From positions 744,001-808,000 of the forward strand of contig JAFCMP010000157.1 of the NCBI GenBank assembly GCA_017506865.1: a DNA stretch of 64,000 nt, in the 5' to 3' direction. Position 1 is the stretch's first letter. The number at the start of each line of letters is the position of its first letter. The notes beneath the pieces are model-generated. The model saw only the letters and a program-made list of their open reading frames with translations. It did no database searches and was not told the DNA's origin. The position numbers were made by a program, and so were the translations under genes. This document shows, piece by piece, positions 1 through 64,000 of this stretch. The stretch comes from Tribonema minus. Taxonomy: Eukaryota > Sar > Xanthophyceae > Tribonematales > Tribonemataceae.

Positions 1-165
1 CGGGAGCGGCAACCACAGGCGACGACCCACCCCCGCCACCGTACTCGCAGCGGCATCGCTCCGCCGCGGCCCGCTTCTGCCGTCACGAGATCCGCGCCTC
101 CAGCCACGGGCGCCAGGCGCGGTCTGGGTGGCGGCAGCGGAGCGGGAGGCGGCGGGCGCTTGATG
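1..165 (+). CDS. Partial exon of an unknown gene at the left edge
   Basis: GC-rich stretch that is open in two forward frames (frames 1 and 3) and stops at a good donor (TGATG|GTAAGC at 165/166). In frame 3 it gives a Pro-rich then Arg/Ser/Gly-rich peptide starting GDDPPPPPYSQRHRS. No domain is recognised. Composition drops from coding-like to G-run-rich DNA after the donor. The frame and the strand are not certain because the rest of the gene lies outside the window. Confidence 0.3.
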
Positions 166-2447
166 GTAAGCGGCCTGACCGTGGCGGGGCTCGCTCGTCG
201 TTATCCGGCCCCAGTACACGCTGCCGGCTGCTTTTGGCGGACTCCCTTCAGGGGAAGCGTCCGTCTGCGGCAACCGGTGAGCGGCGGAAGTAGGCCCTGT
301 GCCCCGTTCCGACCGTGGGACCCCCGGCGCACAGCCATTGGGGCGCTGCGAGGCGAGGGGGCGGGGGTTGGGGGGGGAAGCACGGCCGCGCAACATCATC
401 GCGCGCAGCCGAAACGAGCGTCAATCAACGAAATTGTACAGCGCAGGGGACGCACAGAGCGCCGGCAGGGGACGGCGGATCTACTGAGAGGGGGGGAAAG
501 GGGGGGGGGGTTGAGCGAGGGACGGGGCGGGTGCGCGGCACTGTCGCAGGCATGTGTGCATTGTGCTGTACTGCAAGGGGGGCAATTGTTGGGTCGACTG
601 GCAAGAGGGGGGAGTGATCGAGTTTGGGGTGGATTGCGCTGCTGCGGCGAAACGCACACGACCAGTGGCAGCGTTAGCATGCGGTGCTGCAGTGGATAAT
701 GCGAGCAGGGGATGAGCTATGGGCGTGTTTGTGTGTGTCATGCTTCATGCTTCATTGTATGGGGGGGGCATGTCATGTATGCTCAAGTCAGTGACTAAAA
801 AGATCTTGCACATTGCTGTGAACAGCTGATCACTCCAAGTAGCGCAGGCGATACGCTCATTCTATACCATTGAGTGACAGCTTATGATGTGTGCCAGATA
901 CCGCAGGGCTCACCGCTTGGATCGTACATTTGGTAACCGGCTTCTGCGGTTGTGTCAGTCATGCTGTAGCATACATGCAGGTTGCCAAGCTGTGAAGCTG
1001 CCAGTATCAGGTCTGCCAGGAATTTGTGCTCATGGGTGATGTGGGCGAAGGTATACGTGCGGGAATGTCCACAGCTGTGAAGTACGCGAACTGGTTCTTG
1101 TTGTCACTCAAGCATTGAATCGTACTCTTGAGGCATGGGCCGATGATAACAAGGGTTGCCAAATACTTAGGGACACACCACAAACGCAGACCACACGGTG
1201 AGATGTAGATTGTGCCACTTTGAGAGCCATGTTGACAGTCCATCATTTTAAGAGGTAACATGCGCAATGGTAAGGGGGGGTCAATGGCACATGGGACTGA
1301 CTGCAATGGCACATGGGACTGACTGACCGCTCTTGTATTGTGTTCGTCTACTGCTGGCTGCTTCATGGCCATGCACTCACAACAGTAACTGCTGATTATC
1401 ACAACGAGCCTAGTGCAGCCAAAGTCATCATGCCTCAAGCACTGCAGCCACAGCAGTGCAGCACGCTGAGTCCACTTCCTTCCAAGGCATAATTGGTCAA
1501 ACCCTAGCACTGACCCTAAATCCATTCACCCGTAGCACTCAATGGGGTCAGTGTCGGCCTGCCCTCACGAGCTACTCCTTTATGTTTTCGTTTGTGATGG
1601 CATGGCCAGCCCTTAATGGACACTGCAAAATGCCAACTTTGATGAATATTTTTGGTAGGTGTAAAAGGCACATGTGCCACACCTGTCATGCATGGCGTCC
1701 TTCAAAGTATGTGGCATGTACGCCATACAGAAAATGGGGTCTGCCGCGTTTGCAAATCTGGCAGACTCTCTGCTTGGCATGCACGGCGATGCAAAGTCAA
1801 CAGTTGCCCCCCCCCCCCGCTCCGGTCCCCGGAGTGAAGGTGACATAAAGGGATAAGCCCAAGCAGCGTGGAGTTGTACACTAAGACAGTGCACCAGGTC
1901 TGGCATTGGCATAGGTGTCGAGCATCGTAGAAAAGGCAGCAAAATCAATGATAAATTGCTGTTGTGATGCAAAGGAGGTCACAGCAGTGCACATGGCCTT
2001 CACAAGCAATGCAGCAGGTGTGTGTGAGACATGCGGTCACTCACACGCTGCTCATCAGTGATGCCACTCATAGGCACAATCGCAAATTGCCACTGCACCA
2101 TCAGCGACTGGAGCACAGACAATTACAAGATGCATGCTGACAGAAGCAGTGGTTGACGCAGAGCGAACATGACACCATTGGCGAGCAGGTGCAGACAGCA
2201 GCACTGACGAGTATCAATGACAAGTTAGAACATTGACTGCAAATCACGCAACCCTTAAAAGACGGAGTGTACTGCCATGCGCTGTGTCGCTGGCGATCTA
2301 CAATCAATTACGGGGGACATGCCACAATTCGTGCAGCGCATGACGCTGGCGATCTACAGCTTACTATAGGGTACATGCCACCATTCACCAGCTGTATGTA
2401 CAGCCACTTTTGCCATCAATTGTCTCTAATCAAAGTCTCTTGAACAT
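166..2447. other. No gene recognised; probable intron of the left-edge gene and 3' flank of the cysteine-rich gene
   Basis: Short ORFs on both strands overlap each other and show no domain, no paralogue and no consistent splice sites. 360–780 is rich in G runs. A TGTAA on the minus strand near 2117–2121 could be an algal-type polyadenylation signal for the minus-strand gene ending at 2448. That would make about 330 bases of 3' UTR. Confidence 0.3.
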
Positions 2448-5400
2448 TTAGATGCATTGGCCATGCTTGACCTGCCCGTACTGCTGGTCGTACATCCATG
2501 TACGCCCCGCTTTTGTGCAGGTGCACACGCCTGAAGTGCTGCACGTCACTCCCTTGCCATCATTGCTGGAGAGCGTGTTGTAGCAGGCGGTGTGGTCCGG
2601 ACACACTTGAGATCTCGCTGCCCGCCGCACACAAGAACAGCAGTCGTTTGGTGAACTAGATGGGGATGCGTTGCACTTGAAGGAGACCAGTTGAACAAGT
2701 AGACCAGTTGAACTCGATTTCGGGTGATGGCGTTTGTCTTATTGAGCCCATCTGCAGATGTAGTTTGCTGATGGGGTCAGAGGAACCGAAGCGCCGATAA
2801 TAGAAATCACCACTCAAGGAAGCCAATGAAATCACGCGTTTGTAAATGGCGTTACGAGGGTGGGATCACTACAGGCCGCAGCAATCAATAAACTGACATG
2901 CAACATGAGTTCATGCTTAGTGTAAGACGCGCTTTGGTCCGCAGCTGTTAGGCCACATCAGCAGCAATTTTCCACGAGAGGAAGAGCATAGCTGGCAGTG
3001 AGGCATTCGGATGTCATCACTGGTCATGTGTGCTGTGAAGTGCCCTTCATTACATGCGCTTCAGTCCGCCTCTCCGTAAAGCACCCACAATGTACTGCCC
3101 AAGTACATTAAAAAATAGACGCAAGTGACATTTTCATTGTCAAAATCTTGCCAGAGGCCTTCCCATCTATCTCTTCCCGCCCAACGGCATCAAATATCCT
3201 CCCAACACATCTCACGTAACCTCTTTCCTGCCGCTTTGCAGCCATGTGATCAATCAAATATGTGGAAAGCGTCATCTGCAGTCAATGACATGCAGTAGTC
3301 TCGCCCGCTGTCACGACATTTTGTGCCGGTGGTTTTAGTGAACTCTCAATGGCGGCGCCTCTTGCTTTTGTGTGCTTAGAATTATAGTCTATCACTGTAT
3401 GCACATCAGTCAACGTGCAGAAATTCAGCGAGTGAGTCATGGTGTTGCAGGAGACGGAGGCATTACAAACCACAACAGTGCTGTATGTCTTCTGAGGAGT
3501 GTACCCTGCTGAGTGTGCACACGCCCATTGGCTCGGTGACGATACCAGTGTGTCCCCGCATGCGACTAACCTGCGCAGTAGCCAGTAATGTTCGTGTGGT
3601 GGGCGCGCGCGCAGCCGCATTTGCCGTTGGACCTGCAGATTGCTCCCTTGCCAGTGCAGATGCTCTTGTCTTTGCAAACCCGAGCAGAGGCTGCATCGCA
3701 CGAGTGGAGGTTACGCAGGTGAGAGTAAAAAGGGGGGGGGGGGGGGGGGGGGTTGCAGACACATACAACTAATGCTTCATGTCACCAAAGCGTGTAGGGT
3801 GGCATCTGCTTAAAGCCTCTGACCACGCGTCATTGGCATGAGACGCCAACCGCAGCGGTCCGCTGGATTGAGTTGGGAAAACGGTACCAATCGCTGCGCT
3901 ATTCAAGCCTTGTACAAGAACAAAGCATGCAACACAAGGAAATCAGTTTGCCTTTAGGAAAATTGCAGCACTTGCGTCAGCTCTCATTTGTTGTGGTTTG
4001 TAAGTCCATGGCAATTGACGCAATGTCTCCCTATCCAACACCAGCCACAACAGTAACATATACTTCCACGTCTACTTCCACATGGACGAATAATTTCAGT
4101 GCACAGATTCCTGGTCTCTTGCCACTGAACACCTGTAACGCGACAGCAGTTGTGCCATATGCGATGCACCTGTAACAACCCTCCAACCACTCTGCGCAAG
4201 ATGCTACCCTCTGTTTGACGCATACGGTGGAAAGGCGTACCTAGGCATTGGCCATTTCTCACTGATCCATCATAAAGCACATTTGGAGAGGCGTACCTAG
4301 ACATTGGCCATATCTGACGTGTCCGTCGTGACTGTCGAGCACCCACGTATGGCCAGCCTGTGTGCAGGTGCATTCACCGGAAGGGCCACAGGTCGCTCCC
4401 TTGCCAGACTCTGTGCCGTATATGTCACCGTCAACGCTGGTGTACACGAAGCAGTAGGACGTTTTGGATGGGCACACTTGGTCTGGCGCTGCATGGCGCG
4501 TGTGGGGAGCTCATTGTCAGTTGATTGAGATGCACAGAACATATTTGGAAGCTGAGGCATGCCCTATACATAGGGTTGGCACGTGCGTAGATAGTATATA
4601 TACGGTATATTGGTACATACGCGTATATATACGCGTAGACGCCGAAACGGGGCGTATATTCGCGTATACGCTTTTGCACCGCTGTGGTGCTCACGAGCGC
4701 TGCCCGTGGCCCAGCGCATGCCAAGGGTAAGGTGGCTAGGGCTATCTGGGGGCCAGAAGCGGAAAGGCAGGGCTGAGCGGTGGTCTCAAGCCACAGAAGG
4801 CGCCTGCACAGCCTGAACTTGGCAATTCAGTGGCTCAGGCAGCTTCGCACCTGGCCAGCAGAGCCTGCATGAGCCTTCACGGCTTGTTCTGTCGGTGATG
4901 TGGAAGAGGACGATGGGAAGGGAGTCGCTGCACATGCTGACAGACACGCTGCCCTCTGACGAGGCGCAGCTTTTCAGCGGCACCATGCGGTCGGCGCACT
5001 CAGGCCGTAACCAAGCTTCTTTTGGCATTTCGGCCAACTTCAAGAAAATCCCACACTTCAAGTGTTGCTCTGATGACACTTTATGAAGGCAATTATTTCT
5101 AGTGTCTGCATGTCTGTAATCAGCACCCTGAGCCCGTTCGAATGCACCTGCTTTCAGAGAAATCTAAAGACGACAAGTCGTCGTAGCGAGATTTGGCTTT
5201 GTCAGATACGCTAATATACGCAGTATATACGTATTGTACGCCAAAAATACGTATATATGCGGGTATGCAAAATCCAAATATACGCAATGTGCCAACCCTA
5301 CCTATACACGGTGTATCTGACCGCCAAAATGCGTCAGCAGCCAGCATCACACACGTTTGAAAGCCTGCATCTGGGAAGTATATGCAACTTGAAGGCGCAT

Positions 5401-8400
5401 GGTGGTCTGGTGCGATTCCGAGCATACTGCGCAGTGCAGTCAGCGACAACCCAGGCATTATGATGTTGAAAGAACCTGTTGAAAGAAAGCTTCTGGCCAA
5501 CTCTTAATTTATTCATAAAGTAGAGCAGTGAAACAGATGGTGATCAAGCGCCAAGTAACAACAACAGCAAACTCCAAGTAGTACCACCACGGCTCCACCA
5601 CTAGTGAGAGGCAGCAGCCATGGAAGCGACATAGGCGATTTGGAGAGAACTTGAAGAGTACCTGCGCAGTAGCCAAACTTTGCCGGTCCAATGCGCCCGC
5701 CGGCGTCAGCAAACCAAGCGTAGCCGGCCTGCCTGCAGGTGCAGTTGCCATTGGCGTCGCAAGCAGTTCGCTTCCCGCCGTCATTGCTGTTGTCGGAGCA
5801 GTAGGTCTTCTGGTCGGGACACACTTGGTGTGACGCTGCACGGCGCATGAGGCAGCCCGGGGCTAGACCGTTCAGATGAGTGCGAGTGTGCTGCTGTGCG
5901 CGGGAGGATTCAAGTTGTCAATCAAAGTAGGTGCCAGTGCGCCACTCCGAGCGCACATGCTTCACAAGACTGAGTGACCTGAGGGGTGTGGAAATCACAC
6001 AATATAGTACTTTTAAGTATTATACAACAGTGTGACTAGCGTTTGAGGGACCCATCGTGCAACAGTACCGCTAGTAGCCGTGGAGCTGACTAGCAGTGTG
6101 AAGAGATGCTGACCTACACATTTGCTGTGAACAGATGCTCACCTACACAGGTGCCTTTTTTTTCTGATCCATCGCGATAATCAGGAAACCATACATAGCC
6201 AGCTGTGCAGCGGCATGTGCCGTCAGCGTTGCAAACGCCCCCCGCGCCACGGCCAGGCTTTTGACCCGTGGGCTCTCCTTCCCTGTTGGAGCAGAAGGTC
6301 TTCCCGTCAGGACACACTTGATGCGCCGCTGCATGACATATGAGGGAGGAAGGCTTGAATGAGCCAGAGGTGACTCGCTTGAATAAATTGTCAAGTGGTC
6401 AAAGATACTAAGACAACTCATCAACTTGAACTTGAAGCACGGAAGAATGCCCTCTGCATGACGCTCATGTGTGGTGCAACTGGAGGTGCCAGATGCAAGT
6501 TGGGTGCAGAACCGGTTGATGAGAATCAAGAGTAGCCGAACAGTGCCAGGAACCGCTCGAGTTCAACTTGCATGCATAAGCACGCAAGGCCAAGTACACA
6601 CTTTGACAAAACCATGCGCCAACAAAAGTGACATGCATAGTGGAGGAACGTACCTACGCACTGCCCTTGCGCCTGTGAACCGTAAAAAGAGCCAAAGAAC
6701 CACGTGTGGCCGGACTGCGCGCAGCCGCATTTGCCAGAAGCGTCGCAAGTTGCCCCCTCGCCATCCTTGGAGAGAATGTTGTAGCAGGCGCGCTTCTTGC
6801 CTGGACACACTTGCGCTGGCGCTGCACGGTAAGTGAGGTGAGGTGACAGTCGTCAGCTGCGCCGCAGCGCGTGCATGGCCAGCGCCCAATGGAATCACTC
6901 AATGTAACTTCAAGTTTGCTGTGCACGGTGAGGTTGAGATCTTACAGCAGGGGCAAACACCCGCTTTGAGGGTCAATCTTAAATCAACGCAGCAGGCTGC
7001 AGCAGTGGTTGGCGCGCAGTGCAGAGCAACGTACCCATGCACTGGCCAACCATCTCCGTCCCTTTGGTTTCATAGATGAAGATCCACGTACGGTCGGGCT
7101 GCGCGCAGGTGCACTTGCCAGCCGAGTTGCAGCGTGAGCTTGCATTGATGCCAAGGGCGCGGTCCACTACCACCTGGCAGTATGTCCTGCGGTCTGGACA
7201 CACCGACTCTGATGCTGCACGGCACACGAGTGGTGGTAATGGGGGTCAGCCAAGAGGTGATTGCTGAGTCTATGGTATTCAAGCCATCATGTATCTCCGC
7301 AGCATCAGCAGCGAGTGGCCCGTTGCGTGAATTCACGTACCTACACAGTCACCAAACGGCTCCGACTTCGAAATTGCGACCCATGTATTACCGGACTTTG
7401 CGCAGGCGCAATTGCCGGCGGCGGTGCACGTTGCTCCGTAGCCGCTGTAGGACTGTTGGTTGAAGCAGATGCTCTTCTTATCGGGACACACTTGAGGTGA
7501 TGCTGCGCAGCACACAAGAACAGGCGGCATTGAATGAGTCAAGGTGGTGATTTGCCGGTGTTGCAAGCCGCTTTGATCGACGACTCCTTGGACCACACCA
7601 GCAAACGGAATGTGCAGACTGACCCGTGTGTGACAAAGATGCACACGCAATATGATGTTGCTGATGGTCTACAGTGTATAACATAGCCCTTCACTTTTGA
7701 CTAGCATTCAAATCACCATCATTCAATGCGGCACACCCAGTACAGCAAATTGTCATGCAGGTAGACAAACCATCATGGAGCAACTCGCTCAACCTCATAG
7801 CAGCATTTCTGATACAAAGGCGTTTTCGTACCAAAATGCCACACAGTGACCAAGCTACAAAGCAAACGCCTTGCTCCTACAGCAACCTCACAACACTAAA
7901 ACATGAAGAAACGTGCATACCTATGCAATTTCCGCCTTTGGAAGGTCCTGTCGCATCAGCATTGTTATCACCAACCCATGTGAAGCCAGCCTTTGTGCAC
8001 ATGCACTCATTGGCAGAGTTGCAGACCACGTCTCCACTCCACTCCTCTCCAGCGTACCCATACTCAAGGAAGCAGTAGGTCTTGTCTGGACACACTTGCG
8101 ACGCCGCTGCACGGCACTCGAGGCGATGTTAGTGAGGATGCGGTGGCTAATGTGACACGGATATTATGATGCTCAATCAAGACATGTGTGCACAGGCGTA
8201 AACATTCACGTTCCCCGGCCGTATCATGGCCATGGGCCAGCTCTTTTGTCTTTCTTTCTTCCTTTGCAAGAAGATCCGAGTTGTCATCAGGACGTCCATC
8301 AATCATCGGCGTTCATGTCCCCTGCAGTATCTGTACAGCCATACCTTGTAAGGCTCGTCCGATAATGACCGGCTGACGTCGTTGGACCTTCCTCTCAATC

Positions 8401-8471
8401 GGCAGCAGGATTTCCTCCAAGCTGGCGGCCGCCAGAGCCACGACGAGAAACAACGCCAGCCTCATGGACAT
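2448..8471 (-). CDS. Secreted protein with nine tandem six-cysteine modules
   Basis: Ten exons on the minus strand: 8345–8471, 7921–8106, 7341–7502, 7035–7214, 6654–6821, 6143–6328, 5662–5835, 4297–4488, 3571–3690 and 2448–2617 (TAA stop). Their lengths sum to 555 codons with stop (554 aa). Exon 1 encodes a clear signal peptide (MSMRLALFLVVALAAAS). Every later exon starts with a near-constant acceptor (TGCAG|C.. coding A-S-x-Q-V-C-P-D) and all but the last end in phase 1 at GxCxG|GT. The usual module is CPDxxxYC, then Cys, G-x-C-x-C, an aromatic TW-type loop and G-x-C: six Cys, probably three disulfides. The ninth exon (3571–3690) is only 40 codons and lacks the Trp loop. The last module ends at its final Cys-Ile. 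The family is not recognised. Repeat number, signal peptide and Cys spacing suggest a cell-wall or extracellular adhesive or binding protein (inference). Confidence 0.75.
3732..3752. repeat. G21 homopolymer (C21 on the coding strand)
   Basis: An uninterrupted run of about 21 G on the plus strand. On the minus (coding) strand it is a poly-C tract about 42 bases upstream of the acceptor of the short module exon 3571–3690. Confidence 0.9.
4231..4325 (-). repeat. Short duplication of a module-exon 3' end and donor
   Basis: About 35 bases covering the end of exon 4297–4488 (…GQCLG|GTACGCC) recur 56 bases further down the intron (4231–4266). The second donor-like GTACGCC follows the same GQCLG coding end, but no module upstream belongs to it. 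It is either a decoy or alternative donor, or the remnant of an abortive exon duplication. Confidence 0.6.
4571..5300. mobile_element. Non-autonomous hAT-like DNA transposon (730 bp)
   Basis: The ends are inverted: TAGGGTTGGCAC at 4571 and its reverse complement ending at 5300. Both are flanked by a perfect 8-base direct repeat CCTATACA (4563–4570 and 5301–5308). An 8-base duplication and a YAGGG-type end are hallmarks of the hAT superfamily. Subterminal DNA on both sides is full of TATACGTATA-type motifs. No transposase is seen; a 63-codon plus-strand ORF at 4895–5086 and an antisense one have no recognisable domain. It lies in the intron between module exons 5662–5835 and 4297–4488, apparently without harming splicing. 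Confidence 0.8.
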
Positions 8472-8736
8472 GAGGGCTACTACGTGGGCTTCGCCTTCTC
8501 AATGCCACCTGTGCATGTACTAGCTTCCACAGGTGCTGGCAGACTACACAACGCAGCGGCTGGATACGGTGTTGGTAAGAGTGGCTTGCGGGATGCGCTT
8601 GATCGCCACCCACCCCACTCCACGCGTAGCAACATACAAGATCACAGATCATAAGCGGCATTTATGACGCGCACTGTGATATTATGTGCGCGCACACGAG
8701 TGGCACACCTTTCTCATGCGTCTCTTCAAATCTACC
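8472..8736. promoter_or_regulatory. 5' flank and probable promoter of the cysteine-rich gene
   Basis: The 265 bases between the signal-peptide ATG (minus strand, 8471) and the retrotransposon fragment starting at 8750 hold no gene. They should contain the leader and core promoter of the minus-strand gene. I see no clear TATA box. Confidence 0.3.
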
Positions 8737-8749
8737 CAACTTCAACAAT

Positions 8750-9653
8750 GTCGACCATGTCGCCGCCGGAATTCCGCGAGACGCTGCGGCGCCACCTGGG
8801 CGTGGAGCGCCCCGCCTCCGCTGCGGCGCGGTGCCCCAAGTGTCATAAAATAGTGGAGTCAGGTGCCCACCTGCGCCGCTGCACACAAGGGCTCAACGTC
8901 ACGCGACACAACTTGCTCGCAGACGCGCTTTTTCAGCTGCTCAAGCAGGTGGCCCACCTCCGCGGTCTCGACCGGGACACCCTTGCCCCCTTCCGCCGCT
9001 ACGCGGCGCGCCACGGGTTCAACAAGTTCATGGACATCGTCTTCGGCAGCAACCAGATCTGCCTTCCAGTCCCTAAAGTGCAGCCGAGCGCTGACGCGGT
9101 AGCGGCAGGCCGGTGCACTAAACTGCGCGGCGGCTTTGAAGTAGCTTGTTGCATAGACGTCACCATACGTGACAGCTCATGTCCCTCCCGCCTCCATCAG
9201 GCTCAGGGGGGCGCGCGCGATGTGCAGCGCGTGCTTGAATCGGCTTCGCAGGAACAGATAGACACATACGTAGTCTCAGGGGCCCTGGACCTCACTACAC
9301 ACACCCTATTTTCCGCAGCCTTTGACCACTTCGGCGCTATGTCATGCGACACACAAGCACTGCTACACGCACTCGCCGAGCAGAGCTCGCAGGGCAGCTA
9401 CAATCTCGCGCAGCGCGTTGCCTTCTGGCGCCGCCGCACCTCCCTCGCGCTACAGCGCGCGCTCACACGTGTCGTGATCGACAACTGGAACGCAGTCATT
9501 GCCCCTGATGGCGACGTCAGTGCTTACCGCCGCATCGCACTGTTGCAAGTGCCGCGGCCCTCGCCGGCCAGCGCCGAACCGCCGGCCCCTCCGTAGATTT
9601 AGTTATTGCCCGATTATCGTGTGCTCAACCCATGCGGTCCAGGACATAATATA
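8750..9653 (+). mobile_element. 5'-truncated copy of the RLE-type LINE (C-terminal 0.9 kb)
   Basis: Plus-strand copy of the last part of the ORF2 seen at 15653–19819. It runs from the MSPPEFRET segment through the zinc motif (CPKCH…HLRRC) and the endonuclease-like segment (CCIDVTIRD) to the stop near 9594 and the short 3' UTR ending ATAATATAC at 9653. The reading frame is open. Flanking direct repeats CAACTTCAACAAT at 8737–8749 and 9654–9666 mark the target-site duplication. Differences from the other copies (HKIVESG for HRPVDSG, QID for KID, CLDL/DPT changes) make it an older insertion. Confidence 0.9.
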
Positions 9654-9666
9654 CAACTTCAACAAT

Positions 9667-10899
9667 CGAGTGAATGCGCGCGCTATTGCTCACTGTCTGT
9701 CCGCTGTTCAAAGCCCGAGTATGGCACAGTCTATGGGCAAATGCCCCCCCCAGCACTGTCGCATTGTGAAGTTGCACACGGTTTTATGATTGTCATGGTT
9801 GCGTTTATAGAGTGTGTGCGCCTGCTGTAGCTCGGGAGAGGACGCCAGGGGCGTCTGGGCCACATCAGCCTACGCCCCTGACACATCCCTAGCACATTAT
9901 GGCACAACATGTTGATCTTGGTTTGACAAAATTGCTGACCGCTGCAGTGCATGTATCGCGCGCCAGGTCTTGCAGATCCTGGGGGGTCCTTTGGCATCCT
10001 CTGTCTGCGTGCATGGCGTGCACGCAGTGCACCACCTTGAGCTACTGAACAACGTGCTCGCGCGTGCTGCTTTGCCTACCCCGCGACATCTCGCATGTGT
10101 ACAGTCACTGTGTGAAAACTTGGTGGTCAATGTGCAGCGCCCGCGAGTGGAACACCAAAGTAGTTAGACATAGCTTAACGCCTGTTCATTCATTGCGCGC
10201 TGCAGCTCAGCAGTTTTCAAGTGCGCACTGCAGCTCGGCCGCAGCGGTTTCCAGTGCTCTTCGTCATTTATATGGACCCATTTTGAGTGCAGCATGGCAG
10301 TGCTCAGCGCTCCTCGAAAGGTGAAGGTACATGTGAGGCAACTGGCTATAGCCATGCTTAGAGTCTGTCAACGGTGGAGAGTCCCCCCCCCCCCTCTCCC
10401 AAGCCGCCGAGTTTGTTGTGCACTGACGCAACTGAGTAACACAATTTGCAGTTGCCGCAGTGCTACAAAATGGAGCGGAACGCGTGCCATCGCTGTTGTG
10501 CGTCCATAAAAAGTAGCATGCGCCCTTGATATCACGTGTACTTTTATTATATTCCACTTGTGGCTGTGGAAATGCCATGTTGTAGGTGTGTCGCCTTGTT
10601 TTCACTCTTGGGTGTAGCATGCAAAGCTTGCACGCCGCACCCCGCCCCCCACATCACCCCCAACAAAGCACCCGCAAGCGACTGTCCCCCACATACTAGC
10701 AGGGATACTGAACAAAGCTACAAGACTCTCCCCCCACAGACAGACCCGTCTTAGGGCCACCCAGCTCCACGCAGACTCCATCTCAAAGTTTTCATGCAGG
10801 CCAAGGTCACCATAATGGGGCCTGAACTGGAGATTGTTGCTATCTACGTGAACCCCAATATCATAAAGATAAGCAGAGGGAGTCACTGGGCGCCTGGCG
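9667..10899. other. Intergenic DNA, no gene recognised
   Basis: Short overlapping ORFs only. No domain, no paralogous exon and no consistent splice sites. A C-run sits near 10382–10392. Confidence 0.4.
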
Positions 10900-11600
10900 C
10901 TGACGCAAGCGTGTACACAGCAGGCCTCGAGGGCGCGCCATAGCCGTCGCGAGCTCAGCAGACAGAGCAGATCTCGAGCGCACGTCATTCAATCATTCAA
11001 GTTGCAGTTGCGTGCCTGCTGGGCAGTGCAGAGCGCGCGCCATAGGCATCGCGCACCTGTTGAGTTGAGCAGACTCGGGGCAGAGCACGCGCCAGAGCCG
11101 TCACGCAGTCACCAAACCGTTTGACAGAGCAGAGCGCGCGTCATCGCCGCCGTGTGCCACAGTGCCCGCTGGGAGAGCTGCCTTAAACCTGGCTTTGTTG
11201 ACAGTGAAGGCTGCCCCCCCCCGAGCCAGGTTCATGCCACAGTGTGCCAACGGCACAACAGCGCAATGTTCGCAGTCGCCGCAGCGCTGCTGTCACTGCA
11301 TGTTGAGTGCCAACGCATCACTGCTGCAGCTGTTGGAAAAAGGTTGCACGCAGCTCCAATCATGCTTGTTGAGGTCGTGCCGTTCGGCCATGCACCATGA
11401 TGATCGTGCAACGGCACAACAGCGCCATGTTCGCAGTCGCCGCAGCGCTGCTGTCACTGCATGTTGAGTGCCAACGCATCACTGCTGCAGCTGTTGGAAA
11501 AAGGTTGCACGCAGCTCCAATCATGCTTGTTGAGGTCGTGCCGTTCGGCCATGCACCATGATGATCGCCTGCCATCCCAATGGCGCCAGGCAGGTGGGCG
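10900..11600. repeat. GC-rich repeat block related to the arrays at 33.8–35.6 and 39.0–40.7 kb
   Basis: It contains the recurring GAGCAGAGCGCGCGTCAT-type units. A longer block (GGGAGAGCTGCCTT… to …GGCCATGCACCATGATGATCG) also occurs near 35.30–35.57 kb and, inverted, near 39.1–39.4 kb. On the minus strand it includes the CMAERHDLNKH reading frame shared by those copies. Confidence 0.6.
11250..11571 (+). repeat. 161-bp direct tandem duplication
   Basis: Bases 11250–11410 and 11411–11571 are near-identical (first difference GCGCAATG versus GCGCCATG). Each unit runs from ACGGCACAAC to the CACCATGATGATCG region. It lies in a dispersed GC-rich repeat family and codes for nothing recognised. Confidence 0.85.
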
Positions 11601-12911
11601 TGCGCACAGCGCGCAGCAGCGTATGCATGCTGACGACGGCTGCGTGCGCAGAGATGCGCAGGTGCACAGCCGCATGGGCACTGGCAGCGATGCATGCGTG
11701 TTCGCGCCGCCGCCAAATCCCAAGGGTCATGGTCAGCGCTGAGCGTGCGCACCGTCTCCGCTCCGTGGGCTGCACATGTGCTGCTACCGCCGCACGTCGA
11801 GCGCGCTGTCAAGATGCCATCACCACAAACCGCATGTGCGCCGCCTCCGCTGATGCTGCGCGCCCCGTCACCACTCTGGTCGGTTTTGCACATATCGCAG
11901 CTGCCGTCCCCCTTATCCTTAGCACGGTCACAGTCACATGGTGCTTAAGCAATTGCCTTGCGGCCAACAGTGAACTGACTCTGTCCCTGCTGCTGCCAGT
12001 GCTGCCGTTATTGCTGCAGGCGCTACGGATGTGTCATGACCCGCATGGGCTCACATAGCTGCCGGGTTGCTGGCACTGATATCCGCATCATGAGCGTTGA
12101 CGGCTTCGTATAGCGATGCCAAACTATAGCCACAGTAACGATGAGCCATGCAGGTGCCAACACGCCTTTGCGTCTGCACGCACAGAAAGTGCAAGGTGGG
12201 GTGTGCAGGTTCACGGATTCGTTGATAAGGCTGATCTCACATGCTCAGAGAGAAGTGTTGTGTCGTTCCGCTTGCGAAGATAACAAGGCTGTGAACCGGC
12301 AAGCATCAGCGCAGTTTATGCCAGACGCGCTATGTGGACCAGGCCTGCGATTAAAGCCATGGATGCATCAATCCAATGTGGCACAACGGCCTTAAATAAA
12401 TGGAGGTGGGCTTTGCGCAGGCAGCCAAAACCACCATATGTCTGGTTAGATAAGATTCATACCTCTGCTAACCCAATTAGGTGAGCACGCTGTCAAGTCT
12501 CCGAAAAATCGACCATCAATCGCTCCAAGCTCATTCGCAAGGAGGATACTTGCTGCGCACCAGCATCACGTGTCAGCGCCTCGTGTATTGCGACTCGTAA
12601 AGCAATTGCTCAAACATGAGCTGTCCATCACATGCTGAAGCTCACCTCGACATATATGCAGCCATGAAGCAACGCAGGGGCAGGTTGCGTTGGGAGCAAC
12701 GCAGGGGCAGGTCGCGTTGGTTCATCGCTTGCAGGTTTGCGCCTGAAAAGGTGTTGGACTCTGCCAAGCAATTGCCACATGGGCACGCCTCGCGAAGCAG
12801 GTCCAACATTATAGCAGCAGAAGCTGCCATCGCCGGCCGCCTTGGCGTGGTCGCCGGCTCCACCTGCACCAGCAGAACACGCACGCACACACACACTTTA
12901 TTCCTGCACCA
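11601..12911. other. Intergenic DNA, no gene recognised
   Basis: Forward ORFs at 11.56–12.06 and 12.6–12.98 kb are Ala/Arg-rich with no domain. A small direct repeat (GCAACGCAGGGGCAGGT, twice) lies near 12.67–12.71 kb and a CA microsatellite near 12.88–12.90 kb, just before the LINE target site. Confidence 0.35.
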
Positions 12912-12924
12912 CTTCATTGAAGTT
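12912..12924 (-). repeat. Outer target-site duplication of the tandem LINE pair
   Basis: On the minus strand this reads AACTTCAATGAAG. The same 13 bases recur at 15577–15589 between the two LINE copies. The first ten (AACTTCAATG) recur at the 5' end of the full copy (21788–21779). Confidence 0.85.
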
Positions 12925-15580
12925 GTATATTATGTCCTGGACCGCATGGGCTGCGCGCACGATAAATCGGGCTTGCAATAACTAAATCTACGGAGGGGCC
13001 GGCGGTTCGGCGCTGGCCGGCGAGGGCCGCGGCACTTGCAACAGTGCGATGCGGCGGTAAGCGCTGACGTCGCCATCAGGGGCGATGACTGCGTTCCAGT
13101 TGTCGATCACGACACGTGTGAGCGCGCGCTGTAGCGCGAGGGAGGTGCGGCGGCGCCAGAAGGCAACGCGCTGCGCGAGATTGTAGCTGCCCTGCGAGCT
13201 CTGCTCGGCGAGTGCGTGTAGCAGCGCTTGGGTGTCGCGTGACATAGCGCCGAAGTGGTCAAAGGCTGCGGAAAATAGGGTGTGTGTAGTGGGGTCCAGG
13301 GCCCCTGAGACTACGTATGTGTCTATCTTTTCCTGCGAAGCCGATTCAAGCACGCGCTGCACATCGCGCGCGCCCCCCTGAGCCTGACGGAGGCGGGAGG
13401 GGCATGAGCTGTCACGTATGGTGACGTCTATGCAACAAGCTACTTCAAAGCCGCCGCGCAGTTTAGTGCACCGGCCTGCTGCTACCGCGTCGGCGCTCGG
13501 CTGCACTTTAGGGACTGGAAGGCAGACCTGGTTGCTGCCAAAGACGATGTCCATGAACTTGTTGAACCCGTGGCGCGCCGCGTAGCGGCGGAAGGGGGCA
13601 AGGGTGTCCCGGTCGAGACCGCGGAGGTGGGCCACCTGCTTGAGCAGCTGAAAGAGCGCGTCTGCGAGCAAGTTGTGTCGCGTGACGTTAAGCCCTTGTG
13701 TGCAGCGGCGCAGGTGGGCACCCGAGTCCACTGGTCTATGGCACTTGGGGCACCGCGCCGCAGCGGGGGCGGGGCGCTCCACGCCCAGGTGGCGCCGCAG
13801 CGTCTCGCGGAATTCCGGCGGGGACATGGTCTCCGCTGGGTCAGTGCTCGGCAATTGCGCCAAGAAACCCATGGCCCCCTTAGAGGCGCCGCTGCGCCAC
13901 GCCGCGACTGCTTCCAACGCATTTGCTGCTTCAAGCCGACGCAGCTGCGTGGCGGCGAGCGCTGCGTCTAGCACCCGTGATAGCGCCGCTTGACGCCGCG
14001 GCAGCACGGCGGCCGGCGGGGCCTGGGCAGAGCCTGGCTCGCGCGCCACCGCTGGCGCAGCAGCGCGGCGCGCGCCGGCGCGAGTCCGCATGCCCGGCCC
14101 CGCAGCTCCGCCTGCCCGTTGCAGCAGATCGCGCAGCGCCCGCCATGCGCCGTCGTCCTGGCGCCAGTCCTGGTACCAGACCGTGGGCAGGAGCAGTGCG
14201 AGGGCCGCTGCAGCCTCATCGCTGCCGCTGCGCAGCTGCTGCAGGCAGGTAGCTATCTGGGTGAAGGTGAAGCCATAGCGGGCATGCTCTAGGACGCGGC
14301 TGCGTGCCGCCACTGGAAATGCCGCCAGTGCCGGCCCCATGCACTCGAGGGAACGTGCAGCAAATGCGGCACATGCACGGGGCGCCGCGCCCAGCACGCC
14401 AAAGCCACCACTCCCCAGCCGCAGATGCACGCGTACCTGCTGATGTGCTGGTAGCGTCACTGGGGCCTCGCCACCCCAGTCGGCGCCGCGTACCCATGCC
14501 ACTGCCGCCGCCCACAGAGAGGGCGGCGCCGCCGCCGCCGAAACCGCCGGCGGGCCGCGGCAATCGTCACCCGCCGCCGGCGCGCGCTGGTGGGCCGGCG
14601 GCGTAAGACCCGCCGATGGCTCCTGCGCCAGCGCGGCCACGGCCGCTAGCGTGATGGCGTCGAAGCGCCGTAGCTCCTCGTGCGTGAGGGATGGCGCTGT
14701 ATTGCGCGATACATGCCCTGCGCGGGCGGGGACGGCAAGACGCAGAATGGAGAAGGCAGCCTGCACATCCTCCATCTGCACAAGCTCCGCAACCAGGCGG
14801 TCGGTGCCGGGGGCACGAAGGGTCGCCGCCACTTGCGCGCGCACGAAGCCCTCGGTGCCGACCGGCACCCCCATCAGCGTGATGCCGTCGTCACATACTG
14901 GTACGGGGACATTGGCGGCGGCAAAGACGGCGGCGGCGCGCTCGCGGGCGCCGCCTGAGGCCGGCACCAGCGCCGCGCATTTCGCGACGTTGACCTGAAT
15001 GTTGAGCTCGCTCAGCGCCTGTTGTATGAAGCAGAACGCGCGGCCAACGTGGCCGAGCACCGGCGCGTCACAGCTGGGCGTCATGATGGTGAGGTCATCG
15101 AGGTAGCCCGGAAGCGCCAGTTGCGGGAACTTGGCGCGGGCAGCCACCATGGTGCCGCGCAGTGCCAGCGCGAACAGCAGCGGCCCCAATGGGTCGCCCT
15201 GCTGCACGCCCTGTTGGGAGAGGATGATGGCGGCGTCGGCGTGCCCATCTAGGCCAAATTGCAGCCAAGGGGCCCGGCCGGGGCCGTAGATGTGCTCGAC
15301 GTAGCCGTACAGGCCAGGCAGATGCTCGGCCACCGCGGTGAGGACTGCCGAGCGCGACAGCGCGTTGAAGGCATTACTGCCGTCAATGGCAAGGAGCACG
15401 CCGCCGCACTCATGCGTGAGCTGCGCCATGAGCGCCACTCTCTCTGCGCCCCCCCGCGCGCCGACCCCAAACTGGCCAATTGGTTCCAGCAGCGCGGAGA
15501 CGCGGTCCCGGGTGTCCGTGCAGAAGGTGCGGGCGAACAGGCGGCGGATGGTGTCGCCGCACGCGATGGGGCGCGCCTTC
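12925..15580 (-). mobile_element. 5'-truncated RLE-type LINE copy (2.66 kb)
   Basis: Minus-strand copy, almost base-for-base the same as the 3' 2.6 kb of the neighbouring full element. It starts inside the RT domain, just before KARPIACGDT. Its 3' end is ATAATATAC followed by the target repeat. It was inserted into the 3' target-site duplication of the full copy, giving a head-to-tail pair. The few differences (for example G versus A near the ORF stop, GHVGRAF versus DHVGRAF) imply recent insertion. Confidence 0.92.
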
Positions 15581-15582
15581 AT
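12988..15582 (-). pseudogene. Truncated LINE ORF2 (RT C-terminal part, zinc motif, RLE)
   Basis: 864 codons, open throughout. It keeps the RT palm motifs (LAIDGSNAFN, GVQQGDPLGPLL, GYLDDLTIM), the zinc motif and the endonuclease-like region, but lacks the first ~525 residues of the full protein. Its ATG is made by the junction: AAT from the target repeat joined to G. That is a chance start, so this is called a truncated gene. It could still be translated as a partial RT. Confidence 0.85.
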
Positions 15583-15589
15583 TGAAGTT
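15577..15589 (-). repeat. Inner target-site duplication between the two LINE copies
   Basis: AACTTCAATGAAG on the minus strand. It serves as the 3' target repeat of the full copy and the 5' target repeat of the truncated copy. Confidence 0.85.
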
Positions 15590-18500
15590 GTATATTATGT
15601 CCTGGACCGCATGGGCTGCGCGCACGATAAATCGGGCTTGCAATAACTAAATCTACGGAGGAGCCGGCGGTTCGGCGCTGGCCGGCGAGGGCCGCGGCAC
15701 TTGCAACAGTGCGATGCGGCGGTAAGCGCTGACGTCGCCATCAGGGGCAATGACTGCGTTCCAGTTGTCGATCACGACACGTGTGAGCGCGCGCTGTAGC
15801 GCGAGGGAGGTGCGGCGGCGCCAGAAGGCAACGCGCTGCGCGAGATTGTAGCTGCCCTGCGAGCTCTGCTCGGCGAGTGCGTGTAGCAGCGCTTGGGTGT
15901 CGCGTGACATAGCGCCGAAGTGGTCAAAGGCTGCGGAAAATAGGGTGTGTGTAGTGGGGTCCAGGGCCCCTGAGACTACGTATGTGTCTATCTTTTCCTG
16001 CGAAGCCGATTCAAGCACGCGCTGCACATCGCGCGCGCCCCCCTGAGCCTGACGGAGGCGGGAGGGGCATGAGCTGTCACGTATGGTGACGTCTATGCAA
16101 CAAGCTACTTCAAAGCCGCCGCGCAGTTTAGTGCACCGGCCTGCTGCTACCGCGTCGGCGCTCGGCTGCACTTTAGGGACTGGAAGGCAGACCTGGTTGC
16201 TGCCAAAGACGATGTCCATGAACTTGTTGAACCCGTGGCGCGCCGCGTAGCGGCGGAAGGGGGCAAGGGTGTCCCGGTCGAGACCGCGGAGGTGGGCCAC
16301 CTGCTTGAGCAGCTGAAAGAGCGCGTCTGCGAGCAAGTTGTGTCGCGTGACGTTAAGCCCTTGTGTGCAGCGGCGCAGGTGGGCACCCGAGTCCACTGGT
16401 CTATGGCACTTGGGGCACCGCGCCGCAGCGGGGGCGGGGCGCTCCACGCCCAGGTGGCGCCGCAGCGTCTCGCGGAATTCCGGCGGGGACATGGTCTCCG
16501 CTGGGTCAGTGCTCGGCAATTGCGCCAAGAAACCCATGGCCCCCTTAGAGGCGCCGCTGCGCCACGCCGCGACTGCTTCCAACGCATTTGCTGCTTCAAG
16601 CCGACGCAGCTGCGTGGCGGCGAGCGCTGCGTCTAGCACCCGTGATAGCGCCGCTTGACGCCGCGGCAGCACGGCGGCCGGCGGGGCCTGGGCAGAGCCT
16701 GGCTCGCGCGCCACCGCTGGCGCAGCAGCGCGGCGCGCGCCGGCGCGAGTCCGCATGCCCGGCCCCGCAGCTCCGCCTGCCCGTTGCAGCAGATCGCGCA
16801 GCGCCCGCCATGCGCCGTCGTCCTGGCGCCAGTCCTGGTACCAGACCGTGGGCAGGAGCAGTGCGAGGGCCGCTGCAGCCTCATCGCTGCCGCTGCGCAG
16901 CTGCTGCAGGCAGGTAGCTATCTGGGTGAAGGTGAAGCCATAGCGGGCATGCTCTAGGACGCGGCTGCGTGCCGCGACTGGAAATGCCGCCAGTGCCGGC
17001 CCCATGCACTCGAGGGAACGTGCAGCAAATGCGGCACATGCACGGGGCGCCGCGCCCAGCACGCCAAAGCCACCACTCCCCAGCCGCAGATGCACGCGTA
17101 CCTGCTGATGTGCTGGTAGCGTCACTGGGGCCTCGCCACCCCAGTCGGCGCCGCGTACCCATGCCACTGCCGCCGCCCACAGAGAGGGCGGCGCCGCCGC
17201 CGCCGAAACCGCCGGCGGGCCGCGGCAATCGTCACCCGCCGCCGGCGCGCGCTGGTGGGCCGGCGGCGTAAGACCCGCCGATGGCTCCTGCGCCAGCGCG
17301 GCCACGGCCGCTAGCGTGATGGCGTCGAAGCGCCGTAGCTCCTCGTGCGTGAGGGATGGCGCTGTATTGCGCGAGACATGCCCTGCGCGGGCGGGGACGG
17401 CAAGACGCAGAATGGAGAAGGCAGCCTGCACATCCTCCATCTGCACAAGCTCCGCAACCAGGCGGTCGGTGCCGGGGGCACGAAGGGTCGCCGCCACTTG
17501 CGCGCGCACGAAGCCCTCGGTGCCGACCGGCACCCCCATCAGCGTGATGCCGTCGTCACATACTGGTACGGGGACATTGGCGGCGGCAAAGACGGCGGCG
17601 GCGCGCTCGCGGGCGCCGCCTGAGGCCGGCACCACCGCCGCGCATTTCGTGACGTTGACCTGAATGTTGAGCTCGCTCAGCGCCTGTTGTATGAAGCAGA
17701 ACGCGCGGCCAACGTGGTCGAGCACCGGCGCGTCACAGCTGGGCGTCATGATGGTGAGGTCATCGAGGTAGCCCGGAAGCGCCAGTTGCGGGAACTTGGC
17801 GCGGGCAGCCACCATGGTGCCGCGCAGTGCCAGCGCGAACAGCAGCGGCCCCAATGGGTCGCCCTGCTGCACGCCCTGTTGGGAGAGGATGATGGCGGCG
17901 TCGGCGTGCCCATCTAGGCCAAATTGTAGCCAAGGGGCCCGGCCGGGGCCGTAGATGTGCTCGACGTAGCCGTACAGGCCAGGCAGATGCTCGGCCACCG
18001 CGGTGAGGACTGCCGAGCGCGACAGCGCGTTGAAGGCATTACTGCCGTCAATGGCAAGGAGCACGCCGCCGCACTCATGCGTGAGCTGCGCCATGAGCGC
18101 CACTCTCTCTGCGCCCCCCCGCGCGCCGACCCCAAACTGGCCAATTGGTTCCAGCAGCGCGGAGACGCGGTCCCGGGTGTCCGTGCAGAAGGTGCGGGCG
18201 AACAGGCGGCGGATGGTGTCGCCGCACGCGATGGGGCGCGCCTTCTCGCCCACAGCGCTGAGGCGCGCGGCCGCGTGAAGGCGCCAAAAGGGGGCGGGCA
18301 GCGCGGCGGGGGTGGAGTACACCGCGGTACCCAGCCACGCCAGCAGCTCAAGGAGCCAGTCAACCGTGCGCCCCGACGTGTGCGCCGTGTGCCGGACGCA
18401 CTGCTGGAGGTGGGAGTTGCGCAGCCCAGAGGGACCGGCGGCCGAGCCAGGGTTGGCGGCGAGGATGGCCTCGCGTAGCCCGTCCGCCGTGAATGAAGCG

Positions 18501-21500
18501 CAGTTGAGTGGTGCCGGCGCCGCCAGCGCCGCCGCCGCCACCAAGCTGCGCGCCCGCGATGCCGCGGCATCCAGCTTCGCAGACGCATCGCCAGCTGGGT
18601 GTTTAGCCTGCAGTTTATGCAAGGTAGCAGAGTCGCGGGGGGCAGATGTGTCAGCACCCTCCGCCAGCAGCCGCGCGGCGCGCCCGACGCCGCCCGGCTG
18701 CCGCGCCGTCGCCGCCGCGCGTTCCCGCACTGCCGCCGCCGCCTCCGTCATAGACCTAGCGCGGCGCGTGCACGCACGGGCGGCGCCGCGGCGGCAGAAG
18801 GCCAGCGCTGTGCGCGTGAGCAGGTCCAGGTCGCCTGCCACGAAGGCCGCAAAACGGTGCGCCCGCGGCAGGGAGCCGTCGGGTACAAGCAGCAGGCACG
18901 GCAGCAGATGCAGCAGCTTGCACCATGCACCGGCTGTGGCGGACGCCTGTGCCGCTGCCTCAACCCCGTGTGCCTGCGCTACCGCCGTCTGCGCTTCCCG
19001 GAGGCCCGCCAGCGTGGCCGTCAAGGCGGCTGTGAAGTCCGAGCGGTGCTCCAGGCGAATGCGGCGGCCGACCACCAGTTGCTGCTGCAGAACATAGTCA
19101 AAGGAGAGGTCGTCAAGCGCTGCGCGCGCGGGCGAGAGCGGCGCCAGCGTCCAGAGCGGAAGCGCGCTGCGCCATGTTGGCCCTGCCGCAGCCACAGCGG
19201 CAGCTGCGCGGGCGCCGGGGCCGCGCGCGCCGCCGCTGGCTGTAGAGAGGGGGAGGATGGGGGGCAGAGGCGCGACGCGGGGCCCGTGTGGCCGCTGCGT
19301 TGCGGCCGCCCCCCGGGACTTGTACAGGTGGTCGCGCTGGTGCAATTTCGTGCGCACGCACCCTGGCTCGCCGCACGAGGCGCATGCGCAGAGTAGCAGC
19401 TCGGGTTCCACGGCGTAGTAGGTGCCCGCGCCGGCTCGGTGGAGAGTCAAACACTCATCGTCGACCGCCTGCATACGCGCGAGAAAGTCGGCAGGCACAT
19501 TCGGATGCTCGCGGCGCTGGTGATCCGCCAGCGTCGTGGCGATGCGGCGCGCCAGCGCCAGCGACGCCGACGTCTGCGCCGTGAGCGTGTTCGCCTCCCC
19601 GTTCCGGCGGAGGCGCGGTTTGGGCACTGGCACCCGAAAGAGGCAGCCAGTGTCATATAAAGGGCAGCGCGGATAGATGGCAGCTGTTGCAGGCTGAGCG
19701 GGCGCCTGCACTGCCTCAGGCTGCGCAGGGTCTATGCCCGCCGCGGCAGCCGCTGCTGCAGCAGCAGCTGCCGCAATGGCCGCCGGTGCGGCTCCCCCTG
19801 AAGTAGAGTCAGACATCATTACGGTGGATGAGGGGAGCGCCGCACCGGCGGCTTACAGGCCCGAGGCGCCGCCGCCTCCCTCCGATGCCGGCGGCTGGGC
19901 CGTCGAGGTGGAGAGGAAGCGGTCGGCGGCGGACTGACCTTGGGGCAGCCCGCGCGCGGGGCGTGCAGCGGGGGGTTCCGCCGCCGAGCCCGGCGTGCGC
20001 TCAGCAGCCGTGCGCTTGCGGCTGGCGCGGGGTGTGCCACTGTCGGACATAAGCGCGCTGCTGTCACTGGCAGGCATGGGGGGCTGCCTACTGCGCGAGG
20101 GGGAGGCGCTGCAGTCGCTGCCGTGCCGAGCCGCTGGCGACGATGCGCGCCGACACCGCGAGCGCCCGCGTGAGCAAGAGCGCGGCGGCTGCCGCGGCGC
20201 CGCCGCTGCCTCCAGTGCCACCGCGGGGTCCGCTGCCGCGCTTGCGGCCGCTGCCGCTGCCGCGCTGGCAGCGCCTACAGCAGGCGGCGGCGCGCCCGCC
20301 GCCGCCGCGCCTGCCGCCGCCGCGCCCGCCGCCGTTGCCCCGTCCGCCGCCACCGCCGCCGCAGCGCCAGCCGCTGCAGAGCTAGCCTCAAGGTCTCCCG
20401 CCACGGGCGTGGTGGCCACCGCGCCGGCGGCGTCCGCCGCCGGCACCGCCACGCTCGCAGCGCGCGCCGCTTCCGCTGTCAGCTGCGCCTCGAGTCGAGC
20501 GGTCGCCGCAGCGTTGCGCACCTGCTCTCCTTCGCGCAGGCTCCGTTGCTGCGCCGCCAGCCGCTCCGCACGAACTTGCTCTGCCAGAGACCGGTCGCGA
20601 TCGGCCTCAGCAGCCCGCTTTCCCGCCTCGGAGGCTGCCAGCAGCTTTGTCAGTGCCTTGACCTGCTGCTGCAGCCCCTTCCGCGCGGTCCTCCCCTCCA
20701 GGATGCCCCCCTGCAGCTGCTGAATGCGCTGCTCCTGGCCCAGCTGCGCAGGGTCCGCGTCGGCCGCCGGCGGCGGCGGCGAGGCGCCCGGCGACGCGCT
20801 CGCCAGCGCGGGCGTCGAGGCGGCGGCAGCGTCCGTCGCGGCGGCGCCGGTCGCCGCCGGCGCTGGGGGGTGCGAGGCGGCGGCGCCGGTGGGCGCACGC
20901 TGCGTCGCGGCGGCTGCCGCCGCGGCGGCTGCAGCCGTGGCTACCGCAGGGGCACCGGCGGCTGTGCCAGTGGCGGCGGCTGGCGTGGTGCAGGCCGCGG
21001 GGAGCGTGGTGTGCGCGCAGCGCGTTGCCCGGCACTGCTGACCCGGGCGCGTGAAGTGCCGTCGCAAGCAGGACGGGCACGCTGTCAGATTGTCAGGGCC
21101 CAGCAGCCGCAGCGCTACTTCCGTGCCGTCCACCGCGCATAGGACCGAGTGCGCGAGTCGCCGCGCAACGCCGCGGACCACTGTTAGCTCCCAAACACCC
21201 GCGGCGCCTGGCGATGCCGCCGACGCCGGCGCCGCGGATGAGGCCGCACCGTTAATGCCTACGCCGCAGGTCTTCAGAGCGCTGGCCAGCAGCAGAAAGG
21301 CGGCGGAAGTGCCGCCGCCGCCCGCCCGCAAGCGCACCGGCGCGATGGGCATGCCAGGAGCTGCGAGTGCGGGCGCAAGCAGCATTGCAAGCTGCGCTGC
21401 AGACCACGCCGCCGGCGCGCCGCGCACGGTGACCGTGACCGGGGCGCTCATGTCACCAGCGCGGGTGATGCGCAGGCGGAAGCCGCTGAAGCTGAAGTCA

Positions 21501-21779
21501 GCGGAGTCGCCGACCGTTCCGAGCGCCGCGTCAACGAGCGCGGCCGGCGCCCGCAAGCATAGCGTGCGGAAGTCATCGCGAGGCGACAGAGGCCCCAGCG
21601 TCTCTGCACCCTTGAATAGGGACGCAAGTGAGGCAGCGTCTCCAGCGCCGGCCCTCGCCGCGTCGTGCATGTGCGTGAGCGCCGCCGCTAGCAGCTGCTG
21701 GCGCCCCCGCGTGAGTCGGGCGCGGCGCTGTGCAGCCGCCGCAGGGGTGCTGCGCTCGCGCTCGTGAGGCTGACGGGCC
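15590..21779 (-). mobile_element. Apparently full-length RLE-type non-LTR retrotransposon (6.2 kb)
   Basis: Two intact minus-strand ORFs (ORF1 21781–19853, ORF2 19819–15653) 33 bases apart, a ~63-base 3' UTR ending ATAATATAC, no poly-A tail and target repeats on both sides. A C-terminal zinc motif plus endonuclease-like domain after the RT, no AP endonuclease seen at the N-terminus and a constant insertion site place it with the early-branching RLE LINEs (R2/NeSL/CRE/HERO type). I cannot assign the clade. There is no 5' UTR, because ORF1 starts at the junction, so a longer true element cannot be excluded. Being intact and near-identical to its neighbour, it may be active. Confidence 0.88.
15653..19819 (-). 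CDS. LINE ORF2: reverse transcriptase with restriction-like endonuclease
   Basis: 1388 residues. It would make cDNA from the element RNA at a nicked target (target-primed reverse transcription). The N-terminal ~520 residues include a Cys/His cluster (CACASCGEPGC…KLHQRDH, ~165–190) and an SAAGPSGLRNSHLQ segment typical of the RT 0/1 region. The palm follows: KARPIACGDT (~526), the catalytic Asp in LAIDGSNAFN (~591), GVQQGDPLGPLL (~650) and YLDD (~684–687). The C-terminus has a CPKCHRPVDSGAHLRRC zinc motif (~1135–1151) and an endonuclease-like segment with CCIDVTIRD (~1240). The length is normal for RLE LINEs and there are no stops or frameshifts. ORF1 lies 33 bases upstream. Confidence 0.9.
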   Translation of the reverse strand: MMSDSTSGGAAPAAIAAAAAAAAAAAAGIDPAQPEAVQAPAQPATAAIYPRCPLYDTGCLFRVPVPKPRLRRNGEANTLTAQTSASLALARRIATTLADHQRREHPNVPADFLARMQAVDDECLTLHRAGAGTYYAVEPELLLCACASCGEPGCVRTKLHQRDHLYKSRGAAATQRPHGPRVAPLPPILPLSTASGGARGPGARAAAAVAAAGPTWRSALPLWTLAPLSPARAALDDLSFDYVLQQQLVVGRRIRLEHRSDFTAALTATLAGLREAQTAVAQAHGVEAAAQASATAGAWCKLLHLLPCLLLVPDGSLPRAHRFAAFVAGDLDLLTRTALAFCRRGAARACTRRARSMTEAAAAVRERAAATARQPGGVGRAARLLAEGADTSAPRDSATLHKLQAKHPAGDASAKLDAAASRARSLVAAAALAAPAPLNCASFTADGLREAILAANPGSAAGPSGLRNSHLQQCVRHTAHTSGRTVDWLLELLAWLGTAVYSTPAALPAPFWRLHAAARLSAVGEKARPIACGDTIRRLFARTFCTDTRDRVSALLEPIGQFGVGARGGAERVALMAQLTHECGGVLLAIDGSNAFNALSRSAVLTAVAEHLPGLYGYVEHIYGPGRAPWLQFGLDGHADAAIILSQQGVQQGDPLGPLLFALALRGTMVAARAKFPQLALPGYLDDLTIMTPSCDAPVLDHVGRAFCFIQQALSELNIQVNVTKCAAVVPASGGARERAAAVFAAANVPVPVCDDGITLMGVPVGTEGFVRAQVAATLRAPGTDRLVAELVQMEDVQAAFSILRLAVPARAGHVSRNTAPSLTHEELRRFDAITLAAVAALAQEPSAGLTPPAHQRAPAAGDDCRGPPAVSAAAAPPSLWAAAVAWVRGADWGGEAPVTLPAHQQVRVHLRLGSGGFGVLGAAPRACAAFAARSLECMGPALAAFPVAARSRVLEHARYGFTFTQIATCLQQLRSGSDEAAAALALLLPTVWYQDWRQDDGAWRALRDLLQRAGGAAGPGMRTRAGARRAAAPAVAREPGSAQAPPAAVLPRRQAALSRVLDAALAATQLRRLEAANALEAVAAWRSGASKGAMGFLAQLPSTDPAETMSPPEFRETLRRHLGVERPAPAAARCPKCHRPVDSGAHLRRCTQGLNVTRHNLLADALFQLLKQVAHLRGLDRDTLAPFRRYAARHGFNKFMDIVFGSNQVCLPVPKVQPSADAVAAGRCTKLRGGFEVACCIDVTIRDSSCPSRLRQAQGGARDVQRVLESASQEKIDTYVVSGALDPTTHTLFSAAFDHFGAMSRDTQALLHALAEQSSQGSYNLAQRVAFWRRRTSLALQRALTRVVIDNWNAVIAPDGDVSAYRRIALLQVPRPSPASAEPPAPP

Positions 21780-21781
21780 AT
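19853..21781 (-). CDS. LINE ORF1: zinc-motif and coiled-coil protein
   Basis: 642 residues, Ala-rich, the probable RNA-binding partner of ORF2. An N-terminal basic region is followed by a possible RRM-like or unknown fold (~70–230), a Cys motif (CPSCLRRHFTRPGQQC, ~235–250), a long poly-Ala linker, a Gln/Arg/Glu-rich stretch with coiled-coil character (~345–445) and a Ser/Arg-rich tail. No match to a named family is claimed. The first ATG (21781–21779) straddles the insertion junction: AT comes from the target repeat and G from the element. The next in-frame Met is ~38 residues in. Either ORF1 depends on landing at AAT, or the element is slightly 5'-truncated and the true ORF is longer. Confidence 0.75.
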   Translation of the reverse strand: MARQPHERERSTPAAAAQRRARLTRGRQQLLAAALTHMHDAARAGAGDAASLASLFKGAETLGPLSPRDDFRTLCLRAPAALVDAALGTVGDSADFSFSGFRLRITRAGDMSAPVTVTVRGAPAAWSAAQLAMLLAPALAAPGMPIAPVRLRAGGGGTSAAFLLLASALKTCGVGINGAASSAAPASAASPGAAGVWELTVVRGVARRLAHSVLCAVDGTEVALRLLGPDNLTACPSCLRRHFTRPGQQCRATRCAHTTLPAACTTPAAATGTAAGAPAVATAAAAAAAAAATQRAPTGAAASHPPAPAATGAAATDAAAASTPALASASPGASPPPPAADADPAQLGQEQRIQQLQGGILEGRTARKGLQQQVKALTKLLAASEAGKRAAEADRDRSLAEQVRAERLAAQQRSLREGEQVRNAAATARLEAQLTAEAARAASVAVPAADAAGAVATTPVAGDLEASSAAAGAAAAVAADGATAAGAAAAGAAAAGAPPPAVGAASAAAAAAASAAADPAVALEAAAAPRQPPRSCSRGRSRCRRASSPAARHGSDCSASPSRSRQPPMPASDSSALMSDSGTPRASRKRTAAERTPGSAAEPPAARPARGLPQGQSAADRFLSTSTAQPPASEGGGGASGL

Positions 21782-21875
21782 TGAAGTTCAAGTTGGCCAA
21801 AACTGTTCACTTGGGGATGACTGATCCCTTGACCGATCATACCCATTTTGACTGATCCCATTGACTGGTCGTACC

Positions 21876-22076
21876 ATGGCGACGCCAGATGTGGATATAC
21901 GGCATGGTGTCGTCACCCGGCTGGCCTTGCTGCAAGACGGGTGGCACGATGGTGTGCTTTCACTGTGCAACACCAAGGCAGGAGCACACTCCTGCGACGG
22001 TGTGTTGCAGGACGGCAAGCGCAGTCTGCAGTGCAAGCGCAGTCAGTATTGGCTGCTCCTGGCGCGCTCTTATCAC
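21876..22076 (+). other. Upstream exon-like ORF of gene A (conserved donor)
   Basis: An ATG ORF of 67 codons ends exactly at CTTATCAC|GTGAGTGCTGCT. The same junction (ATCAC|GTGAGTGCTGCT) occurs upstream of B (28798) and C (54055, minus), each preceded by an ORF containing GGCAAGCGCAG coding D/HGKR. The paired acceptor would be CACAG|TGCGGGCGC at ~22349. Joining in this frame meets a stop before or at the HSF-like start, so this may be a 5' UTR exon with an upstream ORF or an alternative first exon. Confidence 0.4.
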
Positions 22077-22386
22077 GTGAGTGCTGCTCGTATCCATCTC
22101 TCTCTCGCCTTGAAAATACAGCCGCATCTTGCGCTCATTCGGTGCGTAGCAGCCTTACCTGTAGCGGTGCGTGTGCGTGTACAGCGCATTTTCCTGTGCG
22201 TACTCGGTGCGTACCAGCCTTACCTGTAGCAGTGAGTGTGCGTGTTGGCTCTACATGGCATCGTGCTCATGGCAACGTTGTACGTGCAATTGCGGACGAT
22301 GGCGGACTGAGTACACACCTGCCACCTGCTTCTCAACTTGCTTTCCCACAGTGCGGGCGCGCTCTCGGGAGTGAGAGTGAGATGCC

Positions 22387-25300
22387 ATGACGGGAGCTGG
22401 CGCAGTCGTTATCGAAGGTGAGGTGGCTCATCACTTTGTTGTGTGCGTCATCGTCTGTCTTGGAGACAAACGCTCTATCGCTGCCGTAGAGGTGCGTGCT
22501 GTGCTTGTTGACTCACATGTAAATTCACCTCAGACAGTAGGCTTCAGGCTAGCGAGTCCACGGGCGCACCTTCAAGCGTACAACAGGTCCTAAGCCTTTG
22601 CCGCTTCTGCTTGTTGACTTGACGTACTGTACTGTACTGAGTTTACAAAGATGGTGCCTGCGTGCCAAATGCATGCAACCTAGATCAATTCATGTTGCCT
22701 ACGTGTCAAATGAGTTGATCATGATCATCATGTCTCCATATAATCCGATCTGCGACGCTGATAAACAGAGTAGATTATACTTTGTACGCAGTGTTGAAGG
22801 CCTTGCTAGGTCGTGTTGTTCTCGGTTCTCACATACCGTAGCAGAATGCTGGCTCTGCATGCGTAAGCATGCACACCGTAGAGGTGGTTGTCGTCAATGT
22901 TCTGTATGGCATGACTGTTTGTTCAACACAGTGATAAGTTTCCATCATACATGCCAGTTCAGTCCTCTTGCCCGACCACAAGTGCATATATAGAGGCTGC
23001 TTTGTGTGTCAGTACACCAGTCAGTAACAGGTGCAGTTACGTTCTGCCCAGCAACAATTAGAAATCGTTGTGTGCGTGTGGCTGCTTCAGGCACCTTAAA
23101 GTTTTGCTACCTGAATTGTGTCACGGTCAGTTTATCCGGTAGCATTGTAGTCACACATACTGGAGCATTTTTGTTCATCACTGCGCCGCCGCATTCGTAC
23201 CAAGGGACAGTGTCAGGCTGCTATAGTGGTGCGGGTCACACGAGCTAAGATTTTTTAATGTTCACTCCGCCTCTTAATGTACCTTTTGTTCACTCCGCCA
23301 CTTTCATAACCGCCTCGCAGGCTATGTGCTACCTCAGGAGCTTCATCATCTGCGGCACATCCAGGCGTTCATCATGTCGTTCCTGCAGTGGTTCACAGGG
23401 GAGCGTGGCTACTGGGTTAAGCCTAACAGGTATGCGCGCACTGCATCCAACTTCCTTGACTTTGTCAACATGTCTATTGTCGTGAACTCAAACGTGACGG
23501 ACCACTGTGTGGGCTCAGTGGCTACTGGGACACGGCATCATCATCAACAATTCTCTCGGCCATGTGCACTTCTTCCTAGCAGCGGTGTTCTGTTGTCTAC
23601 CATGACCCCCTTTTTTGTGTGTCACTCCTCTCGCTGCGCGCTTCGCAGCAGCCCCCAGATTGCGCCATATACTCAACGGCATAGCGCAGCTGCCTAATTG
23701 GTCACTAAGTGTGCTACTGCCATGCGCTGTTCACTATGATGTTTATTGCTTTGCAGTTGCCATTGGCAAGCAATGTGTGAGCCTGAGCAATGCCGTATGC
23801 CGAGGCATACGCGGCTGCGGTCACCAGCATCTGATTCATAGTTTGCCACATGTGACGTGCCTCACATTGCTCCTGCACTTTCGTAAATGCAGTATGGCAC
23901 TTGATCAACAATGCGCTTATGCTGGCGTGCGCTGCGCATACGTGCACTACACCGCTTTGCACGTGTAGGCATCACCTGCTTCAACTTGAAGTTTGCTGTT
24001 TGCGTCCCCCACTCAACTGCGCGATGCGCCGCACCTGCTGCGCAGCGAACTGCTGAATCATTAACGCGGTTGCATCAATGCTTGCGTGCGCTGCGCAGTC
24101 GTGAGCCGCGGTGGGGCATCATCATAACTGATGGCCACGCGGAGGTGGCTGCGATTGGCAAACTGCGGGGGCGCAGGCCTTCACGTCCCAAGAGCTTTAT
24201 ACGCAGTCTTGAGAAGCACGGCTTTGAGAGGTGAGGGTGAACATCAACTTTCTTTGGGGATGAACTTGAAGTTGATTTGGGGATGAACTTGAAGTTGACA
24301 CAAATGCACCGCAACTCTCTGTGTTCGCAATCTCGAGGGAGCATGGTCTGGAGCGGAGACTGAAGGGTGTGATGCGCAGTCCGCTTAAAACTCTGTGTCT
24401 GTAGTCTCGATGGAGCATGGTCTCTGAAGGGTGGAACTTTGCAGTTGGGTGTTGTGTACTTCAGGAGCGTTGTCAAATATTTGTGGCAAGAAACCGCCAC
24501 ACCTGCCGCACTATCTGGTGCTTCGGTGCTGTTGTCACAGGGTTCACAACAGACAGAAATCAGGCCACATGTGATGCACCCCAATGCTGATGATGCTGCT
24601 GCCATGTTCAGATTTGCGCTTTTGATGAAGCAGTCTACAGTACGGTCTCCCAAGCACTGCCTTGGGGCATGTGCAGTTGATGCAGTGTATGTACGACACG
24701 CTGTCTTGCAGACAGCAGGAGTGTTGAGTGCTGTTGAGCGCTGTCCTGCAACCTCACGAACTCACAACGCTGCCGCAGTGATTGTTACTTTAGTACATTA
24801 ATAACAGAGACTGCACGTATGCTTCGCCTGTGTTTCTTGAGCACTTCAAGACATACGTGAGCTAGACGAACTGGACACAGTGCACCTGTCGATACCCCTC
24901 TTCGTACCTGCGACTACCCTCCCCCCCCCCCCGGCCCCCCTTCTTTGCAATATGAGCAAGCAATGCTGTGCTCAACCCCTCTTCATGCTCTCGTTGCGTA
25001 TGTCCAGGCACGATGGCGAACCTGACATCTGGTATCACGACATTCTCAGCCCCCACTGCGATGCGCGCAACATGCCGCGCCGCCCGCGCGACACCGGCAG
25101 GAAGTTCGCCGAGCGCCCGCGCTTCCGCCGCGGCCAGCCCCAGAAGCGCGCGGCGGCAGCAGCACGCACCACCTCCTCTGCACTTCCCGCCGCGGCTGCC
25201 GCCACTGCCGCCGTTGCTTTCGCCGCTGAGGCTGAGAACAGCGTGCATGTCGCCACCACGCCGCGACGGAGCGGCCGGCAGGCAAGGCCGCGCGCAGCTC

Positions 25301-25842
25301 GCAGCGATGCGGCGAGGGCTGGCAGCGCGGCGCAAAGGGTGCTGAGCACTGCTGCTGCTGCTGCAGCGGATGTCAGCGCTACCGAGGTCGCGCGCGCTCC
25401 ACGCAGGACCAGAACGTCTGCCGCTGCCGCTGCCGCCGCCACTGCCGCCGCTGCTGCCGCCACTGCCGCCGCTGCTGCCGCTGCTGCCGCTGCCCCCGCC
25501 GCCACGCTGCATACAGTGCGGCACACTACTACATCACCATTGGCGCTGAAGGTCGTGTCAGACATCAACGATGAAGCAGCAGCGATCAGCTGGCTCGCGG
25601 CGGCCTGGGACGCGCTTCTGAGTGAGGCGCCGGACTCAGCGTGCTCGCTAGTCGCTGCTGCCGTGGCGGCGGAGTCAAAGGAGGCTGTCCCTTATGGCGA
25701 CTTCATGGCTGCTGCCGCATGCGCGGAGACGGCCCCGGTGGAGGACTTCTGGTGGTCCGGCGACGCTGCTTCTGCCGCTGACGCTGCTGCCGCACCTGCA
25801 CCTGCTGCTGCCGCGACATCGGCGGCGGCGACGTGGAGCTGA
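22387..25842 (+). CDS. HSF-type DNA-binding protein-like, paralogue A
   Basis: Exons 22387–22417, 23321–23429, 24099–24230 and 25008–25842 (368 aa). Joined exons 2–4 resemble the heat-shock-factor winged helix: FIMSFLQWF helix, W-G-IIITDG strand, EVAAIGKL helix, PKSFIRSLEKHGFER recognition-helix signature (compare the SFVRQLNxYGFRK of HSFs) and EPDIWYHDILSP. A basic stretch (RRPRDTGRKFAERPRFRRG) and a long Ala-rich low-complexity region follow. Compared with paralogue C, a small deletion near 25818 shifts the frame, so the protein ends in ATWS. It loses the conserved acidic/hydrophobic C-terminus that is still readable out of frame to 25925. The predicted role is a nuclear transcription regulator (family inference). 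The shortened tail may weaken activation. Confidence 0.65.
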
Positions 25843-26116
25843 TGTCAGATGATTGCTGGGACCCGGCGACGGAGCTGCTGTTGCCTCTGGAGTTGGAGCC
25901 GCTGTTGGAAGATGTGGAGCTGTGAGCAGGCAGAGCAGTTCACATTTGAAGTCAGTGCCGTATGGCTCGCTGCTTATGTGAGGGGGCGGTGGCGGACAGA
26001 CCCTGCTTAAAAGCTACCTTGCAGCGTTCAGTGTTGTCACCTTTGCGCAGCAGGGCAACAACCCACCTGCATGTCAGATCCTAGTGCCACTAGATTGTCA
26101 TAGGCCTGAGGAGCAG

Positions 26117-26262
26117 TCTCATGCTCCGGTGCGGCAGATACACTCACTAATTGCCCTGCATTACCTTAGCTACTGCACTGCTCTGTGCGCCTAGGGTGAC
26201 AGTTTATCGACACATGGAGCAGCTAAGGTTGACAGGGCTGACAAAGGTGCGTGTATGGGAGG
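26117..26262. other. Micro-inversion in the 3' flank of unit A
   Basis: This ~145-base block (with CTAGGGTGACAG and CATGGAGCAGC) has the same plus-strand orientation as 49.99–50.16 kb, although genes A and C lie in opposite orientations. DNA on either side of it is in the expected sense. Unit B (32.52–32.64 kb) agrees with C, so A is the rearranged copy. Confidence 0.6.
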
Positions 26263-27932
26263 ATGGTGTTGATGCATAGTTGCACTGTGCTGGTAATTGG
26301 AGCAGTGCACGCAGTCTGCTCTCAATGCATGCGTGCATTTGGCCAACCTGCTCAAATGCAGATGCGAGATTCCTTGCCATTCATGAATTGCTTCCATTAG
26401 CCACATTTTCTTGATTTTTCAATCTCTTGCATGGGGTTACGTGTTGCATGCCCCTGTCGCACGTGCAGTTTTTTCAAAAGCAGGCTGCACTTCCATGTGC
26501 TTGATCTTCGATGTATACATGTTGTAGAGCTCTCCTCACCTGATGGCCTTCAATTTGCTACATACGAGAGCCGGGCGTACTATATATGGCCCCATCATTG
26601 ACTCGCATTCTCAAGTTTCTGATGCAGCTTGTGTTGCACGCATTGCGTGTGTCGAAGTAGGCGTCTCCCTGTACATGGCACAATGTCATGCAAGCATGCC
26701 TGAAATACTTGTATCTGTTGCAAGGCCACTGAATACTGTCTTCACTCGTGTGTCCGTATATACATGTACGTAAGCTTGTGTGGGTGCTCTGAACATTGTT
26801 AGTATATTTGCCAGCTTCTCACTAGCATGCCGGCAGTGACTTGTCACAGCAAGGCGCATTCTGACCTTTGCCACCATCATGATGTCTAGTTTGAGCGCTC
26901 CGTATGCAACTCGCTGGCTCAATAACTTGCTACAGCTAAAAGATCCGGGGGGGGGTTGTGGTACTAGTAGCATTGGAGGTCATTGCTGATCAGTGATCAA
27001 AGCGGGAGCGTCACCTACCACTGCAATGGCATGCTTGCACTTGCACGTTGATGAGTCTTACACGGGGATCCGATGGTGCAGTGTCTACCTGTTGACAAAG
27101 TGGGCAGCAAGGCCCTGTGTTTCGACATTTTGCATACTTGAAGTAGGAACATTGACAGCAGTGCTCAGTTCAGTTCACGCAGTGCCTGAAGCTTTCACTT
27201 TGAAAATACAGCATGCCAATGGCACTGGCAGGTACTAACTGTAGAGAACTTGGCAGTGCAAGTCGGCATAAGTGCCCAGCCAGTTTCATTAGCATTGTGC
27301 ACACGGTAAGAATATAGATCAAGTAATCAAATCTGTGCCTTCAACATGCCTATAGCTGAGCACCAAGCTCTGCATTGCTGAGCGTAATGCAGCGTGTGTC
27401 ATAGCCGCTACGTGGCTGCAGAATGGAGCAAACGCGCGCTTTCGCCGCTGCACGTTCGCTAGAAGCAGCGCCATCGCCGTCGCGGGCACAGAGCAGAGTG
27501 CCATTATCTGCTGCCTGTAAGAGGCGCCAGCAAGAACGCTAGCCTTCCTTCCGCTGCCGCAGCGCCAGGATAGGCAATTTGACGTTCTTGAAGTGTCAGA
27601 TCCGCCGCCAGGGCTGCCATTCGATGCGACAAGGAGCGTCAGCAGGTGCTGGACCTCCCTGCAATCACCGATGTAGAACAAAAAGCCTCCTGCTGCTAAG
27701 GGCGCACCCGCGTCTCTCTCGATCGAACTGCAAGTCGCCAACTTCACCCAAATTTTGCTCAAATTTGTGTCCGGATTATTTGTGATCATTATGCCCCAGC
27801 GGCGGCGCAGGGCAACCAGATTTCGGCGAAAGTTTGGCCGAAGATCAAGCCAGAACTGGCAAAAACTGTTGGTGGACCGAGCTTGCCGACCTCAGGGCTG
27901 GCCTGCTGCAGGTAGGGTTACAGTTTTAAATT
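26263..27932. other. 3' flank of unit A and junction to unit B; no gene
   Basis: It is diverged repeat DNA matching parts of the 3' flanks of B and C. 27000–27200 is inverted relative to the gene when compared with B (33.23–33.40 kb). 27.80–27.93 kb carries a CTGGCAAAAACTGTTGG motif that is also found upstream of genes A, B and C. ORFs here have no recognisable domain. Confidence 0.45.
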
Positions 27933-28605
27933 GACCTTTCGGGACAACGGGGTTGGTCCGACCTTTGAAGGCTTGATCGATCCATGGTCGAACCTTTGAC
28001 GTCAAACCGATCCAGTTTTTCATCCAATGAAAGTGGCTTCTCCATCGGGCTTCGTCGTATCATGATATCAGTTGTCACAATGACCAGTACCCCATCAATT
28101 GCGACTCTGGCTAGTAGGCGGTCCACAGGATAATGATTAGTCTATTCGTGCGGTCCTCACAACACACGATAAACTGGATCGATCCCTAATGACCACCCCA
28201 CAAAGTCAGGACTGGATTTCGTTGATTCTAGTCTAGCCACTCCATTCGCCCAGTTCTCGCAGCACGAAAACTGGATCGATCCCTAATGACCACCCCTCCA
28301 CAGAGTCTGAACCCTGGACTCGATTCTATTAATAGAATTCTAGCCACTCTGGGTCGGTCCAAATTAGAGCTGCAGATGTGTGGCACCATTCGATCAGATC
28401 TGGTGCACTGATCGCTCGTGAATTGACACCAGCAGTTGTCAAGATTCCTTCGCTGCACAGCACAGCTAACGCTTTCTAAAGAAAGCTAGGCGTACCCTTT
28501 TGAAAATCAAGCGAAAAAGCAAGCTTCAAGTTGGCAAAAAACTGTTTGGGTCGAAGCGCTGGACCAACCTTGGATCGATCACACCATTGCTGATTGATAC
28601 CCACC

Positions 28606-28798
28606 ATGGCGGCCCATACTGCGGGAGAGCGGTATTGTCGTGATTTGACGACGAGGAGGCAGCATGAGGTGCGTCACAAACAGGCTCGGCTTGCCTTCAC
28701 TTTCACAACACGAGCGGGGCGCACACTTGCGGCGCTGTGTTGCTGGACGCTGCACGGCAAGCGCAGGCATTCTCTGCTGCCCCTTGCGTCCTAATCAC
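28606..28798 (+). pseudogene. Upstream exon-like ORF of unit B (decayed)
   Basis: Positional equivalent of the conserved upstream ORF of genes A and C, with ATG at 28606 and the same ATCAC|GTGAGTGCTG donor at 28798/28799. Here the frame ends in TAA four bases before the donor. Confidence 0.4.
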
Positions 28799-29036
28799 GT
28801 GAGTGCTGCTTGTCCATCTCGCCGTGAAACACTGCCGGAGTTGCGCTCTGCGCTTTTCTGCACAGCCTTACTGAGGCGGTGCATAATATGTTGTTGTTGC
28901 CGCTCATATCATCGTGCTCATGGTGTTCATTGCGCAATAGCAACGTTGTACGTGCGATTGCGACGACGCTGGACTGACAACACACACACTCCACCTGCCT
29001 TCCCACAGTGCGGACGCATTTCGTCAGTGAGATTCG

Positions 29037-32000
29037 ATGGCGGCAGCTGGCGCGATTGTTATTGAAGGTGAGATGCCTTTCACTCTGCTTCTGCGTGAGT
29101 CGTCTCTTTAAGTCAAGAACCTCCATCAGTGTCGTAGTTGTGCGCGCTCAACTCAGCCCACTGGCAGATCTATTGTGCCAAATGAGTCAACCATGATGTC
29201 CAAAAAATGATCTGCGACGCTGCCTTTAGGACTATTAGTATGAACAATTTGGGTATACGCAGCTTCAAAGGTCTTGCCGCATCGTGTGTGCTCATTTCTC
29301 ACACTGCAAAAAACACGCTTAGCCTACTATCTAGTAGACGATCTCAAGAATAGTGCCTCTGAGTCAGAGTCTGCGTACTGCCAGGTTCAAACAAGTTGCA
29401 AGTGTGCGGCTGTAGAGATGATAGTTATCTAGCATCTACGTTCCGTATGGCACGACTATTCAATCAACGCAGTGCATTCTTTGAAGAACATACGGGTTCA
29501 GCCCTCGCGCACGACCAGAGGTGCATATTAGAGGCAGCTTGCGTGTCACTGTAACAGACTGACAGGCATTCACCACCTGTCAAATACAGTCTGTCCAGCA
29601 CCAATCGGAGTTGTGATGTGCAATGCGCGAGGCTGCTCCCTACTAGGCTAGCTTAACTCAGGCTGCCTTAGAGTTTTCTACGGTGGATTGTGTCACCATC
29701 AGTTTACCCGGTACTGTGCAGATCACACCTAGCATGTTCTTATTCTTCACCGCGCCGCCTCGTTCATAGCCTGTCAGGCTGCTACAGTGGCGCAGGTCAC
29801 ACGAGCTAAGATTTTATTGTTCACTGCTGCGTCTTTTGTAACCGCCTCGCAGGCCATGTGCTGCCTCAGGAGCTTCACGCCCTGCGGCGCATCCGGAATT
29901 TCATCATGCCATTTCTGCAGTGGTTCACGGGGGTGCGTGGCTACTGGGTTGAACCTAACAGGTACCGTAACGTGCGCACTGCATCCAGCATCCTTGACAT
30001 CGTGAATTTGTGTGTTTTAGCCATGAGACCCTGGCCCTAATACCGGCGTTTTTGAGGCGTGCCCTAGTAGTCGGTTTTGCCGTAGCTCAAATTCTAGCTT
30101 GAAAGCCTTAGGACAGCAGCGTGGATGCTGGCGCGCGCTGTACTCCACAGCAGGAGACAGCGAGACGTGACACTGTCACCTTAGATACATGTGATATTAG
30201 GTACCTGCAGGCCGAGCGCTTCACTCTAAGTTGAACGTAGGCGCTAGCGTCACACTTGACAGTGTGTGGGCTCAGTGGCTACTGGTACACGGCATCATCA
30301 TCGTTGAATCTATCAGCCTTGTGCACTTCTGTAACAGTAACTTTCTGGCAGATGTGCTCTGTACCATCTCCCCCCTTCTTTCTGCGCCGGTCACCCTCAC
30401 TGCGCGTGTGTGCCCCAGGTATTGTGGACACAACGCATCTCGGTACTAAGTACCTATATGTCACACTCTGCACAACACATTCGGTCCATCAGTGAGTGCA
30501 GGAGTGCAGGTACTGAGATGCGTTGTATCGCCAGAACCCGGGTGCAGCGGCATCTCCTGCTTCAACTTGAAGTTTGCATTGCGCAGCTCGCACTCTAACA
30601 GTGCGCTACGCTGCACCTGCTGCGCAAACAAACTGCTGAACCATCAACGTGTTTGCATCAATGCCTGCGTGCGCTGCGCAGTCGTGAGCCGCGCTGGGGC
30701 ATCATCATAACAACTGGCCACGAGGAGGTGGCTGCCATTGGCCAGCTGCGCGGGCGCGGGCCGTTGCACCCCAAGAGCTTCATACGCGGTCTTGAGAAGT
30801 ATGGCTTTGAGAGGTGAGGTTGAATTTAAAACTGGTTGGGATGAACCTGACGTTGCATCAAGTTGAAGTGCAACCGGAAAACTCTGTGTTCGTGGTCTTG
30901 AGGGGGCATAGTCTGGGGCGGTGACTGAAGGGTGAGATGCGCAGTGTGCTTTGTGGTCTAGTTGGGTGTTGTGGACTTGAACGTGTACTACGATGTTTTT
31001 GGGGCAGTGCACCGTCTGTCAACACTACAATGAAGTGTGTGGTCTTGAAATGAAAGATAAAGGCCATCTCCTGACGGACACATTCTGTCCTTTTTCTAAC
31101 TTTCACATGATTGTGGATCGAGTTTGATGTTTGGTCGATCTGACTGCCATATGTTCATCAGGCAGCACTGTGTGGCGCTTCAGGCATGACGTTTTTGCAG
31201 GCACTGACGTTGTGCAAATTGTGTCCTCAACAATAAGGACGAAGCACAGAGCACAAAGCACGCCACCATAATCTTTGCCGCACGAAGGACGCCACCATAA
31301 CCTTTGCTGCATGGCACCTAAAGGAGCGGCCCATCTCTAAATGAGCGCCGGCAGCAAAATATTTGAGAACTGGCTTCAATTGTGAAATGCAGTGACATGA
31401 GCCTCGCCACTAAGTGTCGCAAGAAACTTTCAGCTGCGCTACTTTCTGGTACTTCAATGCTGTCATCAGTGCCTTTTTGACTGAAGGCAATCACGGTGCG
31501 TGTGATGCACCGCAATGCTGCTGTCCTGCTAGGTAATCGCATATGCGGTGAAGCAGTCTACAGTACAGTCTTTCAAGCACTACCGTAGGTGACCATGGGG
31601 CATGACATGTGCAGTTGATGCAGTGTATGCATGATGTGCTGCCTTGCAGCAGGAGTGTTGAGGGCCCTTTTGGAACCTCACAAGCTGACAGCGCTGCTGC
31701 AATGCTCGTCACCTCAGTGAATTGAGAACGAACACTGCACGTGTGCTTTGCCTGTGTTTTTTGAGCACTGCAACACATGTGTGGCTGGAGGGAGGGGATA
31801 CAATGTACCTGTTGATACCCCTCCCCAAACAATTCAATCCCCTCCCCCCCATCTGTCTGCGAGCACTGCTTTGCTGACCGCTGCTTGTGCACTCGTTGTG
31901 TGTGTGCAGGCACAATGACGAACCTGACATTTGGTACCACGACATCCTCAGCCCCCACAGCGAGACACGCAACTTGCCGCGCCGCCCGCGCGACACCGGC

Positions 32001-32069
32001 AGGCATTTTGCCGAGCGCCCGCGCTTCCGCCGCGGCCGGCGCACACTGTCCTATGCGGCAGCTGCATAA
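29037..32069 (+). pseudogene. Decayed HSF-type paralogue B
   Basis: Exons 29037–29067, 29853–29961, 30682–30813 and 31910–32069 keep the splice sites and exon lengths (31, 109 and 132 bases) of A and C. The DNA-binding-domain-like part is still open (RWGIIITTGHEEVAAIGQL, PKSFIRGLEKYGFER). Most of the Ala-rich region is deleted after FRRGRRTL and the frame stops at 32069. Conserved C-terminal DNA (VSDGCWDTAMELLLPLDLEP) survives out of frame to about 32302, with one more single-base loss near its end. It might express a short DNA-binding-only protein of ~140 residues, but decay is the simpler reading. Confidence 0.7.
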
Positions 32070-33789
32070 CCGCTGCCTGCACGAAGCCGGCCCCGGTGAA
32101 GGACTTCAGAATCTGGTGGTCCTGCTCCCGCGGCGCCTGCCGCTGACGATGCTGCTGCTGCATCTGCGGCCGTTGCCTTCCTCTTCGGCGCATCATGATT
32201 GGCGGCGGCGGCATGCAGCTGGTGTCGGATGGTTGCTGGGACACGGCTATGGAGCTGCTGTTGCCTCTGGACCTGGAGCCGCTGTTGAAGACGTGGAGCC
32301 GTGAGCGGGAAGGGCAGTTCACATTTGAAGTCAGTGCCGTTTGGCTCCCTGCTCATGTGAGGGGGGTGGTGGCAGACAACCCTTACTTGACAGCTACATT
32401 GCAGTGCGTTGTGGCAGCTTTCGGTGTTGTCGCCATTTTGCAGCAGGGCAGCCCCCCTTTCATAGCAAATCCTAGTGCCAATAGCACGCCATGGACCAAG
32501 GAGCAGTGATATTTCTCCCATACACGCCAATCTGCCAGCCCTGTCAGCCAAAGCTGCTCCATGCATCAGTATATTAAGACAATTGTCGCCCCAGGGTATG
32601 AGGCTGTCTCCAGAGCTGGCAGTAGCTCCGACAGCTGTAATGCAGGTACAATCAGTGTTTCTGCCGCATCGGAGCATGGGGCTGTATCATATAGTATGCT
32701 CATCAATGCAGTGTGCTGGTCACCGGAGCTGTGCGTGCAGCGTGCTCTCAAGGCATGCATGCACTGCTTCAATGAGGATGCAAGGCTTCTTTTCGAATTC
32801 GCCTCCATTGACTACATTTCCTGTGTTTTCCAAATTCTGAATGCCTTTGCGTGTTGCATGCCCCTCTTGCACGTGCAGTTGCGTCAAGCAGACTACGCTT
32901 CCATGTACTTCTAGGTGCATTCATGTTGTACTTGGAGCTCACGGCGCCTACAAGTTCGCTTGGAAGCTGTCCATGCATGGTGGTGTACGCCTTCATGCAG
33001 AATATTGCATGTGGTTCGTCATAATGCTTCTGTCACATCACAATCAAATGAATATGTCTAGCAAACGAGCAGGAACACTTGTCCTGTGTGATTGGTCGAG
33101 GAGCGCTGAGCACTCCTGTTGTCAAATGTCTTGCCAACAGAGAGTCAATGAACAGTGGGTTCACCGAACTGCAAATAAAGTTACTACACAGCATGCTTTC
33201 CCTTAATTAAACTTCATGCAGGCACTGTTTTGTTCGTGAACTGAACTGAGCACTGCCGTGCTTCTATGCAAAATATAAAATACGGGGCCTTGCAGCCCAC
33301 AGTGGGGCCCACTGGCTGACCATGAGATACTGCACCACCGCATCCCCCGTGCAAAGAGTGGTCATTGCAAGCAAGGCATGCAGGTGATGTCCCCACTCAT
33401 CCGATTCTGCTGGCAATACTCTTTAGAAGCATAGGGGACGCGATGCTACCTCCCCCCCCCCCACTCCCCCCACTCGGGGCCCCCGACTCCTAGCACTGCC
33501 AGGTAATGAAAAATTAGCGAGTTGCATACGGGACGATCAACCTCGACGTCGTGGCAAAGGTTGGAATGCTGTGACTGCTGGCATGCAAGTGAGGAGACTG
33601 GCAAATACAGTCCTGGAGCTTGTTTAGAGCACACACATAAGCTAGCAGTCAGTACCAAGCTCTGCACTGCTGAGCGTAGTGCAGCGTACGCGTGTGTCAT
33701 ATACTACATGGCTGCAACATGGAACAGACGCGCGCTAGCGGCTACCGCCGTCGCGTGTTCACTTAAAGCAGCACGCACCATCGCCCTCG

Positions 33790-35340
33790 CGTGCAGAGTT
33801 TGAGAGCAGAGCGCGCGTCATTGCCGCAGAGTCTGAGAGCAGAGCGCGCGTCATTGCCGTCGCGCGCCTGCCAGGGAGCAGAGCGCGCGTCATGGCCACC
33901 GCGCGCCCGCCGAACAGAGCAGAGCGCGCGTCATGGTCGCTGCGTCGCGTGCCGAGAGAGAGATGAGCGCGTGGCATAGCCGCCACGGCGCCCGCACGCC
34001 AAACAGAGCAGCGTGAGAGCGTGCGTCATAGCCGTCGTGCACTCGCCAGACAGAACGCTGCAGCTCATGAGCGCGCGCCATAGCCGCTGCGCCGCCAGTA
34101 AAAATAGCACACGCCATCGCCGTCGCGTGCATAGATGCTCTGTGCTCTGTGCATAGAACAGAGCGCATGCCATATGCATAGAGCTTAGCGCGTGCCATAG
34201 CCTCCGCACGCTTGCCAAACACAGCAGATTTCGCGTCAAGCTAGTAGCCGCCCCGCGCTGAGCAAAGCAGAGCGCGCGTCATGACCGCCGCGCGCCCGCC
34301 GCAAGCTGCAGCGCCGCACGCCAACCTTTGAAGGAGCGTACGCGCGCGCCGCCAGCGCGACGCAGCCCGCCAAAGGCGCATAGGCGCGCGCCGCAGCTGC
34401 AGCGCCGCTCCCCAAGTAAGCACAAGCGCACGCCGCCAGCGCGACGCGGCCCGACAAAGGAGCGTAGGCATGTGCCATGGTGCACCAGCGCGATGTAGCC
34501 CGCCAACTTCGAAAGAGCGTAAGCGCACTCTGCAAGCTGCAGCGCCGCCGCTGAGCATAGACACACGCCGCCAGCTCGACGCGGCCCGCCAAAGCGAGCG
34601 CAGGCACATGCCACCAGCGAGATGCCGCCCGTCAAAGGAGCGCAGGGGCGCGCGCGGCGCCAGCTGCGCAGCTGTGCCACCCGCCAAGTGAGCATACTGG
34701 TAGGCGCGCGCCGCGACCACAGTGCCGCTCGCCAACAGAGCATACTAGTAGACGCACGCTGCCAGCGCGACGCGGCCCAATAGGCATGTGCCACCAGTGC
34801 GACGTAGTCGGCCAAAGGGCGTTGGCGCGCGCTGCCAGCTGCAGCATCACCTGCCAACTTAGAGAAAGCATAGGCACACGCCATTGCGCGACGCGGCCCG
34901 CAAAAGAAAGCTGCCTGCAGCCTTGCTCAGAGTTTATTGTGTCAGCCCCCCCCCCCCCCCCCCCCCCGCGCCCCCAAGCCAGGGTTGTTGTGCGCTGGCA
35001 CAACAGAGCAATATTTGCAGTCGCCGCAGCGCTGTGAAACGGGGCGAGGGGCGCGCCATCGCCGCGGCGCGTCCGCTAAAGAAGCACGCGCCATCGCCAT
35101 CACGTGGAGCAGAGCGTGCGCCATAGCCGTAGCTCACTCGCGAGACAGAGCAGAGTGCGCATCATTGGCGCTGCGTGCCCGCTGGACAGTGCAGAGCGCG
35201 CGTCACATCCGCCGCGCGCCTGTAAGGAAAGCAGAGCAGAGCGCACGCCATAGCCGTCACGCACTTGTCAGACAGAGCAGAGCGCACATTATCGCCGCCG
35301 CAAGCCCGCTGGGAGAGCTGCCTTCGACCTAGCTCTGTTG
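33790..35340 (+). repeat. GC-rich minisatellite array in the left palindrome arm
   Basis: Imperfect units of a few tens of bases. In 33.79–34.30 kb they centre on GAGCAGAGCGCGCGTCATxGCC. In 34.30–34.92 kb they centre on GCCGCCAGCGCGACGCGGCC(C)GCCAAAG. 35.03–35.34 kb returns to the first type. Long ORFs on both strands (Arg/Ala/Cys repeats) arise only from the periodicity. The array recurs inverted at 39.23–40.74 kb. Confidence 0.8.
34946..34967. repeat. C22 homopolymer
   Basis: Poly-C of about 22 bases before GCGCCCCCAAGCCAGG. It mirrors the poly-G at 39691–39711 in the other palindrome arm. Confidence 0.9.
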
Positions 35341-35712
35341 AAAGTGGAGTACGACTGCCCCCCCCCCCCCCCCCCCCCCAGAGCCAGGCTCATTGCGCGA
35401 TGGCGCAACATTGATGTTGCGCCATCTAACATCATGTTGGCAGTCAGCGCCGCTGTCACTGCGCGTCGAGGGAAAACGCGTCACCGCTGCAGCCGTTGGA
35501 GTATGATTGCACGCGGCTTCACCATGCTTATGGAGGTCATGCCGTTCAGCCATACACCATGATCGCCTCTTATCGCCAACTTGAAGGCGCCAGCCTGAGG
35601 CAAGCGGCATGCGCGCAGCACTCACGGCCGCGTGCTTGAAAAAGGCCGTCCCGTACAGCCATGCGCTCCCGGCCGAAACGACACCGTTTACGATGTCCAG
35701 GTTGCGCATCAA
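35329..35712 (-). other. ORF of the dispersed CMAExHDL repeat family (left arm)
   Basis: 127-codon ORF containing LASGWRLQVGD, RRSWCMAERHDLHKH and a YGTAF segment. The same peptide blocks occur at 38798–39217 (plus) and partly near 11.45–11.72 kb (minus). Conservation of the frame hints at a once-coding exon in the repeat, but no domain is recognised. A C22 tract (35358–35379) falls inside the ORF. Confidence 0.35.
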
Positions 35713-35786
35713 TAACGTCTACACGATGCCCATAGCAACATCCTCGCCAGATCGCCGACTTGAAGTTCTAACTTCGCGTGCTCCAG

Positions 35787-35911
35787 CACGATGATGTCAG
35801 CTGGGAGGGCAGCGGCTCGGAGGAACGGTCAGAATATCAGCCAGCGGCGCTGCGGAACAGGACCCTTGCGTCAAGATGAGCCCGGAGGAACTGGCGCAGC
35901 TTCAGCAGCAG
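35787..35911 (+). pseudogene. Exon-like remnant, left copy (MSPEELAQLQQQ)
   Basis: After a CTCCAG acceptor, DDVSWEGSGSEERSEYQPAA reads open. A 5-base net insertion then shifts the frame before DPCVKMSPEELAQLQQQ|GT. The same exon lies inverted at 36930–37045. The gene family is not recognised. The Glu/Gln-rich helix could belong to a nuclear or scaffold protein. Confidence 0.5.
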
Positions 35912-36929
35912 GTTGCCTGTAACAGTTGCGCTTGGTCAGTGGTGCCGCGACCTGAGCGTGGAGGCAGTGACACGGATGTCTACATGTGAGACGACCTGCT
36001 GTCATACATCTGCTGGAGGTTGTACGTGGCGATGGTGTCATCTGGCGGGGGGGGGAGAGGGGGATCGGGGCAAGGACGACGCTGTTTGGTGGCCTGACAA
36101 GCCTTGAGTCGTGCAGACAGACACACGCCATCTGCAGCCTGTTTGAAGACAATGCATCCCCCTTTCCCCCCCCTTGTAACCCTCATCATAAATGATGGAA
36201 TAACACTCCCAAATCAGATGTGTGACTTGACATCATGGAACTGAGCAGGTGATGTTCATGGTGAGGGTCATAAACCTCAAGAGTTGCTGAGATTGCCAAG
36301 TGCGTTGAGCATTAGCACACAAAGGTGAAGTAATGATCCGGCCCGGGGATTCAAAGCCATGGTCAGGTGAAAACAACTCACGCTGCAGCTGCAGCACAAT
36401 GACACACTGTTTCATGGGCGTGCGACTGTCTCAGCGGCTTGCTGATGGGTCCTTTCAGTGCGTGATCGGTTGTGTTACAGGGAAGTCTAGGGGCAGAGGA
36501 GTACAACGAGGTAGCGTCACATTACGTCAGCACAGCTTTGTGAGATCCGCCCGCTTTCTGCCACCACTTCGTGCTGCGACGGCCTCTGTGACAGGCCAAC
36601 CCCCTAAAAATGGAGAATGCAGTGACTCTGCTGTCTCGGACAATAAGTCAAGTTGGGTCTGATATTAAACCAGGTCCGCTGATTTCGATAGCCACGGGCT
36701 GCAGGAAGGACAGCACAGTCGTCACTGAAATACAAAGGTGTATGCAAGGTGGCATGCCACTGTCTAACAACTCTTATACGTCAATGACTGAGGGGCCAAA
36801 GCTGATGACGTGGCAAGGGCACGATGCGCCTGATTGGATGTGGAGAGCAGAGACGCCATCCCGAGCATTCACAGCTGTCAATACAGCAGCACAAGCTTTG
36901 TGTGGCAGTAAGACTGACACACTGCTCAC
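35912..36929. other. Centre of the palindrome; no gene
   Basis: About 1 kb between the two inverted exon remnants. ORFs on both strands have no domain. A G9 run lies near 36047–36055. Confidence 0.4.
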
Positions 36930-37045
36930 CTGCTGCTGATGCTGTGCCAGTTCCTGCGGGGTCATTTTGCGGCAAGGATCCTCTGCTGCCGCGGGCTGAT
37001 ATTCTGACCGTTCCTCCGAGCTGCTGCCCTTCTAGCTGACAGCCT
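36930..37045 (-). pseudogene. Exon-like remnant, right copy (MTPQELAQHQQQ)
   Basis: On the minus strand this is the inverted partner of 35787–35911, ending at a GTGAGC donor. SSSEERSEYQPAAAEDPCR and KMTPQELAQHQQQ are in one frame here. The Trp codon of the left copy (TGG, in VSWEG) is TAG here. The two copies thus carry different single lesions. Confidence 0.5.
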
Positions 37046-37313
37046 CGCTCTGCTATCACCTGCGAGGGCACGCCCAGCCACCTTGAACGGCGCCCAGGAG
37101 CACATTGCTGCTGCTGTTGGAACGCTGCTACAATGAGCATTGCAAGGGGGGGGGGGGGAGGCAACGACAAGCAGACTGAGATGCTGAATGATCCACAACA
37201 CAAGACACAACGTGCATGGCGCTGGCGGTGTGATGCACATTGGATTTGACCTCGCTGACAGACTGACGCCGTGCCGGTGCCAAGCAGAGGCCGGTTGAGA
37301 GGGTGGTGCGGTG

Positions 37314-37639
37314 CACACCTTAGACGACGGAGCAACGTAGACGACGGAGTCGCGACGGCCCGTCGCGGCAGCCCTGGTGAAAAGTGCCATAGCTAACTTC
37401 AACAACATATTCAACTCAGTCGACGGTTTGCGACGGTCTGTTGCTGTTGTAGCTTGGGATTACTGTCGTCTGCACGACTCCGTCGACCTGCCGCTGCTCG
37501 ATGTACTGTTGCCGTTGTCAGCACCGTCGCGCACGGTCACACCAAAGCCTGTCGTATCTACGACTCCGTCGTTACGCCTTGGTCAGATTGGCTGTCGTGC
37601 TGGTCGACTCCGTCACGACGGACCGTCGTCTAAGGTGTG
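37314..37639. mobile_element. hAT-like MITE (326 bp)
   Basis: Perfect 17-base terminal inverted repeats (CACACCTTAGACGACGG… and its complement) are flanked by the 8-base direct repeat GTGCGGTG (37306–37313 and 37640–37647). The interior is packed with GACGGAGTCG/CGACTCCGTC motifs in both orientations, probably transposase-binding sites. No coding capacity. The 8-base duplication suggests hAT-type mobilisation; the end sequence is not the usual YAGGG, so the superfamily is provisional. Confidence 0.8.
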
Positions 37640-37647
37640 GTGCGGTG

Positions 37648-38656
37648 TAAAGAGCCATCACAAAGGACATTGGCGCCACACGAGCACCACCTCACATTTT
37701 GGGCCAGTGGCTTGGTGATGCAAAGGCACATGTTGCCAGGGCCTTGTCGTGCAAGTAAATTATCTCCATGTGACACTCACAGGTCAATTCACATAATGCA
37801 CTGAACTTGTTGTTTACGCAATGTTAGTGAAACAAAGGGGATTGTCAATTGATGGTTGTCATAAGTCACAGAGAGGTGATTTAATCAGCAGACGGCATGC
37901 AGCGAGCATCCGTGCTGGTGATTGGTGACTTGCGGGTTGCAATAATTGGAGAAGCGAAAGGTGATGCTGATTGGGAAAGCTGCTGGCAGGACGGGCCTGC
38001 GCGCATCAATGAAGAGGTGTCACTACAGCTCCATTTACGCAGCACCATCGAGTGTTTGTAAAACATCACGGACTCAACCCTTTCCGCGTCTTTATTTAAA
38101 GTGACGAGGACACTGCGCAGGTGTCGGTCATGCTGGCACGAGCAAAACCACAGCCTTGTATAAGCAGCCACGACAGCATCAACGTTGGGTTGCGGCAGTA
38201 TCGGATATGGGTGGTAGCTAACTATGCCAGAACCTCCTAGACGTTGCAAGTCAGTCGGTTACGGCTCCAACAGCTATGAACAGCATCCAACCCAGTTTGT
38301 TTCAGTGGACGGCTTCTCTCTCTCAGGCATTTCAAGGCGCAGACCTCGTCCGATATGCAACTTGTGTCCAATCGCGCTTCGCTTTCTAGAGCAAGTCAGC
38401 CACTCAGCCTCTACTCGCTGCCTGGGTTGGGGCTTGCTTGGGTTGGGGCTTGCTTGCCCCTCATGGAGGGGGAACACAGCACAGCCCACGCTTGCGTGTG
38501 AAGGCCAGGCTCTTCGTGATTCTATCCTCTGCACTTGCCCCCTCATTGTCGCTGGCGTCTTTGATGCCGTGGAGGGTGCTCGGCGTCGGAGTGAAGAACC
38601 TCGATAAGCAAACTGTCGTGCCAAGCTGTGTGATGAGGTTGAACTTCAAGTGCGTC
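37648..38656. other. DNA specific to the right arm; no gene recognised
   Basis: It has no counterpart in the left arm. Forward ORF 38224–38607 and the overlapping reverse ORFs have no domain or splice support. A local duplication (GGGTTGGGGCTTGCTT, twice) lies at 38.42–38.46 kb. Confidence 0.35.
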
Positions 38657-38667
38657 AGCCTGAAGTT

Positions 38668-38704
38668 GTATATTATGTCCTGTACCGCATGGGTTGAGCA
38701 CGAT
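38668..38704 (-). mobile_element. 37-bp remnant of the LINE 3' end with target repeats
   Basis: The minus strand reads from ATCGTGCTCAACCCATGCGG to the 3' end ATAATATAC, matching the 3' tail of the copy at 8750–9653 best (CTCAACCCATGCGG). It is flanked by AGCCTGAAGTT at 38657–38667 and 38705–38715 (AACTTCAGGCT on the minus strand). This is an extreme 5' truncation. Confidence 0.85.
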
Positions 38705-38797
38705 AGCCTGAAGTTCGATCCCACAAAAGCGAGGTCAACGCAGAGGACGCGGCCGATGGATGCAACTGGCTCTGTATAAGAGCAGCCTTGTCGTAAC

Positions 38798-39217
38798 ATG
38801 CGTACGCGACATCAACAGAGAGCTGAGCTCACAGATTTAGAAGGTTCACAGCTGGCGATACTCCCAAGAGCAGCGGTCGTGGCGGATAACAGCGCTGTGG
38901 AGAAGCACAGAGCAGGATTGGCTGGAGGCGGTGCGGATACATCTGTTGCAGCACGCAAAGTAAGACCTTGGCGGTTTGGTAACGACGTTGCTATTGAGCA
39001 TCGTGCAGACGTTATTGACGCGACAGCGCTGCGGCAGGGAGCATGGCCGTACGGGACGGCCTTTGTCAGGGACGCGACCTTGAGTGCTATGCGCGCGCCA
39101 CTTGCCTCAGGCTGGCGCCTTCAGGTTGGCGATGACAGGCGATCACGGTGTATGGCCGAATGGCACGACCTTGAAATGCGTGGATGGAATTGCGCGTTAC
39201 CTTTCTCTAATGGCTAG
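38798..39217 (+). other. ORF of the dispersed CMAExHDL repeat family (right arm)
   Basis: 139 codons with YGTAFVRDATLSAMRAPLAS, then GWRLQVGDDRRSRCMAEWHD. It shares its frame with the inverted left-arm ORF at 35329–35712. No start or promoter evidence and no known domain. It may be a domesticated or decayed coding piece of the repeat. Confidence 0.35.
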
Positions 39218-39229
39218 CGTGACGCATTT

Positions 39230-40740
39230 GGCCCTCAACACACAGTGACAGCAGTGCTGCGGCGACTGCAAATGTTGCGCTGTCGCGCAATGGACCTGCC
39301 AGCGGCTCTGCAGGGCGGGGCAGACTCCACTGTCAACAGAGCCAGGTCGAAGGCAGCTCTCCCAGCGCGCTCGTGGCGGCAATGATGTGCGCTCTGCTCT
39401 GTCTGACAACCGCGTGACGGCTATGGCGTACGCTCTGCTCCCAGACTGCTCAACAGGCGCGCGCTTTGTACTATTCAGCGGGCACGCGGCGCCAATGACG
39501 CGCACTCTGCTCTGTCTCGCGAGCGCGCGACGGCTATGGCGTGCGTTCTGCTCTACGTGACGGCGATGGCGCGTGCAACTTTAGCGGACGCGCGACGGCT
39601 AATGGCGTGCGCGCCGTGCTCCGTTTTGCAGCGCCGCGGCGACAGTCAAATATTGCTATGCTGTGCCAGCGCGCACAACAACCCTGGCTCGGGGGGGGGG
39701 GGGGGGGGGGGACTCCATGGACTGACAACAGACTCGGAACATGGTTGCAGGCAGCTGTCTTTGGCGAGCCGCGTCGCGCAATGGCGTGTGCCTATGCTTT
39801 CTTGGCGGGTGACGCTGCAGCTGGCAGCTCGCCCCTACGCTCTTCCGCGGGTCACGTCGCACTGGTGGCACATGCCTACACTTCCCTGTCAGGCCGCGTC
39901 GCGCTGGCGGCGTGTGTCTATGCTCTGCTGGCGGGCGGCGCTGTGGTTGCGGCGCTCGCCTACGCTCACTTGGCTGGCCGCATCGCGCTGGCGGCGTGCG
40001 CTTGTATGCTCAGTAGGGGAGTGGCGCTGCAGATGCGACGTGCCTAAGCTTCTTCTGCGGGCGAAGTCACGCTTAGGCTGGCGGCGCGCACGTACGCTCC
40101 TTTGGCGGGTGGCGCTGCAGCTTGCGGCATGCGCCTATGCTCACCCAGCGGGCGCGCGGCGGGCATGACGCGCGCCGTGACAGTGTCTGGGGGACGCGCG
40201 GCAGCTATGATGCGCGCTCTGCTTTGCTCGGCGTGCGGGGGCTATGACGCGCAGCCTGCTGTGCCCGGCGAGTGTGCGGTGGCTATGGCGCATGCTCTGC
40301 TCTATGCACGCGACAGCGTTGGCGTGTGCTGCTTTTGGCGGGTGCGCGGCGGCTATGGTGTTCCGCGCCCCGCTCCGTTTTGCAGCGCTGCAGTGACTGC
40401 ACATATTGCTCTGTTGTGCATGGATCCGGCTGGAAGGGGGGGCTGCACTGTCAACAGAGTCGGACTCTGAGCATGGTCGCAGGCAGCTCTTTCTGGCACG
40501 GCTCGTCACGGTCGCGGCACACGCCTACGCCCTTCCGCGTCCGCAGGCCGCGTCGCGCTGGCGGCGCATGCTATGCTCACTTGGCAGGCTGCGCTGCAGC
40601 TGCGGCGCACGCCTGCGCTCTTTGGCGGGCCGCGTCGCGCTGGCGGCGCGTGGCCGGCGCGTCACTTGCGCCTACATTCTCTCTGTGACGGGCGCGTTGC
40701 TCACGCCTGTGCTCTTTTGGGGGCGGGCGCGTTAGTCGCC
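39230..40740 (-). repeat. GC-rich minisatellite array in the right palindrome arm
   Basis: Reverse-complement counterpart of 33.79–35.34 kb, with units such as GCGCTGGCGGCG and ATGACGCGCGCTCTGCTC. It includes the poly-G tract at 39691–39711. Reading frames through it are artefacts of the period. Confidence 0.8.
39691..39711. repeat. G21 homopolymer
   Basis: Poly-G of about 21 bases after AACCCTGGCTC, the mirror of the C22 tract at 34946–34967. Confidence 0.9.
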
Positions 40741-40950
40741 TGCCCCAACACATGTCTAGAACTTGAAGTGACAAGTGGGACCGTCGCCTGCCTTGCACTC
40801 AAACAATTGTGATCACGCTTTCATGGGATCTGGTGGTGGGGTGTCTCCTTCTTGACCAGTGGGCCTCCTGCGGGCCAGAAGGCCCCGTGTTTTGACTTCA
40901 AATTTTGCATAGATACTGACAGCAGTGCTCAGTTCAGTTCACAATCAATG

Positions 40951-41283
40951 TGACACGGTTAGGGATATGTAAGGAGAATGCATGCCGGAAGCATTCTCGA
41001 GTCTAGGGATCATGCCAGCGCGGGGCATGATCATGGTTGTCTGCCATATGATGACTGAACAGTTGTAGCGGTTTCTGTGGTCTTAACTGCAAACCCTAGC
41101 TAGTTGGTGCTTAGGGTTTGACGGCAGTTTTCTGTGGGTCAGATTCGGGTTCACTCAACTCGCGGGAGCAGCTGGATGCAGCAGCAGGGCAACGAAAGTC
41201 TGAGGCGAGCCCAATACACCACCGGTGCCATCACAAGTAAGACTAGCTCAGCAATTCTCATACCAAGTACCCAACATGTTTCA
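40951..41283 (+). repeat. 5' LTR
   Basis: 333 bases, TG…CA. The difference I can see from the right LTR is GCGGTTTCTG versus GCGGATTCTG. TGGCAAGCACAAGCAG begins two bases after its end and may be the tRNA primer-binding site; the matching tRNA is not identified. Confidence 0.9.
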
Positions 41284-44200
41284 AGTGGCAAGCACAAGCA
41301 GTCCTTTACCTCGCAACCCCCCGTCATATCTTCTATCGCATTCATCGTTTACAGCTGCTTCACCACTCGTTATCTCACGCGCTTACACACACTTATCACT
41401 CGCGTTATCGTCAACCCTCATCCCTACGGGCTCTGCGCACAGTGGTGGCAGACGTGCCCTGCGTTCTTGCGCATCCCATTTGTTTAGAAATAAAATAGTT
41501 GTAGTTGGTAAGATAAGCTGTGCGCGATAACTGTGAAGCAGACGGACGGGGCTAGTGCAAGAGCATACCCAGTTAGTCTTGTTGATGAGGCGACGCATTA
41601 AGCTTTGGCGTCCGCATCACACTGTGCAGTCGTGCTTTGACTGTTTGAGGTTGACGCCGAACCTCCAGTGTTCACAGTTGGGGAAAAAGCTAGGCTGGGT
41701 GGTTGACGAGCTATACACACGCTCACCACAAGCTAGCTCGGCGGAAGTCGTGTCAATGCAGCAGCAATTTAGGCGCCATAAACAGTACTTGGAGTCTCGT
41801 TACGACAGCAACCTCCTGGGATACATGTGCCTGACCTTAGTGGGCCCCCCTGTTAGTCTGGCTGCGCCATTGGATGCCTGGCGTAATCGTCCCAAAGTAC
41901 ACAGGACGTCTTACAGGTACGGATTGATACCTGTTTGTACCAGTGCGTGTGGTCCAACGAACGGACGGGACAGTGGCTGCGTTATACCCTGCCATCACGT
42001 GCATACTCTCGCGAATCAGCGGTTGTGCTTTCGATGCAACGCAACACTCACACGTAAAAGCTAGGTCCGCTGCATTGCGACACGACACGATTGCGGCTTG
42101 CGTGTACTGTGCTCTGAACCAACAATCACGGGCATGTGTGCTTCAATCACAAGCACGTTGGACCTCGTGGGGAGGCATGCCAAGTGCTCCGCGTTCGGAT
42201 AGTACTCAGCATCTGGCGATTACCACTTTGAAGCAAATGAGCAACTCTGTGATGTGATCATGCTGCAGTACTCGGCACGATTACCGGTCATCTATTGTTT
42301 GTTTCTGACACGAAATGGGATATGCGATCGATACACGGGGCAGGAGGCAGTTGGGGCCCTATACCAACCCCTGTCATTGTCACGGCCATTACAAGCGGCG
42401 GTGTTATGTGCACTAGCGGTCACCCATTTGCAGATTGCGTACACATGTGGCAAGCACCAGAAAAAAGGGAGGGGAGGATACGAAGATCATCACTGCAGTG
42501 TGCCGACTAGGTGGTACTTGCCTCAACAAACAATCAGTTGCATGGACTAGCAATTATTTGCAGCATCGCAGGCGCGCATGATCGGCTACTTTCCGGCGGA
42601 GCTCTTCATGCTGCTCCAGTAGCAACATTGATGGGTGAGTCTGTTGCGGAACCCGAGTCATGTGTGTGTACATATGTGTGCGTATTAGTAGGTGGGGGAG
42701 TACTACGTAGCAGTGATGCTTTTGTGGAGCTGGCTACCGTGTTTGCGGCAAACACGGCGTTCCCTGTAGCTCCTGTGAGTCGTGCTAGCGCCCACTCGCC
42801 TGTGTATTTTGTCAGTACCAGCATGAGTTGTCGTGTTAGCGGCCAATGGCGTAATTCAAGTTGTCAGAACTGGGCACACGTTCACCTGCAGTACCGGTTT
42901 TGGACTCAGTACGCGATGCGCTACGGGCATGCAGCGATCTGGTTGTTCAGAATAGGGACGTGCAATGCGCAGAACGGCGGCGGCGCCACAGTAGTGATGC
43001 TAGTGCACAATCAACAGATATGCAAGTTGAAGTTGAACAACACGCGGTGAATACGGCGACGGATGACAGAGAAGGATCGGCGCCCCGAGCTGGTGCTGAT
43101 GCCTGTCTTGTCTTGCTCGTGCACGATTCGCCTGTCATGCAGAGCTTCGCAGCTGAAATATGCACGGAGGACGGTGCGACTCGTGACACATGCTTCGGTG
43201 CACCGGTGTGCTACGGAACTGAGGGGTGGGACGAAGGTCCGGTGCATACAGCTTCTACTGGGCTTGCGGCTAGCATCGTGCTTACCAATGACAAGTGCGC
43301 CCGCGTGTGTAAAGCCTGTAAGGAGCTGCAGCACTGACTAATAGGGTAATGGTGTCTTGTCGCAGCGGAGTCGTCGCCAAAGCACTGGCAGACGCTGACC
43401 CCGACTTGACCACCATGTCGCCACCATGCACGGGTTTTGCGGACGGATCGGGATTTGTGCGAGACGTAGCGGGAGTCACACGGCTTGCAGTACTGTGCAA
43501 CAGCTTCATGTGAAGGCGCAACCCCGCTGCGTGCTCTTGAACTTCTTATGTAGCGATGCTCAGCGGTTGAGCTAGAGCGTTAGCATTACTCCAGGCGCGC
43601 GGCTGTAGCATTCTTACGAGCAAGCTGAATTACTCAAATGACAGCGTACCCTGTCACCGTTGGCACATTTTGGTGCTGATGGTGAAGGCGGGTGCGGGCG
43701 TCGACGCCGCGTTTGAGCTCTACAGAGCATTTTCTAAATGCACTTGCATGTTTGATTGCTAGGCTCTCTGCACGTGTCGCCCTGCGTTTTGCTGACCTCA
43801 CACAAATTTGAAGCCATGCGTTGAAGGCGCCAAAGGGGATCTACGATGCCGATGATTGCCTGCAACGCCCTTCACACAGCTGACACCTGGTGTACTGGTA
43901 GAGGTGACCAGTACGTGTGCATGCATGATGTTAACGATGATGCTGGTCCGGTTGCAACCGCACATGTGTTTTCATTGCGCAAGTGGACTTGCGTAGCAGA
44001 CATTGATTAGTGGCTCGTCTGTGAACCTGGCAGTGCCTTACATGGCGTTGAATTTTGGGATTGCGGAACTCGGCTCCAGCATATGCCATGACTTTCCTGT
44101 AGACTAAGTCACCGGCCCCACCGGGGTCTATATGGAAACGGCGCGGTTGCACTCGGGTGCCAGCCAGGGTACGAGGGTACATGCATTGGAAGACGCCGAC

Positions 44201-45837
44201 GGGTTATGTGTAGCGAAGGTGCTTGTAATGGCTGTGGCAGAGGAATATGGGGGAATACCCCTCCGGTTTCTCATCTGCTCCAATGCTATGCTTGGCCATC
44301 TGCGGTTTGCTGACAACGGCACTGCTGGCACAACAGACGCTAATAGTTTGCCAGAACTGTTGGACGATGCAAGAAATAAGACATTAACGGGACCATGCGG
44401 TTGAGTGGAGCACTGCCGCAACGGGAGCGGAGGGGGGATCGGGTGACGACAGCGACGGAGCTACGCGGCTGCGGACAATGGCGGTAACGGAGCTATGCGG
44501 TCAACGGTTGAGCCGTTGCCAGTGAGCGCCGGTGAGCACGGAGAGCGGGTTTGGGAAACACGAAAGTGAGTGCCATTGTGGCGGCGCACGGGGAAGTGCT
44601 GTCTGTAGATCTTCATCTACTGCAGCATGGTAAAAAGGGGGACTATGTAACGGTTACCGTGACATGTGACCGGTAGACTGGCTCAGAACAAACCATGCTT
44701 CAGCAACCTGATGGTGCGCACACGGCGCGCAGCTGGTTGCTGAAAGATGCTATGTCTAGGGCTATGCTGAACAAAGGTGCTGCGGATACCTCGCTTGTGG
44801 CGGTTGTACAGGCCACCAAATTGTACAACTCTTGGTGTCCTGGGCCCACTTGAAGTTCAAGTGGACCATACGTTGTTGAGCTTGCAAATGACAGTACCCA
44901 CATCAGGAACGCGGTTCACGTGATGCTGAGGTTCGGTAACAAGCTGGTGTGGCACAGGTTTTATGTGTTAACAATTGTCTTTGCCCATCGCAGCCATCCT
45001 TGGCAGTGATTTGAGCGCATAGCACACTCGGCTGACAAAGTACAGACGTAATTTTGCGCATACGTGACGCGCAGAGCTGAAACCACACTCTATGAAACCG
45101 ACGTGTGTGCTGACACGCTGGGCACGGAGCCCCAGGGCGGCGCCATTTGTCTTGTTGAGGACGTTACTCGGGAACGTTCTTCAAGATGAATGTTGAAGTT
45201 ACACTTTTCACTGAGTTTGGGCGGCAGCCGTTTTCTTTATTTTAAACGATTGTTGACCACTGTTCTCCGATATGAATGTTGAAGTTGCACTTCACCAGCC
45301 GCTTGAAGTTGCACTTCACCAGTAACTGTTTGCGGATTGAGCATCGTTGTCTTGTTGAGAATGCTGGAACCGTTCTCCGAGATGATGATGAAGTTGCACT
45401 TTACCTGCAGATATTGGGGTACAGCGCATGGCGGCAGTGATTGCGCCAACTGAGACGCAGACATGTTGAACTTGCGGTGCAAAAGGCGTGGTGCCAGTGG
45501 AAGCTAGGGTTTCAGTTGAAGCGGCCCTGCGACTCCCTGCACACTTGGTGCTCTCGGACCTGTGTGGTCAAGGCACACTCACCTAGTGAGGCTCAACCGG
45601 CCACAAAAACACGGCATGATAGTGCTGGAGGCGCCAACTTTCAGCCCACTACATTGCAGCCCACGAGAAAGCTGTTTACAGCGGCGACTTCGGAACACGT
45701 GTACTCTGACCCTTCATTGCGGCTGTCGGTGGTGCGAGTTCTGGCGGACATTAACAAGAAGTCGGGTACATTTATAAAGCGGCGGCGCACACAGCGCCCG
45801 CGACTACTGACGATATGCACAGGCACCGCTTAGCCGT

Positions 45838-46330
45838 ATGCGCACTCCTCAAGAGTTGTGCACTGAGGCAGAGTTGCGTGAAGTGTTGCCAGTTGAATGG
45901 GACTATAAAAATGAATGCAGTCACCAAAAAGACAGCAGGGGTCTACGTGACATTAATGACATGAAGCACAACCTGCGGGTTAAAAGTAATAAAAAGTACA
46001 TGCCTAGTATTGACAAGGCAGCAGGCTATCATGAAATTTAACACCTCTGCGCGAAAGCGACAAGGAGAAAACGGCATTCAGAACATCTGATGGCGGCCTG
46101 TGGCAGTACACAGTGGCCCCATTTGGCTTGGTGAACTTGCCTGCGTAGCAGTGCGCATGTTACTAGGCTAATGCATGGTACCATATGATGTTCTCGGCAA
46201 AGCACTTGACTCGTATGCCACGGTTTATGTTGAAGATGTACTGATCTACAACAAACCTATGACTGAGCACAATGCCTACATACGAGACATGCTCAAGCGG
46301 ATTAACAAGGCAGCATTTCATTTAAAAGCG
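45838..46330 (+). pseudogene. Broken Ty3/gypsy reverse transcriptase
   Basis: Pieces in different frames match the usual RT order. DSRGLRDINDMKH then MPSIDKAAGYHEI corresponds to the motif with the first catalytic Asp. After a stop, RESDKEKTAFRTSDG and APFGLVNLPA follow. Further on, after frameshifts, comes TVYVEDVLIYNK, where the usual Y-x-DD has Glu-Asp (VEDV). That change removes a catalytic Asp. Stops, shifts and this change make it inactive. Confidence 0.8.
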
Positions 46331-48705
46331 ATTCTAGACACAAATTGACTGATACATCATGAAAACGGGCACGGTGACATCAGGCATGGTCGCGGCTGAC
46401 ATGAGACTCAGCGACACCCACGGAGATCAACACGAACTTTGAGGCAGGCTCAGGCTGATGAGCGTACAGACACGCACTGAGACTCTTCAAATTGATTTTC
46501 ATGCATCACAAACGCTTGTGTGCGAGGCAGCGGCAGACTTGACGGCAAGAAAGCTACTGCCATGCCACGAGGACGTGGGCGCACTGTTGAGAGGAGTGAA
46601 ATTGGGATATTAGTGGTGACGAGTAGGCTATTTTTCTGAAATTAATTTGACTCGGGTGCAAAATGTGAAATCATGTGCCACTGCGTTAGAGTGCCTGGCT
46701 GCGGTTCTGCGCTGAGTCATGGCCGGCCGTACGTGTGAGGAAACCCGTCGCGGTTGCTATGGATGCATCTGCCCTTTGTTAAGAATTGACTCTTGACCCT
46801 TCAAGACCACAATGGTGGGAGTTGCTTTGATGGGCGTGCACGTCATGGAATGTAGGCACTATGGTGCACGGTGCAGCATACATAGAGCGGGACTGACTAA
46901 TCGTACTGCGGATAGCCCCTTACGGTTGCCGATGCAATGTGAGCCCGAGGCGCCGCACGTTTATGAGTACACTGCGGTGTGCACGTTAGCTTTGGAAGCT
47001 CATGTGACCAAAACTTGAAGTTGACTTTGCTAACTTGTGGCTCTCCTGGTTCGTGAGAGGATCTGAGAGTGGAGCTTGACTCAGTTGTATTTTGGCTACA
47101 TACACTCAGCGCGGCAGATGAGAATTGCACGGGCAGCGCGCCTGGCAAGCCTGACAGATAATTAAAGTGTTGGATCTGCTTGAGGGCCCAGATGCCATTG
47201 AATGTAGTATGCTACCGTGGCAGTGGAGCGGTCTCCTGGCGACCTAACTCCCTGTGCACCCCTGCTACAACGGATCTGTGTGTAAGTTGAACGAGGCCTT
47301 GCAATGGACTCTGAATGGAGTTCTGAGCGTGTCAGCACTGCGTGTACACTGTAGTACACGGACAGCAGCGCGTGAGCACAAGAGGCAACGGACTTGGCCA
47401 CGGACCTCATTCGGACTTCAATGTGACCGCAACTGGCCACCACTTTTGTGGACGAGCCTATGCTGGCGTCGCTGGGATGTAGACATACGTCCAAGGAAGA
47501 GTAGACTTGGTATTGCTGGTGCAATAGGCAGTGACTGCGCCTGCTGAGATGTGATGTGTTTGTACAGCGAGCTGGCAAGTATGCAGTTTGAGACTCATCA
47601 GAAGTGGTGCAATGTGGAGGACCTAAACTTGCTCGTGCACTTGCTAATACCCGCGCAAACACAGATTGGTGGCTTGGCAGAGGGTTGTGCTCGCAGTTTG
47701 ACAGTTTGCGTCCCCTTGCACTATGATGCGATCACTGATGGCCTAATGATGCCACGGCCGGGCATGCAGGAGTTGACGTAACACAGCTTAGTAATTCACG
47801 TGTTTGAGTGCTGACTGATAATGGATGTGGCTTGTGCCCCTATACTTAAGTGTGAAGAAGGGCCCACTGCCAGTGGCATGTGTGCATTAAAGTGTCAGTT
47901 CACAGCGCGCTTTGACGAGTCATACGGGTCAGACGGTTTGCGTCAGTATACTATAGCTCATCAACGTTAACGGGCTGGAGCCGTGGCATTCTTGATTTGA
48001 TGCTCGTTCGTTGAATAAAATAGTGCAGTACTGCTTTGCCTTGGCAAAGACATGGTGCAGCCTGAGTACAACGGTGTACCTGCTGGGCAGCTTGGCAAGT
48101 ACGCGTTCAGAGTGCAGTACAACGGTGTACCCGCTGGGCGGCTTGATATGGTCTGCTTGCGCGCGCGGGGTGCTACATTGCAGCATTTTGCGGCTGAGGC
48201 TCAAGATGGACAGAAGGGCAGGTGGAATGTCCTGTCGACATCTGTGGGAGCTAATGACCTTGTGAATGATGATGTCGGCGCAGTAGTAAAAGTCAAGAAT
48301 GGCGCGTCCGAAACCAATGGGGACAGTGTGAGAATTATGTGAGCACGATGTCTTCAATTTTTAGTTACAGGTTGAAGTTGTAAGATGGCGCGTGTATGTT
48401 GTGTACTACCGCATTATCGGACCGCGGACATGTGTTGTATGGTGTAGAATGTTTGTACTGTCATGGTGAATTCTGCGGATTCCGGGTCATACGGGCCTCT
48501 GCTTGAGATCCTGCTAATCGAACCATATCTCAAGTATGCACCCGAACGCCTTTACAAACATTGCGGGTAACGTGGCGCGGTGGGTTGAGGGTGACAACTA
48601 GTCTGACAGATTCCATGTTCCCACTTCGGTCAGAACTGCGCAACGTTGAGCCCTGTTGAGACGGCAGCGACTCTGGGGACAGAGTCAGGCTGAAGAAGGG
48701 GGAGT

Positions 48706-49038
48706 TGACACGGTTAGGGATATGTAAGGAGAATGCATGCCGGAAGCATTCTCGAGTCTAGGGATCATGCCAGCGCGGGGCATGATCATGGTTGTCTGCC
48801 ATATGATGACTGAACAGTTGTAGCGGATTCTGTGGTCTTAACTGCAAACCCTAGCTAGTTGGTGCTTAGGGTTTGACGGCAGTTTTCTGTGGGTCAGATT
48901 CGGGTTCACTCAACTCGCGGGAGCAGCTGGATGCAGCAGCAGGGCAACGAAAGTCTGAGGCGAGCCCAATACACCACCGGTGCCATCACAAGTAAGACTA
49001 GCTCAGCAATTCTCATACCAAGTACCCAACATGTTTCA
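48706..49038 (+). repeat. 3' LTR
   Basis: 333 bases, the same ends as the left LTR, preceded by the polypurine tract at 48692–48704 and followed by the AATG duplication. Confidence 0.9.
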
Positions 49039-50368
49039 AATGCAACTCGGCAGTGCTCAAGTTTTAACCTCCATTGAAACGAGCACGCTGTGTAATGGTT
49101 TGCTTATTTGCAGATCAGTGACCGTCTGTTTGTTGACTTTCTGAGGCGGGACGTTGCACCGGCAGCAGTGCTCCGCGCTCCTGGACCAACCCAAAAACAC
49201 AGGACACCTGTTCTTGCTTCTTCGTTTGACGTTTTCACTACATTGTGATGTGACACATGCACCATGCGACGATCCACATGCAACATTCGGCTCATATACA
49301 TGCGTACCCAGCCTTTGACAGTTCCCAAGCGAACTTGAAGGCGCCATGAGCTTGGTGCCACAGCATGTCTCCCAGTAAACTGTAGGTAAAGAATGTGGCC
49401 CAAGTGCCAGCCAGTTTCAGTATATGGTATAGCATTGTTTGCACCATGGTGGAAAAATGCATCAATTAGGTCTGTGCCTTAATGATAAGTATCCATATAT
49501 ACAGGCACATGAGTGAAAACAATATACAATTGCCTTGTAACAGCCTGAGAGACAAGTATATTTCAGGCATACTTGCATGTGCCATGTACGGAGACGCCTG
49601 CTTCAGCACACGCCATGTATGCAACACAAGCTGCATCAGAAACATGAGCATGCAAGCCATTGATGGAGCCATTTCATAGTATGCCCAGCTCTCACATGTA
49701 GCAAGGTGAAGGCTATCGTGTGAGGAAAGCTCAACAGCCTAACGCATCTTGAAGTACACGGAAGTGTAGTCTATTGACACAACTGCAGATGCAACAGGGG
49801 CATGCAACGCGCAAATCTGAGGCATCCGGAGTTTGAAACCATCTAGAAAAATGGGACCAATGGAGACACATAAATGGAGAAGGAACCTCGCATCTTCATT
49901 TGAGCAGATTGGCCAAATGCACGCACTAATAAAGAGCAGACTGCGCGCACTGCTCTGGTTACCAACACACTGCAATTAAGCATTGACGACATATGATGAA
50001 GCCCCGTGCTCCAACGCGGCATGTACACTCGCGAATTGCCCCTGCACTGTTGTAGCTACTGCTGCAGTGCTCTGGAGACAACATAATACCCTAGGGTGAC
50101 AGTATATCGATACATGGAGCAGCTGTGGCTGACAGGGCTGACAGAGGTGCGTGTAAGGGAGAAATGTCACTGCTCCTCGGCCCATGACATTCTAGTGACT
50201 GGCACTACGATTTAACATGAAGGCGGACTGCCCTGCTGCAAATAGGTAACAAAGTTGAACGCTGCCACAACGCGCTGCAACATGGTACTCGTGTAGGCTT
50301 TGTCCGCCACTGCCCCCTCACGAGCCGAACGGTACTGACTTCAAATGGGCACTCCGCTGCCCGCCCGT

Positions 50369-53300
50369 TCACGGCTCCACATCTTCCAATAGGGGCTCCA
50401 ACTCCAGAGGCCACAGCAGCTCCTTCGCCGTGTCCCAGCAATCATCCGACATCAGCTCCATGTCGCCGCCGCCGCTGTCGTCGAAGAGGAAGGCGGCAGC
50501 AGCAGGTGCAGGTGCGGCAGCAGCGTCAGCGGCGGACGCCGTGGGAGCACTGTCGCTGGACCCCCAGAAGCCCTCCACTGGGGCTGGCTCCGCGCATGCG
50601 GCAGCGGTCATGCAGTCGCCGTAAGGGGCAGCCTCCTTTGACTCCGCTGCCATGGCGGCGGCGACTAGCAGGCACGCTGCCTCCGGCGCGTCGCTCAAAA
50701 GCACGTCCAATGCTGCAAGCCAGCTGATCGCTGCTGCTTCATCTTTGATGACTGGCACGACCTTCAGCGGCGATGGTGATGCAGTAGTGTGCGACCTGGC
50801 GGCAGCGCTGGCGGGGGCAGCAGCAGCGGCAGCGGCGGCGGCAGCGGCAGCAGTGGCAGTAGCAGCGGCAGCAGCGGCGGCAGCAGCGGCAGCGGCAGAC
50901 GTTCTGGTCCTGCGTGGGGCGCGCGCGGCCTCGGTAGCGCTGACAGCCGCTGCAGCAGCAGCAGCAGTGCTCAGCACCCTTTGCGCCGCGCTGCCAGCCC
51001 TCGCCGCATCGCTGCGAGCTGCGCGCGGCCTTGCCTGCCGGCCGCTCCGCCGCGGCGTCATGGCGAAATGCCCGCCGTCCTTAGCATCGGCAGCTGAGGC
51101 GGCAGCAGCACCGGCGGCAGCCGCGGCGGGAGGCGCAGAGGACTCCTCGGAGGTGGTGCATACTGCTGCCACTGCGCGCTTCTGGGGCTGGCCGCGGCGG
51201 AAGCGCGGGCGCTCGGCGAACTTCCTGCCGGTGTCGCGCGGGCGGCGCGGCATGTTGCGCGCATTGCAATCGGGGCTGAGGATGTCGTGGTACCAGATGT
51301 GGGGTTCGCCATCGTGCCTGGACATACGCAACGAGAGCATGAGGTGAAGTTGAGCAAAGCAGCGCTCGCTGATATGAGGGGGGCGGGGGGGCGGGGGGGG
51401 GGGGTAGTCGCAGGTACAAAGAGGGGTGTCGACAGGTGCACTGTGTCCAGTCCGTCTAGCCACGTATGTGTTGCGGTGCTCAAGAAACACAGGCGAAGCA
51501 CACATGCAGTCTCTGTTTTTAATGTTCTGCAGTAACAATATTTGCAGCAGCGTTGTGAGTTTGTGAGGTTGCACGACAGCGCTCAACAGCACTCAACACT
51601 CCTGCTGCCTTCAAGACAGCGTGTTGTAAATATACTGCAAGTGCACATGCACGGCGTTGCTTGAAAGACCGTACTGTAGACTGCTTCATCACAAGTTTGA
51701 TCCGTAGCATGAGCATCAGCATTGGGATGCATCACACGTGGCCTGATTTCCTTCAGTATTATAGCCAGTGATGACAGCATTGAAGCTCCAGAAAGTGCAG
51801 CAGGTGGCGTTTCTTGCGCAAATATTTGACAAGGCCCATGACACCCAACAAGACCGCAAAAAACGCTGCGCATCCCACCCGTTTCCAGTGACTATGCTCC
51901 CTCAAGACTGCAGACACAGAGCGTTGACTTCAAGGTCATCCCAACAAGCTCCAGGTTCAGCCTCACCTCTCAAAGCCGTGCTTCTCAAGATTGCGTATGA
52001 AGCTCTTGGGGCGCGACGGCTTGCGCCCCCGCAGCTCGCTGATGGCAGCCACCTCCTCTTGGCCATCATTTATGATGATGCCCCACCGAGGCTCACAACT
52101 GCGCAGCACATGCACGCATTCATGCAGCCACGTTCAGCAGTTCGCTGCGCAGCAGGTGCGGCGCATCGCGCGGTTTGAGTGGGGGACGCACGCAGCAAAC
52201 TTCAAGTTCAAGCAGGAGATGCCTGAACGTGCAGAGCAATGTCGTGCACGTATGCGCAGCGCACGCCATCCAGCGAGCGCATTGTCGATCTGATGACATA
52301 CTGCTTTCATCAAGGGGCAGGGGCAATGTGGGGCACGTCACATATGGCAAACTATACTGCTGGTGACCGCTGCCGCATCTGCCTCGGCATTCGGCATTGC
52401 TCACGCTCACACACTGGTTGCCACTGGCAATTGTGAAGCAGTAAACATCCTAGGTTCGTGACACGCGCATGGCAGTAGCACGATTAGTGACCAATAATGC
52501 AGCTGAGCAAAGCCGTTGAGCATATGGTGCAGTCTCAGGGCTGCTGCGAAGCGCGCAGCAAGAGGGCCCGGGTGGCATAAAGAGAAGGGGGACATGTTAC
52601 AGAGCACCGCTGCTAGGAAGAAGTGCGCAAGGCTGATGGAATCGACATTGGTGATGCCATCCATTATAGTACAATGGTTGTAGCCACTGACCCCGCAAAT
52701 TGCCAGGTGTGACTGTGACACAACTTATAAGTAAGTTCACAACGTCATGGATGCTGGTACAGTGCATACATACCTGTCAGGTTCAACCCAGTAGTCACGC
52801 ACCCTCGTGAACCACTGCAGGAACGGCATGATGAACTTCTGGATGTACCGCAGATTGTGAAGCTCCTGAGGCAGCACATAACCTGCAAGGCGGTTACAAA
52901 AGAGGCGGTAGTGAAGAATACAAATCTTGCCTTGTGTGACCTGCGCAAATAGCAGCCTGACAAGTGTGATCTGCACAGTACCGGACAAACTGATCCTTGC
53001 ACAATTCAACTTGGGAAGTTTGAAGGCAGCCTGAATCTCAAAAGCTAGGCAGCAGCTACGCGCACATCAGCAATTCCAATTATTGCTGGACAGACCGTAT
53101 TTGCGCAGGTTGTGCAGCAGAGCCGACTGGTGTACCGACACACACTTCAAGCTGCCTCTGTATATGCAGTTGCGGCCGTGCACGAGAAATGAACTGGCAC
53201 GTTGATGAAAAAACACTGTGTTGAGTGAGCAGTCATGACATGCAAAACGTACAATGAATGAACGACAACAAGAGCTTCTACAGCGTACACAGTGTCACTT

Positions 53301-53849
53301 GCAAAGTGGCAGTACACTAAGCTGTTTTTGGACTAGTCTATCGGCTTGTTTTGCGGTGTGAGAAAGAAAAACGATTTGGCAAGACCTTCAACGCTGCATG
53401 GTATATTTAAATCTGTACATGGTCAGCGTCGCAGATCAGATTATATATTTTTTTGGAGACATCAGGATCATGATCGACTCATTTGGCTCACACGCAACAC
53501 AAATCAATCTGGCATGGGCTGTGTTGAACTTGGATGGCACGCACGCAACATGAATTCACTTGGCATGCAAACATCAGTTATGTCAACTCAGTACAGAACC
53601 TTGGCTCAACAAGCAGAAGCGTCCAAAAAGTGTCGTACGCTTTGAGGTGCCCGAGCAGGGCTCGCCATGAAGCTGACGTTTGAGGCAAAACTTTACCATT
53701 GCCATGAATCAAACTCTTAGTCGAACCCGCGCACGCGCACGACAGAAATCAATGCGTTTACCCATGCTAGACGACGCAAGCACAAGCACACGCAGAGCGA
53801 CAAGCCATGGCATTGCACCTTGAATAACGTTTGCGCCAGCTCCCGCCAT
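50369..53849 (-). CDS. HSF-type DNA-binding protein-like, paralogue C (intact)
   Basis: Minus-strand exons 53819–53849, 52774–52882, 51967–52098 and 50369–51317 (406 aa with the frame closed). The start MAGAGANVIQ matches A and B. The DNA-binding-domain-like region covers residues ~12–107: LPQELHNLRYIQKFIMPFLQ, then W-G-IIINDGQEEVAAI, PKSFIRNLEKHGFER and IWYHDILSP. A basic patch, an Ala-rich low-complexity tract (GCN repeats) and a conserved C-terminus (MSDDCWDTAKELLWPLELEP, ending EDVEP) follow. This acidic, bulky-hydrophobic tail resembles a transactivation segment. It is the only complete copy of the three and the best candidate for function. The HSF assignment rests on motif order and spacing read by eye. 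Confidence 0.72.
51378..51404. repeat. G-rich tract in intron 3 of gene C
   Basis: GGGGGGCGGGGGGGCGGGGGGG-type run, i.e. poly-C on the coding strand, 60 bases upstream of the last acceptor. The equivalent C-run in A is at about 24911–24922 and a shorter one in B is near 31843–31850. Confidence 0.8.
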
Positions 53850-54054
53850 CGTTCTCACTCACGCAGAACCAGCGCGCCCGCACTGTTGAAAGGGCAGATG
53901 GCAGAGTGAGTGCTTAATGGCAGCCATGGTGCGATGAGTACGACATCAGCAACGCGCACACACGCACACCGCAAGCTGTGTCGACAAGCGAAAGCGCGCT
54001 GCATGCAAAAAGATGCTGCCCTTTTCAGGAGAGATGAACACCAGCAGCACTCAC

Positions 54055-54251
54055 GTGATTGAGGCGCAAGGGGCAGCCAAGAATGACTGCGCTTGCCGTG
54101 AAGCCCTGCGCTTGCCGTCCAGCAACAACAGCGTCGCAAGCTTGCTGTGCTGGTTGTGCAGAGTGAAGCAAAGCATCCTCGACATCGTGCGGCCAGGCCA
54201 GCCTGTTGTGACGCCAGCCCATGCTGCCTCCTCGTCGTCAAACCACGCCAT
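54055..54251 (-). other. Upstream exon-like ORF of gene C (conserved donor)
   Basis: ATG at 54251, 65 codons starting MAWFDDEEAAWAGVTTGWPG and ending ASIT at an ATCAC|GTGAGTGCTG donor. The candidate acceptor CAACAG|TGCGGGCGC lies about 175 bases down. Joining them gives TAGALVLRE and a stop, ahead of the MAGAGANV start. It could be a translated upstream ORF or an alternative N-terminal exon. Confidence 0.45.
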
Positions 54252-55126
54252 TATGTCGCCGCCCCCACAGTCTGGCGCGCCATGGTGGTATCAGTCGAGC
54301 AATGTGGTTGGATCGATCCAAGGTTGGTCCAGCGCTTCGACCCCAACAGTTTTTTTCCAGGATTTGCTTGATTTTCGCCTGATTTTCGACAAAATCATAT
54401 GCTGATTTTGCCGGTTTTTGACCCAAATCATGTACGGTTCTGGTCGATACATAGCCAGCAGCAGCGTGCGCCTGCCTGCTAGGCAACTGCTCTGGCGCGC
54501 TGTGCAGCAAAGGAATCTTTACAACTGCTGGTGTCAATTTAAGAGCAACAGTGCACCAGATCTGATTGGTGCCACATATCTGCAGCTTCTATCCATTGAC
54601 CAATCTGGACCGACCCAGAGCAGAGGCATCAAATTTAGTACCCCGGGGATCTAAGCTTTTCGGGAGCTGGCCATTATGGATCGATCCAGGGTATCATGAT
54701 GCTGTGAGGACTGGACAACTTGACTGATAATACTATGTAGACCGTCCCACTTTCCAGACTCGCTTCATATGTGATACCGGATATGATGTATATGACCAAG
54801 CCCAAGGAGAGGCATTATTGCCAACAATATACTCGAGCCGGCCTCCACGGGATCGATCTGCATTGACCAGCTTGGATCGTGGATCTTTGGATCTGAGAAA
54901 TGGATCTGAGAAATCTGAAAATGGATCTGAGGATGGATTTGAAACAGCTCCAGGGGGATCGATTATATTATATCGGTCGGTCTGACTTCAAAGGTTCGAT
55001 CACCAGGATCGATCAAGCCTTCAAAGGTCGGACCAACCCCTTCGTCCCGAAAGGTCAGTTTACCCTACTTGCAAGCCAAAAAAAGCCCTAGCCCCCAATG
55101 TTTTTACGATCAAATCACTTGAAGGC

Positions 55127-57007
55127 ATGACGCGGAAGCGTGCACGTAGTGGTGTTGGTGCTGGCGGTAGCACATCCGATGCTTCGCCGGAGACATCTCC
55201 TGCACAGCCGTTGCGATTCCCCAGCTTTCCTAAGAAACAAAGCTGTTTACTCAAGGCGCACTACATGGCTGGGTTGCGCGGCAGTGGCGCTCTGCAGTGG
55301 GCGCAGCGGATCAGCGACGGCGCGGATTGCGTTATCATCGACTTCGAAGCGGCAGTGAGGTTGAAGGCGCAGCTGGAGGACACAGCTGAGGTCACGGACG
55401 TCGCTGGCTACAGGAAAAACTTTCTCAGTCGTAAGTACTACGGCTTCGCACGGTGTAAGGCGAAAACGGAGGGGGGGGACGTTGTCTCGGCGTTATATCA
55501 TGTGAGTTTCCATCGAACAGCTACGCGTGAGCAGATTCTAGCAATTCCCAGGGGAGACAAGGCGGACAATACCGGCTCGGACGTGGGTCAGGAATGCCCC
55601 ATGAACGCAAGTCACGCAGTGGTTGACTGTGAATTCCGGACCGCTGCCGTCGGGCTCGGACCTGCCGTTGTTGGTGCTGCCAAAGCCGAGCTGAGCACCC
55701 CCTCTTGCTGGTTCGCAAGGATCACAACGCTGTTCGGCAGGGTACGCGCCCTCCTCACCAGGAGTGCGCTGCGGCCTAGTCTTTATCCTACCGTGCCTGC
55801 CGAAGGTGCGAATGCGGAAGCTTCCAGTGCGCTACCTGCATCCAAACGGAGGCGATGCACACATGCCACTGCTGCCCCAACTGCTGTCGAGCTCACGGCA
55901 ACAGCGGCATCCAACAGTCCAAATGCCGCCGCCCCCGCCGCCGCCGCCGGCCCTGCCGCCGCTGCCGCATCCGCCGCCGGCCCCGCCTCCGCCGGCCCCG
56001 CCGCCGCCGCAGCATCATCCGCCGCCGCATCATCCGCCGCTTCATCCGCCGCCGCCCCCGCCGCCGCCGCCGCCCCCGCCGCCTCCGCTTCGCCTGCCCG
56101 TGGTGCTGCTGCTCATGACGCCATTGTTGGTGTCAACGCCGCTGTTTGCGGCAACGCGCCAGCAGCTGTGACCGCTGCGGCTGCTGATGCGTTGCCTCAG
56201 CGTCATGGCCACTTGTGCTTCAATGCCTGTATCACCCCCCCAGGGCCTGCGCCTCTTCATGCTTGCGCAGGGGCTAGAAGCCCTGGCATGCCGCTGTGTA
56301 AGGCTCCGTCCAAAGTTGCCATCGAATCCCTGAGTGTCGTTGCCAGCCCCGTAACGTCGCGCTATCTATTAGAATTTGCCAAAAGCTGTAGCCCAATTAG
56401 TGCAGCAGTGTTGAGCACCACCAAAAGTCCTCAGGCGGTCATTCCTAATATCACTGTGGAGCAGGGCGCTGATGCAGGGCTTTATATGCAGCCGCAGCAG
56501 CTGCTGCAAGCTCAGTTACTGCCGGTGGAGGCGCATCGGATGCATCAGTGCCACCAACCATTTGCAGGCTCACCGCAACAGTCACTGGCCCCATGGCCAC
56601 AGCAGCAGCAGCAGCTTGAGTTGCGACTGCAGCAGTTGCGAACGCAGCAGTACGCACAGCAACAGCCTCTCTTCAATTGGCAGCGCCATACGCACCAACC
56701 GCCGCAGCAGCAGCAGCAGGACCTGGTGCAGCAATGGCCTGTGCAGCACCAGCCGCCGCAGCAGCAGACATACCAGCAGATGCAGCAGCAGCAGGCACAC
56801 CACCACAGCGTCTGCAGCAGCAACTTTACAACCACCGTCAGCATCAGCAGCAGCAGCAGCAGCAGCACCACGTGCAACGATCTGCCAGCCAGTGGCAAAG
56901 CAGTGAAGCAGGCTGGTAGCGTGTCAAGTCGGGCAGCCACGGCGCGTGATGTGCACAACCCAAGAGTGGCACACGTGTCACCTTGCCCCCCAGACTACAA
57001 GCCATAA
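55127..57007 (+). CDS. HSF-like N-terminal domain protein with poly-Ala and poly-Gln tracts (gene D)
   Basis: Single-exon 626-residue ORF just outside the right palindrome arm, divergent from gene C. Residues ~28–135 look like another diverged HSF winged helix: FPSFPKKQSCLLKAHY, LQWAQRISDGADCVIIDFEA, YRKNFLSRKYYGFARCK and ALYHVSFHR follow the HSF order (W, I-I-D strand, helix, N-F-x-x-[KR]-x-YGF). An Ala-rich tract with Pro/Ser (~260–325) and a Gln/His-rich region (~450–590, CAG repeats) are of the kind common in transcriptional activators. The start is the first ATG after an A/T-rich leader. A nuclear regulator is inferred; the HSF relation is weaker than for A–C. Confidence 0.65.
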   Translation: MTRKRARSGVGAGGSTSDASPETSPAQPLRFPSFPKKQSCLLKAHYMAGLRGSGALQWAQRISDGADCVIIDFEAAVRLKAQLEDTAEVTDVAGYRKNFLSRKYYGFARCKAKTEGGDVVSALYHVSFHRTATREQILAIPRGDKADNTGSDVGQECPMNASHAVVDCEFRTAAVGLGPAVVGAAKAELSTPSCWFARITTLFGRVRALLTRSALRPSLYPTVPAEGANAEASSALPASKRRRCTHATAAPTAVELTATAASNSPNAAAPAAAAGPAAAAASAAGPASAGPAAAAASSAAASSAASSAAAPAAAAAPAASASPARGAAAHDAIVGVNAAVCGNAPAAVTAAAADALPQRHGHLCFNACITPPGPAPLHACAGARSPGMPLCKAPSKVAIESLSVVASPVTSRYLLEFAKSCSPISAAVLSTTKSPQAVIPNITVEQGADAGLYMQPQQLLQAQLLPVEAHRMHQCHQPFAGSPQQSLAPWPQQQQQLELRLQQLRTQQYAQQQPLFNWQRHTHQPPQQQQQDLVQQWPVQHQPPQQQTYQQMQQQQAHHHSVCSSNFTTTVSISSSSSSSTTCNDLPASGKAVKQAGSVSSRAATARDVHNPRVAHVSPCPPDYKP

Positions 57008-58511
57008 TTGTTCATACACACACATGTGCACAGACCAACAGCGCTCGAGCGATATCGCGATCATCAGCATGCAGGCATTGCTGGCGCATGTTGTGACCAT
57101 GCATCAGTCACAGCTTTGTTCAAATGACACCTGCAAGCACATGATTCAGAAGCAGCATCAGACCTCTGTGGACTGATGGTGTCCACTCGCTTTCTTTTCT
57201 TGCCTGCATATGATGCCTTGCTACATGTATCTGTGTCCCATCAGCAAAAAACGGTGACATTGTCTAAATGAGTCTGCTTCATGACTGTGCAACTATCAAC
57301 TGTGCGCACTGTATGATCATGATGCCATTGCCAACGAATTAAAATCAAATCAACAAGTGTGCTGGTAAGCAATGGTATGTCAGCGTGGAAGTGCAGTTGC
57401 AGTGAACGTTATCGGATGTGCACGCATAGTTTCAATGCAGTATCTATATATTGTGCAGCCACACAGTTCGCTGCTCCCTTAACATGTGCGAAGCCAGTAT
57501 GACTACAGCTGAAGTAGAGTCAACGTCTAATTAGGTGGTTTGACAGACTGATGCACGCTCATGCTGCGATCGAGTCTGCGCGCGCGTTGTTGCAAGTACC
57601 AGTAAATCCCTTGGAGCCTTCTGCAGTTTGCTATGTGCATCTGAAGATTAGCCTTTAATTTGTGCAAATGTGTGTGCGCGTACACTGTAGATATGACAAT
57701 GTGGAAGTGACTCATCAGATGTAATGAGCGCACTGACATACGCCAGCATACTTACTTAAAGCGTGTGCGTGGAGGCCTATCAGCAAGTCGTTGCTGCAGG
57801 AGGGGCAGGGTTGTTCACATGACATAATGACGCATATATGAAGGGTATCTGCCTGCCACCCCAGCGAGGTGCACAGCGCACCTCCGAGAGAGTGCTGGCA
57901 CAGAACTTACGGCCCCTGCACTTCTCCACCCCAGCAGCAGCTGCAGTCACTGCGTACGCATGCCAGGTACTGACTTTATTGCTATCGGCAGACAAACTAA
58001 TGTAGCGAGGGCGCGCTGTAGCGAACACAAAAAAACACCAGTTGAAGTTTCAAACTAGAAGTCGACAGGGAAGTTGAACGTTAACTATAGTCGCTTGTAG
58101 TTGGCCGTCGCCATAAATGCCGCAAGTAAGCCTTACAGAGTGACGGACGTAATGACGCGCAAGTAACTACGTGGGTGTGCTGTGATTAACAACCCTGAGG
58201 AGGTGCTGAGGTCAGCATGAGTGCAACGATGAGAAGGTGCCTCGTGCAGGTTCAAATAGAGCTGTGCCATTAGTACAGCGCCTGCATCATGCATCTTCAA
58301 CTTGAAGTGTCTGCTGTCATACGCAGTGCAGTCACTGCTGCAAGTGCTGCAGAAGACGAGAAAAGCCGAACTCGCCCATCCAGCGCTGAAAGCTACATTT
58401 TCACATATATATACATACATGCCGCCGCTCACAGTGGGCTGCACTGGCGCAGTCAGCCGCAGTCAGCCGCAGCAAAGCCGCCTCCAAGCGCCTTCCCTAA
58501 GCACACGCCGG
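57008..58511. other. Intergenic DNA, no gene recognised
   Basis: A/T-richer DNA with short ORFs only. TGTAA on the minus strand near 58131–58135 may be the polyadenylation signal of the isopeptidase-like gene ending at 58512. Confidence 0.4.
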
Positions 58512-60300
58512 CTAGCTGCCCTGCTGCGCCTGTTTTTCCTGCGCTGACCGCTCCAGCGCCGCCAACCGCGCCTGCCGCACCTTATCCGCCTTCTCCCGCC
58601 TGTCCGTCAGACTCCCCCCCCCCTGCCCCCCCGCATCCCCCGCACTCGGCACCGCCGCCGACGCCCCCCCTCCCGCAGTGCCCCCTAGGCTAACGCCCGA
58701 CCCCCCAAATGCTGCATAAGCTGGCGTCGCGCGCGCGGGGACCCCGGATAAGTCGTTCACGGGCGCCTGGCCGAGCATCTGCGGGGGCACGAGGCAGCTG
58801 AACCAGGACCCCATCCACGCCGCGCGGTTCACCCACGCCGGAATCGGCTTATTGAGCAGGGCTTCGCAGAAGGCGTTGGAGAAGGAGTTGCAGTTGCGGC
58901 AGAGGATGTGGTAGGCGTCGGGGCCGAAGTCGCCGCGCAGCGACGCGATGGCGTCGTCGATGGCGGCCTGGCCTCCGGTGAAGGTGCCCATGCTGACGGA
59001 GCAGCGGAAGCGCGCGCCCGGGGCTGCGGCAGCAGGACAGCATTGGCGCGGTTGTAGAATATGAGAAGAAGTGCCAGTTTGGAACATGGTTTGCGCAACT
59101 CAGAACATGTGGCGGCGTTTGATTCAGCTGTGTGGGTTGCAGTCGCAGCGGGTGGTTCCAGGTGCATGCAGGCACAGACATGATATGCTGTCACCAGCAA
59201 GTTGTGCGCCGATACACCGCATGTATGTACACGAATCAGCCTCAATTTCCCATTCTGCAAGTATGAGCAGTCATGCGGGTTGTATACCCATCAACATCAG
59301 TGCGCGCGCCGCTCGTTAGCAACCGCTCACTTACGCAGTACATGTTCGTCGGCGCAGGGTACATAGGCAAACCAGAACTCTGAACTTTTCAACTGCTTGC
59401 TGCTGCCACTGTGACGTCTGTACAAGGTTGATCCTTATAAGTCAGAGTGCTCTGGCGTTCAGCAGAAACCTGCGACAACTGAGCAACTTCAACTTTGCAA
59501 GGAAGACGAGGTTATAGGTCGATACAACGCATGTAGGCACACAAATCAGCCTCGCCCTCCCATTCTGTAATTTAGACAGTCATGCGGGTCTTATGCATGC
59601 CATGGCAATATCAGTGCGCACGCCACTCCGTTAGGTGGTGCAGGTCATTGTGTGAGTTCATAGTGCGTGTTGGTCAGCGCAGGGTACACAAGCAAAGTCA
59701 AAACTCTGAAGTTTTGATCTGCGTTGATGGTGTTGCTGCAGTTGTTTGCTCTTTGCAGTTTCACTCAATTTGTAGGCTCTGCGCTTTTTCCAAGTCAGTC
59801 AAATATTGCCAAAATCGCTGCCGTGCTGAAAGAACAAGGGTAAACTGCACAAGCTTCGGCTGCAGCTACTGTTCAGCATGACAGCTGAAGCGCATAAGCA
59901 AGGCCCAGTTCATGCGTGCCTCGGTCATAGCTGCACTGAGCTCATGTGCTGCTGACTTCTGCAGAACATCGGAATGTCTGCAAACTGCGACGTCCCTTGC
60001 CAGCCTTGATTAGTTGTGCGCGTGGTACATGATTTGCACCCGCTCAATAATCAAGTGATGCTGAACACTCCAGTGTATACTCATTACTGCACGCAAAGGT
60101 GGGTGTCACGTACCATCTTTTGGCTCGTGAGAGAAGATCCCGCCTCCGCCAGCAAAAGTGTACTCCTTGCCTCCAATTTGCACGCCGCTGTGGTATAGCC
60201 CAAATCCTGTAGAATGCAAGTACTCATTGGCCTCATTCAGGTCGTAGACATTGAGCAGAACCTCCTGAGGCCTTGCCGCCCTTGCCCCCCATGCTGCCAT
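58512..60300 (-). CDS. DeSI/PPPDE-family (deSUMOylating isopeptidase-like) protein
   Basis: Two minus-strand exons, 60114–60300 and 58512–59023 (donor GATG|GTACGT, acceptor GCCGCAG|CCCC), total 232 aa. Exon 1 gives EVLLNVYDLNEANEYL, GLYHSGVQIGGKEYTFAG and GGIFSHEPKD. Exon 2 gives FRCSVSMGTFTG, DAYHILCRNCNSFSNAFCEA and PIPAWVNRAAWMGS. These are the PPPDE (DUF862) landmarks, closest to DeSI-2. The catalytic pair is the His of YHSG and the Cys of RNCNSFS, and both are present. The family cleaves SUMO/ubiquitin-like isopeptide or related thioester bonds in the cytosol or nucleus. The C-terminal ~80 residues are Gly/Ala-rich, then a charged helix (TDRREKADKVRQARLAALER). The ATG at 60300 is the first in frame with the domain. 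Confidence 0.85.
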
Positions 60301-60606
60301 TCTTCGAGTGAGAGGTCTCTGCCAGTGCGTGTGTGTGTGTTTGTGTGTTGTCGCCGCGCCTGAAGTCTGCAGCAGACACCACGCGCTGATGCAGACGCTG
60401 ATGCAGTCGCCAGCAGCGTGATTCAAAAGCAAGCCTCACGAGAGCTTACTCGACGCGACAGTGCCCAGCGCGTTTTTTTCAAAAAGTGAATCTGATCGTT
60501 TTTTGATCCAAAAGTTTGCGCTGTCTTGATCGCCTGAGAAGGCAGCTGAGCCAGCAGGCAGCGCAGCTGCGTTCCACTCATCAGGTCACAGCCTAGGTCT
60601 CGGGCC
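60301..60606. promoter_or_regulatory. Probable bidirectional promoter
   Basis: 306 bases separate the start codons of two divergent genes. They contain a GT-rich microsatellite (60328–60348), a direct repeat (CTGATGCAGACG CTGATGCAG) near 60385–60410 and an A/T-rich stretch with TTTTTT near 60475–60520. Confidence 0.45.
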
Positions 60607-63600
60607 ATGGAAGTCGCTGCTCAGGTGTCATCGCCGATGCAGGGCGAGGGAGGCTTGGCGGGAGGAGCTTCTGCTGCCGAAGTGGCTTCCACAGCGCCAG
60701 CAGCCGCTGCTGCCGTTAACAAAACGACGCCGAAGGCCATCGCAAGCGGCAGGCCCAGCTCAGCTAGCAAGGCCACCGTGAAAACCACTCCGGGCAGCAC
60801 TCCCGTCAAGAAGCCCAGTACCCCAGGCGGTTCCGCCACACCAGCGGCCTCTGGAGCCGGCGGTGTCTCACGTCCTAGCGCTGTTCGCACGGTTTCAGGT
60901 GAGCATAGCACCGCTGCTCCATGCAGTGTCGTCTGCATGCTGTTGCCACTCGTTGTGCTCTTGTGCACGGCTGGCAGTTGAAGGCAGGGTAACTTTTGAG
61001 AGCTTCAAGGATCCTCGAACCTCGAGGAAGAACGTGATGCAAAGCTTGCATCAAGAACACCAGCAGGGGTGATTGACAGCAGTGCTCTTTTCTGTGCGTC
61101 GCACTCTCTCAGGCTGAGGGCCGCGTTTGGCAATTGCAGGATTCTGAAACGACAGCCGGCATCTTACATTCTCTTCTTCGAGGTCCTGTTCTTCAGAGCG
61201 GATATTGAATTACCTGAGCTATAGACTCTAGACTGATCACTTTCTGCTAAATCAATCCAGTAACGCAAGCCAGCAGCGGCCCCGTCCCTCTGAATGAATT
61301 TCATGCATTTGCCAAAATATAGCATGATGGTCAGCAACAACGCACCCTCGTGCACTGCCCCACACAGCACGCATGGCAGCAGTGTGCATGCGCGCCAGCA
61401 CCTTCTCTCTCAGCGCATCCACAACGTACATCAACACACCTCACAAGGTACATTGCTGTACCCCCGTGTACTGTCTGCACCGCACCGCAACGGCAGCGAC
61501 CCGCACGCGCGCGGCAGCAGCGAGCAGCCCCGCCTCCGCCACCGCGTCGCCAGCGCAGCACGCTGCCGCCGCCGCCACTGCCGGATCGCCGCGCACGCCC
61601 GCAGCGCGCGCCGCCGTGACCCCCAAATCCACTGCTGCCGCCGCAGCAGCAGCGGCAGCAGCGGCGGCGGCACCTGCTGCAGCAGAGGATGGGTCCCCGT
61701 CGAGTGCTGCTGATGGCGGCAGCGGCGGCAAGGAAGCTGCGGCGGCAAAGAGGCTGACGCTGGCGGAGCGGCAGGCGAAGGCGACGGCGGCGGCGGTGGC
61801 GCGCGCGAGCGCTCGGACCAGCAGGAGCCCCGGCGGGAGCGCAAAGGCGGCTGCGCCCGACACCCCCTCTGCAGGTGTGTGGAGGTTGGATGAGCGTTGC
61901 AGCACTGCTCAGGTTGGCTGAGTGAATTGCAAGGTGGATTCAGGGGCAGATGCACTGAATCTAGTGACGGGCGACACCTGAAACTCCCTCCGCAGGTGCG
62001 TGGGGGATGGGTGCGCATTGCAGCACTGCTCAGTTTGGTTGAATGAATTGCAAGGTGGATTCAGCGGCGAATGCACTGTCTGCATATAGTGATGGTCAAT
62101 GGCCAAGGGCTATTACAACGAGCACAGGCTCCGGTACACCCTGCCCATGCACATTTTGGATTTCGGTGAAATCATAGGTTCAACTGATGGGGTAATGCAG
62201 TAGTGTTCTGGCGGAAGTCGAAGGCCACGGGGCGCAATGACGAGCACACGCTGTGGCAGGAGCGCACACTCGTGCGCTAATAAAATTCAACAAGCATTGC
62301 CACTTGCTAAGCAGGCGCTGCGTGTAGACAGTGCAGTCGCATTGCACAAAACGAGGAGTTCAGGATTGACGCAATGTTTGACCCCGCAGCGACATGAGTG
62401 GGGAGGCAAATTCAGGCAGCACTGTTCAGCAGCGTTGTTGCGCTCTGAGCGCAGCGAGCATGGTGCCTGGCACACCCGCTGTACGAACATGCATCAAGGT
62501 GTGACCAGCGTCAATCATCATTGTAGGACCTTGAACAGCAAACCTGACATGTTGGCCAACAAGGTTTGTGTGTATTGAAAATGGTGTTTGGTGTACACAT
62601 CGGGCAGCACTTGACCCTAATCCAATATGCGTACAATGGGAGCTGGCCATGTTCACCATCCTGCACAAAAATTCACCCGGTAGAGCACGGCGAGCCTCGA
62701 ATGAGTATGCAGACCACCCATGCAGTCCATCATGAGTACAGTGCGCCATTGTGAAGTTCAGCCAGGCTCCATCTTGAGCACATACTTCTAGCTCAACAGT
62801 GTCCGCCGAGACGCCAGCCAAGTAGGCACCGGCCCTCAAGGCCAGGCCTGCAGTGTACCATTGTGAACTGCAGCACTGTACTGACGAAAACAATGTACTA
62901 CTGTGAACTGCAGGGCGCCTGTCCGTTGGCAGCACGGTGTCCACCAAGACCCCTGCCAAGAAGGCTCCGTCTCCCAAGGCCAGGCCTTTGTCTGCCGGCG
63001 GCAGTGGCAGTGCTCAGCCTGGTGCTACGGCCCCTGCTGGCCCCAAGATGGTGCGCACAAACTCGTTCAACCGGCTTCACGAGGAGGCTCAGCTCAGGTA
63101 CGTGCATGATGATGGGTGTACTGTATGTGTACTCTAAGTGAACTCACGGCGGCAGTGGCAGTGCTCAGCTCGGTGCTACAACGCCTGCTGGCCCCAAGAT
63201 GGTGCACACAAACTCGTTCAACCGGCTCCATGAGGAGGCTCAGCTCAGGTATGTTTATGGGGATGGGTGTACTGTATGTGTACTGTAAGTGAACCTGCAT
63301 CGTACTTAGCATGAGCCATTCTTTTCCTGCAATGCAGTCAAGGCGCATCAATATACTTCCATTCATCCGGCTTCACAAGAGGGCCCAGGGCAGTTGTGTG
63401 TGTCATGTGTCGGTGTACTGCATATGTACCCTACATCAACTCATAGTAATTGTTGGCATTCAAATATAATGCAGGATGTGATGTGAGCCCTCGTATGGCA
63501 CCTTGCTATGAGTACCCTTGCCATATCAAGTGTTCGAACACCACGGGGCGGAGCGGCATCGACAACGGCGCGAGGCGGTGGAGGCTCAAGTCGTACCTGA

Positions 63601-64000
63601 TATGTCCACTCTTGAACTCTCGATGTTTACTGGTAAACACTTGAAGTTTGAGCCAGTAAGCCCTCATGTTCCACCATGACATGAAGTACCCTTGCCATAT
63701 GTACTGTGTACACAACACAGGGCGGAGCGGCAGCAGCAGCAGCGCGAGGCGGCGGAGGCCAAAGGCGTGCCTGATGTCTACAGTACTTCTGAAGTAGAAG
63801 TATGATGAAAGAAGCGCTTGAAGTATGCGCCAGTAAGCCTTGAGTTCCGTTTTGACATGAAGTACCCTTGCTGTACTTATTGTGTACACAACACAGGGCG
63901 GAGCGGCAGCGGCAGCGGCGCGAGGCGGCGGAGGCTCAGGACACGCCCACGTTCACGCCGGAGATCAGCTCGCACGCAAAGCGCAGCCGCAGCCTGTCGG
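60607..64000 (+). CDS. Basic Ala/Ser/Pro-rich protein with an RLHEEAQLR–TFTPEI motif (3' end outside window)
   Basis: Exons 60607–60898, 61497–61874, 62914–63097 and 63897–>64000; phases fit at every junction (1, 1, 2). The N-terminus (MEVAAQVSSPMQGEGG) leads into Thr/Pro/Lys-rich low-complexity sequence like microtubule- or nucleic-acid-binding linkers. Exon 2 ends in an Ala tract and a basic helix (KRLTLAERQAKATAAAVARA). Exons 3–4 join to NSFNRLHEEAQLRAERQRQR, then DTPTFTPEI. This is the [RL]-[YH]-x-E-A…R…TFxPxI motif seen in repeated form in many protist cytoskeletal or flagellar proteins and some kinases (general knowledge, not checked). A cytoskeletal role is inferred. Confidence 0.6.
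61861..62100 (+). repeat. 120-bp tandem duplication over the exon 2 donor
   Basis: 61861–61980 and 61981–62100 are ~85–90% alike. The first holds the end of exon 2 and its donor (TCTGCAG|GTGTGTGG). The second repeats both (TCCGCAG|GTGCGTGG), so a second donor lies 120 bases down the intron. Reading through the first donor meets an in-frame stop after ~15 codons. Confidence 0.8.
62998..63299 (+). repeat. 151-bp tandem duplication of the 3' half of exon 3 and its donor
   Basis: The block from GGCGGCAGTGGCAGTGCTCAG through HEEAQLR coding, the donor and ~50 intron bases is repeated once. The second copy (to 63248) keeps the NSFNRLHEEAQLR frame and a GTATGT donor. The duplicated piece has GGCGGCAG/GTGGCAG acceptor-like ends and could act as an alternative exon. 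Confidence 0.8.
63547..64000 (+). repeat. Triplicated exon 4 with flanking intron (~175-bp period)
   Basis: Exon-like copies start near 63547, 63721 and 63897. The first has lost the acceptor (…ACCACG| instead of …ACACAG|). The second keeps the acceptor and reads AERQQQQREAAEAKGVPDVY, then a stop. The third reads on into TFTPEISSHAKRSRSLS. Each is followed or preceded by a shared intron block (CATGAAGTACCCTTGC…GTGTACACAACACAG). Confidence 0.85.

Follow-up and report, generated by a model that had tools for sequence, protein, structure and literature searches.

A probable restriction-like-endonuclease LINE of Tribonema minus that inserts at the dispersed seven-base word AACTTCA

The window (the whole 64,000-nt stretch of Tribonema minus DNA that was analysed) holds four copies of a two-ORF LINE (Table 1), each of which ends in ATAATATAC, without an A-run or simple-repeat tail, and is followed directly by AACTTCA; genome junctions were selected by a ATAATATAC-type tail, so that evidence on tail type comes from the window copies only. 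The original prediction, made from the sequence of this stretch, of one 3′ junction before AACTTCA at four sites was borne out: ATAATATACAACTTCA has four exact matches in the window (9646–9661 on the plus strand; 12918–12933, 15583–15598 and 38661–38676 on the minus strand), still four with two mismatches allowed, and none in 100 dinucleotide shuffles of the window. The predicted perfect target duplications of 10–13 bases were likewise found, namely AACTTCAACAAT (13 bases if the C common to the element end is counted), AACTTCAATGAAG (nine bases unambiguous, as the final four, GAAG, also fit the element), AACTTCAATG (15580–15589 and 21779–21788) and AACTTCAGGCT. There are indeed four insertions, as proposed, but only three target sites: two of the copies, with ends at 12925 and 15590, lie head to tail with a single AACTTCAATGAAG between them that both have used. 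The longest window copy is 5′-truncated, given that 31 of 31 other copies (30 regions from 40 scored matches, the window copy among the 40, plus copy L030) extend upstream there with the same sequence. Its ORF1 has an ATG near the start that falls within the target duplication, and ORF1 continues upstream in L030.

Table 1 Features of the LINE copies and their target sites in the window.
Feature	Position	Strand
Left target duplication AACTTCAACAAT	8738..8749	+
5′-truncated LINE copy, 905 bp, subfamily B tail; ORF2 end and 58-nt 3′ UTR ending ATAATATAC	8750..9654	+
Right target duplication AACTTCAACAAT; core 9655–9661	9655..9666	+
Target duplication AACTTCAATGAAG, 3′ side of 2652-bp copy; core 12918–12924	12912..12924	-
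5′-truncated LINE copy, 2652 bp; open frame of 868 aa	12925..15576	-
AACTTCAATGAAG between two copies and common to both, serving the 2652-bp copy as 5′ duplication and the 6189-bp copy as 3′ flank; core 15583–15589	15577..15589	-
LINE copy, 6189 bp, 5′-truncated (full-length ~6.9 kb)	15590..21778	-
ORF2, 1399 codons stop to stop; RVT_1 (best stretch 596–741), C-terminal CCHC knuckle and RLE-like motifs	15653..19852	-
ORF1, 644 codons in 6189-bp copy, 5′ end cut; Ala-rich, no Pfam match	19853..21787	-
5′ target duplication AACTTCAATG of 6189-bp copy	21779..21788	-
Target duplication AACTTCAGGCT, 3′ side of 37-bp remnant; core 38661–38667	38657..38667	-
37-bp remnant, last element bases only	38668..38704	-
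Target duplication AACTTCAGGCT, 5′ side of 37-bp remnant	38705..38715	-

The element is a young two-ORF LINE with recent activity: exactly 1399 unbroken codons of ORF2 were present in 64 of 120 scored copies (of 645 candidates; counted by eye), which indicates that it was active recently, and the C-terminal domain was 99–100% identical and free of stops in the 120 copies scored. ORF2 encodes a reverse transcriptase (Pfam RVT_1, E 1.4e-8) that is R2-like by sequence similarity, R2 retrotransposon proteins being its closest matches among solved structures (E 3e-4 and 4e-4) and the sole ones below E 0.001. Inspection by eye of the C-terminal part revealed the motif order CCHC, RHN, D, D, KxxTY, with a knuckle, CX2CX8HX3C, that is one residue short at its end relative to the published CX2–3CX7–8HX4C, and putative catalytic residues R106 H107, A168-D169, D190 and K223-IDT-Y227. 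Compared with RH, PD..D and KX2KY, AD stands where PD is expected, and the second K, a less conserved residue, is absent. A restriction-like endonuclease (RLE), assigned from motifs only, is most likely. The proposed identity as an RLE LINE is in keeping with the R2-like reverse transcriptase and with the RH..D..D..KxxxY order after the knuckle; the putative RLE domain alone had no significant sequence match and no Pfam model. Pfam searches up to E 1 gave only RVT_1 in ORF2, nothing in ORF1 (its start taken from L030) and no zinc finger or Myb domain, and NCBIfam gave just a weak group II intron reverse transcriptase match (E 0.015, far under its cut-off). An Rfam search of L030 up to E 1 gave no match for a 5′ ribozyme, a 3′ UTR hairpin was unsupported in three stretches (z-scores −0.14, 1.25 and 0.21), no tRNA was detected in L170–L172, and no relatives were found in viral_contigs.

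Across the 158-Mb genome the tail GGACATAATATAC occurs 400 times. At 100 of these places (the first 100 by contig order rather than a random sample, with the exact 13-base tail required) the junction carried AACTTCA exactly in 76 cases, with one mismatch in 20, with two in 3 and with four in 1, the last of which (L021) is without the rest of the element and is not an element. A logo of the 100 unique junctions showed 1.4–2.2 bits at each of positions 1–7, 0.67 bits at position 8 and at most 0.2 bits thereafter. Set against the words counted in 160 kb of background (the window and the surroundings of insertions), insertions numbered 76 for 69 exact words, 20 for 561 one-mismatch words, 3 for 3,971 two-mismatch words, 0 for 17,921 three-mismatch words and 1 (L021 again) for 51,504 four-mismatch words; per available site, the exact core was used ~31 times as often as one-mismatch words and ~1,450 times as often as two-mismatch words. 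Loci found through the 70-base 3′ end agreed, with exact AACTTCA in 24 of 28 that had a readable tail (30 loci, 2 not readable), and three tail subfamilies have this target in common. AACTTCA therefore recurs well outside the window (at most one mismatch in 96/100), junctions that depart from it further are rare, and the earlier claim that the shared part is the target while the bases after it differ holds beyond the window: the 100 places read have 100 different 60-nt flanks.

Both sides of the insertions carry the word. The core variants CACTTCAACATC, AACTTCGGG, AACTTCCCCCTAT, AACCTCAACCTTC and AACCTCAAG were each found on both sides of their insert, and paralogous empty sites contain the core once: 11 such sites correspond to L024 (10 with the exact core, and L178 with AACTTTA) and one to L010. 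Because one insert has the same variant on either side and empty sites hold a single copy, AACTTCA belongs to the target and not to the element. Rfam searches of the host repeat of L024 and L036, of the L010 empty site and of the L084 and L111 flanks gave no match. The 5′ end lay within the fetched stretch for 46 of 127 unique junctions (all fetched loci); 23 of these 46 had a perfect duplication of 8–13 bases and 2 one of 7 bases, and 21 (including L021, not an element) had no perfect duplication of at least 7 bases. Near-full-length copies, with the element start present in 11 of 12 stretches, gave 6, 2 and 3 in the same classes. Deletions, template jumps or decay may account for the missing duplications. 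Targeting of the dispersed seven-base word is real and strict, and its agent is a probable RLE LINE.

From the observed target word, its stringency, the duplications, the empty sites and the recent activity, we consider it very probable that the copies stem from a two-ORF LINE, active in recent times, whose insertion at dispersed AACTTCA words proceeds by target-primed reverse transcription. The word-reading domain, the order of the cuts and target-primed synthesis itself we infer as follows. The endonuclease of the element, most likely restriction-like, would nick the strand that reads TGAAGTT right after the word, as the fixed 3′ junction suggests, and reverse transcription, primed by the freed 3′ end, would begin at the last base of the element RNA (...AUAAUAUAC). 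The second strand would be cut mostly 7 to 13 bases further, yielding the duplications, and copying would often stop early, yielding the 5′ truncations. Insertion would leave AACTTCA on both sides and the site usable again, which explains the head-to-tail copies.

An alternative source of specificity, rather unlikely in our judgement, is pairing between RNA and primer instead of recognition by the endonuclease: transcripts would run into the AACTTCA after their source copies and end in ...AACUUCA (AUAUACAACUUCA), this read-through RNA would anneal to any nicked TGAAGTT end, and the address would pass from copy to copy with the transcript. Most source copies have AACTTCA after them, conservation is highest near the junction and fades at positions 7–8, and AACCTCA, the most frequent of the internal variants (seen at 4 of the 20 one-mismatch junctions), would keep a G–U pair with AACUUCA. 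However, 3 of the 20 differ at position 1, the primer end, where a mismatch would be least tolerable (8 of 20 differ at position 7), and pairing would still require a correctly placed nick.

AACTTCA is the start of AACTTCAA, the most over-represented non-simple 8-mer in the 160 kb of host DNA sampled; the whole genome holds 68,503 sites, where ~4,400 are expected. Tentatively, and with somewhat less than even confidence, we propose that the address adopted by the LINE is the start of the host's most over-used non-repetitive word (within AACTTCAAGTT), a dispersed motif that may have a function of its own, possibly at promoters. The excess might instead be a product of the duplicated targets of this and older elements, every insertion with a duplication adding one AACTTCAA, but this is improbable given that 400 exact-tail copies with two words each account for at most ~1.2% of the sites and that the excess persists after element masking (46 against 4.4 expected). 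An origin from decayed tails was rejected: 62 of 99 AACTTCAA contexts are without the exact tail and, apart from a few that closely resemble this element's tail, have no recurrent tail upstream.

That the insertions were made by a non-RLE LINE, for example an APE-type one like L1, is highly doubtful. The RLE assignment comes from motifs and two ORFs go with APE LINEs (as outlined in PMC5678591), but no AP-endonuclease Pfam match was found in ORF2, in the 644 ORF1 codons or in the 499 codons read at the 5′ end of a full-length copy; the R2 match among solved structures, the motif order downstream of the knuckle and the lack of an A-run in all four window copies likewise stand against it. Spread by segmental or tandem duplication, with the common flank reflecting descent from one insertion, could draw on neighbouring copies (11 of 100 junctions have another copy of the same element within 120 nt downstream), but for dispersed copies it is refuted by the flanks, 102 readings of the 100 places having given 100 different ones (the two repeats are one pair read twice), and differing post-core bases, differing truncation points and duplications that match each site leave it next to no credence. 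Least credible of all, a reading of AACTTCA as part of the element's own 3′ end would fit its position after the element in 76/100 junctions but is refuted by the two-sided variants and single-copy empty sites, the word lying also upstream of the 5′ end.

RLE LINEs, which comprise the CRE, R2, R4, NeSL and HERO groups, are mostly known either to be strict, with one multicopy target, or to insert loosely at dispersed places; CRE/SLACS has two-ORF members, and Dong targets (TAA)n. L1 also makes dispersed insertions at a short consensus but differs in its APE endonuclease, its poly-A tail and the looseness of that consensus (TTTT/AA). Likeness to R2 extends to the reverse transcriptase match, a putative downstream knuckle and RH motif, the fixed 3′ junction and the variable 5′ end, whereas R2 occupies one site in 28S rDNA, a trait of its clade at odds with the 100 different flanks here, and this LINE uses a 7-base word that the genome contains tens of thousands of times; R2 has one ORF in contrast to two (as outlined in PMC5678591). 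The suggestion that a short dispersed target would be a new strategy for RLE LINEs is only partly right: as summarized in PMC3118788, EhLINE1/EhSINE1 of Entamoeba combine an RLE-type endonuclease and dispersed insertions with a short word at the nick, the EhLINE1 enzyme having in vitro nicking hot spots and a five-base preference, GTATT, in contrast to the exact heptamer at 76/100 genomic junctions here. Some HERO families and Togen, with (TG)n, target short repeated words (as outlined in PMC4640811); the targets of HERO, Dong and Togen are tandem (microsatellite) arrays, unlike the single dispersed words of this LINE. R2NS and BLAG are R2-like RLE LINEs, dispersed without site specificity, and the accounts in PMC5035012 and PMC7650587, as summarized there, report no target word. 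The titles and abstract beginnings listed from a set of open-licence papers (without Repbase reports and most subscription journals) contained neither this element nor an RLE LINE with a dispersed heptamer.

In this LINE family strict targeting and dispersal appear to go together, and the target is as short as a restriction enzyme's. A host-word address, if true, would be a further targeting strategy besides multicopy genes, tandem repeats and near-random insertion, built on a word that occurs tens of thousands of times across the genome and is renewed by each insertion; if the word is functional in the host, the element is a natural probe of the AACTTCAA motif. The family offers natural insertions by the hundred, together with empty sites and unbroken copies that are almost identical, and makes it testable how such a LINE reads only seven bases and whether the reader is protein or RNA tail.

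Some targets resemble Asn-Phe codons, and a coding-frame origin was rejected: at 110 junctions with no copy of the element in the 99-nt flank, the flanks are open in more than one frame, the three forward frames counting 38, 23 and 48, and long frames are no richer at 46 background sites than at 125 random places. Beyond the core, the raw frequencies of some bases differed between 76 insertions and 60 background sites, at 0.36 and 0.47 respectively for T at position 11 and 0.34 and 0.18 for T at position 16. The smallest inserts, of 13 bp (L007) and 12 bp (L118), consist of the tail only, each with a 9-bp duplication.

We searched the 158.18-Mb assembly (554 contigs) for the 3' junction that the original prediction had described at four insertions. 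A Rubisco large-subunit fragment in this assembly (locus L169) has its best matches among PDB Rubiscos (6ftl, 5mz2, 1bwv and others) from diatoms and the red alga Galdieria; the host is therefore probably an alga with a red-type plastid, although the fragment may be contamination. The window has 4 occurrences of ATAATATACAACTTCA and the genome 332, compared with none for the reversed pattern (control), bearing out the shared junction. A tail-only query, GGACATAATATAC, was chosen so that the search did not demand the flank; it matched at 400 genome places (control, 0). The first 100 of these in contig order were all examined (30 loci, 68 stretches and 2 places within a neighbour's stretch), a sample of exact-tail copies, and 102 readings gave 100 unique 60-base flanks. 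The core was exactly AACTTCA at 76 junctions, with one mismatch at 20, two at 3 and four at 1, the last being L021 (L-numbers denote loci fetched from the rest of the genome), in which the remainder of the element tail is absent. The search for junctions lacking AACTTCA therefore found at most one mismatch in 96 of 100 tail-ascertained junctions. In a second set of 30 loci, obtained with a 70-base 3'-end query, the exact word followed 24 of 28 readable tails (deviating cores at L050, L052, L059 and L060).

Among 127 unique junctions over all fetched loci, the 5' end lay outside the stretch in 81 and was resolved in 46, with a perfect duplication of 8–13 bases in 23, of 7 bases in 2 and none in 21 (including L021). 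Twelve stretches (L192 without any start) yielded 11 near-full-length 5' ends—8–13 bases were duplicated in 6, 7 bases in 2 and none in 3 (L187, L189 and L191). Variant cores were identical on both sides of the insert at L010, L060, L091, L101 and L118. Ten joined sites (of 23 built) were searched against the genome for empty sites and, with 40 of 80 candidates scored, 39 of 41 matches spanned the joined L024 site (84–95% identity), one spanned L010 and one was partial; the other eight joined sites had no empty-site match among the matches listed. A single AACTTCAAGTC was present in ten of 11 L024-type empty sites examined and AACTTTAAGTC in the other (L178); the L010 empty site had a single CACTTCAACATC, followed by 9 extra bases. 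These matched variants and single words identify AACTTCA as the target, as proposed, and not as the element's own end. The repeat that hosts L024 carries another insertion, L036, at the identical position; a further flank is common to L084 and L111, which have different tails. L171–L181 belong to a dispersed repeat that contains AAGACCGGGG units; it spans some 200 bp or more, and at least 39 places resemble it. Neither an Rfam match (two copies searched) nor a tRNA was found.

Stringency was assessed against 160 kb of element-masked host sequence, a small sample partly around insertions. Insertions and background sites numbered 76 and 69 for the exact core, 20 and 561 for one mismatch, 3 and 3,971 for two, 0 and 17,921 for three, and 1 (L021) and 51,504 for four. 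The bases past the core mostly matched background (position 8 A, 0.68 versus 0.67; position 9 C or G, 0.75 versus 0.80), with apparent differences at some positions (11 and 16), and thus indicate no clear selection beyond seven bases on that side. On the 5' side, C preceded the word in 13 of 26 duplicated sites (background, 0.53). By tail subfamily, exact cores accounted for 44/52 (A), 17/21 (B), 15/18 (C) and 22/36 (short or other tails) of the 127 junctions.

The host 8-mer AACTTCAA, which begins with AACTTCA, is present at 68,503 genomic sites versus 4,362 expected (order-2 Markov model trained on the 160 kb), an approximately 16-fold over-representation. It is its own reversal, making a reversed-word control uninformative; a same-composition control, ACATACTA, occurs 3,040 times versus 2,344 expected (its reversal, 5,335). 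With its complement, AACTTCAA ranks first among 65,460 non-simple-repeat eight-mers (160 kb). It is part of an 11-base word, AACTTCAAGTT, of which the next three ranked eight-mers with their complements are windows. Long reading frames were not enriched at AACTTCAA sites. As a lead only, AACTTCAAC was reported to be an upstream motif of co-expressed genes in Plasmopara halstedii, an oomycete (PMC10031896).

Insertion with duplication leaves the target word on both sides. The same element lay ≤120 nt downstream in 11 of 100 junctions, mostly within 25 nt (L029, 33 nt); two of these cases are the two ends of one inverted pair, L085, in which the 3' ends of the copies face each other and the two targets, AACTTCA and, on the opposite strand, AACTTTG, fall within 17 bases. 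The 2652-bp and 6189-bp window copies have AACTTCAATGAAG in common, and either could be the older. Inserts of only the element's last bases, each with a perfect duplication (L007, 13 bp; L118, 12 bp; L166, 24 bp), are products of copying that halted after a dozen or two bases.

Spacing between tandem tails gives a full length of about 6.9 kb. Most near-full-length copies start with ACAAAACGTTTCTGGGTGGATTTTGCTG; L182 and L193 start a few bases later and L184 about 40 bases later, and the starts of L030 and L120 differ from it. An Ala-rich ORF1 (no Pfam match) precedes ORF2, which has 1399 codons and an R2-like RT. By eye, its C-terminal piece contains a knuckle (C82-X2-C85-X8-H94-X3-C98) and catalytic-type motifs (R106-H107, D169, D190 and K223-IDT-Y227), near the motif set published for RLE LINEs (PMC5678591); the element is thus putatively of the restriction-like endonuclease type. 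The C-terminal domain was 99–100% identical without internal stops in the best 120 of 645 candidates, a choice that favours the most alike copies, and 64 of these 120 had the exact 1399-codon frame (counted by eye).

Coordinates of element copies and other features (window positions unless a contig is named)
Feature	Position	Strand	Remark
Truncated copy, 905 bp	8750-9654	+	Q at the K223 position (EQIDTY versus EKIDTY)
Copy, 2652 bp	12925-15576	-	
Copy, 6189 bp	15590-21778	-	
Remnant, 37 bp	38668-38704	-	
Other AACTTCA words (examples)	24290, 30568, 45304	-	
Tandem duplication	11248-11569		161-nt unit, 98% identical
Direct repeat	40951-41250 and 48706-49005		300-nt copies, 100% identity, 7,755 bases apart
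Inverted pair L085	C35:1330264-1330756		
Copy with long frame	G000:C507:596097-597101		2270-codon open frame, suggestive of an ORF1–ORF2 fusion
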